This document shows, one piece after another, positions 1 to 64,000 of a DNA stretch of 64,000 nucleotides. A program made the translations under genes and the position numbers. Source of the DNA: Mycobacterium sp. IS-836 (lineage in GTDB: Bacteria > Actinomycetota > Actinomycetes > Mycobacteriales > Mycobacteriaceae). Every line of letters begins with the position of its first letter. Within the stretch, counting starts at the first letter, position 1. The notes under the pieces are model-generated. The model saw nothing but the letters and a program-made list of their open reading frames with translations, was not told the DNA's origin and ran no database searches. The stretch covers positions 62,001 to 126,000 of the forward strand of contig NZ_MBEU01000017.1 of the NCBI RefSeq assembly GCF_001954275.1. The letters run 5' to 3'.

Positions 1-148
1 GGCACCGGTCGCCGCCAAGATCGGTCCGACGGTCGCCGAGGTGCATACGCGGCTCGAGGACACCGGCTATCGGGCGCCCGCCGCGTTCGGCTACCGGCCG
101 TTCGAGGGCGGGCTGGCCCTGCGGCGTCGGGCCCCGGAGCGCATTTAG
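1..148 (+). CDS. C-terminal fragment of an unrecognised protein
   Basis: An open frame enters from the left edge (codons begin at base 2) and ends in TAG at 146-148, giving the last 48 residues of a protein. The fragment has mixed charge, ends in an Arg-rich tail (LRRRAPERI) and shows no domain I can name. Its stop overlaps by four bases the stop of the convergent flavoprotein gene. Codon usage is typical for the window, so it is probably a real gene end, but its function cannot be judged from this piece. Confidence 0.6.
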   Translation, partial: APVAAKIGPTVAEVHTRLEDTGYRAPAAFGYRPFEGGLALRRRAPERI

Positions 149-1842
149 CCCGCTGCGTCGCGGGCCGCGATGTAGCCGTACACCAGCCCCTGCGCGATGG
201 TCGCGCCCGCGCCTGGATAGGTCGTGCCGAACGCATTGGCTGCGGTATTGCCGATTGCATACAGCCCGGCGATGACGCCGCCGTCCTCGCGCAGCACCCG
301 CGCGCGCTCGTCTGCCCTCAGTCCGCCGCAGGTACCCAGATCGGACAGCACCATCTTCACCGCGTAGAACGGGCCTTTGATCAACGGACGCAGGTTGGGG
401 TTCGGCTTGATCGTCGGGTCGCCGTAGTAGCGGTCGTAGGCGCTGCGGCCCCGACCGAAGTCGGGATCCGTACCGGCAGCGGCGTTTTGGTTGAAGCGAG
501 TCATCGTCTGGAAGAATTCCGATACCGAAACACCCATGTGCTCGCCCAAAGCGCTGAAGTTGTCGGCGCGCACCGCGATGCCCGCGTCGTACCACGCCTG
601 TGGAATCCGCATCCTCGGAAAGAGCACGGCACCAAAGACATAACTGTTGCGGTATTGCTGATCGAAGATGATCCACATCGTGTCGACCGGGCTTCCGGCC
701 CGTTCCAACTCGAGCAACCGCTGGCCGAAGGACATGTAGTCCGCCGACTCGTTGGCGAACCGGTGGCCGTTTTGGTCCACGATCAGACAGCCCGGAAGTG
801 ATCGCTCGGCCAGCATCACCGCGGGTGCCTTACCGGGCAGCGGCGCGACGGCGGGGAACCACCATGCCTGATCCATCAGATCGAGGTCGGCGCCCAATTC
901 CTGTCCCGCCCGGATGCCATCGCCGGTATTGGTGTTCGCGCCCAGGCTTACGTTGGCGCCCAACGACTCCGACTGGAATTTCCACCGCATATCCATGGCG
1001 TGGTCGAAACCACCGGTAGCCAGCACCACGCCACGGCGGGCGGTGACGGTCACCTCGCGTCCGTCATGGTCCACGACAGCGCCGGTCACGCGGTCGCCGT
1101 CGCCGGTGAGACGCAGCAGCGCGGTGTCGGTCCACACGGCGATACCGGCGCGCAGCACACCCGCGAACAGCCCGGCCATCAGGCCCTGGCCGCCGGCGGC
1201 GTAACGCCGGCCGAGCAGCCGCCCGCCGACGCCTTGCGTCACTCGCTTGCCGAACGTCGGAATGCCCTTGTGCGGTACGCGTGCAACCAGGTTCATCCAG
1301 CGGTAGTCGGCGCCTGTGGTGGGTATCGGGACGCTCGATTCCATCACGCCGGGCTGTAGCCGGGCACGGTACTCGCCGAGAATCGAGGTATCGAAGGGGC
1401 GGCATTCGCAGGTGCGGCCCGCCGCGCTGCCGCCGGGCTCCTCGGGGTGGTAGTCGGAGTAGTCCCGAGCCCAAAACAGTCGTAGTGGGGTCGTCCGACG
1501 CAGCATTTCGACCGTCGCGGACACGTGCGCTAAGAACTCGGACGAACGCTGTCGGGACGCCGATCCTGCGACCACCGAATCCAGGTAAGCACTGGCGCGC
1601 TCCGTGGTGTCGTCGGCGCCGGCCTCTCGCAGCACCGGGCAGGCGGGGAGCCAGAGAGCACCACCGGACCGCGCCGTCGAGCCACCCACGTAGCAGGACT
1701 TTTCCACGATCAGCACGGACAGCCCGAGTTCATGGGCCGCCAGCGCTGCGGCCATGCCCGTGCCTGAGCCGACAACCAAGAGGTCGACGGTCGTGTCGGC
1801 CACCGGAAGTCCGGCAGGGATGGTCGTGCTGTGCGCAGTCAC
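145..1842 (-). CDS. kstD: 3-ketosteroid delta-1-dehydrogenase (KstD-type FAD protein)
   Basis: Predicted to remove hydrogens from C1 and C2 of 3-ketosteroids using FAD, the step that with 9-alpha-hydroxylation opens ring B. The 565-residue length matches the family. An N-terminal dinucleotide fold is visible (VVGSGTG near residues 23-29, then VVEK-like IVEK and GGST), followed by family blocks YSDYHPE and AYDRYYGDP and the C-terminal TYPGAGAT. In the last, Tyr542 and Gly546 align with the catalytic Tyr/Gly pair described for rhodococcal KstD1. I chose GTG at 1842 because the open frame upstream is unconserved and runs antisense into kshA. It is divergent from kshA across 96 bases. It could act on another cyclic ketone; the family call is firm. 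Confidence 0.9.
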   Translation of the reverse strand: MTAHSTTIPAGLPVADTTVDLLVVGSGTGMAAALAAHELGLSVLIVEKSCYVGGSTARSGGALWLPACPVLREAGADDTTERASAYLDSVVAGSASRQRSSEFLAHVSATVEMLRRTTPLRLFWARDYSDYHPEEPGGSAAGRTCECRPFDTSILGEYRARLQPGVMESSVPIPTTGADYRWMNLVARVPHKGIPTFGKRVTQGVGGRLLGRRYAAGGQGLMAGLFAGVLRAGIAVWTDTALLRLTGDGDRVTGAVVDHDGREVTVTARRGVVLATGGFDHAMDMRWKFQSESLGANVSLGANTNTGDGIRAGQELGADLDLMDQAWWFPAVAPLPGKAPAVMLAERSLPGCLIVDQNGHRFANESADYMSFGQRLLELERAGSPVDTMWIIFDQQYRNSYVFGAVLFPRMRIPQAWYDAGIAVRADNFSALGEHMGVSVSEFFQTMTRFNQNAAAGTDPDFGRGRSAYDRYYGDPTIKPNPNLRPLIKGPFYAVKMVLSDLGTCGGLRADERARVLREDGGVIAGLYAIGNTAANAFGTTYPGAGATIAQGLVYGYIAARDAAG

Positions 1843-1938
1843 GGTGAGAACGGTAGGCCGGGGCGGCGCGACGCAGGAAGACCCGTCCTGATGAGTGGAA
1901 CAAGCGGCTGCCACAGGTCGGGCCGGGGGAGTTAGATC

Positions 1939-3081
1939 ATGGCGATGACGTCGCAGACTGAGGCCGACCCCGTTCGGCTTATTGAAGCGCAGGCCGCACC
2001 GACCCGCTTCGCCCGCGGCTGGCACTGCCTGGGCCTGATCAGAGATTTCGGTGACGGCAAGCCGCACGCGATCGACGCGTTCGGGCACAAGCTTGTCGTC
2101 TTCCGGGGCGGCGACGGCAACATCAGTGTGCTCGATGGTTACTGCCGGCACATGGGCGGTGATCTCTCGCAGGGCGAGGTCAAGGGCAACGAGATCGCGT
2201 GTCCGTTCCACGACTGGCGTTGGGGCGGCGACGGCCGCTGCAAGCGGGTGCCCTACAGCAGGCGCGCACCAAAATTGGCCCGCACACAAGCGTGGACCAC
2301 GCTTGAGCAGGACGGCATGTTGTTCGTCTGGAACGACCCCGAGCGCAAACCGCCGCCGCCGGAAGTCGCCATCCCGCGCATCGAGGGCGCCACCAGCGAC
2401 GACTGGACCGACTGGCACTGGTACACCACAGTCGTGCATAGCAACTGTCGCGAAATCATCGACAACGTCGTGGATATGGCGCACTTCTTCTACATCCACG
2501 GCTCGTTGCCCACGCATTTCAAGAACATCTTCGAGGGCCATGTGGCGACGCAGTACATGAACGGCGGAAGTCGCCCCGACCTGGGGAGTACCGAAGGGTC
2601 GCAGATGCTGGGTACCACGTCGGTGGCGTCCTACTACGGCCCGTCCTTCATGATCGACGATCTGACCTATCACTATGAGGACGGTGATGCGAAGACGATC
2701 CTGATCAATTGTCATTATCCGATTGACTCGAATTCTTTTGTGCTGCAATACGGCATCATCGTGCAGAAAACGGACACGTTGCCCGGGGATCAGGCCGCGG
2801 AGGCGGCGATCAATCTCGGCGACTTCGTGAAGCTGGGCTTCGAGCAGGATGTTGAGATCTGGCGGCACAAGGCGCGCATCGACAACCCGCTGCTGGTCGA
2901 GGAGGACGGCCCGGTTTACCAGCTGCGGCGTTGGTATCAGCAGTTCTACGTCGACGTCGCCGATGTGCAACCAGATATGGTGGACCGCTTCGAGTTTGAG
3001 CTGGACACCACCCGACCCTGCGAGGCGTGGATGAAAGAGATCGAGGCCAACATGGCGGCGCAGGGAGCCGGTTCGGTCTGA
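1939..3081 (+). CDS. kshA: 3-ketosteroid 9-alpha-hydroxylase, Rieske oxygenase subunit
   Basis: The 380-residue oxygenase component hydroxylates C9 of ketosteroids; with the delta-1-dehydrogenase this causes ring B to open. Rieske ligands are Cys69-x-His71 and Cys88-x2-His91. The mononuclear iron ligands His182, His187 (within NVVDMAHFFYIH) and Asp304 match the M. tuberculosis KshA ligands almost position for position. The ATG at 1939 follows a GGGGGAG element. A run around 2690-2760 is lower in GC than its surroundings. No KshB-type reductase is in the window; the small ferredoxin at 20442 could be an electron partner. The next gene starts inside the stop (TGATG), so the two are translationally coupled. 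Confidence 0.93.
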   Translation: MAMTSQTEADPVRLIEAQAAPTRFARGWHCLGLIRDFGDGKPHAIDAFGHKLVVFRGGDGNISVLDGYCRHMGGDLSQGEVKGNEIACPFHDWRWGGDGRCKRVPYSRRAPKLARTQAWTTLEQDGMLFVWNDPERKPPPPEVAIPRIEGATSDDWTDWHWYTTVVHSNCREIIDNVVDMAHFFYIHGSLPTHFKNIFEGHVATQYMNGGSRPDLGSTEGSQMLGTTSVASYYGPSFMIDDLTYHYEDGDAKTILINCHYPIDSNSFVLQYGIIVQKTDTLPGDQAAEAAINLGDFVKLGFEQDVEIWRHKARIDNPLLVEEDGPVYQLRRWYQQFYVDVADVQPDMVDRFEFELDTTRPCEAWMKEIEANMAAQGAGSV

Positions 3082-3380
3082 TGAGGCTTGATCCGTCTGT
3101 CCAGCAGGACAATCGCCTCGACGAAATGCCGATGATGCCAGTCGTGTGCCGCAGTTGCGGCGCGCGCGTGTTGGCTCGCAAGAGCAGCTGGAACCAGACC
3201 AGTGTGCAGTGGAACGCCGACGCGACGGCGCGTTGCGCCGAGCGTGCCGAAGCTCAGAAGGTAGCTGCGCACGGCCCTGGTGTGTTCCTGGCGTGCTTAG
3301 CGCTAAGTGAGTCGATAACCGAGGCGGTGCGACACGGCGACCTAGCTATCGTGGATGAAATAGCAAGGGTGCCACTGTAA
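3081..3380 (+). CDS. Small Cys-motif protein coupled to kshA
   Basis: A 99-residue protein whose ATG overlaps the kshA stop by one base. It contains a CRSCGA motif near residue 23 and two further cysteines (ARCAER near residue 50, ACLA near residue 72), so a zinc or iron site is possible. It has no signal peptide or membrane segment. The tight coupling suggests a role with the Rieske enzyme, for example stability or electron delivery, but this rests on position only. I do not recognise a named family. Confidence 0.72.
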   Translation: MRLDPSVQQDNRLDEMPMMPVVCRSCGARVLARKSSWNQTSVQWNADATARCAERAEAQKVAAHGPGVFLACLALSESITEAVRHGDLAIVDEIARVPL

Positions 3381-3381
3381 T

Positions 3382-3990
3382 TTACGGCGCTGGAGGGGAT
3401 TGCGACCCGTCCACACCCTTGTGTTCCCGTGGCGTGATGAATACACCCTCGGCTTCCACCGAGACGCCGTCGACGTTACGGAGTTGCCCGACCGCATATG
3501 TTTTGGTGCCATCGATCCGCTCCATTCGCGCCTCGGCTCGCAACGCACCTAGCCGGGTGGGGCGCAGATAGCGCACCGTGAGGGTGCCCGTGTAGGCGGG
3601 TTTACCCGGTTGGTGTGCCGTCGCGCCCAGGACATGGTCCAGGATGAGAGCGCACATCCCGCCGTGCACGTGGCCCGGCGGCCCCTCGTAGCCGGCGCCA
3701 AGGTGCACGTCGGCATGAACGCCGCCCGCCTCGTCGTGCTGGACGACTAGCGGCGGAGCGATCGGGTTACGCAGCCCGACGGCCACATTGCCCCAAACCA
3801 CGTTTTCACCGTCGGGGTTGGTGCGCACACCGAACGATCCAGGCATGAGTCGCGTGCTCAGCAGCTCGACGGTTTGGTCGACCAGAGCCAAGGCCTGCGC
3901 CACGGTGTCTTCGTCGGCCTCGCTGCGAATGGTGACGTCAATGAGCCGTCGCACCGACGCCGTCAGTCGTTCGTGGAGGATGTCAGTCAT
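3382..3990 (-). CDS. PaaI-type hotdog thioesterase
   Basis: A 202-residue protein with a single hotdog domain in its C-terminal half, marked by GHVHGGMCALILDH, the helix region of PaaI-type acyl-CoA thioesterases. It would release free acids from CoA esters formed in the pathway. Its ATG overlaps the stop of the preceding gene (ATGA at 3990-3987), which I prefer to the ATG nine bases upstream. It is the last gene of the minus-strand operon beginning with the acyl-CoA synthetase. Convergent with the kshA pair, one base apart. Substrate unknown. Confidence 0.85.
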   Translation of the reverse strand: MTDILHERLTASVRRLIDVTIRSEADEDTVAQALALVDQTVELLSTRLMPGSFGVRTNPDGENVVWGNVAVGLRNPIAPPLVVQHDEAGGVHADVHLGAGYEGPPGHVHGGMCALILDHVLGATAHQPGKPAYTGTLTVRYLRPTRLGALRAEARMERIDGTKTYAVGQLRNVDGVSVEAEGVFITPREHKGVDGSQSPPAP

Positions 3991-4556
3991 GTGCGCCACC
4001 GTTCATCGCCGTCGCACAGCAGCGTCTCGATCGGATCGACTGAGTCGCAAGGGCTGCCGGCAGCTGCAAGCGCGTAGCCCTTGAACACCCGCGCCGCCGG
4101 GCTTAGCACATGCTGGACGGTGGCCATCGTGCGATTGACCCCGATCGGCCACCCCTCACCCCACAGCGCCACTTCGGTCAGCTGGTGGTCCAGGAATTTG
4201 AACACTGTTTCGCGGATGCGAACATCCCCGGTGAGGACCTCAGCGCTGACGGCCAAACTGTGCCCCGGGATGCGGCTGGCTGTCGAGACCAACTCCAACG
4301 CCGATTTCGAGTTGAGGTCCAAAGCCTGCAGCCCGAGGATCCGTAGCGGCCGGGTATCGCAGCCGCGCGCTAGCAATACCGACACCGACCAACCCGCCCT
4401 GGCCCGGTCAAACAGCCAACCCCCGGCAGACTGCACGACGTCCGCGGCGCCCGCGGCAAACACGTCAAGTCGATATCGCAAATACTCGTCATCAGCGCGG
4501 GTCGCTCGCTCGGTTGCGATCCCGCCGGTCCGGCTGATGTGAATACTCGTGACCAT
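3987..4556 (-). CDS. Unrecognised 189-residue protein in the catabolic operon
   Basis: I do not recognise this family. It is a soluble mixed alpha/beta-looking protein without signal peptide, membrane helix or cofactor motif; it contains single Cys residues in GCDTRPL and SPCDSV. It sits 18 bases after an SDR gene and overlaps the thioesterase start by four bases, so it is co-translated with catabolic enzymes. Codon usage matches the neighbours. A binding or accessory role is possible; no reaction can be assigned. Confidence 0.7.
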   Translation of the reverse strand: MVTSIHISRTGGIATERATRADDEYLRYRLDVFAAGAADVVQSAGGWLFDRARAGWSVSVLLARGCDTRPLRILGLQALDLNSKSALELVSTASRIPGHSLAVSAEVLTGDVRIRETVFKFLDHQLTEVALWGEGWPIGVNRTMATVQHVLSPAARVFKGYALAAAGSPCDSVDPIETLLCDGDERWRT

Positions 4557-4574
4557 CAGTTCCTTACTTGGTCC

Positions 4575-5360
4575 TCAGGCGTGCGCGCCGCCGTCGATCC
4601 GGATCTCGGTGCCCGTGATGAACGCACCGTCGTCGGAAGCCACCATGGCGATCACCGACGCGACGGAGCTCGGGTCGCCGAGGATGGCGTCGGCTCTCCC
4701 GTGCAGCAACGGTGTCTGCTTGGCCCACAACCCGATGTCGTAGTCGGCGGGCATCTTGTCGAGGGTGCTCAGCGCCAGCGCAGTGGCGACGCCGCCCGGT
4801 TGGATGTTGACGGCGCGCAGCCCCTGTTTGGAGTATTCGAGGGCTAAAGAATGCGTCAACGACAACACTCCACCCTTGCTGGCGGCATACGCGGCCATGT
4901 AGGGATGCGCGAAAGACGCTGCGGTGGAGGTGAAGTTGACGACCACACCGCGGCCGGATTCCAGCAGAGCCGGCAACGCCTGGCGGATCATCAGGAAAGT
5001 GCCGGTCAAGTTCACCGCCAACGTGCGGTTCCAATCGTCCAGCGTGTGCTCATGCGTGTTGGCACAGCGCTGAATGGCAGCGGCGTTGACCAACACGTCG
5101 AGGCCGCCCAGATCGTCGACGGCACGGCTCACCGCGCCGACGACCGCGTCTTCGACTGACACATCGACTATCTCGGTGCTCAACCGTTTAGCCGTGCCGG
5201 CGGTTTCTGCCGCCGCGGTGGTTAGGGCCAGGCCGTCAGGCGAAACGTCATATCCCACTACGGTGCCGCCCTCGTCGAGCAGTCGCAGCGTGGTGGCCTG
5301 CCCGATGCCCGAGCCCGCGCCGGTGATGATAATTCTGCGGTCGTCGAATCGATCTAGCAT
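4575..5360 (-). CDS. Short-chain dehydrogenase/reductase (NAD type)
   Basis: A 261-residue classical SDR. It shows GAGSGIG (residues 14-20), an acidic residue after beta-2 (Asp38) favouring NAD(H), VNAAA in place of NNAG, Ser145, Tyr158 and Lys162 as the catalytic set, and a C-terminal GTEIRIDGG. It probably oxidises a hydroxyl or reduces a ketone of a pathway intermediate. An AAAGG element lies six bases before the ATG. The gene is in the middle of a tightly spaced minus-strand operon. Confidence 0.9.
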   Translation of the reverse strand: MLDRFDDRRIIITGAGSGIGQATTLRLLDEGGTVVGYDVSPDGLALTTAAAETAGTAKRLSTEIVDVSVEDAVVGAVSRAVDDLGGLDVLVNAAAIQRCANTHEHTLDDWNRTLAVNLTGTFLMIRQALPALLESGRGVVVNFTSTAASFAHPYMAAYAASKGGVLSLTHSLALEYSKQGLRAVNIQPGGVATALALSTLDKMPADYDIGLWAKQTPLLHGRADAILGDPSSVASVIAMVASDDGAFITGTEIRIDGGAHA

Positions 5361-5378
5361 GCAGTGCCTTTCGTCATT

Positions 5379-6455
5379 TCAGGCCGGCTGGAAGGCGCTG
5401 ATCGGCGCCTCGTGCGGATAGTGCGACGGACCGCCGAAGTCATAGGCCGCGTTGAGGGTGCGGATGAACTCAGGGTCGTGCAGTGGGTCGTCCGGCATGG
5501 CAAGTTTTATGCCCTGAGCATTGACGTCCTTGACCATGGTGTCGATGGCCCGCTCGGGGGTCAGGTCGTCGGAGCCTTCCATGTTCTTCTTGAGCTCGTC
5601 GAAATCCGAGAACACCTCGGCCGACCAGTGCACCAGGAACCGCAGTTCGTCGGTGTGGTGGCGCGCGATCACGTCGTCGCCGTTCTTCAGCAGCCAGTGG
5701 TCGCGGTCGTCAGGATCGCCGGTGAAAACCGTGTCGAAGGCCAAACCAGCCGGAACCTGTTGGTCTAGTGGCCCGTTCGCCTCGCCGCGGTGCACCATCA
5801 TCTCGTTCTGCACGACCACGCCGCGGTTGTTGATTGGCGGCAGGACTCGCTGCGGGGGCTGCAGCGGACCGTTTGGCCAATAGGTGAAGCCGCTGCCGGC
5901 ATCCAACGAAAACCAGGTAATTACCTGCGCCATTTTGATCAGGTAATCCTGGAAGAGGCCCGATTTGCCCATGACGCTGGTGAGCCATGTCGGCGCGTTC
6001 TCGTATCGCACGCCGCGGAAGCTCGGTGAATCCAGATGCCCCGGATCACGATTGGCACATGGGCCGTTGATGTTGAACAGCATCAGCTGCGGCTTGGCGT
6101 ATTGCGCGTTCCAATAGCTCTTGGCCATCTCCAGGAACCGCGCGTTGTAGAAACAATCGTGCAGTTGGGGGTAGAGCACCGCGCCATAGTTGGCGAGGTA
6201 GCCGCGGAAGGTGGGCGTGATGAACAGGTCCAGCGACGGCTCGAAGCCTTCGGGGAAGGCGCCGCTCATCGTGGCGATCAGTTCCTCGGGGGACGCGAAG
6301 TGTTGCGCAATGATCAACTTCCACGGGCCCTCCGTACGCACGACATCGAGCAGGCGTTCGCGTTGGTCTTCGGTGTAGACGTTGTCGATCTCGCGAGGGG
6401 GTGCCGCTGGCCGCAACACGTCGGAAAGCTCCATCCGTCGCTCGTCGCTGAGCAT
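5379..6455 (-). CDS. Unrecognised protein with a possible His-Asp-His metal site
   Basis: A 358-residue protein I cannot place by name. It is rich in Trp, Phe and Tyr and has a GHLDSPSFRG segment (His140-x-Asp142) and, about 80 residues later, VHRGEANGP (His222). This HxD...H spacing resembles the facial triad of Fe(II)-dependent oxygenases of the cupin or phytanoyl-CoA type, but the match is weak and no 2-oxoglutarate-binding Arg is clear. A strong AAGGAG precedes the ATG by seven bases, so expression is likely substantial. It lies between an SDR and an esterase in the catabolic operon, which would suit a ring-modifying enzyme. Function is unproven. Confidence 0.75.
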   Translation of the reverse strand: MLSDERRMELSDVLRPAAPPREIDNVYTEDQRERLLDVVRTEGPWKLIIAQHFASPEELIATMSGAFPEGFEPSLDLFITPTFRGYLANYGAVLYPQLHDCFYNARFLEMAKSYWNAQYAKPQLMLFNINGPCANRDPGHLDSPSFRGVRYENAPTWLTSVMGKSGLFQDYLIKMAQVITWFSLDAGSGFTYWPNGPLQPPQRVLPPINNRGVVVQNEMMVHRGEANGPLDQQVPAGLAFDTVFTGDPDDRDHWLLKNGDDVIARHHTDELRFLVHWSAEVFSDFDELKKNMEGSDDLTPERAIDTMVKDVNAQGIKLAMPDDPLHDPEFIRTLNAAYDFGGPSHYPHEAPISAFQPA

Positions 6456-6503
6456 CAGCTGTCTCCTTCTGCCAATTCTGCGTTGGCGTGATTGTGCGCG
6501 GCG

Positions 6504-7484
6504 TCAGTGCCCCGCGGCGGCGCCCTGTCCGGTGATCGGGACGTCGAATCGGATCGGGTGCGCGAACTTCGCTCGCAGCAGCGCGCCGATCTCGGCGACG
6601 GCCAGCCGGCCCCGCGCCGTTGCGTCAGAGCGCATAAGAAAGCCGTGATACATGCCGGGATAACGGGTGGTGGTGGTCTGTACGCCGGCTTCTCGGAGCC
6701 GGGCCGCGTACCGTTCACCCCAGTCCTGGATCGGATCGCAGCCCGCAGTCACTACGACCGCCGGCGGCAGGTGGGACAGATCGGACGCGTAGGCCGGGAC
6801 CAGGTACGGGTCGCGGGGCGGACCGGTGTTGCCGTCGGCGAGGGCATGCATGTAGTCGATGTCGTCGCGTGCGAGCAGCGGTGCATCAGGCAGCGCAATG
6901 ATCGAGGGAGCGGTCATGTCGCGATCCAAGCCCGGATACAGCAGCACCTGCGCACAGATCTCCGGCCCGTTCCGGTCGCGTGCGGCCAACGCAACCGCGG
7001 CCGCCAGGGACCCGCCTGCGCTGTCGCCGACGACCGCAACTCGGTCGGAGTCGACACCGAGGCCGCGTGCGTTCCGTGATACCCACTCGGTCGCGGCGTA
7101 GGCGTCGTCGAACTGCGCGGGGGGCGGCGACTCGGGCGCCAACCGGTAGTCCACGGCCACGACGGTGGCGCCCGACGCCGACGCCAACTCGCGGGCAAGC
7201 GGTTCGAACGAGTGGTTGGAGCCCATGACGAGCCCACCGCCATGAAAGTAGACCAGCACGGGCAGAACGGAATCGTCTGTGGGACGGTAGATCCGGACAG
7301 AAATCGATCCGGCGGGGCCGGGTATCGTCATATCGCCGATGGTGGCCATCGCGGGCATTTCATCGGGCAGTGGCGCGGATTCGACCGCGGCTCGCACCGC
7401 GGCCAATCCGCGCTGGCGCATCGGTGGGACCGCTCCGAAGGACGCCACTCGCGCGGCGGCGTCGGGATCGAGTGCCGGCGTCAC
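6504..7484 (-). CDS. HSL-family alpha/beta hydrolase (esterase)
   Basis: A 326-residue carboxylesterase of the hormone-sensitive-lipase group. It has the oxyanion motif HGGG (81-84), nucleophile Ser155 in GDSAGG, and Asp250 (GCDP) and His280 (YHGF) completing the triad. No signal peptide, so it acts in the cytoplasm. It would hydrolyse an ester or lactone, which are the products of Baeyer-Villiger oxidation by the neighbouring monooxygenases. Its start overlaps the upstream SDR stop by four bases. Confidence 0.9.
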   Translation of the reverse strand: MTPALDPDAAARVASFGAVPPMRQRGLAAVRAAVESAPLPDEMPAMATIGDMTIPGPAGSISVRIYRPTDDSVLPVLVYFHGGGLVMGSNHSFEPLARELASASGATVVAVDYRLAPESPPPAQFDDAYAATEWVSRNARGLGVDSDRVAVVGDSAGGSLAAAVALAARDRNGPEICAQVLLYPGLDRDMTAPSIIALPDAPLLARDDIDYMHALADGNTGPPRDPYLVPAYASDLSHLPPAVVVTAGCDPIQDWGERYAARLREAGVQTTTTRYPGMYHGFLMRSDATARGRLAVAEIGALLRAKFAHPIRFDVPITGQGAAAGH

Positions 7485-8317
7485 CTCAGCACCGGAGGTC
7501 GTTGTGCAGCAAGCACATTCGCGCGGTCTGCCATGGCCAATGCGACGGTTTGCTGGGTGAGTAGATAGAACCTTCCCTCGGCGGCCTGCTCGAACAACGT
7601 CTCAGCGGCCGCAAGCGGATCCATTGCCGCGGCCTTGATGTCCAGCATGGCGGAGCGTTGCGCCTCGGCGGCACCGGCATCGCTGGCGTCAGGGCCGACT
7701 CCGCCGGCCGCCTCGAAGATGTTGGAGACCACCGCGCCGGGCAGCACGGCCTGGACGTGGATGTGGTGGCCGTGCCCGGCCAATTGAACATCCAGATGCA
7801 GGCACTCGGTCAACGCGAGCACCGCGTGTTTGCTCATGATGTAGGGCGCCTGCAACGGGATTGCGCGTACTGCACCGACCGACGACAGGTTCCACACCCA
7901 GGCTTCCTCGTCGGTGGCCATCATCTTCGGCAGAAATGCGCGGATACCGTGGAAGACGCCGCTGATGTTGATGTCGACGACGCGCCGCCAGTTGGCTATT
8001 GGGGTGTCCCATAGGTAGCCGAACTGCTCGATGCCTGCGTTGTTCACCAGCAGCCGCACCGGGCCGACGTCGCGGTAGACCCGGTCGGCGAGTTTCTGGA
8101 CGGCGTCCGGGTCGGTCACGTCGCACACGATGTCTACCGCCGTGCCGTCCGCTTCGCAAAGTTCGTCGCGCAGCGCGGCGATGGCAACGGCATCGACGTC
8201 GGCAAGGACGACGGCCATGCCCAGGCGGCTGGCGTATCGCGCCATTCCCGCGCCGACCCCGGCGCCGGCCCCCGTGATGACGGCGACACCGCCGGAGAAT
8301 GTTGCGCGTGCGCTCAC
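7481..8317 (-). CDS. Short-chain dehydrogenase/reductase
   Basis: A 278-residue SDR with GAGAGVG (16-22), Asp40 after beta-2 (NAD preference), NNAG (92-95), Ser145 or Ser146, Tyr159 and Lys163. The C-terminal third is longer and more Ala-rich than in minimal SDRs. It overlaps both neighbours by four bases (SnoaL-like gene upstream, esterase downstream), so the three are one translational unit. Likely handles a hydroxyl/keto group of the same substrate series. Confidence 0.9.
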   Translation of the reverse strand: MSARATFSGGVAVITGAGAGVGAGMARYASRLGMAVVLADVDAVAIAALRDELCEADGTAVDIVCDVTDPDAVQKLADRVYRDVGPVRLLVNNAGIEQFGYLWDTPIANWRRVVDINISGVFHGIRAFLPKMMATDEEAWVWNLSSVGAVRAIPLQAPYIMSKHAVLALTECLHLDVQLAGHGHHIHVQAVLPGAVVSNIFEAAGGVGPDASDAGAAEAQRSAMLDIKAAAMDPLAAAETLFEQAAEGRFYLLTQQTVALAMADRANVLAAQRPPVLR

Positions 8318-8793
8318 GAACCTGTGGCGCTGTCGGCGGCGAGCTCCGACAGTAGGACGGAGTCGGTGGCGTCGAGCACGACGTCCATCTCGGTGAACAC
8401 CAGCCCGGTCTCTTCGCGCCGGACGCCGACGTTGACGACGCCGCTGGACACCGTGAACGGTACGAAGTTGGCGATTTGGTTGACGAGGATGTAGAACCGC
8501 GCGCGGGTAACGTCACCGTCGGTTCCGGTGCGGTGCACATTGGTGGCGTGGTGGCGGAGCGGGTATGGGCTCTGCTTGCGATGTTCCGACAGCCACTCCA
8601 TCACCGCGTCACGGCCGTGCAGTTCGGGTGACATCAAGTCTTCGAACGGGCTGGCTCCGGAATCGCTGCGGGTCAGGTAGTGCACGTCTTCGGCGTAGCT
8701 CGCGGCCAGTTCGTCGTAGTGCGCTTCGTCGTAGTGGTACCAGAAGCTGCCGATGAACTCCTGCAGTTCCGGCAGCGTGACGTCTTTGCTCAT
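8314..8793 (-). CDS. SnoaL/NTF2-like protein
   Basis: A 159-residue protein with the NTF2-like cone pattern: an N-terminal helix pair (FWYHYDEAHYDELAASYAEDV) and later beta strands. Members include polyketide cyclases, steroid isomerases and ring-hydroxylating dioxygenase small subunits; which applies is not visible. It overlaps the following SDR by four bases. The 123 bases upstream, before the fadD end, may hold an internal promoter. Cytoplasmic. Confidence 0.82.
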   Translation of the reverse strand: MSKDVTLPELQEFIGSFWYHYDEAHYDELAASYAEDVHYLTRSDSGASPFEDLMSPELHGRDAVMEWLSEHRKQSPYPLRHHATNVHRTGTDGDVTRARFYILVNQIANFVPFTVSSGVVNVGVRREETGLVFTEMDVVLDATDSVLLSELAADSATGS

Positions 8794-8916
8794 GTCGGCG
8801 AGTCAACCCTGGTGCGGCCCTGATGACACCGCGGATGCCCGGTCAGTGGAACACCGTACCGGCGCCATGAAAAGGATCTTCGTCATTCCGGTGTGAAGGT
8901 GGAGGGATCGGCCGGC

Positions 8917-10524
8917 TCATCGCAGATTCGACAACCGCTCGTCAAGGCTGAAGCCTTCGCGCAGTTCGCGTTTAAGCAGTTTGCCGCTGGGATTCTTCGG
9001 CAGTGAATCGACGAAGAAAATGCGTTTTGGCGTCTTGAATCCGGCCAGATGCTCCCGGCAGTGCACGAGCAGATCGGTTTCTGTCACGGCGACTCCGTCG
9101 CGGGGCACCACCGCCGCCGCCACGGCTTCCACCCAGACCGGATGCGCCAAGCCGAATACCGCGACTTCCTGGACCCCGCTGTGTCGGTACAAGACTTCCT
9201 CAACTTCGCGGCTGGCCACGTTCTCGCCACCCGATTTGATCATGTCCTTCTTGCGGTCGACGACGTGCAGCAGGCCGTGCTCGTCGAAGTAGCCCAAGTC
9301 GCCGGAATGGAACCAGCCGGCGCGGAAGGCCTCGGCAGTCCGTTCGGCATCGTCTAGGTAGCCCAGCATCAAATGCGGGCTGCGGTGGGCGATCTCGCCG
9401 ACGACACCGGTGGCCACCGGGATGTCGTTGTCGTCGAGAATCGTCGTCTCCACATTGACCACGGGGCGGCCGGCCGCACCCGCGTGGGCGTCCTGCTCAT
9501 CTGGCCCGAGCGCCGACGCGAGCGGCGCCATCTCGGTCTGACCGTAGAAGTTCCATAACCTCAGATTTGGTAGCCGGGTCCGGATCTCGTTGAGGACCTC
9601 GACGGGCATCGCCGAGGCGCCGTAGTACCCCTTACGCAGGCTGGACAGATCCACCTCGTCGAAGATCTGGCAGCGCAGCAGGCTGATCCATACCGTCGGT
9701 GGCGCAAAGTAATTCGTCACGCCATAGCGTGCGATGGTGCGCAGGACAAGTTCGGGGTCCGGACGGGGCAGGATGATGCTGGTAGCGCCGAGATAGATAT
9801 CTGTGGCCAGGAAGTTGTCCAGCTGTGCGCAGTGGTAAAGCGGCAGCGAGTGGATCTCGATGTCGTCACCGGACATCGACCCGGCGACGATGGTGCTCAC
9901 GTATTGCCACATCAGGCTGCGGCTGGAGTGCATCGCCGCCTTCGGGCGCGACTCGGTGCCGCTGGTGTACATCAGCCGTAGGAGCTGGTCGTCGTCGATG
10001 CGCGGGTTGGGGGCCGCGGCGGTACTCGTCAACCAATCTGCGAAGTCTTCCCAGCCCGCTGCAGCCGTGTGCCCGGCCGGCAGCAGCGCAACCCTCGTCG
10101 TGACTGAGCCGCCCAGTCGCATCGCTTTCTCAGCGGTCGGCATCAGCTCCGCCTCGACAACGAACCCCCTGACCCGGCTGTGGCCGAGGATATAGGCGAT
10201 CTCCTCGGCGGTGAGCATGAAGTTGATCGGCACCAGGACGACCGCTGCGCGCGCGGTCGCGAAAGCCAGAACGGCGTACTGCCAGCAGTTGCGCGCCAGC
10301 AACGCGATGCGATCGCCAGGTGCAAAGCCGTTGTCGCGCAATGCCGCCGCCGCTCTGTCGATCCGATGATCGAACTCGGCGAAGGTCAGTTCGACATCCC
10401 CGTCGATGATCGCAGTCTTGTCCGGTTGGCGGCGGGCCGATCGGCGAGGAATATCGCCGAGCGTATGACCGCTCGCCTGTGCGACTAGGGTGCGCACCCG
10501 TCCGTCGAAGCGCACCCGATCCAT
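8917..10524 (-). CDS. Acyl-CoA synthetase (FadD-type AMP ligase)
   Basis: A 535-residue ANL-family ligase that activates a carboxylic acid with ATP and CoA. Seen are the P-loop YTSGTESRPK (186-195), FYGQTEMAPL (adenine region), GWFHSGDLG with the hinge DRKKDMIKSGGEN, and the C-terminal catalytic Lys in PSGKLLKRELR. It is the first gene of the minus operon that ends at the thioesterase. I chose ATG at 10524; the open frame continues upstream into the divergent promoter region with unrelated sequence. No clear Shine-Dalgarno. The substrate is unknown; a steroid- or terpene-derived acid is plausible. Confidence 0.9.
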   Translation of the reverse strand: MDRVRFDGRVRTLVAQASGHTLGDIPRRSARRQPDKTAIIDGDVELTFAEFDHRIDRAAAALRDNGFAPGDRIALLARNCWQYAVLAFATARAAVVLVPINFMLTAEEIAYILGHSRVRGFVVEAELMPTAEKAMRLGGSVTTRVALLPAGHTAAAGWEDFADWLTSTAAAPNPRIDDDQLLRLMYTSGTESRPKAAMHSSRSLMWQYVSTIVAGSMSGDDIEIHSLPLYHCAQLDNFLATDIYLGATSIILPRPDPELVLRTIARYGVTNYFAPPTVWISLLRCQIFDEVDLSSLRKGYYGASAMPVEVLNEIRTRLPNLRLWNFYGQTEMAPLASALGPDEQDAHAGAAGRPVVNVETTILDDNDIPVATGVVGEIAHRSPHLMLGYLDDAERTAEAFRAGWFHSGDLGYFDEHGLLHVVDRKKDMIKSGGENVASREVEEVLYRHSGVQEVAVFGLAHPVWVEAVAAAVVPRDGVAVTETDLLVHCREHLAGFKTPKRIFFVDSLPKNPSGKLLKRELREGFSLDERLSNLR

Positions 10525-10557
10525 GTTTCGGAGAGTATGCGTCGGATGCCGTCGCGG

Positions 10558-10583
10558 GTCTACTCCTGTCCCGCTGAGTAGAC
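10558..10583. promoter_or_regulatory. Perfect 8-bp inverted repeat between divergent operons
   Basis: GTCTACTC (10558-10565) and GAGTAGAC (10576-10583) are perfect inverted copies separated by 10 bases, in the 102-base gap between fadD and the first Baeyer-Villiger gene. The size and position suit an operator for a dimeric regulator controlling both operons. A GATACT hexamer at 10614-10619 lies seven bases before the plus-strand ATG, consistent with a leaderless transcript. Inference from symmetry only. Confidence 0.5.
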
Positions 10584-10626
10584 AGATGGCCGCGCGACCC
10601 AACCGTCCGCCTCGATACTCGATGGC

Positions 10627-12555
10627 ATGACCGCCGCCACGGAATCGACGTCGCCCACCGGCCCCGCCGTTCCCGACCCCGGCGAACTGCGGGACAACCT
10701 GCGGCAGGCCGACCCTGGCGTCCTGGTCGCGGTGTTGGCCCAGCTCACCGGAGACCCGTCGGTGATCGAGACCTACGCGCCCAAAATCTCGCACATTCCT
10801 GACCCACCCGAACGGGCCGGTGTCACCGACCCCGAAACTGCCGAAGCGCTGGTACGCGCCGTCATTGACGCGCTGGCTCAGCCCCGGCGAGCCGATGCGG
10901 TGGCCGCCGCCGACCGGGATTTGTTCGCTCGACTGCTGCCGATCGCGCTGGGTTCGGAAGTCGAGGACGAGCAGGTCGACCTGCTACTCGAGCAGGGCGG
11001 CTTCCAGCGGTCGCAGCCGACGCTGCCGCGCACGGTGCCGATCCCCGATACCGTGAAAATCGCCATCATCGGAGCGGGCATCGCGGGGATCAGCGTCGCG
11101 CTGGCCGCCGCCGCGGAGGGCGTGTCCTACGAGATCTTCGACCGCAACGCGGAGGTCGGCGGCACTTGGCTGACCACAACCTATCCGGGCATCGGCGTCG
11201 ACACCCCGTCGGCGTACTACTCGCTCTCTTGGGAAGTCAACCCCGACTGGAGCAGCTACTATCCGCAAGGCGCGGAGTATCAACGCTATCTGGTGGCCCT
11301 CGCCGACAAGTACAAGCTGCGCGAGCGGACCCGGTTCCGCACCGAGGTCGATGCCTTGTGGTGGGACGCCGATCGAAACCAATGGCAGATCCATTCGGTC
11401 GATGCCGACGGCCACCGTGACATCAGCTACGCAAGCGTAGTGATCACCGCGGCCGGCTACCTCAACCGGCCCCGCTGGCCCGATGTCAAGGGGCGAGAAA
11501 CGTTCGCGGGCATCAGCATTCACTCGGCCCGGTGGGATTCCTCGGTGGATCTCACCGGCAAGAAGGTGGCGATCATCGGCGCCGGGTGCACCGCGGTGCA
11601 GATCGTCGACGCGTGCGTCGACCAGGTGGACCACCTGACGATATTCCAGCGTCAGCCGCACTGGGTGGCGCCACGCAAACGTCCCACCGACGAGGTCCCC
11701 GCGCATCGGCGCTACCTCGGGCGTCACCTGCCGTACTACGCGAATTGGAACCGGCTCAAATCGTATTGGGGAACCGCCGACAACAACTACCCGGTCATCC
11801 TGCAGGACCCGGAGTGGGCCAAGGACCACCTGTCCATCTCTGCGGCCAACGACGTGCTTCTGCAGATGTGCCTGGCGTACATCGAGCAGACCTTCGGCGA
11901 AGACACGGAGTTGGCCAAAAAGGTCACGCCGGATTTCGCACCGTACGGCAAGCGGATCATCCGCGATCCGGGCGGGTATTACGCGGCGTTGACGCGCGAC
12001 CATGTTGACGTGGAGGCCAGCGAACCGGCCGAGGTCAACGCGAAAGGCATTGTCACACAGGACGGTCGGCAGATCGACCTCGACGTGATCATCTATGCCA
12101 CCGGCTACTACCTGGACTTCCTGTCCACAATCGACATCCGCGGCCGTGACGGCAAGAAGCTGACAGACGAATGGGGCGAAAGTCCTCGTGCCTACCGCGG
12201 CGGAACCGTACCCGGCTTTCCCAACCTGTTCACCATGTCGGCACCGAACTACAGCCCCGGTCACGGCGCCGGCGCGAACTTCTCAATGGAGGTGCTCGCG
12301 CACTACATCATCGAATGCCTGCAGTTGATGGCGCTGCGCGGCGCCGACACTATCGAAGTCACTCGGCGGGCGTACGAGGACTACGTCGCGGAAATCGACG
12401 AGACGATGATGGGTACCGTGTGGTGCCACACGCCGAATGCGCACACCTACTACCGGTCGGGATCGGGGCGGGTGGTGGTGGCGACGCCATATCGACTGGT
12501 CGACGTCTGGCATCAGCATCGCGCGCCGATCGAAGAGGATTTTACATTGCGATGA
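10627..12555 (+). CDS. Class I Baeyer-Villiger monooxygenase, long form
   Basis: A 642-residue FAD/NADPH monooxygenase that inserts oxygen next to a ketone, giving an ester or lactone. FAD Rossmann motif GAGIAG (149-154), Baeyer-Villiger fingerprint FAGISIHSARWD (293-304) and NADPH motif GAGCTA (318-323) are in the expected order. About 140 residues precede the FAD fold, an extension known from 4-hydroxyacetophenone monooxygenase and relatives that act on aryl or steroid methyl ketones. Its stop overlaps the next SDR start (ATGA). The N-terminal extension has no recognisable motif. Confidence 0.92.
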   Translation: MTAATESTSPTGPAVPDPGELRDNLRQADPGVLVAVLAQLTGDPSVIETYAPKISHIPDPPERAGVTDPETAEALVRAVIDALAQPRRADAVAAADRDLFARLLPIALGSEVEDEQVDLLLEQGGFQRSQPTLPRTVPIPDTVKIAIIGAGIAGISVALAAAAEGVSYEIFDRNAEVGGTWLTTTYPGIGVDTPSAYYSLSWEVNPDWSSYYPQGAEYQRYLVALADKYKLRERTRFRTEVDALWWDADRNQWQIHSVDADGHRDISYASVVITAAGYLNRPRWPDVKGRETFAGISIHSARWDSSVDLTGKKVAIIGAGCTAVQIVDACVDQVDHLTIFQRQPHWVAPRKRPTDEVPAHRRYLGRHLPYYANWNRLKSYWGTADNNYPVILQDPEWAKDHLSISAANDVLLQMCLAYIEQTFGEDTELAKKVTPDFAPYGKRIIRDPGGYYAALTRDHVDVEASEPAEVNAKGIVTQDGRQIDLDVIIYATGYYLDFLSTIDIRGRDGKKLTDEWGESPRAYRGGTVPGFPNLFTMSAPNYSPGHGAGANFSMEVLAHYIIECLQLMALRGADTIEVTRRAYEDYVAEIDETMMGTVWCHTPNAHTYYRSGSGRVVVATPYRLVDVWHQHRAPIEEDFTLR

Positions 12556-13439
12556 GCCAATTGCTCACCGGCAAGACGGCTTTGGTCACCGGCAGCAGCC
12601 GCGGCATTGGACGCGCAATCGCCCAGCGTCTCGCCGCAGAAGGCGCGACCGTCGCGGTCACGGCCCGTGCCTACCAACCGTCGCAGTCCATCCGGGCCGG
12701 GGCCACCTCGGCGCTACCGGGCACGATCGACGAGACCGTCGCCCTGATCGAAGAGGCTGGCGGATCAGCGTTCGGACTGACCGCGGACCTCGAGGACGGC
12801 GCGGCGCGCGATGGCCTGGTGGACGCGGTGCTGGAACGCAGCGGCCGCATCGACATCCTGGTCAACAACGCCGGTTTCGCCGACTACTCGGTGATCGAGA
12901 ACATGTCGCTGGAAACCTTCGACCGGACCATCGAGCACTATCTGCGGACGCCGTTCGTTTTGACCAAAGCTGCGGTGCCACATATGCGTAGACAAGGTGG
13001 CGGGTGGATCGTCAACATCGGCTCGGTCACCGGTGTGGCTCCAGTGCGGCCGTACCGGGAGTACAACAAAACTGCCGGTGACGTCATCTACGCGTCTTGC
13101 AAGGCCGCACTGCATCGCTTCACCCAGGGCGTCGCTGCGGAGTTGCTCGATGCCAACATCGCCGTGAACTGCGTCGGCCCGTCGACGGCCGTCCGCACAC
13201 CTGGTGCTGCACAGTTGATCCCGGAGACCTTCTTTACCGAGCCGGTCGAGTATCTGGCCGAGACGGTGCTCGCGATGTGCCATCTGCCGGCCGCGCAACG
13301 CACCGGCCTGGTGGCCTTCAGCCTGCACTACCCGTGGTCACATGGGCTGCCGGTGCGCAGCCTCGACGGTAGGTCGGAGCTGCCGCCGCTGGAACCGCCG
13401 GCATCTGCTAACCCGAATATCCTCCCCGCCGGGCTATAG
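12552..13439 (+). CDS. Short-chain dehydrogenase/reductase
   Basis: A 295-residue SDR with TGSSRGIG (13-20), NNAG (105-108), Ser158, Tyr180 and Lys184 (YASCK). A basic TAR after beta-2 suggests NADP(H). There is an insertion of about 20 residues after beta-2 (YQPSQS...) and a longer C-terminus than usual, ending in a Pro/Asn-rich tail. Coupled to the Baeyer-Villiger gene by a four-base overlap, so it may make or consume the ketone that enzyme uses. Confidence 0.9.
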   Translation: MSQLLTGKTALVTGSSRGIGRAIAQRLAAEGATVAVTARAYQPSQSIRAGATSALPGTIDETVALIEEAGGSAFGLTADLEDGAARDGLVDAVLERSGRIDILVNNAGFADYSVIENMSLETFDRTIEHYLRTPFVLTKAAVPHMRRQGGGWIVNIGSVTGVAPVRPYREYNKTAGDVIYASCKAALHRFTQGVAAELLDANIAVNCVGPSTAVRTPGAAQLIPETFFTEPVEYLAETVLAMCHLPAAQRTGLVAFSLHYPWSHGLPVRSLDGRSELPPLEPPASANPNILPAGL

Positions 13440-13457
13440 CCTGAAAGATAAAGAAAC

Positions 13458-13901
13458 ATGGATACCGATCGGCTACAACGCCTGTTCGATGAGCGTGACA
13501 TACAGCGCGCGTTGAACCTATTCGCCCGCGCCATGGACGACCGCGACTGGATCGCGATGGCCGAGATTCTCGCCGATGACGCTCAAGGCGACTTCGGCAC
13601 CGGCCGTCTGCACGGCAATGCAGCAATCATTGAACTGATACGGGGTTTCCTCGACAATTGTGGTCCGACCCAACACCTATTGGGCAATGTTGTTATCGAT
13701 GTTGATGGCGATAATGCATTCAGCCGCGCCTACATTCGCGATGTCCATCTTCAGTCTGATGCTGACGCGTCGGCGCGGTTCTATACCCTCGGCGACTACG
13801 AAGACACGTGGCAGCGGCGTGCCGACGGGACGTGGTGCCTGACAGAGCGGATCAAGGCCAACCGCGCCCACGTCGGATCACTCAGTGTCTTCAGCAGCTA
13901 G
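13458..13901 (+). CDS. SnoaL-like protein
   Basis: A 147-residue NTF2-fold protein, with the N-terminal helical pattern DIQRALNLFARAMDDRDW and the C-terminal WxxxxDGTW found in SnoaL_4-type proteins. Part of the gene (about 13670-13760) is notably lower in GC than the surroundings. It follows the SDR by 18 bases and ends convergently, overlapping the Dabb-type gene by 11 bases. Probably a small enzyme or binding protein of the pathway; the reaction is unknown. Confidence 0.82.
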   Translation: MDTDRLQRLFDERDIQRALNLFARAMDDRDWIAMAEILADDAQGDFGTGRLHGNAAIIELIRGFLDNCGPTQHLLGNVVIDVDGDNAFSRAYIRDVHLQSDADASARFYTLGDYEDTWQRRADGTWCLTERIKANRAHVGSLSVFSS

Positions 13902-14535
13902 TTGGCAAGGGCGCGATGCATCGACAGAAGCTGTGGCACACCCGGTCGCGCACGATCACGTCAGGACATTCCGGATCGAACCATCGGTCCACCACAGCCC
14001 AGTGGATCGGATGCATCAGGTAGGGACCCATCAGACCGTCGAGATCGCTGAACTCCTGCTCGAACACGTGCGTCCATGATGAGGCCCCGATCGCATCATC
14101 GACGCGGCTCAGCTGCCACGCTCTGACGGCCGGTATGTAGTCGGGCATCCAGGACAGCTCGTCTTCGAAACGTTCAACTGTGACGGCGGCCGTATCTGGC
14201 GCTACCCGCAACAGCAGGGTGCGATAGACGGTTCCCGGGCCGCCGCCGTTGTGGTTCAGAACACCTGCGTAGGTCGCTCCATTGACTCGCGTAATCCCGG
14301 GATCGTGCAGCACCGCAGCGAAATCATCCGCGGCCGAGAGCCATTGACTTCGTGATTCGAACCTCAAGTGGACTAGGACGTCGCCCCCGTTGCGCGACCC
14401 CGGCAGCGTCGGCTCGACGAGCCGGTGTAGTGCGGAGGTCGCTTCCGCCGCCGAACGCACGGCCGCCAGCACCCGAAGCCGCTCTTCCTCCGCGATGTCG
14501 ATGAGCCTGGTAACGCTATACATCGCAGAGGCCAT
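13891..14535 (-). CDS. Dabb-type stress-responsive A/B-barrel protein
   Basis: A protein of up to 214 residues in which the second half (FEDELSWMPDYI..., RAWQLSRV, WTHVFEQEF, YLMHPIHWAVVDRWFDPECP) has the pattern of Dabb-domain proteins, a dimeric ferredoxin-like barrel found in small catabolic enzymes. The N-terminal half looks like a degenerate second copy. The start may be ATG 14535 or ATG 14523; both overlap the preceding barrel gene, and neither has a convincing ribosome site. It ends overlapping the convergent SnoaL gene. Catalytic role unknown. Confidence 0.75.
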   Translation of the reverse strand: MASAMYSVTRLIDIAEEERLRVLAAVRSAAEATSALHRLVEPTLPGSRNGGDVLVHLRFESRSQWLSAADDFAAVLHDPGITRVNGATYAGVLNHNGGGPGTVYRTLLLRVAPDTAAVTVERFEDELSWMPDYIPAVRAWQLSRVDDAIGASSWTHVFEQEFSDLDGLMGPYLMHPIHWAVVDRWFDPECPDVIVRDRVCHSFCRCIAPLPTSC

Positions 14536-14863
14536 CGACGTCGTCGGCTGCAGCGGCGAAAGACCGCGACCGCGCGGTGACCAGTTCGCTGATCCGAGAC
14601 CACCATTCGCCCAGTGCCGGGTCCGGCCGACCCTTCCAGGTCATCTCCCACCATGCCTGCACGCTCGGCAGCGTCCAGCTGATAGTGACGGTATTTGAGA
14701 GATCTTTGGACCAGATCGGAGGACTGACGAGGACGTCGCGCAATGTCATCCCGCGGCAGCGGGCGCCGGGCGCGTATTCGGCGAGGTAGGCGTCGACGAA
14801 TGTCCTTGCGCAGCCGGGCTTGGTCACCACTGTGTCGATGACGAATATCCGACCGTCAGCCAT
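14516..14863 (-). CDS. Small alpha+beta barrel protein (EthD/Dabb-like)
   Basis: A 115-residue protein beginning MADGRIFVIDTVVTKPG, a first strand typical of dimeric alpha+beta barrel proteins, with conserved-looking SWTLPSVQAWWEM. ATG at 14863 is chosen because the preceding gene ends at 14875 and upstream sequence is coding for that gene. It is third in the IclR-esterase operon and overlaps the next barrel gene. The two barrel genes may form a heteromer or act in sequence. Confidence 0.78.
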   Translation of the reverse strand: MADGRIFVIDTVVTKPGCARTFVDAYLAEYAPGARCRGMTLRDVLVSPPIWSKDLSNTVTISWTLPSVQAWWEMTWKGRPDPALGEWWSRISELVTARSRSFAAAADDVDGLCDV

Positions 14864-14874
14864 GGTGCGACCTT

Positions 14875-15792
14875 TCAGCGAAGCAGTTGAGCCAGTCCCG
14901 AGCACGCCTGCTGCCGCGCTTCGTGAGCTATGTCGAGCATCGGCATCGTCATGAACCCGTGGATGCCGCCGTCGAAGGGGCATCGCACAGTGATCACACC
15001 CGCAGCCTCGAGCGCGTCGGCGTAGGCGTTGCCCTCGTCACGAAGTGGATCGTGACCGGCGGTGACGATGACTGCTGGCGGCAGTCCGGCCAGGTTCGCC
15101 CGAAGGGGCGACGCGTATGGGTGTTCCCGATCGGCACGCGCCGGAACGTACTGATCCCAATACCATTGCAGAGCCGGCTTCGGATTGTAGAAACCGTTGC
15201 CGAACAAGCGATAAGACTCGTTGTTAAAGTCGGCTGCTATCACCGGATAGATGAGCAACTGGCCCGCGATCGGGGGACCGCTGCGATCGCGCGCCATCAC
15301 CGCGGTGACGGCGGCCAGGTTTCCTCCCGCGCTGTCGCCGCCGACCACAACGCGCTGTGCATCGCCGGCAACCGCGTCCGCATTGTCGGCCGCCCATCGG
15401 GCGACCGCGTAGACGTCCTCGGCAGCGTCAGGCCACCGATGCTCCGGGGCCAGGCGGTAGGCGACCGAAATCACAACGGCGGGAACACGATTAGCAATAG
15501 TCCGGCACAGGCCGTCGTGACTGTCCAGGTCGCAGAACACAAAGCCGCCACCGTGGGCGTACACCAGGATCGGCAGGCTCTCGCCATCGGGGCGGTAGAT
15601 CCGCACCGCGATGTCGCCGCCGGGCCCCGGAATGGATTCGTCTCTCACCTCGGCAACGGGCTCGAGTTCTGCAGGTGGCACGAAGCGGGAGCGGATCGTT
15701 GCCCTTGCCTGCGCACCGGTCATGGTGTGGACCGGCGGGAAGCCGGCGTCCAGCGCCTCGATCAGCGGCGCGATCTGTGGATCGAGGCTCAC
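14875..15792 (-). CDS. HSL-family alpha/beta hydrolase (esterase)
   Basis: A 305-residue esterase with HGGG (80-83), nucleophile Ser154 in GGDSAGG, Asp248 (GHDP) and His278 (IHGF). The GTG start at 15792 overlaps the IclR stop (GTGA), which settles the start against the longer open frame. Cytoplasmic, no signal. Its place directly behind the regulator suggests that its substrate, perhaps a Baeyer-Villiger ester, is central to the controlled pathway. It is the second HSL esterase of the island. Confidence 0.9.
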   Translation of the reverse strand: MSLDPQIAPLIEALDAGFPPVHTMTGAQARATIRSRFVPPAELEPVAEVRDESIPGPGGDIAVRIYRPDGESLPILVYAHGGGFVFCDLDSHDGLCRTIANRVPAVVISVAYRLAPEHRWPDAAEDVYAVARWAADNADAVAGDAQRVVVGGDSAGGNLAAVTAVMARDRSGPPIAGQLLIYPVIAADFNNESYRLFGNGFYNPKPALQWYWDQYVPARADREHPYASPLRANLAGLPPAVIVTAGHDPLRDEGNAYADALEAAGVITVRCPFDGGIHGFMTMPMLDIAHEARQQACSGLAQLLR

Positions 15793-16628
15793 GCGTATTG
15801 CAGGGCAGGACGCGGCGCGGAACGCGCCAGTCGCAGTGGCCGCAGCGGTTGCAGGGTTGGCGCCACCCGCTGCGGGCCGTCCTCGACGTTGCGCCAGACG
15901 GCCATCGCGGTCATGCGCACGGGGGCGGCCAGGCGCTGATCGAACATCATGCGATTCATCGGACCGCACACCGACACCGCGGCGACGGCCTCACCCGGGC
16001 TGCCGATCGGGGCTGCCACACAACCGAATCCGAGCAGCGACTCCTCGCGCTCGAACGCGACACCGTGGGCGCGCACCTTGGCCAATTCGATCGCCAGTTG
16101 CGAGCTGTTAACGATCGAGTACTTGGTCTTGCGGGCCTGCAGATCCACGGCGGTGTCCTCGTCACTGTAGGCCAGGATCGCCTTGCCCACGGCGGTGCAG
16201 TGCGCGGGTTGACGGCCCCCAACTCGGGTGGGGATCGCGGCGTTCATCGGTTCGCCGACCTTGTCGAGATAGACGACGTCGGGTCCGTCCAGGACCGCGA
16301 GGTGTACGACAAGCCCGGTGGCGCGGTGCAATTCGCCCAGCAGCGGACTGGCCGCGCGCACCAGACGGTCCTGGTGTACGGCTAGCGAGCCGAGCTCCAC
16401 CAAACGCATACCGAGCTCGTAGTCGCGGCCGCTGCGGCGCAGCCAGCGCAGTTGCACCAAGCGCTCGAGCATCCGATGCGCCGACGAGCGCGGCAGGCCG
16501 GTACGGCGGACGATCTGTGCCAGCGTCAGCCGTCCCGGTCCATCGAACGCATCAAGCACCAACGAGATGCGGTCGATAACGGCACTGGGTGTTGGTTGGG
16601 CGGTCGCGACGGCGTCGGTTCGTGACAT
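15789..16628 (-). CDS. IclR-family transcriptional regulator
   Basis: A 279-residue regulator. The N-terminal winged helix (LTLAQIVRRTGLPRSSAHRMLERL, about residues 35-58) is followed by the IclR effector-binding domain (VYLDKVGE, HCTAVGKAILA, GVAFEREE, GCVAAPI). It probably senses a pathway acid or phenol and controls its own operon and perhaps the hsaA/hsaC operon behind it. ATG at 16628 follows TTGAGG and is preferred to TTG at 16640. A perfect palindrome lies 31-54 bases upstream. Confidence 0.92.
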   Translation of the reverse strand: MSRTDAVATAQPTPSAVIDRISLVLDAFDGPGRLTLAQIVRRTGLPRSSAHRMLERLVQLRWLRRSGRDYELGMRLVELGSLAVHQDRLVRAASPLLGELHRATGLVVHLAVLDGPDVVYLDKVGEPMNAAIPTRVGGRQPAHCTAVGKAILAYSDEDTAVDLQARKTKYSIVNSSQLAIELAKVRAHGVAFEREESLLGFGCVAAPIGSPGEAVAAVSVCGPMNRMMFDQRLAAPVRMTAMAVWRNVEDGPQRVAPTLQPLRPLRLARSAPRPALQYA

Positions 16629-16659
16629 CGGTGTCCTCAAGGGTTGCTATAACTGGCTG

Positions 16660-16682
16660 ATATATTCCTATTAGGAATATAT
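16660..16682. promoter_or_regulatory. Perfect 23-bp palindrome, likely IclR operator
   Basis: ATATATTCCTA, one central base, then TAGGAATATAT: an 11+1+11 perfect inverted repeat in the short gap between the IclR gene and the terminator of the upstream operon. It is AT-rich in a GC-rich genome. IclR regulators commonly bind palindromes next to their own gene. I found no second full copy in the window by eye, so autoregulation is the simplest reading. Confidence 0.65.
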
Positions 16683-16719
16683 GCACCATACCGCTGTGGC
16701 TGCTGTCACACAAGACACG

Positions 16720-16751
16720 AAAAAGCGCCGACGGACCCGGGTCAGTCGGCG
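16720..16751 (-). terminator. Intrinsic-type terminator after the hsaA/hsaC operon
   Basis: Read on the minus strand, a 7-bp stem (CGCCGAC paired with GTCGGCG, 12-base loop) is followed by CTTTTTC. It lies 12 bases past the stop of the FAD gene and separates that operon from the IclR promoter. The T run makes it one of the few canonical-looking terminators here. Confidence 0.65.
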
Positions 16752-16763
16752 GATTAGCGCAGG

Positions 16764-18230
16764 TCAGCCCTTGGCGGCCGAGCGGCCAGCCCGGCGGCCG
16801 TAGAAGCTGCCGTCGCCGAGCGAGATCCCGCTGGCGTAACCCCACGCGGCGAGACCCGCGGTCGAACGCCCCGCGGCGAAGAGGCCGGGTATGGGCTCAC
16901 CGCTGACGTGCAGCACCTCGGCGTCCAACGTGGTACTCAGGCCGCCCAGGGTGAAGCCGCCAGTGCTCTCGCGCAGGTCGATCGCGCCGACCGGGCAGCC
17001 GATCGGCTTCACCCATTCCGGCTTCTTGTGCAGCAGCGGATCCTCGCCCCTGGCGGCCCCGTCGTTGTAGGCGGCGACGGTCGCCTGCAGCGAACCGGGC
17101 GTCAGCCCCATGTCGCGTTCCAGGTCGGCGACGCTGTCGGCCACCCACGTCGCCGGCCGCAACATGAACTTCGGTGACCACGACGCCATCGCCTCCTCCT
17201 GAGCGTCGCCGTCGATGATCAGGTAGGCGGTGTTGTCCTGCTGATACAGCGTGAGCTGCCCGATCCGGCCCGGGTAGGTGTCCTCGGTGACGTAGCGCTG
17301 GCCCCGGCCGTTGACCAGGATTCCGCGCACCAGCTGTTGCGGATCGATGAAGATCGCGACCTCGGTGGCGTCCATGTGGGCCAGGTCGGCGCCCAGGGCC
17401 TGCGCCATCCGGATCGCCTGGCCGTCGTGCTGCTCGATCGACGCCGCCGGGCGGCCGGCGATCCGCGGGGCGTAGCGCATCACCATCGCGTCGTTGTAGG
17501 CGAAGCTGCCCGTCGCGAGGACCACGCCCGAGCGCGCCCGCAACGCCATCTCGGTGCCGTATTGCCGGGCGCGCAGGCCGACCACCCGCCCGTCGGATTC
17601 GACGATCAGCGACTGCACCCGCACGTCGTAAAGGGCGCGCGCGCCGGCCGCGGTCGCGGTTTCGACGAGCGGCTTCATCAGCATGTAGCCGGCGCTTGCC
17701 TCACCCTGCTTCTTGTTCGACATCTGCGGGACATGACCGCGCGGGGCTGGGGTGGCAATGGTGTTGAACGGGTAGGCGTTTTCGCCGCCGCTATACATCA
17801 GGCCCTGGTCGCCCATCGGTTCCCAGCCGGGCTCGGAGAAGAACTCCGCCTTGAACGGCACGCCGCAGCCGACCAGCCAGTCGAAATGGGCGACACTGCC
17901 GGCGCAATAGTCGGCGATCCGGTCCCCGTCGGCGCCGGGCCCCATCGCGACGTTGAGAAACGCCGCCATGTTCTCGACGGAATCGTCGAAGCCGCAAGCC
18001 TTTTGCAGCGCCGTACCACCGCCGAGGTAGATGAACCCGCCCGCCATCGCCGCCGCGCCGCCCCACGAGCCGGTGCGCTCCAGCACCAGGACGTCGGCGC
18101 CGGAGCGGGCCGCTTCGACCGCCGCGGCGGCGCCGGCCACCCCGTAGCCGGCGATGACGACGTCGGCCTCGTCGTCCCACGAGGCGATCGACGCGGCGGG
18201 AATGGGTGTGATGTCGGTGTCGGGCGTCAT
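16764..18230 (-). CDS. KstD/fumarate-reductase-type FAD dehydrogenase
   Basis: A 488-residue flavoprotein with GYGVAG (28-33), VLERTG and SWGGAAAMAGG at the N-terminus, VVLATGSFAYND in mid-protein, and a C-terminal FAD segment GLFAAGRSTAGLAAWGYASGISLGDG. It belongs to the FAD-binding 2 family with fumarate reductase and ketosteroid dehydrogenases, but lacks the KstD TYPGAG motif, so the double-bond chemistry may differ. ATG at 18230 overlaps the stop of the dioxygenase gene (ATGA). Last gene of its operon, before a terminator. Confidence 0.88.
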   Translation of the reverse strand: MTPDTDITPIPAASIASWDDEADVVIAGYGVAGAAAAVEAARSGADVLVLERTGSWGGAAAMAGGFIYLGGGTALQKACGFDDSVENMAAFLNVAMGPGADGDRIADYCAGSVAHFDWLVGCGVPFKAEFFSEPGWEPMGDQGLMYSGGENAYPFNTIATPAPRGHVPQMSNKKQGEASAGYMLMKPLVETATAAGARALYDVRVQSLIVESDGRVVGLRARQYGTEMALRARSGVVLATGSFAYNDAMVMRYAPRIAGRPAASIEQHDGQAIRMAQALGADLAHMDATEVAIFIDPQQLVRGILVNGRGQRYVTEDTYPGRIGQLTLYQQDNTAYLIIDGDAQEEAMASWSPKFMLRPATWVADSVADLERDMGLTPGSLQATVAAYNDGAARGEDPLLHKKPEWVKPIGCPVGAIDLRESTGGFTLGGLSTTLDAEVLHVSGEPIPGLFAAGRSTAGLAAWGYASGISLGDGSFYGRRAGRSAAKG

Positions 18231-19150
18231 AACCGCATCGCCGCGGGCATCTCGCCGACCCACTGGTGACCCCAGTAGCTGTCGGCGGTGATTTCCTCTG
18301 CGGTGTAATAGGTTTCGTCGACCCGCATGCCGTCGGTGCCGAATTCGATGTCCCAGTCGCCGGGCGCGCGGACGTAGAAGGAGATCATCTTGTCGTTGGT
18401 GTGGCGTCCCAGTGTGGACGACAGCTGGAATCCCTCGGCGTTCACGCGATCCAGCGCCTGGCCCACCGCGTCGAGGGTGTCGACTTCGACCATGATGTGC
18501 ACGAGCCGCGGGTCGCGCTGATGTGCGGCCGGGACGATCGCCATGCTGTGGTGTCGTTCGTTGATGCCCAGGAAGCGAACCCGCACCGGCCCGAACTCTT
18601 TCGGCAGCGGCACCCGGAACGCGCCACGGGAACGGAAACCCAGCACGTCGGTGTAGAAGTCGAACAGCCCGTTGGGATCCATGGCCGGCACGACGACATG
18701 CCCCAGCCCCTGATCGCCGGTGACGAATTTCGCGCCGAACGGGGTGACGACCGGGCTGTGGTCGAGCACCGCCCCGTGAAACACCTCGAGCGTGGTTCCG
18801 GCCGGGTCCTCGAACGTGAGCACCTCTTCCACGCGACGCGCCTCCGCCTCGTCGGTGGACAGCTGTTTGAACGCAACCCCGGCGCCATCGAGGGTGGCCT
18901 TGACCCGCTGCAGCGCCTGGTGGTCGCGCACTTCCCAGCCGACGGTGAGCACCCGGTCGGTGTCACCGGGCAGCACGATCAGCCGGGCTGCCCGCTCGTC
19001 CATGCGCAGATACAGCGCGGACGCGTCGGGGCCTCCTCCTTTTGGTGGGGAGCCTTCCGCGAATCCGAGGACGCCGAAGGCGAATTGCCGCCAGCGATCG
19101 ATATCATTGGTCGAAATAGTAATGTAGCCAAGGCTTTTCAGGTCGCTCAT
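18227..19150 (-). CDS. hsaC: Type I extradiol dioxygenase (HsaC-like)
   Basis: A 307-residue two-module vicinal-oxygen-chelate protein. His151 (GLGHVVV), His218 (LVHIMVE) and Glu269 (WDIEFG) form the iron site expected for BphC/HsaC enzymes, and TLGRHTND supplies the second-shell His. It would cleave a catechol ring next to its hydroxyls (meta cleavage), as HsaC does on 3,4-dihydroxy-secosteroid. Residues 34-40 (SPPKGGG) look like a short insertion relative to HsaC as I remember it. GGAGAA precedes ATG 19150 by eight bases. A paralogue rather than necessarily the cholesterol enzyme. Confidence 0.88.
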   Translation of the reverse strand: MSDLKSLGYITISTNDIDRWRQFAFGVLGFAEGSPPKGGGPDASALYLRMDERAARLIVLPGDTDRVLTVGWEVRDHQALQRVKATLDGAGVAFKQLSTDEAEARRVEEVLTFEDPAGTTLEVFHGAVLDHSPVVTPFGAKFVTGDQGLGHVVVPAMDPNGLFDFYTDVLGFRSRGAFRVPLPKEFGPVRVRFLGINERHHSMAIVPAAHQRDPRLVHIMVEVDTLDAVGQALDRVNAEGFQLSSTLGRHTNDKMISFYVRAPGDWDIEFGTDGMRVDETYYTAEEITADSYWGHQWVGEMPAAMRL

Positions 19151-19164
19151 GGTGAAGCGTTCTC

Positions 19165-20349
19165 CTAAATCAAGGCTCGCAGTGGACCTTCCGGTGGATC
19201 GATGCCCAGCGAGCTCAGCGCCGACGCGTGGTAGGTGGTGCCGGGGACGTGGATAGCGTGCAGGTGGCCGACATGCACGTCCCGCCAGTACCGCTGCAGC
19301 GGCTTGTCCATCCGCGCCGCGTTGCCGCCCGAGCGGGCGAAGATCTCGTCGACCGCCGACACCGCGCGCCACACCGCGCGAACCTGCGTGCGCCGACCGG
19401 CCGCGCGGTCCGCGAACGACACCTCCTTGCCGGCGGCAACCATGTCGTAGATGCGATCGGCGTTGGCCAGCAGCTCCTGGCGCGCGGCGTTGATGTCGGC
19501 CGCCGCCTCGCCGATGGCGTGCATGACGTAGGGGTCGTCCTTGATCGCCGTTCCCGTGGCTCCGACACGCTCCCGCTGGTAGTCCAGGTGGGCGGCGAGC
19601 GCTCCCTCGGCGATGCCGATGGTCGCCGCAGAAATGCCCAGCGGGAACATCGTCGACCACGGCATCAGGTACAGCGGCTCGGTCATGCCCGCCTCGCGCT
19701 GGGCGGTGCCGTCCATCACCTTCGTCGCGTCCATGGTCCGGTAGGTCGGGACGAACGCGTCCTTGACGATGACGTCCTTGGAGCCGGTTCCGCGCAGCCC
19801 CACCACATTCCACGAGTCCTCGACGATCTCGTAATCCTTGCGCGGCAGGACCATGTGGAGCATCTGCGGCGGCATCAGCGGGATGCCCTTCTCGTCGCCG
19901 AGCATCGCCCCGAGGATGATCCAGTCGCAGTGGTCGGTGCCCGAGCTGAACTGCCAGCGGCCGTTGAAGATGTAGCCGCCGTCGACGGGCTTGGCCACAC
20001 CCTGCGGCGCGTACGGGGAGGCCATCCACGTGTCGACGTCCTCTGCCCAGATTTCCGCGGAGACTTTCGGATCGGCATAGGCCAACTGGTAGGGATGCAC
20101 ACCAACCACGCCGACGATCCAGCCGGCGGCTGGATCCAGCGCCGCAGTGGCCATCGTCGTCTCAGCGAACTCGCGGGGGTGGACCTCGAAGCCCTGGTAT
20201 TGCTTGGTCTGCAGCAGCCGGATCAGGCCGGCACCTTTCATCAGCTTGACGGTGTCGTCGGTGAGGCGGCCAATCCGTTCGGCTTCGGCGGCCTGGTCCC
20301 GCAACTGATCGGCCATGGCAACTACCTGGTCGAGTACCCGCTCGCTCAT
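19165..20349 (-). CDS. hsaA: Flavin-dependent phenol hydroxylase (HsaA-like)
   Basis: A 394-residue protein of the acyl-CoA-dehydrogenase fold group D monooxygenases, the same length as M. tuberculosis HsaA. Shared blocks include AAGWIVGVVGVH, SSYAP-like SPYAPQG, FSSGTDHCDW and VVGLRGTGSKDV, and the C-terminal YWRDVHVGHLHA. HsaA hydroxylates a secosteroid phenol to the catechol that HsaC cleaves, using reduced flavin from HsaB. No HsaB reductase gene is in the window. AGGA lies eight bases before ATG 20349; 14 bases separate it from the dioxygenase gene. Confidence 0.9.
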   Translation of the reverse strand: MSERVLDQVVAMADQLRDQAAEAERIGRLTDDTVKLMKGAGLIRLLQTKQYQGFEVHPREFAETTMATAALDPAAGWIVGVVGVHPYQLAYADPKVSAEIWAEDVDTWMASPYAPQGVAKPVDGGYIFNGRWQFSSGTDHCDWIILGAMLGDEKGIPLMPPQMLHMVLPRKDYEIVEDSWNVVGLRGTGSKDVIVKDAFVPTYRTMDATKVMDGTAQREAGMTEPLYLMPWSTMFPLGISAATIGIAEGALAAHLDYQRERVGATGTAIKDDPYVMHAIGEAAADINAARQELLANADRIYDMVAAGKEVSFADRAAGRRTQVRAVWRAVSAVDEIFARSGGNAARMDKPLQRYWRDVHVGHLHAIHVPGTTYHASALSSLGIDPPEGPLRALI

Positions 20350-20441
20350 ATCGTTCGTCCTAACGTGTGGGGGCGTAGTAATGGTCTACCGCAGTCCGCG
20401 CCGAACCCGAAGGCAATCCCGGTGAGCGGACGCAATCGCGG

Positions 20442-20720
20442 TCAAAACTTGATGTGGAGATGGTCGCTGGCCGGCCTGGCCTGACACGCGAGAATCAGAC
20501 CGCCGCGCAGGTCGTCGGCTTCCAGGAGGTCGCACGCCGCCATGACGGTCTCGCCCGCGACGACGGTGGCCACACACGAACCGCAGCGGCCCTCCCGGCA
20601 CGAGTGGGGCGCGTCGATGCCCGCATCGAGCAACAGGTCGACCAGGGTCTGACTACGGGGCCAACGCAAACGATGTCGCTGACCATCCAGCTCCACTTCG
20701 ACATGAGCAACTTCCGACAT
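20442..20720 (-). CDS. Stand-alone plant-type 2Fe-2S ferredoxin
   Basis: A 92-residue ferredoxin with ligands in CREGRCGSC and a fourth Cys in LACQARP near the C-terminus; it resembles the C-terminal domain of KshB-like reductases without the flavin part. It would pass electrons to an oxygenase, with kshA or the HxD...H protein as candidates. ATG at 20720 is preferred because upstream codons are unconserved. It is first in the operon, 92 bases ahead of the hsaA-like gene, and divergent from the second Baeyer-Villiger gene. Confidence 0.88.
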   Translation of the reverse strand: MSEVAHVEVELDGQRHRLRWPRSQTLVDLLLDAGIDAPHSCREGRCGSCVATVVAGETVMAACDLLEADDLRGGLILACQARPASDHLHIKF

Positions 20721-20850
20721 GAGCCGATGGTCTGCGATATGCGGCGGGGGGCGGGTGCGCGCGCCCGGTGGTCGGGAAAACTCGGCCGGAGCGTCCGTTG
20801 ACCGGGAAGGGGAACCGCGCGCGACGACTAAGGCCCTACCGTGGCTGCCT

Positions 20851-22467
20851 GTGACCAATCCCGGCCAGCAGCCTCTCGACGTACTAGTGGTCGGCGCGGG
20901 GTTCGCCGGTCTGTACGCCCTACACAAGCTGCGCAGCCAAGGTCTGTCGGTGCGGGTGCTCGAAGCCGCACCCGAGGTGGGCGGGACCTGGTACTACAAC
21001 CGCTATCCGGGCGCGCGCTGCGACGTCGAGAGTGTCGACTACTGCTACTCGTTCTCCGACGAACTGCAGCAGGAATGGAACTGGACCGAAAAGTATGCCA
21101 CCCAGGCCGAGATCCTCGCCTACCTGAACTGGGTCGCCGACAAACTGGACCTGCGCCGCGACATCGCCCTGAACACCCGCGTCGTGTCGGCGGTGCTGGA
21201 TGAGGCCGCGTTGCGCTGGACAGTCACCACCGACGGCGGGCAGGCGCTCTCGGCGCGGTTTTGTCTCATGGCAACCGGCCCGTTGTCGGCTGCGCTCACG
21301 CCGACCTTCGATGGCTTGGACAAATTTGCCGGCCAGATCTACCACACCGCCCAATGGCCCCACGATCCCGTCGACTTCACCGGCAAGCGGGTCGCGGTCA
21401 TCGGCACCGGATCCTCCGGAATTCAGTCGATTCCAATTATCGCCGAGCAGGCATCCCACCTCTATGTCTTCCAGCGGAGCCCCAATTACAGTGTCCCGGC
21501 GGGCAACAAGCCGTTGTCGGCCAAAGAGCTCGACGACATCAAGGCCGGCTACGCGAAGCGGCGCAGGCTGTCGTGGCGCAGCGGCGGTGGCTCGCCGCAC
21601 ATCACCGCCCCGAAGCCGACGATGGAGTGCACGCCAGAAGAGCGTCGAGCGGCGTTCGAAAAGCGATGGCAGCTGGGTGGCGTGCTGTTCTCGAAGACAT
21701 TCCCCGACCAGATGATCGATCTGGCGGCCAATGACGAGGCCCGAAAGTTCTACGAGGAAAAGATCCGGGCCGTCATCGACGATCCCGCGGTCGCCGACAT
21801 GCTGATTCCCAATGACCACCCGATCGGCACCAAGCGAATCTGCACCGACAGCAACTACTTTCAGACCTTCAATCGGACCAACGTGTCGCTGGTCAGCGTG
21901 CGCGCCACTCCGATCGAATCCGTCGACGCGACCGGGATCAACACCACCGAGGCCCGGTACGACGTCGACATGATCGTTCTGGCAACGGGTTTCGACGCTA
22001 TGACCGGGGCGCTGGGCAAGATCGACATCGTCGGACGCGGCGGTGTGGCCCTACGTGACGACTGGGCGCACGGACCTCGCACCTATCTGGGGTTGGGCGT
22101 GGACGGCTTTCCCAATCTGTTTTTGATCTCCGGCCCGGGAGCACCCGCCGTCCTGGCGAACATGGTGCTACACGCGGAAGCTCAGGTGAACTGGATTGCT
22201 GAGGCCATCACCTACCTGGATAACCATGACTACGCCGCGATCGAAGCCACCGTGGACAGCGTGGACGGCTGGGTCGCCGAATGCTCCCGGCGCGCCGAGA
22301 CGACGCTGTTCACCAAGGCGAACTCCTGGTACATGGGCGCGAACGTACCGGGAAAGCCAAGGGGTTTCATGCTGTTCGTCGGGGGCTTCGCGACCTACAA
22401 CGACATCTGCGCCGACGTCGCCGACTCCGGCTACCGCGGATTCGACCTGATCAAGATGCCGCAATGA
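20851..22467 (+). CDS. Class I Baeyer-Villiger monooxygenase
   Basis: A 538-residue enzyme of cyclohexanone-monooxygenase length. FAD motif GAGFAG (15-20), GGTWYYNRYPGARCD, fingerprint FAGQIYHTAQWP (159-170) and NADPH motif GTGSSG are all in place, as is the late ATGFD. It turns a cyclic or side-chain ketone into a lactone or ester. GTG at 20851 begins the conserved sequence; the open frame upstream overlaps the ferredoxin gene and is not credible. It overlaps the next SDR by four bases. It complements the longer monooxygenase at 10627 and may act on another ketone of the same molecule. Confidence 0.93.
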   Translation: MTNPGQQPLDVLVVGAGFAGLYALHKLRSQGLSVRVLEAAPEVGGTWYYNRYPGARCDVESVDYCYSFSDELQQEWNWTEKYATQAEILAYLNWVADKLDLRRDIALNTRVVSAVLDEAALRWTVTTDGGQALSARFCLMATGPLSAALTPTFDGLDKFAGQIYHTAQWPHDPVDFTGKRVAVIGTGSSGIQSIPIIAEQASHLYVFQRSPNYSVPAGNKPLSAKELDDIKAGYAKRRRLSWRSGGGSPHITAPKPTMECTPEERRAAFEKRWQLGGVLFSKTFPDQMIDLAANDEARKFYEEKIRAVIDDPAVADMLIPNDHPIGTKRICTDSNYFQTFNRTNVSLVSVRATPIESVDATGINTTEARYDVDMIVLATGFDAMTGALGKIDIVGRGGVALRDDWAHGPRTYLGLGVDGFPNLFLISGPGAPAVLANMVLHAEAQVNWIAEAITYLDNHDYAAIEATVDSVDGWVAECSRRAETTLFTKANSWYMGANVPGKPRGFMLFVGGFATYNDICADVADSGYRGFDLIKMPQ

Positions 22468-23267
22468 CAGGACTGGTTGACAAAGTCGTGCTGGTAACCG
22501 GCGCCGCCCGCGGCAGCGGACGCGTGCATTGCGAGCGGTTCGCCGACGAGGGCGCCAACGTGATCGCGCTGGACGGGCAGGCGGCCGCAGGCGAATTGAG
22601 CGATACCGCAAGGGAAGTCGAAAATAGGGGCCGGCGCTGCGTGGCCGGCGTGGCCGATGTCAGCGACCTCGAAGCGATGACGGCCGCGATCGATCACGGC
22701 GTCGCCGAGCTGGGTCGGCTTGACGTGATCGTCGCCAACGCCGGAATCCACCTCCCCGGCGCGCCCTCGTGGGAACTGGACCCCCGGGACTGGCAGCGCA
22801 CACTCGACGTCAACCTCACCGGCGTATGGCACACCGTCAAGGCGGCTGTGCCGCACATGGGGGAGGGCGGCGGCTCCATCGTGATCATCAGTTCCACCAA
22901 CGGGATTCGCGGCACGACCAACACCGTCCACTACACCGCCAGTAAGCACGCGGTGGTGGGCCTGGCACGCACCCTGGCCAACGAACTCGGGCCGCGCAGC
23001 ATCCGGGTCAACACCGTCCATCCCGGCGCGGTCGCAACAACCACGCTGCTCAACCAGGCGACGTTCAAGCGCCTGCGGCCCGATCTGGAGAACCCCACGG
23101 CGGCCGATGCAGCCGAGGTGCTCGAGGCGCGCAACCTGCTGCCGGTGCCGTGGCTGGAACCGGTCGACGTGGCCAACGCCGTGGTGTTCTTGGCCTCCGA
23201 CGAGGCTCGCTACATCACGGGTACCCAGCTCGTCGTCGACGCAGGCCTGACGCAGAAGACGACGTGA
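22464..23267 (+). CDS. Mycofactocin-type short-chain dehydrogenase
   Basis: A 267-residue SDR with TGAARGSG (12-19), Asp37, ANAG, Ser143 or Ser144, Tyr157 and Lys161. The block NLLPVPWLEPVDVANAVVFL and the ending GTQLVVDAG are characteristic of the SDR group that keeps a bound NAD and relies on the redox peptide mycofactocin. Coupled to the Baeyer-Villiger gene (ATGA) and to the next SDR (GTGA). Likely oxidises an alcohol to the ketone used by the monooxygenase. The mycofactocin link is by family pattern. Confidence 0.88.
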   Translation: MTGLVDKVVLVTGAARGSGRVHCERFADEGANVIALDGQAAAGELSDTAREVENRGRRCVAGVADVSDLEAMTAAIDHGVAELGRLDVIVANAGIHLPGAPSWELDPRDWQRTLDVNLTGVWHTVKAAVPHMGEGGGSIVIISSTNGIRGTTNTVHYTASKHAVVGLARTLANELGPRSIRVNTVHPGAVATTTLLNQATFKRLRPDLENPTAADAAEVLEARNLLPVPWLEPVDVANAVVFLASDEARYITGTQLVVDAGLTQKTT

Positions 23268-24097
23268 AAGGGCGGCTTGCCGGGAAGGTCGCCCTGATCA
23301 CCGGCGCGGCGCGGGGGATCGGGCGCGCGCAAGCCGTGCGCTTCGCGCAGGAGGGCGCCGATATCGTGGCGCTCGACGTGTGCGGACCGGTCGATACGGT
23401 GGTGATCCCGCACAGCACGCCCGCCGACCTCGACAGCACGGCCGCCCTGGTCACCGAAGCCGGTGCCCGCGTGCACACGGAGATCGTCGACGTGCGGGAC
23501 CTCGCCGGCATGCAGGCCGCCACCGATCACGGCGTCGAGCGGTTCGGCGGACTGGACGTGGTGTGTGCAACCGCGGGAATCACCTCTCGCGGCATGGCGG
23601 TCGATCTGAACGAAACCGCGTGGCACGCCATGCTGGACGTCAACCTCACCGGCGTGTGGCATACGTGCCGGGCCGGGGCGCCGCACCTGATCGCGCGCGG
23701 CGCCGGGGCTCTGGTCCTGACGAACTCGATCGCCGGATTGCGTGGCTTAGTCGGTGTCGCGCACTACACCGCCGCCAAGCACGGTGTGGTCGGTCTGATG
23801 CGCAGCCTTGCGATCGAGCTTGCGCCGCACAATGTTCGGGTCAACTGCGTCCATCCGACGAATGTCGACACTCCGATGATCCAGAACGACGCCGTTAGGA
23901 GCGCGTTTCGCCCGGACTTGGACCGGCCGCCCACGCGTGCCGAGTTCGCCGAGGCGGCTCGCGGCATGAACATGCTCGCGGTGCCGTGGATAGATCCGAT
24001 GGACGTCGCCAACGCCGCGCTGTTCCTGGCCTCCGATGAGGCGCGGTACATCACCGCGGTGACCCTGCCCGTCGATGCTGGCGCCACCCAGCGATGA
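23264..24097 (+). CDS. Mycofactocin-type short-chain dehydrogenase
   Basis: A 277-residue SDR with TGAARGIG (13-20), Asp38, a TAG variant of NNAG (CATAG), Ser155, Tyr168 and Lys172. Like its upstream neighbour it carries NMLAVPWIDPMDVANAALFL and ends TLPVDAGATQR, marks of the mycofactocin-linked group. GTG at 23264 overlaps the preceding stop. The pair probably arose by duplication but differ enough to handle different hydroxyls. Ends 15 bases from the convergent hydrolase. Confidence 0.88.
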   Translation: MKGRLAGKVALITGAARGIGRAQAVRFAQEGADIVALDVCGPVDTVVIPHSTPADLDSTAALVTEAGARVHTEIVDVRDLAGMQAATDHGVERFGGLDVVCATAGITSRGMAVDLNETAWHAMLDVNLTGVWHTCRAGAPHLIARGAGALVLTNSIAGLRGLVGVAHYTAAKHGVVGLMRSLAIELAPHNVRVNCVHPTNVDTPMIQNDAVRSAFRPDLDRPPTRAEFAEAARGMNMLAVPWIDPMDVANAALFLASDEARYITAVTLPVDAGATQR

Positions 24098-24112
24098 GGG
24101 ATTGACGGGCAG

Positions 24113-24991
24113 TTAGCCGTTCTCTCGCGACAGGAACGCCAGGACCGTACTTTCGAACGCTTCCTTGGCTTCGATCATCGCCCAGTGCCCTGAGTTGGGG
24201 AATATGTGAAGTTCCGCGTTGGGAATGGTGCGCATGGGGATCAGCGCCATGTCGGGCGGGCTCACCCTGTCGTCTCGGCCCCATGTCAGCAGGGTTGGCA
24301 CCGTCAGCTTGTGCATGACGGCCCACGGCATCGGCCGGTCGGACGCCGCCATGGCGGAGTTCATCCCGGCGAACGCCGCCTTGCCGTACATGCGGCGCGC
24401 GGCGTCCAGCGTCGCGGGATCGGTGGCTAGCGACCAGCGTTCCTCGATCAGCTCATCGGTGACCAACGACTGGTCGTACACCATCGATTTCAGCCAGTCG
24501 ACGAGCCGCTGCCGGGTGGGGTCTTCGACGAATTCCTGCAACAGCCGGATGCCCTCGCTGGGGCTGGGGCTGAAGATGTTTGTCCCGATGCCGCCGATCG
24601 TGACGAGCCGACCGACGCGATCGGGATTGGCGATGGCGAAATTGATGCCGACACCGCCGCCCATCGAGTTGCCTACGATGTGCACTCTGTCGACGCCCAG
24701 CGCGTCCAGGAAAGGCGACACGGTGCCGAACGCCGTCACCATCGGGTGGCCGCCGAAGTCGTCGCTGACCCCGAAGCCGGGAAATTCCAGGATCACGCAG
24801 CGGAAGCGCTCGGCGAAGGTGGGCAGTACCCCGCGAAAGTTGCGCCACCCGGTGACGCCGGGCCCGGAGCCATGCAGGAACAGCAACACCGGGCCGGACT
24901 CGGGGCCGCAGTCGTAGTAGCGCAATGCGCCCTTCGGCGTGCTGATCTCGCGCAGGTCGTGCTCGACGGTCGTCTCAGGAGTCTTGGCCAC
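24113..24991 (-). CDS. hsaD: Meta-cleavage product hydrolase (HsaD-like)
   Basis: A 292-residue alpha/beta hydrolase nearly identical in length to HsaD. Catalytic Ser109 lies in GNSMGG, Asp240 or Asp241 in GRDDRVSP and His269 in SGHW; LHGSGPGVTGW supplies the oxyanion region and FSPSPSEG the lid start seen in HsaD. It would split the C-C bond of the ring-opened product of the HsaC-like enzyme. It stands 3.4 kb from the hsaA/hsaC pair on the same strand, behind a SnoaL-like gene. Confidence 0.88.
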   Translation of the reverse strand: MAKTPETTVEHDLREISTPKGALRYYDCGPESGPVLLFLHGSGPGVTGWRNFRGVLPTFAERFRCVILEFPGFGVSDDFGGHPMVTAFGTVSPFLDALGVDRVHIVGNSMGGGVGINFAIANPDRVGRLVTIGGIGTNIFSPSPSEGIRLLQEFVEDPTRQRLVDWLKSMVYDQSLVTDELIEERWSLATDPATLDAARRMYGKAAFAGMNSAMAASDRPMPWAVMHKLTVPTLLTWGRDDRVSPPDMALIPMRTIPNAELHIFPNSGHWAMIEAKEAFESTVLAFLSRENG

Positions 24992-25071
24992 GAGGTCACC
25001 CTGCCACGTCGCCGCGCCGGGCGGGAGCGGTGGTTCCGCTGATCGGTCAGCGCCTTGGCGTTTCGGTGCCC

Positions 25072-25124
25072 AACGTGTAACTGCTGCGACGACCCGCCGA
25101 CGCCGGTCGCACTGATTACACGTT
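25072..25124. terminator. Long hairpin straddling the end of the SnoaL gene
   Basis: AACGTGTAA at 25072-25080 and its exact complement at 25116-25124 form a 9-bp outer stem; an inner imperfect stem (GCGACC with GGTCG) lies between. On the minus strand the first arm is the last two codons plus stop of the SnoaL gene, so the hairpin folds directly at the stop. There is no T run. It may be a terminator or attenuator before the hsaD-like gene. Confidence 0.4.
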
Positions 25125-25583
25125 CGGTGGCCGTCGGGCCATGACCGAGGCGGGGGCCGCCCAATCTGTCGATACCTTGCGATGCTTGATCAGCCAGGTA
25201 TCACCGGCGGGCACCAGGACGTCGCGATAACGACCGAAATGGTCGAGTCCGATATGGGTGACCACGGTGAAGTACGACTCGACGTGGGCCTCGTCCGGGG
25301 TCAGGCCGGTGAACACCACCGTGGCGACGTTGTGCCGCACGACCGGCTTGCCGTCGACGTTGTCGGCGAAGTTGCCGGTGACACCGCCGAGGAAGGCCGC
25401 GATCTGGGATCGGCCGCACAGTGGTTCGGACCCCCGAATCTCGAGAATGCCGTCCGCGCAGAATGTTTCGGCAAGTCCGTCGAGCCGGCCGGCATCACCC
25501 GACCAGTTGTACCGCGCGAGGGTGTCGCGGATCCGCTCGCGCGCGACCAGTTCCCACATCTCCATCGTCGGGACTTTAGTCAT
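25116..25583 (-). CDS. SnoaL-like protein
   Basis: A 155-residue NTF2-fold protein (RERIRDTLARYNWSGDAGRLDGLAETF, then HNVATVVFTG and ESYFTVVTHIGLDHFGRYRDVLV), a pattern shared with many actinobacterial SnoaL_4 proteins next to steroid or aromatic catabolic genes. It is 21 bases behind a 57-residue gene and 124 bases ahead of the hsaD-like hydrolase. A cyclase, isomerase or binding role cannot be separated by sequence. Confidence 0.82.
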   Translation of the reverse strand: MTKVPTMEMWELVARERIRDTLARYNWSGDAGRLDGLAETFCADGILEIRGSEPLCGRSQIAAFLGGVTGNFADNVDGKPVVRHNVATVVFTGLTPDEAHVESYFTVVTHIGLDHFGRYRDVLVPAGDTWLIKHRKVSTDWAAPASVMARRPPNV

Positions 25584-25604
25584 GCGCCGCGGAGGCGTGC
25601 CGAG

Positions 25605-25778
25605 TTACCTGATGACGTAGGGCCGGAAGCCGTGGACGCCGGCGGGTGTGACTCCGTCGAGGTCGAAGACGGCGATCATGGCCCGCAAGAGGGCGGGGGA
25701 CCAGTCCTCGAATGGATGCGCATCGATCCGGTCGAGTACCTCGCAGCGGAGGTACTCAAGGTCCTGCGGGTCGGTCAT
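25605..25778 (-). CDS. Small conserved-looking protein, 57 residues
   Basis: ATG at 25778 to TAA at 25605 encodes an acidic small protein beginning MTDPQDLEYLRCEVLDR, continuing with HPFEDWSPALLRAMIAVFDLDG and ending GFRPYVIR. Amphipathic helices alternate with no low-complexity sequence, and it runs 21 bases ahead of the SnoaL gene in the same direction, which supports a real gene. No family recognised. It could be a regulatory or assembly peptide of this operon. Confidence 0.6.
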   Translation of the reverse strand: MTDPQDLEYLRCEVLDRIDAHPFEDWSPALLRAMIAVFDLDGVTPAGVHGFRPYVIR

Positions 25779-25891
25779 GTACCCGACGCTAGGGTCGGCG
25801 TCTCACGGTTGTACAGCCGACTTGTCAGATTCAAATGTGTCTCAGACCCGATCATCAGCGGTTTATCAGCAGCGCCGTGCTTTTTGGGTAC

Positions 25892-25914
25892 TTCCGCTAC
25901 GGGGAGTAGCGGAA
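25892..25914. promoter_or_regulatory. Perfect 9-bp inverted repeat before the molybdoenzyme gene
   Basis: TTCCGCTAC and GTAGCGGAA are separated by five bases, ending 12 bases before the GTG start at 25927. The position would overlap the promoter or the leader, so it may be a repressor operator or an RNA hairpin near the ribosome site. Confidence 0.55.
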
Positions 25915-25926
25915 TACAGTGGGTGG

Positions 25927-28185
25927 GTGACGACCGGCGATAACGGCAGGCATCTGCGTACCTGTCCACTGTGTGAAGCCATGTGCGGCTTAGAGATTCA
26001 CGTCGAGGGCGGCCCCACGGACGGGAAGGTCACCAGCATCCGCGGCAATCCCGATGACGTGTGGAGCCACGGACACATCTGTCCCAAAGGCGTGTCACTG
26101 GCCGCGCTGCACGACGACCCGGACCGCATCCGCCGCCCATTGATCAAGGTCGACGGCCGCTGGCAGGAGGTCGGCTGGGACGCCGCGTTTCGCCGCTGCA
26201 CCGAGCTCCTGACGCCGGTCATCGAAAAGTACGGAATCGGCGCGGTCAGCGCCTACACCGGCAACCCGCTAGCACATTCCTTCTCGCTGGCCCGCTACTC
26301 GGGCGTGCTCCTGGGCATGTCGGGGATGCCCGTCACGTATTCGCCGGGGACCGTCGACCAGTGGCCCAAGAACCTCTCCTCGCACCTTATGTACGGCCTC
26401 TGGTGGAACTTCCCGGTGCCCGACATCGAACGCACCGACCTGATGGTCATCATGGGCGCCAACCCGGCCGCGTCGCAGGGATCGCTGCTGGCCGCGCCCA
26501 ACGTGATGGGCCTGATCGAAGCGATCCGCAAACGCGGCAAGGTGATCGTGATCGATCCGGTGCGCACGCTGACCGCCGCCCGCGCCGACGAGTGGCTTCC
26601 TATCGTGCCGGGCACCGACGCGGCGCTGCTGCTTGCGGTCGCGCACACGCTGTTTGACGAAGACCTGATCGACCCCGGACCGCACGTCGACGGTGTAGGC
26701 ACGATGCGCCGGGTCGCTGCCGACTGGCCGCCGGAGCGGGTCAGCTCCGTCACCGGGATCGACGCGGATCGGATCCGAGGGCTGGCCCGCGAGCTCGCAA
26801 GCACCAAGAAGTCGGTGGTGTATGGCCGAATCGGCCTGTGCAATCAGGAGTTTGGCAGCCTGGCCAGCTGGCTGGTCGACGTCGTCAACATCTTGATCGG
26901 CCATTTCGATACGCCCGGCGGCGCGATGTTCCCGAAGCCGGCGGCCTGGTCGATCACCTCACAGCCGCTGCCCGGCCTGGAGGGCGGCGCCCCCGAATTC
27001 GGCCGGTGGCACACGCGCGTTCGCGGCGCGAAGGAAGTTCTCGGCCAGGCGCCCGTGTCGTGCATGGCCGAAGAGATCGCCACGCCGGGCGACGGGCAGC
27101 TCAAGGCGCTGATCACGGTCGCGGGCAACCCGGTCTTGTCCACGCCGGGGGGAGACAAACTCGACGAGGTGCTGCCGATGCTGGACGCGATGATCTCGAT
27201 TGACTTGTGGCTCAACGAGACAACGCGGCACGCCGACGTGATCCTGCCGGGGCTCTCGCCGCTCGAGCAACCACACCACGACGACCTCATCTTGCTGTTT
27301 GCGATCCGCAGCATCGCGAACTACTCGGCCCCGGTGTTCGACCCGGGCGATCGCCCGCACGAATGGGAGATCCTGATCCGGCTGACCGGCCTGTGCACCG
27401 GCACACCCGCCGAAGACGTCGACGTCGCGGCGATCGACGACGGCTTCTTCGACTACCTGGCGTTCACGCGCGGCCTCGACGGCGCGGAGATCCGCAAGCT
27501 CTACGACGATGCCGGTTTGAAAGGCGGCCCGGAACGGATGCTCGACCTCACGCTGCGAACCGGCCCCTTTGGGGACCAGTACGGCCGGAACCCGGGCGGG
27601 CTCACGTTGGACATGCTCAAGGCCAACCCGAACGGGATCGACTTCGGGCCGATGGTGCCTCAGCTCCCCGACATCCTGGCCACGCCCGACAAGAAAATCC
27701 GGCTCGCCCCGCAATACCTGCTCGACGACCTGCCGCGGCTGGCCGCGCGCCTGGAACGCCCCGCCGAGCCGCTGGTACTGGTCAGCCGGCGACACCTGCG
27801 GTCGAACAACACCTGGCTGCACAACGTGCCCGCGCTGATGAAAGGCAAGGACCGGTGCACGCTGCTGATCCATCCCGACGACGCCGCACGCTTCGGTGTG
27901 GCCGACGACGACGTCGTCACGGTGAAATCGGAGGCCGGCGAGATCAGGGTCCCCATCGAGATCACCGACGCGATCAAACCCGGCGTGGTGTCGATGCCGC
28001 ACGGCTGGGGCCACGGCAAGCCGGGCACCCGCATGTCCGTGGCCAACAGCTCGCCCGGCGCCAACACCAACGTGCTGTCCCCGCCGGCGTTCGTCGACGA
28101 GCCGTCCGGCAACGGTGTCCTCAACGGTATTCCGGTCACCGTGATCCACGAACAAGCCCGATTTCGAGCCACGCAAAGCGTGTGA
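25927..28185 (+). CDS. Molybdopterin oxidoreductase (DMSO-reductase/formate-dehydrogenase family)
   Basis: A 752-residue bis-MGD enzyme. Cys13, Cys16, Cys20 and Cys52 form the N-terminal 4Fe-4S site (CPLCEAMC ... ICPKG). Family blocks follow: GNPLAHSF, MGANPAAS near mid-N, GNPVLSTPGG, LNETTRHADVILPG, and a C-terminal molydopterin-binding domain (HLRSNNTWLHN, MPHGWGHG). No twin-Arg signal, so it is cytoplasmic. The metal ligand residue is not obvious; no Cys or Sec is seen at the usual place. No electron-transfer subunit is adjacent. GTG at 25927 is chosen because conserved sequence starts just after it. Substrate unknown. Confidence 0.9.
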   Translation: MTTGDNGRHLRTCPLCEAMCGLEIHVEGGPTDGKVTSIRGNPDDVWSHGHICPKGVSLAALHDDPDRIRRPLIKVDGRWQEVGWDAAFRRCTELLTPVIEKYGIGAVSAYTGNPLAHSFSLARYSGVLLGMSGMPVTYSPGTVDQWPKNLSSHLMYGLWWNFPVPDIERTDLMVIMGANPAASQGSLLAAPNVMGLIEAIRKRGKVIVIDPVRTLTAARADEWLPIVPGTDAALLLAVAHTLFDEDLIDPGPHVDGVGTMRRVAADWPPERVSSVTGIDADRIRGLARELASTKKSVVYGRIGLCNQEFGSLASWLVDVVNILIGHFDTPGGAMFPKPAAWSITSQPLPGLEGGAPEFGRWHTRVRGAKEVLGQAPVSCMAEEIATPGDGQLKALITVAGNPVLSTPGGDKLDEVLPMLDAMISIDLWLNETTRHADVILPGLSPLEQPHHDDLILLFAIRSIANYSAPVFDPGDRPHEWEILIRLTGLCTGTPAEDVDVAAIDDGFFDYLAFTRGLDGAEIRKLYDDAGLKGGPERMLDLTLRTGPFGDQYGRNPGGLTLDMLKANPNGIDFGPMVPQLPDILATPDKKIRLAPQYLLDDLPRLAARLERPAEPLVLVSRRHLRSNNTWLHNVPALMKGKDRCTLLIHPDDAARFGVADDDVVTVKSEAGEIRVPIEITDAIKPGVVSMPHGWGHGKPGTRMSVANSSPGANTNVLSPPAFVDEPSGNGVLNGIPVTVIHEQARFRATQSV

Positions 28186-28245
28186 TCTCACAGCGGATAG
28201 CTAACTGCGATCCAGGTTCCTGCTAACACCAACGCGCAAAGTGGC

Positions 28246-28551
28246 GTGATGGCGGCGAACAAGCAACGCGTCTTGGTGCAAACGATTCTCGCCGGTGTCG
28301 CGACGTTTGCGATGCTGGCACTATTCCACACTCCGCGATATGACGCCAAAACCGTTGGGGGATCAGCGCTTACCCGCGTCGTAGCCGACGGGAACGACGA
28401 CGAAGCCCAACTGCAACAACAGCTCCAGGCCCAGCAGCAGATGCAACAGGCCGAACAGCAAGAACAACTGGACCTTCAGCAAGCCCAGCAAGACGAGCAA
28501 CAGGGCCTGCAGGTCGAGCAGCAAGCCACGCTCTCGGTCCCCGGAAGTTAA
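28246..28551 (+). CDS. Small Gln-rich membrane-anchored or secreted protein
   Basis: About 100 residues: a short basic N-terminus (NKQR), one hydrophobic segment (ILAGVATFAMLALF, about 14-27), then a tail of roughly 50 residues made mostly of Gln, Glu, Asp and Leu, predicted as coiled coil. Start may be GTG 28246 or ATG 28249. The topology suggests an extracytoplasmic coil held at the membrane. No family recognised. It follows the molybdoenzyme by 60 bases and converges on an SDR. Confidence 0.72.
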   Translation: MMAANKQRVLVQTILAGVATFAMLALFHTPRYDAKTVGGSALTRVVADGNDDEAQLQQQLQAQQQMQQAEQQEQLDLQQAQQDEQQGLQVEQQATLSVPGS

Positions 28552-28559
28552 CCGCTGCT

Positions 28560-29435
28560 TCAGGGTGCGATCGGGCGATTCGTCCATTCGCGGTCGGCGC
28601 GGCGCGACGAGCGGAACCATCCGCCTGCCGCGCCGGTGCCGCCGTCGGTCGGGATGGTGTGGCCGGTGACGAACGCTGATAGGTCCGACGCCAGGAACAG
28701 GATGACGCGCGCCTGGTCCTCGGGCAGGCCCATCCGGCCGACGGGAACCCATTGCGGCCACTGCGTCTGCTCTTCGGCGGATAGCCACTGCGAGTAGGGC
28801 ACCTGCAGCGATTCCGTGACGTCGGGGCCGATGCCGTTGACCCGCACTCCGTCCCGGCCGACCTGGACCGCGAGGCTGCGCGTGAAGTGGATGACTGCCG
28901 CTTTGAACGCCGCATAGACCGGATCCTCGGGATAACCGCGCAACCCTTCGACCGACGAGACGTTGACGATCGCACCCGCGCGCTGGCCGATCATCGCCGG
29001 CAGGAATGCGTGGGTGACGAGGAAAACATGGTGCAGGTTGATGCGGTAGAGCTCATCCCACAGTTGCGGGTCGGTGTCGACGAAGTTGCCCGGGTGACGC
29101 AGCCAATGACCGACGTTGTTCACCAGGATGTCGATCCGCCCATAGCGACCCAGCACCGATTGCGCCAAGGACACAACCTGATTGGCGTCGCAAACGTCGG
29201 TGATCACCGCCAGCGCAGAACCCCCGCGGCTCGCGATGTCGTCAGCCGTTCGTTGCGCGAGTTCGGTGTCGCTATCGGCGATGACGACGCGCGCGCCGTG
29301 CTGGGCGAACAGCCGCGCGGTCGCCGCGCCGATTCCGCCACCACCTCCGGTGACCACCGCGACCCGGTCCGACAGCAGCCGACCATCGATTGCGTCCATG
29401 CCCATATCTTGGGCCATCGTGCTGGCCGCGCGCAT
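28560..29435 (-). CDS. Short-chain dehydrogenase/reductase
   Basis: An SDR of up to 291 residues with TGGGGGIG, Asp after beta-2 (IADSD), NNVG replacing NNAG, VSS as the catalytic Ser region, YAAFK as the Tyr/Lys motif and a C-terminal GHTIPTDGG. The start is uncertain: ATG codons occur at 29435, 29417, 29405 and 29399, none with a strong ribosome site; the fold needs only the last. Divergent from the esterase at 29565. Substrate unknown. Confidence 0.85.
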   Translation of the reverse strand: MRAASTMAQDMGMDAIDGRLLSDRVAVVTGGGGGIGAATARLFAQHGARVVIADSDTELAQRTADDIASRGGSALAVITDVCDANQVVSLAQSVLGRYGRIDILVNNVGHWLRHPGNFVDTDPQLWDELYRINLHHVFLVTHAFLPAMIGQRAGAIVNVSSVEGLRGYPEDPVYAAFKAAVIHFTRSLAVQVGRDGVRVNGIGPDVTESLQVPYSQWLSAEEQTQWPQWVPVGRMGLPEDQARVILFLASDLSAFVTGHTIPTDGGTGAAGGWFRSSRRADREWTNRPIAP

Positions 29436-29564
29436 AGATAAAGCCGGAATACCCGCCTTTCGCGCGCGTAAACAGTGAGAAACCCAACTTTGCCACAGGC
29501 TTTACGCAGAGTTTTCACGTGCTGGAGGCCGGGTACCCGCTTGTCAAAGTAGGAGTTGTTGCCA

Positions 29565-30614
29565 ATGGCCACAAGGGATCCGAAGCTTCGCCGTCGTTCG
29601 TTGCCGCGCAACACGAGCAATCGGCGCATTCACCACGGTCACAGCGCACAATCGGTTGCCGTTTCGTTGGCCAGTCGGTTGATCGTGAAAAACGCGGTGC
29701 GTGCCTGGGCAATTCAGCCGCATCTGCGCTGGCCGTTGGAATACGTCGACAGCATGGCCGGTTTGCTGCCACATTTTCGTTCGTCCGCGACTGTCGAACC
29801 CATACAACTCGAACACTGCGGGGCCGAATGGATTCGCGCGCGAGGGGCGTCCCCGGCGCGCGCGATCCTCTACCTGCACGGCGGGGCGTTCCTTACCTGC
29901 GGCCTGAACACCCACCGCTCCGTGGTGTGTCGCTTGTCGAAGGCCGCCGACGCCGGTGTGCTCACGGTCGGATACCGAAAGCTGCCGTCGCATCAAATCA
30001 GCGACGCGATCGAAGACGGCCTCAGCGGGCTGCGCTGGTTGCGGCAGCAAGGCTACGACGATGACCGAATTGTCGTGGCTGGCGACTCCGCCGGCGGTTA
30101 CCTCGCATTCATGACCACGCTGGCCGCCGTCCGGAACGAGCTTGCGAAACCCGCTGGGATCGCGGCGATTTCGCCATTCACCGACCCGGATCCGGCCCGC
30201 AAGCTAAGGCATCGAAACTCACGAAAGTGCTCGATGTTCACCCGCGGTGCGTTGTCGATGTTCGCCCGATACCTCGGCGAGGTGCAACTGCCGGTGGGCA
30301 AGGGAAGCTCCAATGCGCGCGTGGTCTCACCGGTCGACGCCGACCTATCCTCGCTGCCTCCAGTGACCATCCACGCCAGCTCCGATGAGCTGTTGCTCCC
30401 GGACGCAGAGCTCATGGCGAAGCGCTTGGAAGCCAGTGGAATCCGCTGCGATTTGCATCTTTGGGACGGGCAGATTCACGATTTTCCGTTGGCGGCCGAC
30501 ATCCTGCCCGAGGGGCGGCGTGCCATCCGCTACATCGGGGACTTCGTCAAGGATGTCACGACCGGCCCCGGCAGCGCTTGGCGCACGCCGGAGATCACCG
30601 CCGCCGCCGGATAG
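29565..30614 (+). CDS. HSL-family alpha/beta hydrolase (Lip-type esterase)
   Basis: A 349-residue esterase with HGGA (105-108), nucleophile Ser175 in GDSAGG, the acid in SSDELLLPD and His in IHDFPL. A basic N-terminus of about 25 residues (RRRSLPRNTSNRRIHH) precedes the fold and could bind membrane or polyanion. AGGAG eight bases before ATG 29565 fixes the start over TTG 29556. It resembles mycobacterial Lip carboxylesterases used on fatty-acid esters. Monocistronic by spacing. Confidence 0.88.
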   Translation: MATRDPKLRRRSLPRNTSNRRIHHGHSAQSVAVSLASRLIVKNAVRAWAIQPHLRWPLEYVDSMAGLLPHFRSSATVEPIQLEHCGAEWIRARGASPARAILYLHGGAFLTCGLNTHRSVVCRLSKAADAGVLTVGYRKLPSHQISDAIEDGLSGLRWLRQQGYDDDRIVVAGDSAGGYLAFMTTLAAVRNELAKPAGIAAISPFTDPDPARKLRHRNSRKCSMFTRGALSMFARYLGEVQLPVGKGSSNARVVSPVDADLSSLPPVTIHASSDELLLPDAELMAKRLEASGIRCDLHLWDGQIHDFPLAADILPEGRRAIRYIGDFVKDVTTGPGSAWRTPEITAAAG

Positions 30615-30653
30615 CGGCCGAACAAGCGCCGCGAAAGCTCTTGCACCGCAGGC

Positions 30654-30872
30654 CTATTCGTATTGCTCGCGTTCTTCGAGTTCCGGGTCGATCAGGACTG
30701 TCTCACGTTGTTCCTGCCAGTCGGAGGGAGCCGCCTCGAGCGGCACGTCGCCGTCGTCCGGCCAGGATGTGGCGTCGTCCTCGTCGGCCGGCGAACCGGA
30801 GGTCGGCTGCTGTTGCTCAACGGCATCCGCGACGGGCACGTCGTCGGGGAAGTCATTGTCGCTGTGCTGCAT
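30654..30872 (-). CDS. Small acidic hypothetical protein
   Basis: A 72-residue, strongly acidic protein (MQHSDNDFPDDVPVADAVEQQ..., ending LIDPELEEREQYE) with no Cys and little hydrophobic content, so probably disordered. ATG at 30872 is taken because the upstream frame is low-quality and antisense to the FHA-ABC gene. Acidic small proteins with EQ-rich repeats are common in mycobacteria. Divergent from the exporter, 85 bases apart. Function unknown. Confidence 0.6.
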   Translation of the reverse strand: MQHSDNDFPDDVPVADAVEQQQPTSGSPADEDDATSWPDDGDVPLEAAPSDWQEQRETVLIDPELEEREQYE

Positions 30873-30957
30873 GGACGGCGGGTTACCCGCGGTTTCGCCA
30901 TCGAAAACGTCGCGATGACTTGCCCTGCGCTTGCCGCCAGCCGATACAGTTGGCGTA

Positions 30958-33621
30958 ATGAGCCGACCAGCCCCGCCTGTGCTGACTGTGCGGTATGACG
31001 GAGCCGAGCGCACCTTCGCCGCAGGCAACGATGTCGTGATCGGGCGTGACCTGCGGGCGGATGTCCGCGTTGCCCACCCGCTGATATCGCGCACGCACCT
31101 GCTGGTGCGATTCGACCAGGGCCGATGGGTCGCGATCGACAATGGCAGCCTCAACGGCCTCTATGTCAACAGCCGGCGGGTGCCGACCGTCGACATCCTG
31201 GACGGCCTGCGGGTCAACATCGGAAATCCGGACGGTCCGGCGCTGGCCTTCGAGGTCGGTCGCCACCTGGGCTCGGCCGGGCGCCCACCCTTGACGACGT
31301 CGATTCCACTGCTCAGCCCGTCGAGCGAACCGAGTGGCCCAGCGCCGGTCCAGGGCCCACAGGGAACCGTCACGTCCCCCTGGACGGGCCAGCCGCAGCC
31401 CTCCCCGTCGGGGCCGTTGCGGTCGCCGCCGACGCGTCCGCCCACCGGACCGCAACCGGTCCAGCCGCGGGGTCCGCTGTCGACGTCCCCGTCCGGGCCG
31501 CAGCCGCGCTACCCGACCGGCGGACAACCGGCCGCTCCGCCCAGCGGGTCGCACTCGGCACCGCAGATCTACCGGGCACCACCGGCGAAAGCGACCCCGG
31601 CCTCCGCGGCCGGACCCGAGACCATGCGCGTCAGCGCTGATGCGTCGAACCTTGCGACCTCGATGTTGAAGATCCTGCGGCCGGGTAAAGCGGAGTCGAT
31701 GCCCGGCGCGATCAAGATCGGCCGCGCCAACGACAACGACATCGTCATTCCCGAGGTCCTCGCATCACGTCACCACGCCACCCTGATCCCGACGCCGCGC
31801 GGCACCGAGATTCATGACAACCGCAGCATCAATGGCACTTTCGTCAACGGATCGCGGGTCGACGTGGCGGTGCTGAACGAGGGCGACGTCGTCACGATCG
31901 GGAACATCGACCTTGTCTTCGCGGGCGGCACGCTGGCCCGCCGCGACGAGGCCGCGACCGCGACGCGCACCGGCGGCCTCGACGTGCGCCGGGTGACGTG
32001 GACGATCGACAACAACAAGTCGCTGTTGGACGACATCTCGCTGGGTGCGCTTCCCGGAACGCTGACGGCCGTCATCGGTCCATCGGGCGCCGGGAAGTCG
32101 ACGTTCGCGAGGTTGGTGGCCGGGTACACCAGCCCGACCAACGGCACGGTGGCCTTCGAGGGCCACAACGTTCACGCCGAATACGCCTCGCTGCGAAGCA
32201 GAATCGGCATGGTGCCGCAGGACGACGTCGTGCACGGTCAGCTGACCGTGCAACAGGCGCTGATGTATGCGGCCGAACTGCGGCTGCCGCCGGACACCAC
32301 CAAGGAGGACCGTGCCCAGGTGGTGGCCCGGGTGCTCGAGGAACTCGAGATGAGCCAGCACCTGCAGACGCGAGTGGACAAATTGTCGGGCGGCCAGCGC
32401 AAGCGCGCGTCGGTGGCCCTGGAGTTGCTGACCGGGCCGTCGCTGCTGATCCTGGACGAGCCGACCTCCGGTCTGGACCCCGCGCTGGACCGGCAGGTCA
32501 TGACGATGCTGCGGCAGTTGGCCGACGCGGGCCGGGTGGTCCTCGTGGTCACCCACTCGCTGACGTACCTCGACGTCTGCGATCAGGTTCTGCTGCTCGC
32601 CCCCGGCGGCAAGACCGCCTTCTGCGGGCCGCCCAGCCAAATCGGCCCGGCGATGGGAACCACCAACTGGGCCGACATCTTCAGCTCGGTCGCCGGCGAC
32701 CCCGACGCGGCCAAAGCGCGGTACCTGGCGCAGACGGGCCCGCCCCCGCCGCCGCCACCCGCGGAGAAGCCCGCCGAGCTGGGCGATCCGCCGCAAACCA
32801 GCCTCGTCCGGCAGTTCTCCACGATCGCCCGGCGACAGATTCGGTTGATCGTCAGCGACCGCGGCTACTTTGCTTTCCTTGCGCTGTTGCCGTTCATCAT
32901 GGGCTCGCTGTCGATGTCGGTGCCCGGCGACGTCGGCTTCGGCATTCCCAATCCCATGGGTGACGCGCCGACCGAGCCCGGCCAGATCCTGGTGCTGCTC
33001 AACGTCGGTGCGGTCTTCATGGGGACGGCACTGACCATCCGGGATCTCATCGGCGAGCGCGCCATCTTCCTGCGTGAGCAGGCGGTCGGGCTGTCCACCA
33101 GCGCCTACCTGCTGGCGAAGGTCTGTGTCTACACCGTGTTCGCGATCGTTCAGTCGGCGATCGTCACCGCCATCACGCTGCTGGGCAAGGGTGGCCCGAC
33201 CCAGGGCGCCGCGGCGCTGGGCAAGCCCGGGCTGGAGCTGTTCGTTGATGTCGCGGCGACGACGGTCGCCTCGGCGATGCTCGGGTTGGCGCTGTCGGCC
33301 ATCGCCAAGTCCAATGACCAGATCATGCCGCTGCTCGTCGTGGCGGTCATGTCGCAGCTGGTGTTCTCCGGCGGCATGATTCCGGTGACCGCGCGCATCG
33401 GGCTGGACCAGATGTCTTGGGCCACACCGGCGCGGTGGGGTTTCGCGACGTCGGCCTCCACTGTCAACTTGATTCACCTGGAGCCCGGGCCGCAGGTGCC
33501 GAAGGATTCACACTGGCATCACAATGCCGCCACCTGGTGGTTCGACATGGCCATGCTGGTGGTGATCAGCGTTTGCTATCTGTGCTTCGTGCGCTGGAAG
33601 ATTCGCCTCAAGGGAGGCTAG
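30958..33621 (+). CDS. FHA-domain ABC exporter (Rv1747 type)
   Basis: An 887-residue fused half-transporter. FHA domain 1 (about 1-100; Gly29-Arg30, SRTH 44-47, NG 66-67) and FHA domain 2 (about 235-322; GR 255-256, SRHH 270-273, NG 292-293) flank a Pro/Ser/Thr-rich linker (110-222). Then comes an ABC ATPase (Walker A 374-382, LSGGQ 476-480, Walker B LLILDEP 496-502) and an ABC2-type membrane domain with about six helices from residue 625. In M. tuberculosis, Rv1747 is phosphorylated in its linker by PknF, and its FHA domains bind the phosphothreonines. Here no kinase is adjacent; the nearest is 4.6 kb downstream. The likely cargo is a cell-wall glycolipid. Confidence 0.93.
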   Translation: MSRPAPPVLTVRYDGAERTFAAGNDVVIGRDLRADVRVAHPLISRTHLLVRFDQGRWVAIDNGSLNGLYVNSRRVPTVDILDGLRVNIGNPDGPALAFEVGRHLGSAGRPPLTTSIPLLSPSSEPSGPAPVQGPQGTVTSPWTGQPQPSPSGPLRSPPTRPPTGPQPVQPRGPLSTSPSGPQPRYPTGGQPAAPPSGSHSAPQIYRAPPAKATPASAAGPETMRVSADASNLATSMLKILRPGKAESMPGAIKIGRANDNDIVIPEVLASRHHATLIPTPRGTEIHDNRSINGTFVNGSRVDVAVLNEGDVVTIGNIDLVFAGGTLARRDEAATATRTGGLDVRRVTWTIDNNKSLLDDISLGALPGTLTAVIGPSGAGKSTFARLVAGYTSPTNGTVAFEGHNVHAEYASLRSRIGMVPQDDVVHGQLTVQQALMYAAELRLPPDTTKEDRAQVVARVLEELEMSQHLQTRVDKLSGGQRKRASVALELLTGPSLLILDEPTSGLDPALDRQVMTMLRQLADAGRVVLVVTHSLTYLDVCDQVLLLAPGGKTAFCGPPSQIGPAMGTTNWADIFSSVAGDPDAAKARYLAQTGPPPPPPPAEKPAELGDPPQTSLVRQFSTIARRQIRLIVSDRGYFAFLALLPFIMGSLSMSVPGDVGFGIPNPMGDAPTEPGQILVLLNVGAVFMGTALTIRDLIGERAIFLREQAVGLSTSAYLLAKVCVYTVFAIVQSAIVTAITLLGKGGPTQGAAALGKPGLELFVDVAATTVASAMLGLALSAIAKSNDQIMPLLVVAVMSQLVFSGGMIPVTARIGLDQMSWATPARWGFATSASTVNLIHLEPGPQVPKDSHWHHNAATWWFDMAMLVVISVCYLCFVRWKIRLKGG

Positions 33622-33782
33622 GCACCCTTGCGGACCACGTGGTCGGCGGCTGTGTGCATCCGGTCCGACAGTTGCAGCAGATCATGCTCGCCCACGCCGT
33701 GGGGCATCGTGTATGCCAGCCGCCGCAGTTCGACGGCGCAGTTGCGCAACTCCTCGCGGAGGCGCGTCTCGATGGTGGGCAT
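33618..33782 (-). CDS. Small hypothetical protein, 54 residues
   Basis: ATG at 33782 to TAG at 33618, overlapping the end of the FHA-ABC gene by four bases in convergent orientation. The sequence (MPTIETRLREELRNCAVELRRLAYTM, ..., LSDRMHTAADHVVRKGA) forms two amphipathic helices with one Cys and looks coding. It may be a small helical hairpin protein. No family recognised. Confidence 0.55.
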   Translation of the reverse strand: MPTIETRLREELRNCAVELRRLAYTMPHGVGEHDLLQLSDRMHTAADHVVRKGA

Positions 33783-34004
33783 GCCCGAAATTTTCGCAGG
33801 CCCCGCGCCGATCCGCGATGGCAGCGAAGTGTTTTAACGGGAGTTTGACAGCGTTTTTACAGTCGGGGCTCCCAACTTGCGCGGCGTGGCGGCGACCAGC
33901 GTCCGCTCCTCACGCTCGAGCGGTCGACGAGAAGGGTGAGGCTGCCTCCCTCCCTCCGGTTTCACTTCTGCGCATCCCGTGGCCAGCACCTACAGTTGGA
34001 ACCT

Positions 34005-34325
34005 GTGTTGAGCCGTAAAGGTGGGACGGTGGCCGCGATATGCGGTGTGGCCGTTGTTACCTTGGCCGTCGCGGGTATTGGCGATTTCGACAAGCCGCTG
34101 ACCGTCGCAACGAGCGCATCATCCGGTGTGGCGCCGGCACCCCCGTCGCCCGGGCACAGCCCCGCTGGTGGCGGCGCGCTGCCGGTGCAACCTGTCGGTG
34201 GCGGCGGCTGCATCATCGGCTGGAACTGCGGGTGTCTTCGGTTCCAAACTTGTCCCACCCCGCACCCGCGTCCCGGCACTCAGCACGACCACCAACACAC
34301 TCCTTCTGGCGCTCAGACTCCGTAG
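34005..34325 (+). CDS. Small secreted Pro/Gly/His-rich protein
   Basis: A 106-residue protein from GTG 34005: a basic start (LSRKGG), a hydrophobic segment (TVAAICGVAVVTLAVAGIG) that can be a signal peptide or anchor, then a Pro/Gly/Ser-rich region with a CIIGWNCGCLRFQTC cluster of four cysteines and a His/Pro tail (HPRPGTQHDHQH). The cysteine cluster and histidines could bind metal or form disulfides outside the membrane. No family recognised. The 222 bases upstream show no further gene. Confidence 0.62.
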   Translation: MLSRKGGTVAAICGVAVVTLAVAGIGDFDKPLTVATSASSGVAPAPPSPGHSPAGGGALPVQPVGGGGCIIGWNCGCLRFQTCPTPHPRPGTQHDHQHTPSGAQTP

Positions 34326-34384
34326 TCGCTTCCCCACCAGTACGTGGCTGCCAAAACGACGCGCGCTTTTCCTATCATTTGGGA

Positions 34385-35995
34385 ATGAGCGCCGGCGGGC
34401 TGGACACCGTGGGCTCGCCGGCTTTCAGCGACGAGGACCCGGTCCGCTTCCGCGCGGCCGGCTGGTGGTCCGACACCACGCTGTCGGATGCGGTACGCCG
34501 CAACGCAATACGGTCGCCGGACCGTCCCGCCTATGTCGACCACGCCGGCACCTCGTTGACGTGGCGTGAATTCGACGATGCGGCAACCAATCTGGCCGAA
34601 CAACTGACCGCGACCGGCATCGCGCGGGGGGATCGAGTCGCGGTCTGGCACGGCGACTCCGCGGCGATTCACGCGCTGTTCGTGGCAATCGAACGCTGCG
34701 GCGCGGTGGTCGTCGGCGTCGGCGCGCGCGCCGGCACCCGCGAGGTCGCCGCGATACTGCGCGCTGCGCGGCCAAAGGTCCTGATCAGCGACCACCCGCG
34801 GCGCGAGCTCGCAGCGGGTATGACCATCGAGTCGATGACCTTGAGTCACGACGCGGGCGGCCTGCGCCTGGACATCGATGTGGAGCCCAGCTCACCGGGC
34901 ACCGATTCCGGGCTCGGTGCCGACGATGTCTTCCTGATCAACTCCACGTCCGGGACCACCGGGCTGCCCAAGTGCGTCGTGCACACGCAGAATCGGTGGT
35001 TCTACTTTCACCAGAAGGCCGTCGCGAACGGGCTGCTGACGCAAGACGACATCTTCTTGCCGGTCATACCCACGCCCTTTGGCTTCGGAATATGGACCAG
35101 CCACACCACGCCGATCCACCTCGGTGCCACCGCGGTAATCCTGGAACGCTTCGCACCGAAGACCGCATGTGAGGCGATAGCCCAGCACCGCGTCACCGTA
35201 TTGTGCTGTGTCAGTACGCAATTGACGATGCTAATGGCCGACCCCGCCTGCCGGGAGTACGACCTCAGCACCTTGCGGGTCGTCTTCGCCGGCGGCGAGG
35301 CGTTACCGTATCGGCCTGCCGTCGACTTCGAGCGACTCACGGGCGCAAAGATTCTGCAGTTCTACGGCTCGAACGAGACCGGACTGCTCAGCGGAACCAC
35401 GCTGGACGACTCGCCGCAGCGCCGGCTCCGCACCGGGGGCAGGATCGTGCCCGAGATGGCGGTCCGGCTCTTCGACGGCGACCGCGACGTCACCGGAACG
35501 GGGCGTGGGCAGCCCGCATGCCGCGGCCCGGCGACGAGCCTGGGCTACCTCGACGGCATCGACCACGACCAGCTGTTCACCAGCGACGGTTGGATGCGCA
35601 TGGGCGACATCTGCGAAATCGACGCGGACGGTTACCTGAGTGTCACGGGCCGAACATCCGACTTCATCGTGCGAGGCGGCAAGAACATCAGCGCCGCACA
35701 GGTCGAGGACGCGGTGATGACGCACCCCGCGATCGCGCTCGCGGCCGCGGTGGCCATGCCCGATGCGGTGTTCGGCGAAAAAGTCTGCCTCTACGCCGAA
35801 CTCGCAGATTCGCAGGCCATCGACTTGCCCGAACTCGTCAACCACCTGCTGGCACTGGGGGTTTCCAAGGAACTGCTGCCGGAACGACTCATCGTCGTCG
35901 ACGAACTTCCCCGATCGTCCGGAGGAAAGATCGCCAAAGGCGAGCTCCGCCGCGATATCCGAGTAAGGATGGAGGCCGATCATGAACGCTCCTGA
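34385..35995 (+). CDS. Acyl-CoA synthetase-like AMP ligase
   Basis: A 536-residue ANL ligase with TSGTTGLPK (188-196), QFYGSNETGLLS, GWMRMGDICEI with hinge GRTSDFIVRGGKN, and a C-terminal SSGGKIAKGELRR carrying the catalytic Lys. It differs from long-chain FadDs and is nearer to cyclohexanecarboxylate or benzoate-type ligases by general look, which is inference. It overlaps the class II aldolase gene by 14 bases and starts a three-gene operon. A TATCAT box precedes the start. Confidence 0.87.
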   Translation: MSAGGLDTVGSPAFSDEDPVRFRAAGWWSDTTLSDAVRRNAIRSPDRPAYVDHAGTSLTWREFDDAATNLAEQLTATGIARGDRVAVWHGDSAAIHALFVAIERCGAVVVGVGARAGTREVAAILRAARPKVLISDHPRRELAAGMTIESMTLSHDAGGLRLDIDVEPSSPGTDSGLGADDVFLINSTSGTTGLPKCVVHTQNRWFYFHQKAVANGLLTQDDIFLPVIPTPFGFGIWTSHTTPIHLGATAVILERFAPKTACEAIAQHRVTVLCCVSTQLTMLMADPACREYDLSTLRVVFAGGEALPYRPAVDFERLTGAKILQFYGSNETGLLSGTTLDDSPQRRLRTGGRIVPEMAVRLFDGDRDVTGTGRGQPACRGPATSLGYLDGIDHDQLFTSDGWMRMGDICEIDADGYLSVTGRTSDFIVRGGKNISAAQVEDAVMTHPAIALAAAVAMPDAVFGEKVCLYAELADSQAIDLPELVNHLLALGVSKELLPERLIVVDELPRSSGGKIAKGELRRDIRVRMEADHERS

Positions 35996-36752
35996 GGCAC
36001 GGCGAGGTGGTCTGGAGGTGTGGGCGCCCTCCGTGGTGCCCCCGATCCCGGAACTGTCCGACGAGCAGGCGCTCGCGGTGGCGTTTCGCCACCTGGCCGG
36101 CATTGGCTTCGCCGAGAACATGGCCGGACACATCACCTGGCAGCCCGATGGGCACACCGACATGTTCGTCAACCCGTGGGGACTGTGGTGGGCCGAACTC
36201 ACCGCCTCGGATATCTGCGTGGTCGACGGCGACGCGCGGGTAGTGCGGGGCCGTTGGGACGTGACGCCCGCGATCCACATCCACACCGAACTGCACCGGG
36301 TCCGCGAAGACGCCCGGGTCGTCATCCACAACCACCCCTACTATGTCTGCGTGCTGGCCGCGCTCGGCAGGCTGCCCGAATTGGTGCACCAGACCGGTTC
36401 GCTCTTTCTGGATGACCTGTGTCTGGTCGACACGTACGACGGCGAAATCGACACCCCCGCCCGTGCGGCCGATCTCGCTGCCCGCATCGGCGGCGCCAAC
36501 CTGACGATTCTGGCCAACCACGGCGTCATCGCGACCGGAAGCAACCTGGCCCAAGCGGTCTATCGCGCGGCATCGATCGAACGGGTCTGCAAGCTGGCCT
36601 ACGACGTCATGCTCACCGGCGCCGCGCCGGTGAAGATGACCTGGCCGGACATGGCGGGCATGCAACGGTCGCTGATCGAACGGGCCGCCGACGTGTACTG
36701 GGCGGGGGCGGTCCGCATGGCCATCAAGGCCGATCCCGATGTGCTCAGGTGA
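35982..36752 (+). CDS. Class II aldolase/adducin-family protein
   Basis: A 256-residue zinc-dependent aldolase-type protein: Glu104 (HTELH), His116 and His118 (HNHP) and His180 (NHG) match the metal and catalytic set of fuculose-phosphate aldolase and its decarboxylase relatives. It probably cleaves or decarboxylates a small hydroxy- or keto-acid. The ATG is preceded by GGAGG and sits inside the ligase gene's end. Followed, after a repeat-bearing gap of 109 bases, by an amidohydrolase. Confidence 0.88.
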   Translation: MNAPEARRGGLEVWAPSVVPPIPELSDEQALAVAFRHLAGIGFAENMAGHITWQPDGHTDMFVNPWGLWWAELTASDICVVDGDARVVRGRWDVTPAIHIHTELHRVREDARVVIHNHPYYVCVLAALGRLPELVHQTGSLFLDDLCLVDTYDGEIDTPARAADLAARIGGANLTILANHGVIATGSNLAQAVYRAASIERVCKLAYDVMLTGAAPVKMTWPDMAGMQRSLIERAADVYWAGAVRMAIKADPDVLR

Positions 36753-36765
36753 ACGTCCGCGTTCA

Positions 36766-36840
36766 GTGTGCACCCAGGGCGGCGACACGCCGGGCGGCAT
36801 CGCCCTCACCGCACACTCGAAGCCATCACCGCACACTCGA
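36766..36840. repeat. Intergenic repeat, copy 1 (20-bp period)
   Basis: A GTGTGCAC box at 36766-36773 is followed by two direct copies of TCACCGCACACTCGA at 36806-36820 and 36826-36840, spaced 20 bases with AGCCA between. GTGTGC and GCACAC are inverted with respect to each other. The same design recurs at 43422-43496. It lies wholly between two genes. Confidence 0.6.
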
Positions 36841-36861
36841 CGTGAAAGGCGATCGCAGACC

Positions 36862-38130
36862 ATGAAATCGATCGACGAGTTGGCCGCCAATCTGAACTTC
36901 ACCACCGCCAGGACCGGTGAGGATCGCTCCGTCACGTTTCTTCCGGACCCGCCCCGCGCACCCCGGCGCTACACGGTGATCTCGGTGGACGATCACATCG
37001 TCGAACCGCCGGATACGTTCGCCGGACGCCTGCCCCGCAAGTTCGCCGATCGTGCGCCCAAAGTGGTGGACACCGCGGAAGGCGGGCAGACGTGGGTCTA
37101 CGACGGCCGCGAATTGCCCAATGTCGGGTTCAACGCCGTGGTGGGGCGGCCGGTGGCCGAATACGGATTCGAGCCCGTCAGATTCGACGAGATGCGCAGG
37201 GGCGCATGGGATATCCATGAGCGCGTCAAAGACATGGACCTCAACGGCATCTACGCATCGCTCAACTTTCCGTCGTTCCTGCCGGGGTTCGCCGGGCAGC
37301 GGCTGCAACAGGTGACCACGGATCGCGACCTCGCGCTGGCCGCCGTGCGCGCCTGGAACGATTGGCACCTCGAGGTGTGGGCGGGGTCCTATCCCGAACG
37401 GATCATTCCCTGCCAGCTGCCGTGGCTGCTGGACCCGGAGCTGGGCGCACAGATGATTCGCGAGAACGCCGAGCGTGGATTTCACGCGGTGACGTTCAGC
37501 GAGAACCCCGCGATGCTCGGATTGCCGAGCATCCACTCGGGTCATTGGGATCCAATGATCGCGGCATGCGCCGAGACCGGCACCGTCGTCAATCTCCACA
37601 TCGGTTCGTCGGGCTCGTCGCCGTCCACCACCGACGACGCGCCGCCGGACGTGCAGGGCGTGCTGTTCTTCGCCTACGCGATCTCGGCGGCGGTCGACTG
37701 GTTGTACTCCGGCCTGCCCAGCAGGTTCCCGGAACTCAAAATCTGCTTGTCCGAGGGCGGAATCGGCTGGGTGGCAGGTTTACTCGACCGCCTCGATCAC
37801 ATGCTCAGCTATCACGCAATGTACGGCACCTGGCAGGCGCTCGGCGAGAGTCTGTCGCCCGCAGAGGTTTTCACCCGCAACTTCTGGTTCTGCGCGGTGG
37901 AGGACAAGTCCTCGTTCGTGCAACGCGACCGGATCGGTGTGGACAACATCATGTTGGAAGCCGACTATCCACATTGCGACTCGACGTGGCCGCACACTCA
38001 ACAAACGATCCACGAAGAAATCGGTGACCTACCGGCCGATGCGATCCGCAAGTTCACCTGGGAGAACGCGTCGCGCCTGTACCAGCACCCGGTGCCGGTC
38101 GAGGTACAGCAGAATCCCGACGCATTCTGA
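36862..38130 (+). CDS. Amidohydrolase-2 family protein
   Basis: A 422-residue TIM-barrel metal hydrolase of the ACMSD-like group. SVDDHIVEP (41-49) supplies the first metal motif, NLHIG the barrel His, and ADYPHCDSTWPHT the late Asp/His region. Members hydrolyse or decarboxylate ring-opened and aromatic acids. Mycobacteria carry many of these in catabolic clusters. ATG 36862 follows GAAAGGCGATCG. Likely continues the pathway of the ligase and aldolase genes. Confidence 0.88.
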   Translation: MKSIDELAANLNFTTARTGEDRSVTFLPDPPRAPRRYTVISVDDHIVEPPDTFAGRLPRKFADRAPKVVDTAEGGQTWVYDGRELPNVGFNAVVGRPVAEYGFEPVRFDEMRRGAWDIHERVKDMDLNGIYASLNFPSFLPGFAGQRLQQVTTDRDLALAAVRAWNDWHLEVWAGSYPERIIPCQLPWLLDPELGAQMIRENAERGFHAVTFSENPAMLGLPSIHSGHWDPMIAACAETGTVVNLHIGSSGSSPSTTDDAPPDVQGVLFFAYAISAAVDWLYSGLPSRFPELKICLSEGGIGWVAGLLDRLDHMLSYHAMYGTWQALGESLSPAEVFTRNFWFCAVEDKSSFVQRDRIGVDNIMLEADYPHCDSTWPHTQQTIHEEIGDLPADAIRKFTWENASRLYQHPVPVEVQQNPDAF

Positions 38131-38169
38131 CGGCCGCGCTGGTGTGGCCTCTTCGCTCGCGTTTTGGGC

Positions 38170-38205
38170 CGCCGATGCCGGGGTAACCCCCCTTCGGCGA
38201 TTTTG
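38170..38205 (+). terminator. Hairpin with T run after the amidohydrolase gene
   Basis: CGCCGA (38170-38175) pairs with TCGGCG (38194-38199), with an inner GGGGT/ACCCC stem, followed by ATTTTG. It lies 40 bases after the amidohydrolase stop and before the kinase gene. Confidence 0.55.
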
Positions 38206-38253
38206 CGGCCGGTCGCGCGTCGTCACTGAAGTCGCACAGAGTGGGCGGGGCAG

Positions 38254-39432
38254 ATGAATACTCTCGTGTTGCTCGCTGGCCGGTACGAGATGCACAGCAG
38301 GCTGGGCCTTGGTGGCATGGCCGAGGTTCGCGACGGCTGGGACACCCGATTGCACCGGCCGGTCGCCATCAAACTCCTGCACCCGGCGCTGAGTGCCCAG
38401 AAAGGCATCCGGAACCGGTTCGACGCCGAGGCGCGCGCGGCCGCGGCGCTCAACCACCCGAACATCGTCGCCGTGCACGACATCGGCGAGCACGACGGCA
38501 CACCGTTCATCGTGATGGAACGGTTGCCCGGAGAGAGCCTGGCCGACGAGATTGCCGCCGGTCCGCTCTCGCCGGCGCGGACCCATGCCATGCTCGACAA
38601 CGTCCTCGCCGCGCTGACGGCGGCGCACAACGCCGCGATCCTGCACCGCGATATCAAACCCGGAAACATCCTGCTCGCAGCGGGCGGCGAGATCATGAAG
38701 GTCGCGGACTTCGGGATCGCCAAGACCCCGGAGGCCACCAACACGCTGACCGGCCACATCGTCGGGACCATCGCGTATCTGAGCCCCGAGCGTCTCGCCG
38801 GTGCGCCCGCGTGCGTGGCCGACGACCTCTATGCGGTCGGTGTCGTCGGCTATGAAGCGCTCGCCGGGCATCGCCCGTTCCCGCAAGAGAACGTGGCCGC
38901 GCTGGCCAGCGCCATCTTGCATGGTCGGCCGCCCCCACTTGCCGGGCTGCGGCCCGACGTCCATCCCGGCCTGATAGCGGTGATCGAACGCGCGATGGCC
39001 CGTGACCCGCGACAGCGGTTTGACAGCGCCGAGGAGATGCGGGCCGCCCTGCACGGCGGTCCGATCGCGCCCGCGGCGGGCGTGCGGGTCGCCCCGCCGC
39101 GGCGTCCAGCCACCAAGGTGCTGGACGGTCCGCCACCCGGGTTGGTCACGAACACGTTTTTCCCTGCGCTAGTCCCGCCGATGACGGTCACCCGCAGGAA
39201 GGTGCTGGGTGCCCTGGCGGTCTTGGCCGTCCTGATCCTGATCCCGCTGGCGTTCGCGCTCGATGCGTCGTCCTCGCACGCGCCCACCAAACCCGTGACC
39301 ACCAGCACGCCCGTGCCCGTTCCCGTCAGCAATCCCGCGCCGCCGCCGACGCCGACGGCACCGCCTCCGGCCCCGCCATGGCACGGCCCCGGCAAAGGCC
39401 ACGGCAAGGGGCACGGCGGCGGGGGAGACTAG
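38254..39432 (+). CDS. Membrane Ser/Thr protein kinase (PknA/B/F family)
   Basis: A 392-residue Hanks-type kinase. Gly-rich loop GLGGMAEV (18-25), Lys40, HRDIKPGN (131-138, catalytic Asp133), DFG (152-154), Thr residues in the activation loop (ATNTLTGHIVGT) and SPER (177-180) are intact. One membrane helix at about 316-336 follows a basic juxtamembrane segment. The outside part is only 55 residues, Pro/Thr-rich and ending in GKGHGKGHGGGG, without PASTA or NHL domains, so its signal is unclear; the His/Gly tail might bind metal. Preceded by a terminator, so it is transcribed alone. Confidence 0.93.
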   Translation: MNTLVLLAGRYEMHSRLGLGGMAEVRDGWDTRLHRPVAIKLLHPALSAQKGIRNRFDAEARAAAALNHPNIVAVHDIGEHDGTPFIVMERLPGESLADEIAAGPLSPARTHAMLDNVLAALTAAHNAAILHRDIKPGNILLAAGGEIMKVADFGIAKTPEATNTLTGHIVGTIAYLSPERLAGAPACVADDLYAVGVVGYEALAGHRPFPQENVAALASAILHGRPPPLAGLRPDVHPGLIAVIERAMARDPRQRFDSAEEMRAALHGGPIAPAAGVRVAPPRRPATKVLDGPPPGLVTNTFFPALVPPMTVTRRKVLGALAVLAVLILIPLAFALDASSSHAPTKPVTTSTPVPVPVSNPAPPPTPTAPPPAPPWHGPGKGHGKGHGGGGD

Positions 39433-39453
39433 CGACCGCGCGCGGGGCGCCGA

Positions 39454-40473
39454 TCAGAGCTCGGAAGCCAATCGTCGCAGAATGTCGGCCGTCGGCTCCG
39501 CGGTCGCGTGGCGGTACCCGGTGCCCGCCCACAGATGGACGTAGTCGGGTTTGCCTGCGGCCGCGGCGGCTTTGCGCATTGCGGTGGTGAGGTAGTGAAT
39601 CGCCGGATAGCCCAGGGGCGCCTCCGCCTCGTGCGCGTCGATGAACGCGTTGCGCAGGCCGCGGGCCGGCCGGCCGGTGAAGGCGCGAGTGATCACCGTC
39701 TCGGTGTATGCGGGGTCGGTGAGGGCCGCCTGGTGGGTGGCCGAGGCGCCGCTTTCGGCGGCACGAAGCAGGACCGTTCCGACCGCTGCCGCCGCGGCGC
39801 CCGCGCGAATGACGTCGGCCACCGCGGCCGGAGTGGCGAGCCCACCGGTGGCGATCACGGGCAACGGCACGGCCGCGGTGATCTGTTTGACGAGGTCGGC
39901 GATCGGGACCGGCGTCAACGGTGTCCGCGGCGAAAGCGTGGCCGAATGCCCGCCCGCGGCCGCCGCCTGCACGGCAAGCATGTCGACGCCCGCCTCGTGG
40001 GCTTGGGTCGCCTCCTCGACGGTTGTAACCGTTTGAACGACAACGCTATTCGCCTGTTGCAGCGCGGCGATCACGCCGCGCGGTGGTATCCCGAACGTGA
40101 ACGACACCATCGGCACCGGATCGTCGAGCAACAGCGTGATCTTCTCGTCGAAGGCGTCGACGTCCTCGATCGGCTCGGACGGCACGGTCACGCCGAACTG
40201 GTCGGCCTCCCTCTGGATGGTTGCGGCGTACACCCGATAGCTGTCGGGGTCAACCGGTAGCGGATTGGGGGCAAACAGGTTGATACCGAACGGGATTCCC
40301 TCGGTGCGAACGCTCTTGATCTCGGCTTCGACAGCCTCCACCCGCTTGTAGCCGGCCGCGAGGAAACCCAGACCACCCGCGCGGGTCGCCGCCGACACCA
40401 TCGCCGGGGTCGTCGGGCCACCCGACATTGGGGCGGCGACCAACGGAATGGACATCCCAAACTGCTGCAGCAT
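39454..40473 (-). CDS. Nitronate monooxygenase / 2-nitropropane dioxygenase-like
   Basis: A 339-residue FMN TIM-barrel enzyme. Family marks are PLVAAPMSGGPTTP, AGGLGFLAAGY, the catalytic His176 in AAGGHSA, and the phosphate site VIATGGLATP with AAAAAVGT. It oxidises alkyl nitronates or acts on related carbanions; mycobacteria carry several. ATG 40473 begins the conserved sequence, and the longer frame upstream overlaps the sulfatase promoter. Divergent from the sulfatase. Confidence 0.9.
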   Translation of the reverse strand: MLQQFGMSIPLVAAPMSGGPTTPAMVSAATRAGGLGFLAAGYKRVEAVEAEIKSVRTEGIPFGINLFAPNPLPVDPDSYRVYAATIQREADQFGVTVPSEPIEDVDAFDEKITLLLDDPVPMVSFTFGIPPRGVIAALQQANSVVVQTVTTVEEATQAHEAGVDMLAVQAAAAGGHSATLSPRTPLTPVPIADLVKQITAAVPLPVIATGGLATPAAVADVIRAGAAAAAVGTVLLRAAESGASATHQAALTDPAYTETVITRAFTGRPARGLRNAFIDAHEAEAPLGYPAIHYLTTAMRKAAAAAGKPDYVHLWAGTGYRHATAEPTADILRRLASEL

Positions 40474-40480
40474 CCAATGA

Positions 40481-42169
<1,689 letters not shown>

Positions 42170-42193
42170 AATCACCACGTACGCTGAGCGCTG

Positions 42194-43417
42194 ATGGTCG
42201 ACGAAATTACGTGCGCGATTATCGGCGGCGGCCCGGCCGGGATGATCCTCGGGCTGTTATTGGCTCGGGCGGGTGTGGACGTCACCCTGCTGGAAAAGCA
42301 CGGCGACTTCCTGCGCGACTTCCGCGGCGACACCGTGCATCCCACCACGCTGCGGCTGCTCGACGAGCTGGGCTTGTGGGAGCGCTTCTCGGAGCTGGAC
42401 TACAGCGAGGTCCGCAAGGCGAAGTTCGAGTCGAATGGCCGCTCGGTGACGTACGTCGACTTCGAGCGGCTGCGCCAACCCCATCCCTTCATCGCCATGG
42501 TGCCGCAGTGGGACCTCCTCAACCTGCTGGCCGAGGCCGCCGAGGCCGAGCCGACCTTCACGTTGCGGATGAAGACCGAAGTCACCGGGTTGCTGTGGGA
42601 AGGCGGCAAGGTCGCCGGCGTGCGCTACGAAGGGCCCGAGGGCCCGGGTGAATTGCGGGCCGAGCTGACGGTGGCGTGCGACGGCCGGTGGTCGATCGCG
42701 CGGCGTGACGCCGGACTCAAGACCAAAGAATTCCCGGTGAACTTCGACGTGTGGTGGTTCAGGTTGCCGCGGGACGGCGATGAGCAATTCACCTTCTTGC
42801 CTCGCTTGGCCCCCGGCAAGGCCCTCGTCGTGATCCCGCGCAAAGGCTACGACCAGATCGCCTACCTCGGGCCCAAGGGGGCCGACGCGCAGTTGCGCGC
42901 ACGCGGCATCGAGGCCTTCCGGCGCGACGTCGACGCGCTACTGCCCGATGCGGGCGTGTCGGTAGCGGCGCTCACCTCCATGGACGACATCAAGCACCTC
43001 GACGTCCACGTGAATCGGTTGCGCCGCTGGCACACCGACGGGCTGCTGTGCATCGGCGACGCCGCGCACGCGATGTCTCCGCTGGGCGGGGTCGGCATCA
43101 ATCTGGCCGTCCAAGACGCCGTCGCGGCGGCGACGATCCTGGCCGAACCGCTGCGGCGGCACCGCGTCACGGATCGCGACCTGGCCGCCGTCCGGCGGCG
43201 CCGGGTCGTTCCCACCGTGGTGACCCAGGCGGTGCAACGGGTGTTGCAGAGGGGGCTGCTTGGCCCGCTGCTGCGCGGCGCGGACCCCACCCCACCGGAC
43301 GCCCTGCTGGGCCTGGTGCAGCGGCTGCCGTGGCTGTCGGTGGTGCCCGCATATTTCGTCGGCGTCGGGGTTCGACCCGAGCACGCGCCCGCATTCGCGC
43401 GGCGCGGATCCGCCTGA
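42194..43417 (+). CDS. FAD-dependent aromatic monooxygenase (PHBH fold)
   Basis: A 407-residue group A flavoprotein: GGGPAG (11-16), the RGDTVHP segment, DG motif CDGRWS (162-167) and GDAAHAMSPLGGVG (from 288) are the three fingerprint motifs. It resembles UbiH/PHBH-like hydroxylases that use NAD(P)H to hydroxylate phenols or quinols. The C-terminal 60 residues are Arg/Leu-rich and hydrophobic in places, which may touch the membrane. Starts 24 bases after the sulfatase; the two may handle one sulfated aromatic. Confidence 0.9.
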   Translation: MVDEITCAIIGGGPAGMILGLLLARAGVDVTLLEKHGDFLRDFRGDTVHPTTLRLLDELGLWERFSELDYSEVRKAKFESNGRSVTYVDFERLRQPHPFIAMVPQWDLLNLLAEAAEAEPTFTLRMKTEVTGLLWEGGKVAGVRYEGPEGPGELRAELTVACDGRWSIARRDAGLKTKEFPVNFDVWWFRLPRDGDEQFTFLPRLAPGKALVVIPRKGYDQIAYLGPKGADAQLRARGIEAFRRDVDALLPDAGVSVAALTSMDDIKHLDVHVNRLRRWHTDGLLCIGDAAHAMSPLGGVGINLAVQDAVAAATILAEPLRRHRVTDRDLAAVRRRRVVPTVVTQAVQRVLQRGLLGPLLRGADPTPPDALLGLVQRLPWLSVVPAYFVGVGVRPEHAPAFARRGSA

Positions 43418-43421
43418 CCGG

Positions 43422-43496
43422 GTGTGCACTGAGGGATTTTGCGTGTGCGCGTGGGGCGCCGTGGACGCACACTCGAAGCCCTGGACGCACACTCGA
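43422..43496. repeat. Intergenic repeat, copy 2 (20-bp period)
   Basis: GTGTGCACT at 43422 is followed by GTGTGCG (43443) and two direct copies of TGGACGCACACTCGA at 43462-43476 and 43482-43496, spaced 20 bases with AGCCC between. The core GCACACTCGA(A)GCC and the order of elements match copy 1 at 36766-36840, and the total length is the same. Confidence 0.6.
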
Positions 43497-43539
43497 CGGG
43501 CGCAGCGGAATGAGCCGCGTCAGCTGCTAGCGTCGGTTC

Positions 43540-44535
43540 GTGTCTGAACTCTTACGGATCGGCATTCTCGGCGCGGCCCGCATCGCGCCGTTGGCGCTCA
43601 CCAACCCCGCCAAGGACAACGCCGAGGTCGACGTGGCCGCCGTCGCGGCGCGCGACGTGGCGCGTGCCCAAGCCTTCGCCGCCAAGCACCACATCGCGCG
43701 GGTGCACGACGACTACGACAAGCTGATCGCCGACCCGGGCATCGATGCCGTCTACAACCCGCTGCCGAATGGCTTGCACGGCAAGTGGACCCGCGCCGCG
43801 CTCGCGGCCGGCAAACACGTGCTGTGCGAAAAACCGTTCACCGCCAACGCCGCCGAGGCCCGCGAGATCGCCGAACTGGCCGCGAAGTCGGATCGGGTGG
43901 CGATGGAGGCGTTTCACTACCGCTACCACCCGCTGACATTGCGGGTCGAGCAGATCATCGCGTCGGGGGAGCTGGGCAAGCTCCAGCGGGTGGAGGCCGC
44001 GCTGTGTTTCCCGCTGCCGAAGTTCTCCGACATCCGCTACAACTATTCGCTCGCCGGCGGCGCGACAATGGACGCCGGCTGCTACGCGGTGCACATGGTG
44101 CGTACGTTCGGCGGTTCGACCCCGGAAGTCGTTTCCGCACAAGCGAAATTGCGCGATCCCCGCGTCGACCGGGCCATGACCGCCGAGTTGCGGTTCGCCG
44201 ATGGGCACACCGGCCAGATTCGCTGCTCGATGTGGTCGACGCGCCTGCTGCAGATCAGCGCCAAGGTCGTTGGCGACCGGGGCGAGCTACGGGTGCTCAA
44301 CCCGGTGATGCCCGCTTATTTTCATCGGCTCTCCATTCGTTCGCCGGCCGGCAAACGCACCGAGCGATTCCCGCGCCGCGCGTCGTACGCGTATCAGCTC
44401 GACGCTTTCACCGCGGCGGTGCTGCGCGGTGAGCCGATCAAGACGACACCTGAGGACGCGATCGAGAACATGAGCGTGATCGATGCCATCTATAGCGCCG
44501 CCGGCCTCCCGCTGCGCGAGCCGACCCGATCGTAA
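43540..44535 (+). CDS. Gfo/Idh/MocA-family oxidoreductase
   Basis: A 331-residue NAD(P)-dependent dehydrogenase. The N-terminal Rossmann fold (GILGAARIAP) is followed by CEKPF (Glu97-Lys98-Pro99), the family signature with the catalytic Lys, AFHYRYHP and a C-terminal alpha/beta domain with GGATMDAGCYAVH. Close relatives act on sugars, inositols or trans-dihydrodiols. GTG 43540 fits the conserved start. Converges on the TIM-barrel isomerase gene five bases away. Confidence 0.9.
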   Translation: MSELLRIGILGAARIAPLALTNPAKDNAEVDVAAVAARDVARAQAFAAKHHIARVHDDYDKLIADPGIDAVYNPLPNGLHGKWTRAALAAGKHVLCEKPFTANAAEAREIAELAAKSDRVAMEAFHYRYHPLTLRVEQIIASGELGKLQRVEAALCFPLPKFSDIRYNYSLAGGATMDAGCYAVHMVRTFGGSTPEVVSAQAKLRDPRVDRAMTAELRFADGHTGQIRCSMWSTRLLQISAKVVGDRGELRVLNPVMPAYFHRLSIRSPAGKRTERFPRRASYAYQLDAFTAAVLRGEPIKTTPEDAIENMSVIDAIYSAAGLPLREPTRS

Positions 44536-44540
44536 CCCGT

Positions 44541-45359
44541 TCACCCAGTTGATATTTCGGCCAACAAAACGCGGGCCGCAGCCACGCACGGGCGCAGGCG
44601 GTCGATAGGACCGACGCCCGCCAGCGCCAGCGAGCGTTGGGGTACTTCGAGTTCGATCACGACGTCCGGTGGCAGTGCGGCCAGGATGTCGCGCAGCGGT
44701 AATTCGCCTTCACCGGGAACCATGCGCTCGTACATGGCTTCCTCCATGTAGTTGTCCAGGCGCGGCGCCAGCGTGGTGTCGTTGAGTTGGGCGTAGCCGA
44801 TGTGTTCGGGTTCCAAGGCCGAAAGGTCCGCGGCGCCGGACCCCGAGCGCACCAGATGCATGGTGTCGATCAACAGCCGGAAATCATGTCGCCCGACGTG
44901 TTCCAGGGCGGCGACCGCGGTGGGCAGGTCGCCGACGGTCAGCCCGGGTACCGGTTCGACGTTGGTTTCGATGTCGCGTTGCGCACCGAGTTCGGTCAAC
45001 GCCGCGAATTGGTCGAACGTGCGGCTGAGATCGGGATCGAGGCTGACCACGTTGATCCGGGGAACGCCGAGCTCGGCCAGGACATCGAGATCCGAGCGGA
45101 AATCGCGCATATCGGCCCCGGGCAGCACGAGAAACCCGTCGCCGAGCGTGATCGTCACACCCCTGTCGTTCATCGCCGCGCGCAGCGCCTTTCTCTCGGC
45201 GGGGTCCTTCAGCGAGAATGGCCGAAAGCCGAGAGGCACCAGCGGCTGTCCCTGAACGACGGTCGAGATGTGCCGGCAGCCAAGGTCCGCCGCGACACCG
45301 ACGAACTCCACCGGCGGAAGCGCGAACACGCTGAGGAAGCCGACGGCGAGCTCGGTCAC
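44541..45359 (-). CDS. Sugar-phosphate-isomerase/epimerase-like TIM-barrel protein
   Basis: A 272-residue AP-endonuclease-2 fold protein. Expected metal sites appear as NVEPVPG (Glu), LLIDTMHLVRSG (Asp, His) and the late PGEGELPLRD with VIELEVPQ (Glu). Relatives isomerise keto-sugars or inositol derivatives. GTG 45359 overlaps the stop of the SecD-head-like gene (GTGA). The neighbouring Gfo/Idh enzyme suggests a shared polyol pathway, though the genes are convergent. Confidence 0.85.
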   Translation of the reverse strand: MTELAVGFLSVFALPPVEFVGVAADLGCRHISTVVQGQPLVPLGFRPFSLKDPAERKALRAAMNDRGVTITLGDGFLVLPGADMRDFRSDLDVLAELGVPRINVVSLDPDLSRTFDQFAALTELGAQRDIETNVEPVPGLTVGDLPTAVAALEHVGRHDFRLLIDTMHLVRSGSGAADLSALEPEHIGYAQLNDTTLAPRLDNYMEEAMYERMVPGEGELPLRDILAALPPDVVIELEVPQRSLALAGVGPIDRLRPCVAAARVLLAEISTG

Positions 45360-45955
45360 GCGGGGCGGCCCGCAAGTTGCGTCAACTGATCCGCGGCCTG
45401 AACGGTCTGCGTGGTCAGCGCGATCTGCCCGGAGGCGACCTGGTACTCGATCAACGGGGCTTCGAGGACGAGATCGTCACGGATGAAGGCAACGTGGTCG
45501 TGCAGATTCGCCGCGGTGAACGACGCCCAGGCGGCCGCCGACGGTCGGTCCAGCGTCAGCAGCACCTCGTAGAAGCCAGCGGTCAGCGACTTGGGCGGGT
45601 CCACCTGAGTCAGCCCGAGCCGCATCGCCTCGGGGCCCAACGTATAGAGAGTCGTCCGGGCGAGGTCACAGGCAGTGAGAGCCTTGTCGGGCGCGGCGGG
45701 GGCGTTCGGATTCGTGGCGGGGCACTTGTCGGGCGAGGCCGGTTGCGACTTCTCTACCTTCCGAACCGGCAAGGGCTGAATGTTGACGGGTGCCGCCACC
45801 GATTGGGTCGTTGCGGGCGGCGCCTTGGTGGTCGAGGCGGTCGGCGACGCCGGGTGCTGATTCGCGTGGCACCCACACGTCACCGCGCCGAGCAGCACGA
45901 CGGTCGTCAATGATTTCTTTGCCGCTTTCTTCGCGGCTTTCTTTGCCGGACCCAC
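45356..45955 (-). CDS. Membrane-anchored or secreted SecD-P1-head-like protein
   Basis: A 199-residue protein. GTG 45955 lies four bases after AAAGGAG. It opens with a Lys/Ala repeat (PAKKAAKKAAKKS), then a hydrophobic segment (LTTVVLLGAVTCGC), a Thr/Pro/Ala-rich spacer and a C-terminal domain of about 120 residues. The pattern FIRDDLVLEAPLIEYQVASGQIALT resembles the SecDF P1 head subdomain (VLDGKVxSAP...I.GG..QIS). No complete lipobox. It may bind translocating or surface proteins outside the membrane. The domain call is from memory of the pattern, moderately sure. Confidence 0.7.
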   Translation of the reverse strand: MGPAKKAAKKAAKKSLTTVVLLGAVTCGCHANQHPASPTASTTKAPPATTQSVAAPVNIQPLPVRKVEKSQPASPDKCPATNPNAPAAPDKALTACDLARTTLYTLGPEAMRLGLTQVDPPKSLTAGFYEVLLTLDRPSAAAWASFTAANLHDHVAFIRDDLVLEAPLIEYQVASGQIALTTQTVQAADQLTQLAGRPA

Positions 45956-46006
45956 CGCACTCCTTTCGCACACGGGATCAAGCCGATCGTAGCGGCAGGT
46001 TCTTTA

Positions 46007-46035
46007 CCGACACTACGAACATAGAGTAATGTCGG
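46007..46035. promoter_or_regulatory. Inverted repeat in the TetR promoter
   Basis: CCGACA (46007-46012) and TGTCGG (46030-46035) are inverted copies spaced 17 bases, ending seven bases before the TetR ATG, in the 87-base divergent gap. The size fits a TetR operator, and the position would block transcription of both directions. Short arms, so tentative. Confidence 0.4.
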
Positions 46036-46042
46036 CCGTCTC

Positions 46043-46729
46043 ATGGCCAGATACACGCCGGCCGCGGCGAGACGACGAAAGCCCAATCCCGTGGAGCGCC
46101 GCCGCGAGCTTTGCGATGTGGCGATCCAACTACTGGCCGACGACGGGGCCAAGGGACTGAGCCATTTGAAGGTGGACCGCAAGGCCCGTGTGCCCGACGG
46201 CACCACTTCCTTCTACTTCCGGACCCGTTCGGCGCTGCTGCGTGCCGTCGCGGAACGACTGGCCGAGCTGGACCTCGCAAGCCTGCAGTCCGTCGCCGAC
46301 GCCGCCGATGGCCGGGGCGACAACCCCTCGCCGTCGCGATTGTCACAGGTGGTGATCCAAGCCGGCGCCGAGCCGCAGTTGTCCCGAACGAAGGCACGCT
46401 ACGAGCTGACATTGCAGGCCGTGCGCGATCCGGCGATGGCCGCCATCCTGCAACAGGCCACCGATGGGTTCACCAAGTTGCACCGGGAAATTCTGGTACA
46501 GCTCATGCCGCACGGCGCCGAATTGGAGTCGGCGGTCGTCGACGATTTGAGCAATATCACGCTGACGTTCATCAACGGGCTGCTACTGCGATTCGCCCAC
46601 GGCGACAGGATCATTGACAGCCCGGAACGACTCGACCGGATCTTGGCGGCGATCGCTACGGGCGTGCTGAAGAGTCCGGACAAGGGGCGCTTGACCGGTT
46701 CGGCCGGCCCGCGCCAACGGAAACGCTAA
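46043..46729 (+). CDS. TetR-family transcriptional regulator
   Basis: A 228-residue regulator with an N-terminal helix-turn-helix (ELCDVAIQLLADDGAKGLSHLKVDRKARVPDGTTSFYFRTRSALL, about 22-66) and an all-helical ligand-binding domain. The basic N- and C-termini are typical. It is 16 bases ahead of the P450 gene and same-strand, so it probably controls this six-gene operon and itself in response to the P450 substrate or a CoA ester. Confidence 0.9.
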   Translation: MARYTPAAARRRKPNPVERRRELCDVAIQLLADDGAKGLSHLKVDRKARVPDGTTSFYFRTRSALLRAVAERLAELDLASLQSVADAADGRGDNPSPSRLSQVVIQAGAEPQLSRTKARYELTLQAVRDPAMAAILQQATDGFTKLHREILVQLMPHGAELESAVVDDLSNITLTFINGLLLRFAHGDRIIDSPERLDRILAAIATGVLKSPDKGRLTGSAGPRQRKR

Positions 46730-46745
46730 TGGTAGGAGGCATTTC

Positions 46746-47951
46746 GTGACGGCGAGCACCGACAGCCAGGTTCGTTTCGACCCATACGACGTCGATCTGA
46801 TCGCTGACCCGTATCCGATGTTTGCCCGCCTGCGCGACGAGGCGCCGCTGTATTACAACGCCGAATACGACTTCTACGCGTTGAGCCGCTACGCCGATGT
46901 CAACAAGGCGCTCATCGACCACGGCACCTACAGCTCCGCCCGCGGCGTGATCCTCGAGCTGATCAAGGCCAACCTCGAAATCCCCTCGGGCATGCTCATT
47001 TTCGAAGACCCCCCGATCCACGACGTGCACCGCAAGCTGCTGTCGCGCATGTTCACCCCGCGCAAGATCAACGCGCTGGAGCCTTTGATCCGGGATTTCT
47101 GCGCGCAGTTGCTGGATCCGCTGGTGGGTTCGGGGCGGTTCGACTTCGTCACCGATCTCGGCGCGATCATGCCGATGAAGGTCATCAGCATGCTGCTCGG
47201 CATCCCCGAGGACGATCAGGAGTACATCCGCGACCGGGGCAACGCGCAGCTGCGCACGGAAGCCGGCAAGCCCATGAAGGCCGCTGAGCAGGGCCTGTCC
47301 GTCGGCGAACAGTTCGAGGCTTACATCGACTGGCGCGCCGAGCATCCGTCCGACGACATCATGACCGAGCTGCTCAACGTCGAGTTCGTCGACGAAACCG
47401 GCACCACGCGGCGGCTGACGCGTGAGGAAATCCTCGTGTACCTCAACGTGGTCGCGGGGGCGGGAAACGAAACGACGACGCGCTTGATCGGTTGGGCGGG
47501 GAAGGTTCTCGCCGAACATCCCGATCAGCGCCGCGAACTCGTCGAAAACCCCGCGCTGATCCCGCAGGCCATCGAGGAGCTGTTGCGCTTCGAGCCGCCG
47601 GCGCCGCACATGGCACGGTATGTGACCCGTGACGTCGCGCTGTATGACCGCACGGTGCCCGAGGGCAGCGTGATGATGATGCTCCTCGGCGCGGCGTGCC
47701 GCGACGAGCGCCAGTTCGGACCGGACGCAGGTGAATTCGACATCCATCGCGAGGCCCGGCCGCACCTCACCTTCAGTGTGGGCACCCACTTCTGTCTCGG
47801 TTCGGCGCTGGCGCGTCTGGAAGGCCGCGTCGCGCTCGAAGAAATCCTGAAGCGCTTCCCCGAGTGGGAGATCGATATGAGCAACGCCAAGCTCAGCCCG
47901 ACATCGACGGTGCGGGGTTGGGAGTCCCTGCCGTCGTTGCTGCCTACATGA
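46746..47951 (+). CDS. Cytochrome P450
   Basis: A 401-residue soluble bacterial P450. The heme Cys is near residue 350 in FSVGTHFCLGSALARLE; the I-helix VAGAGNETTTRLIG carries the oxygen-activating Thr, and EELLRFEPP gives ExxR. AGGAGG lies seven bases before GTG 46746. It would hydroxylate a substrate that the following crotonase, CoA-transferase and SDRs then degrade. No ferredoxin gene is next to it. The CYP family cannot be named by eye. Confidence 0.95.
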   Translation: MTASTDSQVRFDPYDVDLIADPYPMFARLRDEAPLYYNAEYDFYALSRYADVNKALIDHGTYSSARGVILELIKANLEIPSGMLIFEDPPIHDVHRKLLSRMFTPRKINALEPLIRDFCAQLLDPLVGSGRFDFVTDLGAIMPMKVISMLLGIPEDDQEYIRDRGNAQLRTEAGKPMKAAEQGLSVGEQFEAYIDWRAEHPSDDIMTELLNVEFVDETGTTRRLTREEILVYLNVVAGAGNETTTRLIGWAGKVLAEHPDQRRELVENPALIPQAIEELLRFEPPAPHMARYVTRDVALYDRTVPEGSVMMMLLGAACRDERQFGPDAGEFDIHREARPHLTFSVGTHFCLGSALARLEGRVALEEILKRFPEWEIDMSNAKLSPTSTVRGWESLPSLLPT

Positions 47952-47976
47952 CCGATAACAGAAGTGGAGAGAACCC

Positions 47977-48948
47977 ATGCCTGAGTACGACTACGTGAAG
48001 CTGAAGAAGGAAGCTGAGCAGTACATCAAATTCGAGAAGGACAAGAAGAACAGGATCGCCTACATCACCTTCGATCGTCCCGACGCGCAGAACTCCACCA
48101 CCCTGGGGATGCGGCAGAACTATGCCGATCTGATCCACAAGTGCAACGTGGACGACGACGTCAAAGTCGTCGTGATCCGCGGCGAGGGTGAGGATTTCGG
48201 TAGCGGTGGCGATTTGCCCGAGCAGCGCCCCATGCTGGAGAACCCCGGCATGCCGCTGCTGCACGAGCTCGCGATCAACGACGACGACGTCAAGTACCCG
48301 CCGGGCGGCTCGTACCGCTATCTGTCCACCGTCACCGATTTCTATGCCAAGGCCCCCGCGGGAAACCGGCCGCTGCAGGAACTGCGCAAGATCAGCATCA
48401 TCGAGGCCAAGGGCTATTGCTACGGATGGCATTTCTATCAGGCCGGCGACGCCGATTTGGTGATCTCCTCCGACGACGCCCTGTTCGGCCACCCGGCGTT
48501 CCGCTACGTCGGGTGGGGTCCGCGGCTGTGGTGGTGGGCCGAGACGATGGGTCTGCGGAAGTTCTCCGAAATGCTGTTCACCGGGCGGCCTTTCAGCGCA
48601 AAGGAGATGTACGAGTGCGGCTTCGTCAACAGCGTGGTCCCGCGCGAGAAACTCGAAGACGAGACGCTGAAGTACGCGATGGCATGCTCGCGCTCCCGTC
48701 CGACGGACACCGTCGCGGTGCAGAAGACCTTCCTGGAGCTCTACAAGCAGCACAAGGGCGAGTACTTCGGGAGCCTGCTCACCGGCATGGTCGAGGGCAT
48801 GCTCCCGCTGATCGCGAACGACCGGGACAACGAGGTCGACCTCACCGAGGGAACCTTCGGCAAGGGGCTCAACAATGTGGTGAAGGACAACGATATGAAC
48901 TTCCCGCCCGAATGGCGGCTGAGCCGCTCCGGGCGCAAGAAGCCCTGA
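47977..48948 (+). CDS. Enoyl-CoA hydratase/isomerase (crotonase) family protein
   Basis: A 323-residue crotonase-fold protein, longer than the usual 260 owing to a roughly 45-residue insertion (GMPLLHELAINDDDVKYPPGGSYRY...) between the two CoA/oxyanion segments (FGSGGDL and EAKGYCYGWHF). The usual catalytic Glu positions near SSDDALFGHPAFRYVGWGP are altered, so the reaction could be hydrolysis, decarboxylation or ring cleavage rather than hydration. 25 bases after the P450. Confidence 0.85.
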   Translation: MPEYDYVKLKKEAEQYIKFEKDKKNRIAYITFDRPDAQNSTTLGMRQNYADLIHKCNVDDDVKVVVIRGEGEDFGSGGDLPEQRPMLENPGMPLLHELAINDDDVKYPPGGSYRYLSTVTDFYAKAPAGNRPLQELRKISIIEAKGYCYGWHFYQAGDADLVISSDDALFGHPAFRYVGWGPRLWWWAETMGLRKFSEMLFTGRPFSAKEMYECGFVNSVVPREKLEDETLKYAMACSRSRPTDTVAVQKTFLELYKQHKGEYFGSLLTGMVEGMLPLIANDRDNEVDLTEGTFGKGLNNVVKDNDMNFPPEWRLSRSGRKKP

Positions 48949-48967
48949 TCTCGTTGCGAGGGTGGGC

Positions 48968-51331
48968 ATGTCGGCGCTGACCGGTGTCAGGGTCATCGAA
49001 CTGGCGGAGTCGGTCGCGGGGGAGTATTGCGGGAAGCTGCTGGCCGATTTCGGCGCCGAGATCATCAAGGTCGAAACGCCGGGACGCGGCAGCCGCACCC
49101 GGGCGATGGCGCCCGTCGTCGCCGACGGTCCTGACGGCAGTGCGTTGTTCGCCTACCTCAACACCAATAAGCAATCCATCGAGCTTGACGTCGGCGACAC
49201 CGTGCGCTTACACAAGCTCATCGCCACCGCCGACGCGGTCATCGAGGAACGCGCGGCCGACTGGTCCGAACGACATCCGGGCGTGGTGTTCTGCTCGATC
49301 ACGCCCTTCGGCCAAGGCGCGCCCGCCGAATTCGACAACGCCAAGAGCATCAATGTCTTTCATGCCAGCGGCTGGGGATACCACACGCCCAGCCATCCGG
49401 ATACCTGTCGGCCTCCGCTGCAAGGACCGGGCCGGTTCCTCGCCGACTACGAAGCGGGACTGGAGGCGGCGTTGTGCATCGCGGCATCGCTGTTCGGGCG
49501 CCTGCACACCGGCCGGGGTGAGTCCATCGACATTTCCGAGCATGCCGTGCTGGTCTCGCGGGCCGACTCGATCCTGGGCCGATTCATCACCGGCGAGGTC
49601 GCGGCCGCGGGCACCCGCGAGGATTACGACCAGCAGGGACCGGCGGCGTTCTTCCCGTGCGCCGACGGCTTCGTCTACCTGTACATGACCAGTCGCGCCC
49701 ACTGGCAGGGCATCAAGGCGCTGATGGGTCAGCCCGAATGGCTCGACGCGTTCGACGACGACTGGCTGGAATTCTCGGTTACTCCGGAAAAGGTCGCCGC
49801 GTTCCGGCGCGGTTTCGCGGAATGGGCCCGGGGCCTTGCCAAGGAGACCGCGGCCGACCAGGCCCAGCGGCTCGGCGTGCCGTTGGTCCCCGTCAATGGC
49901 GCCGCGGATCTGCACCGGGCGCCGCAGTACCGCCATCGTGGTTTCTTCCAGGACGTCACGCATCCGGTCCTGGGCCGGGCGGGATATCCCACGGTGCCGT
50001 ACACGCTCAGCGCCTCGCCCGCCGAAATCACCACCGCCGCACCCACTCTCGGCGAACACACCGCCGCGGTCTTGGAGCGCCTCGATTCGCCGCGGGCGCC
50101 GGCGGCGGCGGCACAACTCAAGCCGGCACAACTCAAGCCGGCACAACCCAAGCCGGCACAACTCAAGCCGCCCAGGAATCCGCGCGGCGGTCCGCTGCAG
50201 GGCGTGCGCGTCGTCGAGCTGACCAAGGTGTGGGCCGGCCCGTACGCCGGCAAACTGCTGGCCCTGTTGGGCGCCGAAGTGATCAAGGTCGAAACGGCCG
50301 CCCACCCGGAGGAGATGCGGGCCTACGGCGGCACAGACATCAACCACGCCCCCTACTTTCTGAGCATCAACCCCGAAATCCTCAGCGTGGACCTCGACAT
50401 CAAGTCCCCGGACGACATGGCCCGGCTGCACGAGCTGATCGCCCGCAGCGACATCGTCATCAACAACCTGCGCCCGGGCGCGATGGAGCGGCAGGGCCTG
50501 GGCCATGAGCAGCTCACGGCGATCAAGCCGGACATCATCTCGGTGTCGATCAAGATGTGGGGCAACGACGGACCGCTGGGCCACCAAACGGGCTACGCGC
50601 CGTGCTTCGCCGCGCTGGCCGGCCTCGCGTCGCTGGTCGGCTACCCCGGCGGACCGCCGCTCGGAACAAGCATGCGCTACGGGGATTCCACCGTCGGCGC
50701 GGCCGCCGCGTACGCCGCAGTCGTGGCGTTGCTGCATCGCGATCTCACCGGCGCCGGACAATTCGTCGACGTGTCCGCCGTGGAAACCCTGTCGTCGATG
50801 ATCGGGGATCGCCTCCTCGAACAAAGCCTCACCGGAAAGAGCCTCGGGCCCGACGGCAACAATCACCCCGACATGTGCCCGCACGGCTGCTATCCCTGCT
50901 CCAATGGTTCGTGGATCGCCGTCGCGGTGGCCGACGACGACGAATGGCGGCGGCTGTGCGAGGTGCTCGATGCCGCGGGGCTGGCCGCTGATCCGCGCTA
51001 CCGCACGGCGGCAGACCGGCATGGTCACGCCGACGCGCTCGACGCCGCTCTCGCAGTGCTCACCCGGCACCACGACGCCGAACGGCTGGCCCACCGCCTG
51101 CGCGCGGCTGGAGTGGCGGCGACCAAGAGTGCCACTGCCGTCGACGTGATCGGCGATCAGCGTTTGTGGGACCGCGGGCTGTATCGCTTCGTCAGCGACC
51201 ATCGCGAAGGCCAGCGCCCGGTCCTGGGCCCCTCGTGGCGGCTGGCGCGCGCCCCGGCGCGGATCGCGCGCGGCGCGCCGGACCTGGGCGAGGACAACGA
51301 CTACGTGCTGCACGAGATACTCGAAGCATGA
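48968..51331 (+). CDS. Tandem double CaiB/BaiF-type CoA transferase
   Basis: A 787-residue protein made of two complete class III CoA-transferase modules: residues 1 to about 375 (GVRVIELAESVAGEYCGKLLADFGAEIIKVE) and about 410-787 (GVRVVELTKVWAGPYAGKLLALLGAEVIKVE). Normal members have one module of about 400 residues and work as interlocked dimers; the fusion would give an intrachain pair. The linker contains four 5-residue repeats of the AQLKP type. It probably moves CoA between pathway acids, or racemises acyl-CoAs. Start ATG 48968 over GTG 48962. Overlaps the next SDR by four bases. Confidence 0.9.
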   Translation: MSALTGVRVIELAESVAGEYCGKLLADFGAEIIKVETPGRGSRTRAMAPVVADGPDGSALFAYLNTNKQSIELDVGDTVRLHKLIATADAVIEERAADWSERHPGVVFCSITPFGQGAPAEFDNAKSINVFHASGWGYHTPSHPDTCRPPLQGPGRFLADYEAGLEAALCIAASLFGRLHTGRGESIDISEHAVLVSRADSILGRFITGEVAAAGTREDYDQQGPAAFFPCADGFVYLYMTSRAHWQGIKALMGQPEWLDAFDDDWLEFSVTPEKVAAFRRGFAEWARGLAKETAADQAQRLGVPLVPVNGAADLHRAPQYRHRGFFQDVTHPVLGRAGYPTVPYTLSASPAEITTAAPTLGEHTAAVLERLDSPRAPAAAAQLKPAQLKPAQPKPAQLKPPRNPRGGPLQGVRVVELTKVWAGPYAGKLLALLGAEVIKVETAAHPEEMRAYGGTDINHAPYFLSINPEILSVDLDIKSPDDMARLHELIARSDIVINNLRPGAMERQGLGHEQLTAIKPDIISVSIKMWGNDGPLGHQTGYAPCFAALAGLASLVGYPGGPPLGTSMRYGDSTVGAAAAYAAVVALLHRDLTGAGQFVDVSAVETLSSMIGDRLLEQSLTGKSLGPDGNNHPDMCPHGCYPCSNGSWIAVAVADDDEWRRLCEVLDAAGLAADPRYRTAADRHGHADALDAALAVLTRHHDAERLAHRLRAAGVAATKSATAVDVIGDQRLWDRGLYRFVSDHREGQRPVLGPSWRLARAPARIARGAPDLGEDNDYVLHEILEA
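50111..50170 (+). repeat. Four 15-bp tandem repeats in the CoA-transferase linker
   Basis: GCACAACTCAAGCCG is repeated four times without gaps; the third copy differs by one base (ACCCAAG). It encodes AQLKP units joining the two CaiB modules, and is in-frame, so copy-number change would lengthen or shorten the linker without a frameshift. Confidence 0.9.
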
Positions 51332-52092
51332 CGGCTGCACTCGCGGGCACCGCGGCGCTGGTGACTGGCGCCAGCAGCGGTATCGGCGCGGCAACGGCGA
51401 AAGCGTTGGCGGCACAGGGTGCCGCGGTGGCCCTCCTCGCCCGCCGGGCCGACCGGCTGGCCGAGCTGAAAACCCAGATCGAATCCGCCGGTGGCGCAGC
51501 GCTTGTCGTGCCTGCCGACGTCACCGACGCCGAGCAGGTCGCCTCCGCGGTGCAGCGCACCGTCGCGGAATTGGGACGCCTCGACATCCTGGTCAACAAC
51601 GCCGGGCTGATGCAATCCGGGCCCGCGGCCGAGGCGCCATTGCGAGACTGGGACGACATGGTCGCCGTCAACGTGCAAGGCGTCCTCTACGCCACCCGCG
51701 CCGCGTTGCCGCACCTGATCGACGCCGCCGCCGACTCGCCGCGCGGGGTGGCCGATCTGGTCACCATCGGCTCGACGGGCGGCTGGGTCGCCCGACCCGG
51801 CACCGCGGTCTATTCGTTGACCAAGTTCGGGGTGAACGCATTCAGCGAAGGCATCCGACAGGAGTTGCTCGGCAAGCGGGTCCGCGTGGGCGTGGTGAGT
51901 CCGGGAACCGTCGACACCGAGATCTTCACCCACCTGGCCGCGCCCTCGCGTGCGGCGTTCGAAAAGCAAACCGCCGACATGGTCAAATTGCGGCCGGAGG
52001 ACATCGCGGATGCGGTGCTGTACACGGTGACTCGCGACCGCCGGGTGGCGGTCAACCACATGCTGGTGCGCGCGGCCGAACAAACCTGGTGA
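51328..52092 (+). CDS. Short-chain dehydrogenase/reductase (NADP type)
   Basis: A 254-residue SDR with TGASSGIG (13-20), LARR after beta-2 (Arg pair favouring NADPH), NNAG (90-93), Ser149, Tyr162 and Lys166. The ending (DAVLYTVTRDRRVAVNHMLVRAAEQTW) is that of the YdfG/serine-dehydrogenase-like group. Coupled to the CoA-transferase by ATGA. Probably oxidises a hydroxyl made by the P450 or reduces the product. Confidence 0.9.
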   Translation: MTAALAGTAALVTGASSGIGAATAKALAAQGAAVALLARRADRLAELKTQIESAGGAALVVPADVTDAEQVASAVQRTVAELGRLDILVNNAGLMQSGPAAEAPLRDWDDMVAVNVQGVLYATRAALPHLIDAAADSPRGVADLVTIGSTGGWVARPGTAVYSLTKFGVNAFSEGIRQELLGKRVRVGVVSPGTVDTEIFTHLAAPSRAAFEKQTADMVKLRPEDIADAVLYTVTRDRRVAVNHMLVRAAEQTW

Positions 52093-52105
52093 GGAGGGAA
52101 GCGCG

Positions 52106-52858
52106 ATGGATCTCGACGGAAAGTTCGCCGTGGTCACCGGCGGCGGAGCGGGCATCGGCCTGGCGATCACCCGGGCGCTGCGCGCCGCCGGTTCGGATGT
52201 GCTGATTGTCGGACGCAACGAGGCACGGCTCGCCGCGGCGCGTGGCGACGATTCGCGCATCCTGACCGCGACGGCCGACCTGGCCAACCCGGACGATCGA
52301 AAGCGGCTCGTCGAGCAGCTCGGCAACGGCCGACCCCTCGACATTCTGGTCAACAACGCCGGCAGCATGGCCCTAATCGATCTTCACGACCCGAACGCCA
52401 CGTCCCTGCTGGAACACGACGTCGCACTCGATCTGACCGCGCCCGTGCATCTGTGTATCGCGCTCCTTCCCGTACTACGGCAGCGGCCCGAGGCCGCCAT
52501 CGTGAACGTCAGCACCGGGCTGGTTTACGCGCCGCGGGCCTTCAACCCCGGCTATTCCACCGCCAAGGCGGGCTTGCACGCCTTCACGCGGTCGCTGCGA
52601 CGGCAGACGCGCCGCGACCCGATCCATGTGTTCGAGGTCTTCCCGCCACTTGTCGACACCGAAATGACCAGTGGCTACGGCGGGCCCAAAATTGGCCCGG
52701 AAGTCGTTGGCACCGCCGTCGTCAAGGCGCTGGCGCGCGACAGGACCGAGCTGCGGATCGGACGGGCGAAATTTCTGTACGCGATGTCGCGGATCGCGCC
52801 CAACGGCATCTTCTCGATGATCAACCGCGCGACCGAAAAGCGCGCGCCGGCCAGTTAG
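52106..52858 (+). CDS. Short-chain dehydrogenase/reductase (DltE-like)
   Basis: A 250-residue SDR with TGGGAGIG (11-18), GRNE after beta-2, NNAG (83-86), Ser136, Tyr150 and Lys154. The form GLVYAPRAFNPGYSTAKAGLHAFTRSLR and VFEVFPPLVDTEMT is that of DltE-type SDRs, whose C-terminus lacks the usual GG ending. It closes the operon, 13 bases behind the previous SDR, and GGAGGGAA precedes its ATG. Confidence 0.9.
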   Translation: MDLDGKFAVVTGGGAGIGLAITRALRAAGSDVLIVGRNEARLAAARGDDSRILTATADLANPDDRKRLVEQLGNGRPLDILVNNAGSMALIDLHDPNATSLLEHDVALDLTAPVHLCIALLPVLRQRPEAAIVNVSTGLVYAPRAFNPGYSTAKAGLHAFTRSLRRQTRRDPIHVFEVFPPLVDTEMTSGYGGPKIGPEVVGTAVVKALARDRTELRIGRAKFLYAMSRIAPNGIFSMINRATEKRAPAS

Positions 52859-52897
52859 GCGGACGGAGCGCGCCCCGACGTGACAGACAATCTCAAG

Positions 52898-54310
52898 CTA
52901 TGCCGCGTCGTGGTCATTGGCGTCGTGGTCATCGTCGGCGTCGTCGTCAACGTCCCCATTGTGCAGGAGTTTTTCGGGGTGCCAGTAGTTGTTGGTTCGT
53001 GGTTGGCCCCGGTCGAGGTGTGGGGGTGGGATCCATTCGGTGTCCCCGTTGGCGCGTCTTCGCGTAGTCCAGCCGTCGGGTTGCAGCAACCGGTGGTGCG
53101 GCCCGCAGCCGAAGGTGAGGTTGTCGACATCGGTGCAGCCACAGGTGGCGTAGCCGACCACGTGGTGGACCTCGCTGTAGTAGCCGGGCACGGTGCAGCC
53201 GGGCGCGGTGCAGCCACGATCCTTGGCGTATAACACGATTCGTTGTGCGGGGGAGGCCAGGCGTTTGGTGTGATAGAGCGCCAGGGTTTTGCCCTTGTCG
53301 AAGATGGCCAGGTAGTGGCGGGCGTGGCGGGCCAGGCGGATCACATCGCTCATCGGCAGGATGGTGCCCCCGCCGGTCAGCGCGCGTCCGGCGGCGGCTT
53401 CCAGTTCGGCCAGGGTGGTGGTGACGATGATGGAGGCCGGTAGTCCGTTGTGCTGGCCCAGTTTTCCCGACGCCAACAGGGCGCGCAGGGCGGCATTGAG
53501 CCCGTCATGGTTGCGCTGGGCGGCGCTGCGGGTGTCGTTGTCGATGGCCTCTTGCGGGGGTGGCCCGTCAACAGTGGGGGTGTCGTCGTCGGGGTTGCAC
53601 ATGCCGGGGGCGGCCAGCTTGGCCAGCACGGCTTCGAGGGTGGCTCGCAGCTCGGGGGTGAGCCAGGCGCGCAGTTGCGACATGCCGTCGGCTTGTTGGT
53701 TGCCCAGGGTCAGGCCGCGGCGCCGGGCGCGGTCGTCGTCGGTGTAGGTGCCGTCGGGGTTGAGGCAGTCGGCCAGGGTGTCGGCCAGTGCGGCGAGTTG
53801 TTCGGGGCGAAACTGGGTGCCCTGTTCGGCCAGCTTGGCCTCGACTTGCTCGCGGGTGGCGTGGTCGATCCAGCCGGGCAGCTGGTGGAAAAAGCGGCGA
53901 ATCACCGCCACCTGCCCGACGCCAAGCTTGCCCTCGCGCTGCGCGGCGGCTGTCGACGCCAACACCGGCGGCAACCGCTCGCCGGTCAGGGCTTGCCGGG
54001 GCCCCAGATCTGCGGCCTCGTTGATGCGCCGGGTAGCTTCGGCGCGGCTGATCAGCGTCCGTTCGGCGATCGCATGGGAGAGCTTGCCGCCCAACTCTTC
54101 CGGGGTGGCCTGGCGGCCCAGGGAATTGATCAGCCGATGCTCAGCCGCCGGTAGCCGGCGACGCAGCCGCTCATAGCGCTCCAACAAGCCCAATTGCTCA
54201 GGGGACGTCAACGCCTCGAAGTCGAATCCGGCCGTATCGTCAAACGCGGCATCCAAGGTATCGAAGGCCGCCGTCAGCGCCTCTCGATCGACAACCCCGT
54301 CCGGACTCAT
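52898..54310 (-). CDS. 13E12/DUF222-family HNH nuclease-like protein
   Basis: A 470-residue member of the mycobacterial 13E12 repeat family: an N-terminal DUF222 helical region (LSPEQ-like [28 protein letters not shown], ..., [14 protein letters not shown]) and a C-terminal HNH region ([33 protein letters not shown]). His-His, Asn and His of the HNH pattern are present. It ends in an Asp/His-rich tail of about 20 residues. These genes occur in many copies per genome and are suspected selfish or mobile nuclease genes; direct proof is thin. Confidence 0.9.
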
Positions 54311-54349
54311 ACCGCCAAACTAGGCCGGCCCACCGACAGAAAACGTTGA

Positions 54350-54380
54350 CTTGTGACCATTGGAACCAAAGTGACACAAG
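54350..54380. promoter_or_regulatory. Nested palindrome upstream of the 13E12-family gene
   Basis: CTTGTG (54350-54355) and CACAAG (54375-54380) flank TTGGAACCAA (54360-54369), and the two dyads share almost the same centre. It sits 40 bases before the ATG at 54310. Likely an operator or a promoter-associated target site; AT-rich relative to flanks. Confidence 0.4.
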
Positions 54381-54408
54381 AAATTTCAGCCAGCGAGGAG
54401 ACCGGCCT

Positions 54409-55539
54409 CTAGCTCCCGTCGAGCCACGGCACGGCCGTGGTCAACACATCGGCGCCGTCGGCGGTGATGGCGACGGTGTCTCTGCGGAAGACCGCCCCGA
54501 CCCCCTCCTGCCACACGTAGCCGGTGATCGCCAGCACCATCCCGGCCGCGAGTTGATCGTGTTCGCCCGCGGCCCAAAGCGTCTCGGATACCACCGGCGG
54601 GTCGAAACCTAATCCCAGACCATGCCCGACGGGCATCGGGGGTACCGGCTCACCGGCCGCTGCATAGGCGGCGAGCAGCTCATGGGTCGACGCACCGGGA
54701 CCACACGCCGCAATCATATTGTCGTACAACGCCTTTGACCGGTCGAATAGGTCGCGCACCGGTCCGTCGTCGATGCCGCCGGCGGGGCGGGTCCCGCCCA
54801 CCTCGGCGACATAACCACCCGCCAGGGCGCCGGCAGCGAATGCGACAAGGTCGCCGGACCGCACCTCGGTATGCGCTGCAGCGCGTCGCCACGGGTGTTC
54901 CCGCGAGGTCACCCAGGCGCCGTCCTGGGTGGCCGGCGTGCTCACCCCACCCGCGGCCATGGCCCCCAGCAACGCCCCGGTCAACGTCCGCTCGGACACC
55001 CCCGGCCGTAATTCGCCGACAGCAGCGGCGAGTCCGGTCTCGGCGACGCGGAGCGCCTCGCCGATCGCGGCGATTTCATCGGCCGTCTTGACGCGGCGCG
55101 CCGCGCGCATCGCAAGCTCGGCGTCGACGAGCTCGGCACGCGGAAACGCGTCGGGCAACAAGGCCGCGAAAGTCGGTGTGAGCGCATCGGTTCCGACTCG
55201 GCGCGCCGCTTCGGCACCGTCGATCTTCTTCAGGACGTCGATCAGCGTCATCGGATTCCACGCCAGCCCGTACAGGTGGTCGTGGCCGATCTCCTCGGGA
55301 ACTCCTTCGTCGTCGGTGCTGTTGAGGTAGATGTCTCCGGTCGCGCGCACCACCACACACATCGGACCGAACGGTCGCGTCCCGGCAATCCACAGCTGCG
55401 GGGCTCCAGTAACGTAACGAATATTGGCCTGCCGGCCGAGGACCAAGATGTCGAGGTTGTGGGCGTCCATCTGGGCCAGCGCCCGCTCCCGGCGTCCGGC
55501 CCGCAAGGCCGGCGCGTCGGCCGAAACTTCAGTCGCCAT
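54409..55539 (-). CDS. M24-family protein with degenerate metal site (pseudo-peptidase)
   Basis: A 376-residue pita-bread-fold protein of the aminopeptidase P/creatinase type. Compared with its neighbour, the five metal ligands read Ala235 (for Asp), Glu246 (for Asp), His306 kept, Thr339 (for Glu) and Arg353 (for Glu). So four of five differ, three of them unable to hold metal. The fold otherwise looks intact, with HGLGLGFDPPV. It overlaps the active-looking paralogue by 11 bases, which suggests a heteromer in which this chain is a structural or binding partner. Confidence 0.85.
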   Translation of the reverse strand: MATEVSADAPALRAGRRERALAQMDAHNLDILVLGRQANIRYVTGAPQLWIAGTRPFGPMCVVVRATGDIYLNSTDDEGVPEEIGHDHLYGLAWNPMTLIDVLKKIDGAEAARRVGTDALTPTFAALLPDAFPRAELVDAELAMRAARRVKTADEIAAIGEALRVAETGLAAAVGELRPGVSERTLTGALLGAMAAGGVSTPATQDGAWVTSREHPWRRAAAHTEVRSGDLVAFAAGALAGGYVAEVGGTRPAGGIDDGPVRDLFDRSKALYDNMIAACGPGASTHELLAAYAAAGEPVPPMPVGHGLGLGFDPPVVSETLWAAGEHDQLAAGMVLAITGYVWQEGVGAVFRRDTVAITADGADVLTTAVPWLDGS

Positions 55540-56764
55540 AAGGGGAGTAGGGGTAGTCGGTGATCGGGGTGAAGCCGTCTTCGTTGATCACCACGATCTC
55601 TTCACTGCGGTAGCCGCCGGTCCCGTCCTCCCACACCACCGGTTCCAAAACCAGTACCATGCCGGGCGGAAAGACGAAGTTGTCGTCAAATTCTGCGCCG
55701 AGATCCGTTCCGATCATTGGGGATTCGGCGGGGTAGGTACCGATGCCGTGGGCCAGGTAGAAGTGCGGCAGCCACGGCTTGCGGCCACCGTTGGCGGCGA
55801 TCGCCGCCCGCGCGAGATCGCCCGACGTCGCACCCGCTTTGGTCACCGCGAGCACGGCGTCCAAAATGTGTCGCCACTGACGGAATTGATCTTGTTGCTT
55901 CGCTGTGGGTTGCTCGCCGACGATCCAGGTGCGGCCGAAGTCCGAGCAATACCCGGCATAGGTGATGCTGATGTCGGTCCACAGCACATCGCCGGCGGCC
56001 AGTTCGCGATCGGTGGGCAGCAGCGGCAGCGCGAGATCGCCGTGGGTCGTCCATACTCCGGCTTCCCGCGAACTCGGCATCACCTGCCAGATCGCCTCCA
56101 GCATGTTGGTGGTGGCGCCCAGCTCGAAAGCGCGCCGTACCAGTGTGGCGGACAGCTCGATCTGCCGCACTCCCGGCGCCAACGCCCGCTGCACATCCAC
56201 GATCGCTTCTTCGGTGATGCGGGACGCCCTGCGCAGACAGGAAAGCTCATCGCGCGTCTTGACCAACTGCGCCGCACCGACCACGATCGCCGCATCCGTC
56301 GGCGCGCCCGCAGGGAAGAGTTTTCGTGACGCGCGGCGCATGGCGCCGGTCAGTTCGTCGACGGCGATGCTCGCTCCCGCGGGGACCAGTTCGGCCAACT
56401 CGGCAGCGAAATGCTCGACGCCCTGGTCGAATTCGAGGTAGGCGGGGCCGTGCAGATGGTCCTCGGGCACCGGTGCTTCCGCGTACCCACCGCTGCGGAA
56501 CGGCATAAACAGGTGCGGATGTTCGTCATCGGCCAGCACGACCGCCACCGGGCGCTCTACGTGCGACAGGCCCGCATCCAAAAGCGGCCAGCTGACACCG
56601 GTCGCATACGTGACGTAGCCGTTCATCAGGAGGATCAGTGCGTCGATCCCGTGGTCGGCCATCGCCGACCGCAGCCGCGTGCCGGTCTCCGCGCGCATGC
56701 GGGCCCAGTCCGGCTCATCAGGAATGTCGATGACCGAGCCGCGGGCGGCGAGAGAGTTTGCCAT
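55529..56764 (-). CDS. M24-family metallopeptidase (Xaa-Pro peptidase/creatinase type)
   Basis: A 411-residue protein with an N-terminal creatinase-like domain and a C-terminal pita-bread domain. Metal ligands Asp264 and Asp275 (TDISITYAGYCSDFGRTW), His339 (AHGIGTYPAESP), Glu374 (VLEPVVW) and Glu388 (YRSEEI) are all present. It would hydrolyse an Xaa-Pro peptide or an amidine/ectoine-like compound. First gene of the pair; divergent from the F420-type reductase gene. Confidence 0.9.
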   Translation of the reverse strand: MANSLAARGSVIDIPDEPDWARMRAETGTRLRSAMADHGIDALILLMNGYVTYATGVSWPLLDAGLSHVERPVAVVLADDEHPHLFMPFRSGGYAEAPVPEDHLHGPAYLEFDQGVEHFAAELAELVPAGASIAVDELTGAMRRASRKLFPAGAPTDAAIVVGAAQLVKTRDELSCLRRASRITEEAIVDVQRALAPGVRQIELSATLVRRAFELGATTNMLEAIWQVMPSSREAGVWTTHGDLALPLLPTDRELAAGDVLWTDISITYAGYCSDFGRTWIVGEQPTAKQQDQFRQWRHILDAVLAVTKAGATSGDLARAAIAANGGRKPWLPHFYLAHGIGTYPAESPMIGTDLGAEFDDNFVFPPGMVLVLEPVVWEDGTGGYRSEEIVVINEDGFTPITDYPYSPYGD

Positions 56765-56813
56765 CGGTCAATAGGATAAGCAGACCGGACCGCCGGGTAA
56801 TAAGGTGAAGCGC

Positions 56814-57290
56814 GTGAATCCGCTGCAGCGGGTGGCGCGAAATCCAGCGGCGTACCGGCGGCTGTTGTTGCCGGGACGGGCCATCGCCGAGACGCTCGAA
56901 TCGCTGCTGCGCTTCGCCAGCGGTGGCCGGGTCGGGGTCCTGGACCTCGCCGGGCTGCCCAACGTGCAGATCACGACCTCAGGCCGCAAAACGGGCCTCG
57001 CCCGGACGGCGACGGTCCAGTACGTCCCCGACGGGGACGGCATGGTCCTGGTCGGCTCCAACTGGGGCCGGGAGTGCCACCCGTCGTGGTCGGCGAATCT
57101 CAAAGCGACAGAACGTGTCATCGTGCGCCGGCGCGGCCATCGGTTCGTCGCGAAGGTGCGGCTGCTCAGCGGGATCGAACGCGATAGGGCCTGGGCCACG
57201 GTCGTGGCGCACTGGCCCAACTACCAGATCGCGCAAGATCACGCCGAGCCGCGCCAGTTCAGGCTGTTTCGTCTCACGCCGGCGCCGTGA
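56814..57290 (+). CDS. Deazaflavin (F420)-dependent nitroreductase-like protein
   Basis: A 158-residue split-barrel protein of the Ddn family: LPNVQITTSGRKTGLARTATVQYV, then VLVGSNWGRECHPSWSANLKA, where Gly-Arg-Lys-Thr and the Trp/Ser region are typical of F420 binding. Such proteins reduce quinones or nitro compounds with F420H2. GTG 56814, eight bases after TAAGG, is preferred to GTG 56805. One base separates its end from the convergent esterase. Confidence 0.85.
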   Translation: MNPLQRVARNPAAYRRLLLPGRAIAETLESLLRFASGGRVGVLDLAGLPNVQITTSGRKTGLARTATVQYVPDGDGMVLVGSNWGRECHPSWSANLKATERVIVRRRGHRFVAKVRLLSGIERDRAWATVVAHWPNYQIAQDHAEPRQFRLFRLTPAP

Positions 57291-57291
57291 T

Positions 57292-58437
57292 TCAGGCTGA
57301 AGCGAGCGCGTCGAAGATCAGCTTGGCGTAAGTCGCCGTGCGCTCCGAACCGAGGATTCCGGGTCCCATCTTGTTCATGACGTACGCGACGGTGGCCCGC
57401 CGATCGGGACACATCAACACCATCGAGCCGCCCCATCCACCCCAGAAGCAGATCTTCTCGTCCGGAACATAGGGGAGGGCCTCGGTCCCGGCCAGTCCAT
57501 ATCCGAGGCCCCAGCGCAGCGTCGCCGGTATGACGAGGTCGGTCCCGTTGGCCTGCTCGTCGAAAATCATCTCGATGGTCTCCGGCCGCAGCAGTCGCGC
57601 GCCACGGGCCGTGCCTCCCAACGAGATCGCCGACAGGATCGCGGCCAGCGAACGCGCATTCCCGTGGCCGTTGAGGGCGCCCATGTCGGCGTCGCGCCAG
57701 GCCGGTGTGTTCGCGGCGTCGGCGTTGGGCGGTGGGCCGCTGAACGTCTTGCGCATCGGGCTCTCTTCGGGCAATAGGTCGAGTGGCAGCTCGAGGGGGG
57801 GCGGCGCGATGACCTCGGCGATGCGGTCGTAATCGGCGGGCGCGGCCCCGATCTGGAAGTCGGCGCCAAGCGGGCGGGCGATCTCGTCGCGGACGAACTC
57901 CTTGAGCGTGCTCCCGGTGACCCGCCGGATTACCTCGCCGATGAGATGGCCTTGATTGTGCGCGTGGTATCCCGAGGCCGTGCCCGGTTCCCACCAGGGC
58001 GCCTGCCGGGCGAGGGCCGCGGTCGACTTGTCCCAGTCGTACATGTCCTCGGTGGTGAACGGTAGGTCCCAGCCGGATACCCCCGACGTGTGCGACAGGA
58101 TGTGACGAATCTCGATGTCCTGCTTGCCATTTGCGGCGAACTCCGGCCAGTACGCGCAGACCGGCGCGGCCGGTTCGATCAGGCCGCGGTCGATGAGCAT
58201 CAGTGCGGCCAGGCTGGTGACGGTCTTCGTGGAGGACCACACGTTGACGATCGTGTCCTTGGCCCAGGCGGTTGTCCGTGCCGCATCGGTGAAGCCGCCC
58301 CAGATGTCGACGACGGATTCGCCGTCGATGTCGACGGCGATGCAGGCGCCGACCTCTTCACCGGAGACGATGTTGTCGGCCAGAGCGACCAGGACTTTCT
58401 CGAACCGCTCGTCGCAGTGTCCGTGAATCGCGTCCAT
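57292..58437 (-). CDS. Family VIII carboxylesterase / serine beta-lactamase-fold protein
   Basis: A 381-residue protein with the penicillin-binding fold. Ser68-x-x-Lys71 (SSTK) gives the nucleophile and base, Tyr157 in GYHAHNQG the second base, and WGGWGGS the KTG-equivalent strand. This pattern is that of EstB/LipE-type esterases rather than true beta-lactamases. No signal peptide. ATG 58437 begins the conserved sequence. Divergent from the sulfite-oxidase-like gene. Confidence 0.9.
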   Translation of the reverse strand: MDAIHGHCDERFEKVLVALADNIVSGEEVGACIAVDIDGESVVDIWGGFTDAARTTAWAKDTIVNVWSSTKTVTSLAALMLIDRGLIEPAAPVCAYWPEFAANGKQDIEIRHILSHTSGVSGWDLPFTTEDMYDWDKSTAALARQAPWWEPGTASGYHAHNQGHLIGEVIRRVTGSTLKEFVRDEIARPLGADFQIGAAPADYDRIAEVIAPPPLELPLDLLPEESPMRKTFSGPPPNADAANTPAWRDADMGALNGHGNARSLAAILSAISLGGTARGARLLRPETIEMIFDEQANGTDLVIPATLRWGLGYGLAGTEALPYVPDEKICFWGGWGGSMVLMCPDRRATVAYVMNKMGPGILGSERTATYAKLIFDALASA

Positions 58438-58457
58438 GGCTGTTACCGTAACCCGCT

Positions 58458-58494
58458 TGCGCCGTTCAGATCGCGGCGAAGTTAATCCGGCGCA
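58458..58494. promoter_or_regulatory. Inverted repeat in a divergent promoter region
   Basis: TGCGCCG (58458-58464) and CGGCGCA (58488-58494) are 7-bp inverted copies spaced 23 bases in the 88-base gap between the esterase and the sulfite-oxidase-like gene. A smaller GTTAC-c-GTAAC dyad lies at 58442-58452. Either may be a shared operator; symmetry alone supports this. Confidence 0.35.
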
Positions 58495-58525
58495 GGCTTG
58501 CCCCGTCCGGGCGACAATGGTCGCC

Positions 58526-59629
58526 ATGACGGAGTCCGCGGCGCTGTGGGGCAAGCGCGACGACATGATCGTGCGCGGGCGTCTGCCGTACAACGCCGAA
58601 CCACCGGCCGCGGTGTTGGCGCGCAGCGACGTCACCCCGATCGACGCGTTCTACGCGCGCAACCACGGCCCGGTCCCCGACATCTCGCCACTGCAATGGC
58701 GACTGAGGGTGGGCGGGTGCGTGGACGAGCCGCTCACCCTGACGTACGACCGGCTGACGACGGATTTCGACCGGCACAGCGTGGTGGCGACGCTCGCGTG
58801 CGCCGGCAATCGGCGTGCCGAGATGCTGCGGGTGCGACCGATCCCGGGCAAGGACCCATGGGCGCACGGGGCGATCTCGACCGCGCGGTGGGGCGGGGTA
58901 CGCCTAGCGGATGTCCTCGCGGCCGCGCGATACCACCACGGTGAGAACCTGCACGTCGCATTCGAAGCCCCGGACGTCGCCGAGGAGGCCCGGCCGATCC
59001 AGTCCTACGGCAGCTCGATCCCGCTGAGCAAGGCGCTGTCAGGGGAAGTGCTGCTGGCGTTTGAAATGAACTCCGAACCGCTTCCGCGCGCCCACGGCGG
59101 TCCGGTTCGCGTCGTGGTGCCCGGGTATGTCGGCGCGCGCAGCGTCAAATGGGTCACGGGCATCCGGGTGCAATCCGGCCCGTCCGACAACTACTTCCAG
59201 GCCCTCGATTACCGCATCCTGCCGCCGGAAGCCGATGCGGATACCGTCGGGCCGGGTGAGGGCATCCCGCTGTCGTCGCTCGCGCTCAACTGCGACATCC
59301 TCGAACCCACCGACGGCGACCAGGTACCGGCGGGTGAGCTGACCATCCGCGGCTACGGGATCGCCGGCGACGGCCGCAGCGTCGAGCGCGTCGACGTGTC
59401 GATCGACAACGGGATCACGTGGCGGCAGGCCGATCTGCACCCGGCGCCCAGCAAATGGTCGTGGCGGCCGTGGTCGCTGAGCGTCGACGTCGAACCGGGG
59501 CCCTTGCGCATCGCCGCGCGCGCCTGGGACGACACCGGTGCGTTGCAGCCGGAATCGGTGGCGTCGCTGTGGAATCCGCGGGGATACGGCAACAATGCCT
59601 GGGCCGCAGTCCCCGTGTCAGTCGCGTGA
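58526..59629 (+). CDS. Sulfite-oxidase-family molybdoenzyme
   Basis: A 367-residue protein with the SUOX molybdopterin domain: Cys92 in ATLACAGNRR is the molybdenum ligand, and GAISTARWGGVRLADVL, SIPLSKAL and RVVVPGYVGARSVKWV follow as in plant and bacterial sulfite oxidases, then the dimerisation domain (TIRGYGIAGDGRSVERVDVSIDNG). No twin-Arg signal, no heme domain. It oxidises sulfite or a related substrate. ATG 58526 is chosen; ATG 58517 is possible. The sulfatase at 40547 is too far to link. Confidence 0.92.
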   Translation: MTESAALWGKRDDMIVRGRLPYNAEPPAAVLARSDVTPIDAFYARNHGPVPDISPLQWRLRVGGCVDEPLTLTYDRLTTDFDRHSVVATLACAGNRRAEMLRVRPIPGKDPWAHGAISTARWGGVRLADVLAAARYHHGENLHVAFEAPDVAEEARPIQSYGSSIPLSKALSGEVLLAFEMNSEPLPRAHGGPVRVVVPGYVGARSVKWVTGIRVQSGPSDNYFQALDYRILPPEADADTVGPGEGIPLSSLALNCDILEPTDGDQVPAGELTIRGYGIAGDGRSVERVDVSIDNGITWRQADLHPAPSKWSWRPWSLSVDVEPGPLRIAARAWDDTGALQPESVASLWNPRGYGNNAWAAVPVSVA

Positions 59630-59646
59630 CGGACGGCGACGCCGGC

Positions 59647-60276
59647 TTAGCCGCCTAGCCCCTTCTTGACGGCTGCATCCTGCTTCTGGGCGACATCGTT
59701 GACGAAGTCGTCGGGCGGCAGTGAGTCGGTCGGCCCATAGAACTCGAGCGTGACGAACGCCTTGCCCTCGGTGAACAGCAGGATCAACACGCCCTTCGAC
59801 TTGTCCGGGGCGTTCCCCGACAGCGTGGTTGCGCCGTTCCCGACGTTGACGGTCCCCGTCTGCGGGTCTTTGATGTTGGCGGCCAGGCCCGGCTTCGCCG
59901 CGTTCAGCGCATCGGTAGCCGCTGCGGCGTCGCTCAGCACCTGGATGGTGTCTTTGATGACGTGGCTGTTGTCTTGGGTGCTAAATGTCGTGGCGACCCC
60001 GGGTTGACCGTTCGGGTTGCTCACCGGCGGGCTGCCGTTGAACTGCACCGGCGCGTTGATGTCGGTCGCCTGGATCAACAGCCCGGTGTAGTCGCTGGGC
60101 TGCGCCGGCGCCGACGAAGCCGGCGCAGAGCTGCTGGTCGAGGTGGCAGACGTGGCCGACCCCGACTTCGTCGTCGACGTGGGCGACGACGTCTTGTTTC
60201 CGCCGCATCCGGCCACCGACACCGTCAGCGCCGTTGCCGCGGCTACGGTCGCGACCACCGTCCGGGAAATCCTCAT
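59647..60276 (-). CDS. Secreted lipoprotein, LpqN/LpqT-like
   Basis: A 209-residue lipoprotein. The signal peptide ends in SVAGCGG, with Cys24 as the lipid-modified residue, followed by a Ser/Thr-rich spacer (about 25-60) and a compact domain (DYTGLLIQATDINAPVQF, FVTLEFYGPTDSLPPDDFVNDVAQKQ). ATG 60276 has AAGGAG ten bases upstream. The pattern resembles mycobacterial LpqN-group surface lipoproteins but I am not certain of the family. Located 102 bases downstream of the sigma-factor gene on the same strand. Confidence 0.85.
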   Translation of the reverse strand: MRISRTVVATVAAATALTVSVAGCGGNKTSSPTSTTKSGSATSATSTSSSAPASSAPAQPSDYTGLLIQATDINAPVQFNGSPPVSNPNGQPGVATTFSTQDNSHVIKDTIQVLSDAAAATDALNAAKPGLAANIKDPQTGTVNVGNGATTLSGNAPDKSKGVLILLFTEGKAFVTLEFYGPTDSLPPDDFVNDVAQKQDAAVKKGLGG

Positions 60277-60334
60277 CGCACCATGCTCCTTCCGGGTTGC
60301 CTGGGGCGACGCACTCGACTTCGTCCGCCCGAAA

Positions 60335-60350
60335 CGCACAGTACAGTGCG
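60335..60350. promoter_or_regulatory. Near-palindrome between sigma factor and lipoprotein genes
   Basis: CGCAC-A-GTAC-A-GTGCG is symmetric except for one base pair, about 60 bases before the lipoprotein ATG. Possible operator for the lipoprotein gene. Confidence 0.3.
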
Positions 60351-60378
60351 CGCGTCGATCGGGGTCCCGGTGAGCCGG

Positions 60379-61185
60379 TTACTCCAGCTGATCCCGCAGG
60401 GATCGCAGGGTATTGGCCAGGATGCGCGAAACCTGCATTTGTGAGACGCCGATTCGCTCCGCGATCTGGCTTTGGGTCATCGATTCGAAGAACCGCATAT
60501 GCAAAACCTCCCGCTCGCGCTGCGGCAGGGCGGACACCAGCACGCGCACGGCTTCCCGGTTGGTGATGTGGTCGATCTGGGGGTCGATGGCGCCGATCGC
60601 GTCGGCAACCAGACGTGGCTTGCCCGAGCCATCACCCACCGGGGCGTCCAGGGACTCCAGCTGGTAGGCGTCGCCGGCAACGAGGCATTCGATGACCTCC
60701 TCGCGGGGGACTCCCAGCGCGTGCGACAGCTCGGAGGCGGTGGGCGCTCGCCCGAGCGTTTGGACCAGGTCAGCAGTCGTCCTGCTGATCTGGATGTGTA
60801 GCTCGCGCAGCCGGCGCGGCACCCGCATGCCCCAGCTGTAGTCGCGGAAATAGCGCCGGACCTCGCCCATCATGGTGGGGATCGCGAAGCCGATGAAGCT
60901 GGGTCCCTTGGCCGGGTCGAACCGGTTGATGGCGTTCATCAGCCCCAGGCGTGCAACCTGGGTCAAGTCGTCGAGGCTTTCGCCGCGGCGCCCGAAGTGC
61001 CGGGCCACGTGGTCGGCCAGGGGTAGGCATCGGGCGACGATGCGTTCGCGCTGCTGCCGGTATTCGTGCGACTCGGCGGGCAGCTCGCTCAGATCCAGGA
61101 ACATGCCGACGACGTCGTCGTATGAATCGTCGGATTGTGTGGTCGTCGATCGGTTAGGGCGGGGTGGAGCAATTACGTCGATCAT
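60379..61185 (-). CDS. SigF/SigB-type alternative sigma factor
   Basis: A 268-residue group 3 sigma factor closely resembling M. tuberculosis SigF in region 2 (RCLPLADHVARHFGRRGESLDDLTQVARLGLMNAI; IPTMMGEVRRYFRDYSW), region 3 (VPRRLRELH, LGRAPTASELSHALGV) and region 4 (MRFFESMTQSQIAERIGVSQMQVSRIL). ATG 61185 follows AGGAGG at 11 bases. The usual partner, an anti-sigma factor gene of the RsbW/UsfX type, is not next to it: 430 bases without a gene lie upstream. It would direct stress or stationary-phase transcription. Confidence 0.92.
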   Translation of the reverse strand: MIDVIAPPRPNRSTTTQSDDSYDDVVGMFLDLSELPAESHEYRQQRERIVARCLPLADHVARHFGRRGESLDDLTQVARLGLMNAINRFDPAKGPSFIGFAIPTMMGEVRRYFRDYSWGMRVPRRLRELHIQISRTTADLVQTLGRAPTASELSHALGVPREEVIECLVAGDAYQLESLDAPVGDGSGKPRLVADAIGAIDPQIDHITNREAVRVLVSALPQREREVLHMRFFESMTQSQIAERIGVSQMQVSRILANTLRSLRDQLE

Positions 61186-61614
61186 CTGCTGAACCGCCTC
61201 CTGCAGACTCAGCTTGTGGTGAAGACGCAGACGCGCGGACAGGTTTGCACCGCACACACTCCCTCTGAGCGTGCGCGGCGAGACTGTGCGCGCAGTCGTC
61301 CACCACTACACCCGTTTCAACGACGGGTCGGTTGTCAACAGCGCACCCGGTACTGAGGGGAAGGTGGCGAAAGCGATATCGCCGTAGCCACGCATGCCCA
61401 GCAGCCGTGTGGGCTGATTGGCCGCTTTGAGCTAAACGGCGACGTGTCCAGAACGGACGTCGCCTTTGATAGTACCTCTCATGGCATGAACCGGCGATCG
61501 GGCACCCGGGTCGATCTTGAATACCAGTAGATCTTGCGCACGCGTAAATCATGCGGTAAGCACCCACAACGGTGCGTCGGAACGCATCTTTGTGCTGATT
61601 GTGGAATGGGTGCC
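61186..61614. other. Gene-free 429-base divergent region
   Basis: Between the sigma-factor and SDR starts I see no convincing coding frame; the open frames present are Arg/Ser-rich and unconserved in look. It contains several small stems (GCGATATCGC palindrome near 61374, CAGCC/GGCTG near 61401) and one strong hairpin at 61438-61464. Room exists for long leaders, two promoters or a small RNA. Confidence 0.6.
61438..61467 (+). terminator. Strong hairpin followed by TTT in the gene-free region
   Basis: GGCGACGT (61438-61445) pairs perfectly with ACGTCGCC (61457-61464), 11-base loop, followed by TTTGAT on the plus strand. No annotated gene ends here, so it may end a small RNA or a leader transcript. 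Confidence 0.4.
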
Positions 61615-62493
61615 ATGAGTGATCGCGACCTGCTGACCGGGCGTGGCGCGGTGGTCTCCGGCGGCAGCCGCGGCATCGGGCGCGCGGTCGCCGAACTGCT
61701 CGGCAACCTCGGCGCCGGCGTGGTGGTCAACGGGCGCGACGCCGGGCCGGTGCGCGAGACCGTCGCGGCGATCACCGCATCGGGAGGACGGGCCACGCCG
61801 GTGGTCGGAGCGGCCGACGACGAGCGCATCGCGGAGGACCTCGTCGACGCATGCACGAGGACATTCGGGCGACTCGACATCCTGATCAACTGCGCCGGCA
61901 TTGCCGAGCCGACCGGTTCCTCGATCCTGACTATCGCGCCCGAGGAGTTCGATCGGCTGATCAGCGCCCACCTCGGCACGGCGTTTCACACCTGCCGAAT
62001 CGCGGCGCGTGTCATGGCGGCCCAGGGCCACGGGACGATCGTCAACACCAGTTCGGTGGCTTTCCTCGGTGACTACGGCGGCACCGGTTACCCGGCGGGC
62101 AAGGGCGCCGTGAACGCCCTGACCATGGCCATCGCCGCGGAACTCAAAGCCCATGGCGTGCGGGCCAACGTGGTGTGCCCCGGCGCGAGGACACGGTTAT
62201 CGACCGGCGCCGACTACGAAGCGCACATCGAGGACCTGCACCGGCGCGGGTTGCTCGACGAGATAACCATGCGGGCGTCGCTGGACAGCGCTGCGCCGGC
62301 GTTTGTGGCCCCGCTCTACGCCTACCTCGCCAGCGACCTGGCCCGGGACGTGACGGGCCAGATCTTCGTTGCCGCAGGCGGATTCGTCGGCCGGTTCGAT
62401 CGCCCGGCGCCGCGCGTGTTGGGTTATCGTGGCCATCACGACGCCGAACCGTGGTCGATTGCGCAGCTGCACAAGATGATCGGCGGCGACTAG
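61615..62493 (+). CDS. Short-chain dehydrogenase/reductase
   Basis: A 292-residue SDR with SGGSRGIG (15-22), NGRD after beta-2 (NADP type), INCAG replacing NNAG (91-95), Ser146 or Ser147, Tyr159 and Lys163 (YPAGK). The C-terminal 60 residues (RFDRPAPRVLGYRGHHDAEPWSIAQLHKMIGGD) extend beyond the usual end, a feature of SDRs of the multifunctional beta-oxidation type. ATG 61615 is preferred; ATG 61606 is possible. Ends overlapping the convergent membrane protein gene by four bases. Confidence 0.88.
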   Translation: MSDRDLLTGRGAVVSGGSRGIGRAVAELLGNLGAGVVVNGRDAGPVRETVAAITASGGRATPVVGAADDERIAEDLVDACTRTFGRLDILINCAGIAEPTGSSILTIAPEEFDRLISAHLGTAFHTCRIAARVMAAQGHGTIVNTSSVAFLGDYGGTGYPAGKGAVNALTMAIAAELKAHGVRANVVCPGARTRLSTGADYEAHIEDLHRRGLLDEITMRASLDSAAPAFVAPLYAYLASDLARDVTGQIFVAAGGFVGRFDRPAPRVLGYRGHHDAEPWSIAQLHKMIGGD

Positions 62494-63413
62494 GCGATCA
62501 GCGGGAAGACCACGAGTAGCGCCCCGTAGGCGACGGCGATCACCGTCGCACCTGCCAGGCTGATCCGGCCCGATGCCCCGTCGATGGGGTCAAGCCAGCG
62601 CCGGAAGGGCCGAGAAGCGGCCGGGACGAGCACCCACTGCAGCAACGCGATGCTGATCACGTTGCCGACGAACATCGACAGCGACTGGCCGACGCCCAGA
62701 CGGCTCAGCACCGGCGACAGCCACGTGGCGAGCACCATGACGGTCGGGTAGAGGCACAGCAGCACCAGCATCGCGGTCTTCCATCCCGGCGTAATCCTGG
62801 TGTGCCCCTGGTCAATTCGGATCGTCGACCCGAATGGGGCGTTGTGCGGAAGCTCGGCGAAGTCTCGGGTCAGTTTCCTCCGCAGGCGGGGCAAGGCTTC
62901 CCGCCGTTCCGGCGAGGCGACCCACGCCGCCAACTGTTGTGCTGTACGGAACCGCAGCACCGACATCCACTGCCCCGCGGAATCCGCCGGAAAGACGGCG
63001 GTGCCTTGGTATCCCGGAAAGACGGAGCTGCTGCGAGTCAGATCGCCCTGCGCGGCAGTGAATTCGGATTCGCTTCCGGCGGCCACGCTGTGCAGAAAGA
63101 TACCGACGTTGCCGGGCGGTGGTTCACCCTCGACAAGGATCAGGTCGGAGGTGCACCGCCAGCAGCCCTGGGCCTCGCCGTCGCTGAGTACCGCTCGGCG
63201 TTCAGGGCCGTCCAGCCATGCGTCGAGCCGATCCGCACTGTCGAACGAGACCTCGACGGCCCAATCGAGCCGGTTTCCTTGAACCGATTCGCGCGCGCTT
63301 ACGTATCCAAGGGAGTGACGGGCGCACGCTTCGTACGCGGCTACCCACCGGCTGAACCGCTCAGGGTTGGAGGGCGGATGGAAGATCGTGATCGCGGAGG
63401 CCCCAGCAGACAT
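62490..63413 (-). CDS. Membrane-anchored double ABM-fold protein
   Basis: A 307-residue protein with two antibiotic-biosynthesis-monooxygenase-like ferredoxin barrels (about 1-95 and 100-190; VAAYEACARHSLGYVS and TRSSSVFPGYQGTAVFP mark the equivalent places) and three hydrophobic helices at the C-terminus (TAMLVLLCLYPTVMVLATWL; SMFVGNVISIALLQWVLV; GATVIAVAYGALLVVFPLI). Related proteins have one barrel and such helices. Whether it is an enzyme or a scaffold is unknown. Its 5' end overlaps that of the divergent FAD gene. Confidence 0.82.
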   Translation of the reverse strand: MSAGASAITIFHPPSNPERFSRWVAAYEACARHSLGYVSARESVQGNRLDWAVEVSFDSADRLDAWLDGPERRAVLSDGEAQGCWRCTSDLILVEGEPPPGNVGIFLHSVAAGSESEFTAAQGDLTRSSSVFPGYQGTAVFPADSAGQWMSVLRFRTAQQLAAWVASPERREALPRLRRKLTRDFAELPHNAPFGSTIRIDQGHTRITPGWKTAMLVLLCLYPTVMVLATWLSPVLSRLGVGQSLSMFVGNVISIALLQWVLVPAASRPFRRWLDPIDGASGRISLAGATVIAVAYGALLVVFPLIA

Positions 63414-64000
63414 ACGAGCTGTCTACCACCACCGAGACGGCCGCTTCGGGTCCTTGTCGTCGGCGCCGGCGTCAGCGGGATCTCGGTCGCCAGGGGATTG
63501 CTGCGCGACGGCCACGATGTCACGGTTTTCGATCAGCGCACCGACACACGGGCGGGCGGCGGCGCCGTGACCATCTGGTCCAACGGCGAGACCGTGCTGC
63601 GACAGCTCGGCGTCGACATGGACGGCGCCGGTCAGCTGCTGTCCAGCGTTCAGGTAATGACCTCACGCGGGCACCGCATCGCCAACCTCGACGTGACCAC
63701 GATGGTGAAACGGCTAGGCGCGCCCGTCCGGATGGTGCCACGCCAGGTCCTCCTGGAAAGGCTGCTGGCCGACTTCCCGACCCATCGCATTCGATGCGGC
63801 TCCCGCGCGGCGGGGATCGCCACCACATCGACCGCCGTGCGGGTCGAATTCGAGGACCGCACGGCGGTCGAGGGCGACTTGCTGATCGGCGCCGACGGCC
63901 TGCATTCGATGGTTCGCGATGTGGTCGGAGCGCAGACCGCGCGGCCCACGGGGTGGTGCAGCTGGCAGGGACTCGTCACGGTTCCGGAGCTACCCGACAA
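63378..64000 (+). CDS. FAD-dependent monooxygenase, 5' part
   Basis: The frame from ATG 63378 runs off the right edge (207 residues present). VLVVGAGVSGISVARGLL gives the FAD motif, GGGAVTIWSNGETVLRQLGV and RQVLLERLL the PHBH-type continuation, and GADGLHSMVR the DG motif. It is a group A flavin hydroxylase. GGAGG lies four bases before this ATG, and no later start precedes the FAD motif, so its 5' end overlaps the divergent membrane protein gene by 36 bases. The end of the gene is missing. Confidence 0.85.
   Translation, partial: MEDRDRGGPSRHTSCLPPPRRPLRVLVVGAGVSGISVARGLLRDGHDVTVFDQRTDTRAGGGAVTIWSNGETVLRQLGVDMDGAGQLLSSVQVMTSRGHRIANLDVTTMVKRLGAPVRMVPRQVLLERLLADFPTHRIRCGSRAAGIATTSTAVRVEFEDRTAVEGDLLIGADGLHSMVRDVVGAQTARPTGWCSWQGLVTVPELPD

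Follow-up and report, generated by a model that had tools for sequence, protein, structure and literature searches.

A second steroid ring A/B-opening gene set in Mycobacterium sp. IS-836 with a predicted role in C21 20-ketosteroid degradation

Introduction

Why does a mycobacterium carry a second set of genes for opening steroid rings A and B, and on which steroid would their products act? The question is raised by an island of about 25 kb (positions 145-24991) in Mycobacterium sp. IS-836 (GCF_001954275.1, NZ_MBEU01000017.1, 62,001-126,000 of the forward strand; this 64,000-nt stretch is referred to as the window). A preliminary description placed relatives of KstD, KshA, HsaA, HsaC and HsaD within these 25 kb, and the profile or domain scores of each open reading frame (ORF) bear this out. 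It proposed a pathway for another steroid or triterpenoid-like polycycle; we retain the steroid, narrowed to C21 20-ketosteroids because of a steroid monooxygenase (STMO)-type enzyme and a delta4-(5alpha)-dehydrogenase, and find no specific sign of triterpenoids. With a probability that we put at about 0.55, the island is a second KstD-KshA-HsaA-HsaC-HsaD set with its own IclR regulator that would break down progesterone-type C21 20-ketosteroids, and likely 5alpha-pregnanes too.

Results

Ring A/B-opening genes

145..1803, minus strand: KstD, 3-ketosteroid delta1-dehydrogenase (NF009479, 1072 bits, cut-off 793, scanned as the longer reading 145-2970)
1939..3081, plus strand: KshA, 3-ketosteroid 9alpha-hydroxylase oxygenase, KshA5-like (KshA_C, 9e-92)
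16764..18230, minus strand: 3-ketosteroid delta4-(5alpha)-dehydrogenase (4at0, 745 bits; next best 100)
18227..19150, minus strand: HsaC-like extradiol dioxygenase (NF045631, 355 bits; 2zi8, 281 bits)
19165..20316, minus strand: HsaA-like flavin monooxygenase, oxygenase part (2or0, 547 bits; 3afe, which we take to be HsaA, 311)
20442..20720, minus strand: 92-aa [2Fe-2S] ferredoxin, KshB C-terminal-like (PF00111, 1e-15)
24113..24991, minus strand: HsaD-like meta-cleavage-product hydrolase (7zjt, 216 bits; NF045632, 280, cut-off 400)

The first gene had been started too early in the preliminary description (941 aa); our call gives 552 aa. Catalytic residues had been claimed there for all five relatives; positions that we take to be catalytic are in place in four proteins: Y118/Y356/Y529 in KstD, H151/H218/E269 in the HsaC-like protein, S109/D240/H269 in the HsaD-like protein and, in KshA, D179 together with C69 and C88, presumably the Rieske cysteines. 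KshA matches 4qdf_B best (611 bits), followed by 4qdc (541) and 2zyl (528), which we take to be KshA5, KshA1 and M. tuberculosis KshA, respectively. The HsaA, HsaC and HsaD proteins score below the NCBIfam equivalog cut-offs (366 against 450, 355 against 450 and 280 against 400) and are therefore relatives rather than strict HsaACD. The set had been called complete, which holds for the five named relatives but is otherwise too strong, because Pfam, on the island ORFs that were scanned, gave no HsaB, HsaEFG or full KshB, only a ferredoxin domain. The 92-aa ferredoxin shares 51% identity with the final part of a longer KshB-like ORF (as read here) preceding KshA of Rhodococcus jostii RHA1, and is the likely electron donor of the island KshA. 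A Sphingobium delta4-dehydrogenase, set beside the island enzyme by description only, acts on 5alpha-pregnane-3,20-dione in the cited excerpt (PMC10653915).

Relation to the canonical cholesterol genes

A parallel pathway presupposes another kstD/kshA/hsaACD set in the host, and a further kshA, kstD and hsaADC set was found elsewhere in the genome (contigs C10 and C85). The island KshA is 62% identical to the canonical KshA, and KstD 42% to the KstD on contig C10. In trees of HsaA, HsaC and HsaD, of the kind the preliminary description had called for, the island copies cluster with those of plasmid pRHL1 of RHA1, apart from the canonical copies; the copies of R. erythropolis R138 join this group for HsaA and HsaC. 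The canonical hsaADC locus encodes the same reaction types as the island but differs in sequence (42% identity), clade and the presence of two KstR sites nearby. Taking TNNAACNNGTTNNA as the KstR operator consensus, an exact-match search returned no site in the 64-kb window, as had been noted earlier for KstR-type operators, as against two in the 20 kb that hold the canonical hsa genes. The second genome set, the separate clade and the lack of an exact KstR site in the window support the parallel pathway, and a steroid pathway outside KstR control is the best reading of the island.

The IclR regulator and a candidate operator

15789..16628, minus strand: IclR-family regulator (PF01614, PF09339)
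16660..16682, no strand assigned: candidate IclR operator, 23-bp palindrome ATATATTCCTATTAGGAATATAT

The exact core of the palindrome occurs once in the 5.0-Mb genome. With at most one mismatch, it precedes 47 of the 67 island iclR genes by no more than 250 bp and is found nowhere else in 1.74 Mb of these loci; one-mismatch sites also stand beside iclR of R. jostii RHA1 and of genome G251. At up to two mismatches it is missing at 15 of the 67 genes, and no site turned up near the R138 iclR. IclR likely binds this candidate site preceding its own gene, and the palindrome offers a ready-made sequence for a binding test.

A predicted side-chain cassette

4575..5360, minus strand: SDR1 (PF00106)
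6504..7421, minus strand: HSL-type esterase 1 (PF07859; LipP1 304, cut-off 350)
7481..8245, minus strand: SDR2 (PF00106)
10627..12555, plus strand: BVMO1, N-terminally extended Baeyer-Villiger monooxygenase
12552..13439, plus strand: SDR3, candidate 17beta-hydroxysteroid dehydrogenase
14875..15792, minus strand: HSL-type esterase 2 (HSL2), candidate 17-acetate esterase (LipP1 388, cut-off 350)
20887..22467, plus strand: BVMO2, STMO type (4aos, 815 bits, against 616 for phenylacetone monooxygenase, PAMO)
22464..23267, plus strand: SDR4, mycofactocin-coupled (TIGR03971, 324, cut-off 300)
23264..24097, plus strand: SDR5, mycofactocin-coupled (TIGR03971, 370, cut-off 300)
29685-30614: third HSL-type esterase, outside the island

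The island does mix Baeyer-Villiger enzymes, esterases and SDRs with an IclR regulator, as described earlier: BVMOs and HSL-type esterases number two each, beside several SDRs and a single IclR. BVMO2 shares 351 of 522 residues (67%) with R. rhodochrous STMO. At the 243 sites where STMO and PAMO differ, it agrees with STMO at 121, with PAMO at 40 and with neither at 82, and it carries the BVMO fingerprint FAGQIYHTAQWP at 147. By nearest characterised relative and fingerprint, BVMO2 is of the STMO type, with a predicted progesterone to testosterone acetate activity. STMO-family enzymes accept other ketones too, a point against the C21 reading. R. rhodochrous STMO converts progesterone to testosterone acetate, and androstenedione lactonisation was not observed (PMC12239570). 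BVMO1 aligns with SARO_RS19385 on pNL2 of N. aromaticivorans at 36% identity over 633 columns; the pNL2 BVMO that it resembles adjoins a TetR gene, and we take it to be Saro_3708 of PMC12239570.

STMO, esterase and SDR3 genes are consecutive in R. erythropolis R138 and G251, an arrangement that follows the BVMO-esterase-dehydrogenase order required by the chemistry. An HSL2 relative (47-48%) comes directly after STMO in R138, RHA1 and G251, and SDR3 is 69-71% identical in the Rhodococcus clusters and G251. In Mycobacterium, esterase and SDR3 are not adjacent to STMO, which counts against the C21 reading.

The preliminary description had overlooked the delta4-(5alpha)-dehydrogenase, the 92-aa ferredoxin, the STMO likeness of one BVMO and the operator candidate.

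Remaining genes and a predicted dioxygenase

3382..3990, minus strand: hotdog thioesterase (PF03061, 3e-9)
3987..4556, minus strand: 189-aa protein, no family (no Pfam match)
5379..6455, minus strand: 358-aa protein, predicted Fe(II)/2-oxoglutarate dioxygenase
8314..8793, minus strand: SnoaL-like protein 1 (PF13577)
8917..10524, minus strand: acyl-CoA synthetase (PF00501; NF006182, 809, cut-off 663)
13458..13901, plus strand: SnoaL-like protein 2 (PF13577, 1e-23)
13891..14523, minus strand: Dabb-domain protein (PF07876, 1e-16)
14516..14863, minus strand: 115-aa protein of predicted NIPSNAP/ABM-like fold (modelled at pLDDT 82; Foldseek E 5.8e-5)
25116..25583, minus strand: SnoaL-like protein 3, island edge (PF13577)

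The acyl-CoA synthetase, thioesterase and SnoaL genes fit no evident step of plain progesterone breakdown, which also weighs against the C21 reading. The model of the 358-aa protein has the double-stranded beta-helix fold, and H140, D142 and H222, a candidate HxD...H iron triad, are invariant in 45 alignment rows. Matches of 68-72% identity occur in 17 of 22 matched plasmid records, all Novosphingobium or Sphingobium; the "Tom" strains among them are taken to be the isolates of PMC10653915. The protein also adjoins testosterone-type genes on pNL2. Its presence in sphingomonads, together with BVMO1-like genes, is a further point against the C21 reading, and some of these hosts are probably sapogenin degraders.

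Distribution and related clusters

The cluster is common: of 148 genomes sampled from the genus, 93 have an island-type HsaA (E <= 1e-200), and 43 of 78 have an HsaC of the island class (355-377 bits). Of 57 loci with the HsaA gene, 46 retain STMO; the other 11 have none within about 10 kb and keep the delta4-(5alpha)-dehydrogenase in 8, HsaC in 10 and HsaD in 10. BVMO1 accompanies STMO in 40 of the 46 loci and occurs in 0 of the 11 (Fisher 7e-8, ignoring relatedness and 10-kb flanks); BVMO1, SDR3, Dabb and 115-aa genes were seen only alongside STMO, a pattern that favours the C21 reading. Six of ten other-genus relatives have KshA-HsaA-HsaC-HsaD-IclR, with a KshA5-like KshA as in the island, and no BVMO. 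The ring core therefore does not need the side-chain cutter, and may serve C19 steroids.

The steroid cluster on RHA1 pRHL1 (kshA4, ro09003) is reported to be of unknown function (PMC4064121, PMC4810484); we equate our RHA1 cluster with it on the strength of plasmid and role rather than locus tag. Identities to the island are 64% for KstD, 57% for KshA, 69% for HsaA, 62% for HsaC, 58% for HsaD, 57% for IclR, 71% for SDR3, 61% for STMO, 48% for the esterase, 50% for Dabb, 53% for the 115-aa protein and 41% for BVMO1, whereas RHA1 differs in the longer KshB-like ORF preceding KshA and in a spread over about 45 kb of plasmid. By common gene set and clade, the island is a cluster of the pRHL1 type. 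On pLRE138 of R138, genes for IclR, KshA, HsaA, HsaC, STMO, esterase, two SDRs and BVMO1 are consecutive, but KstD and HsaD relatives were not seen in the 41-kb stretch and KshA scores better with the canonical query.

The pdc cluster of Caenibius tardaugens shares the progesterone Baeyer-Villiger step but differs in its TetR/LuxR regulators, luciferase-like monooxygenase, separate ring genes and lack of an assigned esterase (PMC12239570); Pfam returned no luciferase-like, TetR or LuxR gene from the island ORFs that were scanned, and an IclR gene instead. In C. tardaugens progesterone induces a BVMO and, elsewhere in the genome, a set of hypothetical, Dabb and oxidoreductase genes (PMC12239570), likened to the island by description only. 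M. smegmatis and M. neoaurum carry the C-19+ cluster, also likened by description only; it is a second kstD/kshA set of mycobacteria that does not belong to the KstR regulon, but it is described for C19 steroids (PMC5962712, excerpt).

Discussion

Proposed pathway

With a separate second ring set next to predicted side-chain cutters, this bacterium probably degrades progesterone-like steroids by a route of its own and under separate control. The sequence itself gives the genes and their families, the distinct clade of HsaA, HsaC and HsaD, and the conservation of cluster and palindrome; all reactions, the substrate and the regulation are what we infer. SDR4 or SDR5 would turn a 3-hydroxyl into the 3-ketone, after which the delta4-(5alpha)-dehydrogenase would add the 4-ene and KstD the 1-ene. 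The STMO-type BVMO would place an oxygen atom in the C17-C20 bond to form the 17-acetate, which an HSL esterase, most likely HSL2, would hydrolyse to the 17-alcohol for oxidation to the 17-ketone by SDR3. KshA, with electrons from the KshB-like ferredoxin, would then hydroxylate at 9alpha, opening ring B, after which ring A would be hydroxylated by the HsaA-like enzyme, cleaved by the HsaC-like one and hydrolysed by the HsaD-like one. The resulting products presumably enter the shared lower pathway, because no HsaEFG or C/D-ring genes were recognised in the island.

PMC12239570 treats R. rhodochrous STMO as long known, with no description of the pathway around it, and the 17-acetate hydrolase as unknown even in C. 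tardaugens; the island supplies a candidate gene for each step of such a pathway. Somewhat short of even odds, we would extend the proposal to an actinobacterial C21-steroid (progestin/5alpha-pregnane) catabolon comprising a BVMO-esterase-17beta-HSD cassette, a 5alpha entry enzyme, a private ring A/B set, a KshB-derived mini-ferredoxin, an IclR operator of its own and a family of Fe(II)/2OG steroid oxygenases, so far undescribed and missed by Pfam, that is shared with sphingomonads and Gammaproteobacteria. A pRHL1 cluster of the same kind is already in print, and the island is a variant with an inferred C21 role; the function of the orphan cluster becomes testable, and would be assigned if the catabolon is real.

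Alternative explanations

A ring-opening core for C19 steroids (androgens, 5alpha-androstanes) akin to C-19+, with the BVMOs as optional extensions, would account for the 11 STMO-less loci, which still have HsaA and, for the most part, the other ring genes, and for the six BVMO-less clusters of other genera; C-19+ clusters are named with kstD, kshA and kshB and with C19 substrates (PMC5962712, excerpt). We consider it a serious but less likely rival: the STMO-type gene is intact in the window and conserved across most loci, and C19 steroids need no C17-C20 cutter. Plant steroids, namely sapogenins or steroidal alkaloid aglycones (tomatidine, diosgenin; 3beta-hydroxy, partly 5alpha) degraded via C21 intermediates, are a distinctly less probable substrate. 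The delta4-(5alpha)-dehydrogenase and the sphingomonad plasmid matches of the 358-aa protein, "Tom" strains included, are consistent with them, and strain RC1 degrades tomatidine and diosgenin (PMC10653915, excerpt), although its plasmid match is only 47%; against them stand the testosterone-type neighbours on pNL2 and the absence of a glycosidase among the ORFs scanned and of recognisable E/F-ring enzymes.

That the island is a redundant copy of the cholesterol A/B-ring enzymes, acting on cholesterol intermediates, is very improbable despite the shared enzyme families and the broad substrate range given for R. rhodochrous KshA5 (PMC6678751, excerpt), given the lack of an exact KstR site, the private IclR and palindrome, the separate clade and the extra BVMO and 5alpha enzymes. 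Least probable of all is that the island serves to degrade a polycycle of non-steroid type (diterpenoid or triterpenoid), to which the genes outside the assigned steps (acyl-CoA synthetase, thioesterase, SnoaL and the 2OG-oxygenase-like protein) might be referred: KstD is an equivalog, and the nearest characterised relatives of KstD, KshA, the delta4-(5alpha)-dehydrogenase and the STMO-type BVMO are all steroid enzymes.

Ancestry of the second ring-opening set

The window carries a real, widespread steroid ring-opening island of its own ancestry. The host genome measures 5.0 Mb in 94 contigs (window, G000:C17:62001-126000), and codon-scored gene calls corrected by profile searches delimit a compact gene block from KstD at 145 through a SnoaL gene ending at 25583. 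Pfam and NCBIfam bore out the gene list of the preliminary description and added genes for an acyl-CoA synthetase and for Dabb and SnoaL proteins, along with two mycofactocin-coupled SDRs and a [2Fe-2S] ferredoxin of 92 aa; a PDB search further added a 3-ketosteroid delta4-(5alpha)-dehydrogenase. The 358-aa protein had no PDB sequence match better than E 0.19, and no tRNA was found in the 64-kb window.

The proposal that this set runs parallel to another A/B-ring set holds, since the same genome has a further kshA and kstD on contig C10 and hsaADC on contig C85. The canonical (cholesterol-set) KshA of C10 is 62% identical to the island KshA, and the second KstD, 8 kb from it, is 42% identical to the island KstD; on C85, HsaA (42%), HsaD (42%) and HsaC (566 bits) lie in a row.

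Trees against cholesterol-regulon copies, as proposed earlier, set the island HsaA, HsaC and HsaD apart from the canonical proteins. In these trees (39, 35 and 26 rows, respectively; quick method, SH-aLRT support), island copies cluster with that of R. jostii RHA1 plasmid pRHL1, joined in the HsaA and HsaC trees by R. erythropolis R138 copies, and the canonical copies, taken from 11 mycobacterial genomes (10 for HsaD) and a Tsukamurella plasmid, are separate from them. Support for the split is 98 for HsaC and 99 for HsaD; for HsaA it is 88 with island rows alone, rising to 99 once the 60% group is included. With all HsaA rows kept and none removed beforehand, the island label takes two changes, a long-branch row (isl_G117_2, branch 5.2) lying outside the island clade, and the canonical label also takes two, the Tsukamurella row being set apart. 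We limit the separate-clade claim to these three proteins because the KstD tree needs two changes of the island label (whose 18 rows include shorter FAD-protein ones) and because no more than two rows of the KshA tree are canonical. As judged from the sequences, the grouping of island copies with Rhodococcus copies, apart from the canonical ones, indicates that the split is likely older than the genera.

Distribution of the island

In a sample of 148 genomes of the genus, 93 carry island-type HsaA (E <= 1e-200); four others hold a 60% relative, 41 give weaker matches only, and 10 have no match at 1e-80. Absences in these alignment searches hold among the matches listed. When 20 genomes were picked for spread, HsaC lay near HsaA in 17 and the STMO-type BVMO was present in 14. 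Named species with island-type HsaA include M. interjectum, M. gordonae, M. scrofulaceum, M. triplex (without STMO) and Mycolicibacterium novocastrense. We compared the best 80 of at least 567 named loci; the 21 kb is complete in 57 of them, and in these, at identity >48% over more than half the length, we counted HsaC in 56, HsaD in 52, IclR in 51, the delta4-(5alpha) enzyme in 50, STMO in 46, Dabb and the 115-aa protein in 41 each, BVMO1 and SDR3 in 40 each, SDR4 in 34 and HSL2 in 31. KstD and KshA often lie beyond the 10-kb flank. At 1e-10 and half of the query length, relatives of island genes were absent from the upstream flanks L011 and L030.

The closest relative, G116, has an HsaA identical to the window's (100%, rounded) and is the only genome in which the 189-aa gene adjoining the thioesterase (3987-4556) was recovered under the filters used. 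Five genomes (G053:C45:381759-395068, G004, G024, G093 and G136) carry two HsaA-like copies 9.6-11.8 kb apart, 82-89% identical to the window's, with HsaC adjoining each copy in G053 and G004; this arrangement suggests tandem duplication of the ring set. In G016, G022 and G069 (loci L099, L101 and L103), a 58-60% HsaA relative, present twice in G022 (14.6 kb apart), stands without other island genes within the 40 kb inspected and likely represents another monooxygenase family.

Outside the genus, ten genomes were chosen from 33 with a KshA match at 1e-165. Six have KshA-HsaA-HsaC-HsaD-IclR without a BVMO, and three have neither HsaC nor HsaD within the 40 kb. One genome, G251, holds two stretches, KshA-HsaA-HsaC-STMO-HSL2-SDR3-SDR2-BVMO1 and HsaD-Dabb-115aa-IclR-KstD-SDR1-KshA. 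The R138 hydrolase following STMO was rejected as HsaD, being an HSL2 relative. PDB 2or0 was likewise rejected as the pRHL1 HsaA, being identical at 89 of 143 residues of a fragment; there is therefore another related cluster in RHA1. A variant cluster, L206 (G018:C11; HsaC 62%, HsaA 64%, IclR 52%, HsaD 47% and a canonical-like KshA at 59%), may represent a third type of steroid cluster. A weak third HsaC class (five matches, 232-261 bits) was rejected as the C-19+ cluster of M. smegmatis: three of its five loci were retrieved, and at the limits used these have no HsaA, KshA or KstD relative.

Regulation and electron transfer

The earlier impression of no KstR-type operator was borne out for exact sites: the 64-kb window has none, whereas the canonical hsa stretch has two. 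No exact match to the KstR2 consensus motif occurs in the window. In front of iclR lies a perfect 23-bp palindrome whose core, TATTCCTANTAGGAATA, occurs once in the genome. Across 67 iclR genes (the window's included, some strains twice), TATTCC-N5-GGAATA was found in the 250 bp preceding the aligned start exactly in 38, with at most one mismatch in 47 and at most two in 52; the other 15 have no such site at that limit. The 1,742,572 bases of iclR loci yielded no further site at <=1 mismatch. RHA1 pRHL1 and G251 each have one one-mismatch site beside iclR (single-base shuffles of these stretches gave 0.05 and 0.0 sites per stretch), and R138 has none near its iclR genes. Other island promoters gave no convincing shared operator motif, only GC-rich matches.

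KshA requires a reductase. RHA1 has a longer ORF, read as KshB, in front of its KshA, whereas the only KshB-type gene of the island encodes the 92-aa KshB C-terminal-like ferredoxin (20442-20720), which we infer to be the KshA electron donor. By hand count among the matches listed, 35 of 77 other mycobacterial islands (57 from named loci and 20 from the genomes picked for spread, the same strain in some cases) match it over >80 of 92 residues at >=50% identity.

Candidate substrates

The island's STMO-type BVMO shares 67% identity with the STMO of R. rhodochrous, which, according to passages of PMC12239570, converts progesterone to testosterone acetate, with androstenedione lactonisation not observed. 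STMO, an HSL esterase and SDR3 are consecutive in R138 and G251. BVMO1 has 36% identity to a BVMO adjoining a TetR gene on N. aromaticivorans plasmid pNL2, in all likelihood Saro_3708, which the same paper compares with the C. tardaugens progesterone BVMO. We consider C21 20-ketosteroids the likeliest substrate (probability roughly 0.55); C19 steroids, given in PMC5962712 as the substrates of C-19+ clusters, come next and seem rather doubtful. At 16764, the FAD protein belongs to the delta4-(5alpha)-ketosteroid dehydrogenase type (745 bits), consistent with 5alpha-steroids as substrates.

Passages of PMC4064121 list four RHA1 sterol clusters, each with a kshA (ro09003 among them), and those of PMC4810484 describe a pRHL1 A/B-ring cluster of unknown function, most similar to the cholate cluster; this kind of cluster is therefore already in print. 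The latter also place proteins from M. smegmatis together with those of RHA1 cluster 2. The R. ruber steroid genes of PMC6498646 include kstD, kshA, hsaC, iclR and chnB and are perhaps a relative. Among the matches listed in open-licence literature, we found neither the mycobacterial cluster form, the operator nor the C21 assignment, and no progestin cluster of mycobacteria or rhodococci; unlisted or subscription papers could hold one.

Elsewhere in the window, an ABC exporter carries two FHA domains (30988-33621), and a further catabolic operon (46118-52858) comprises, consecutively, TetR, P450, enoyl-CoA hydratase, a double-length class III CoA transferase and two SDRs. A sulfatase (PF00884) adjoining an FAD monooxygenase (40547-42169) could be relevant if steroid sulfates are substrates.
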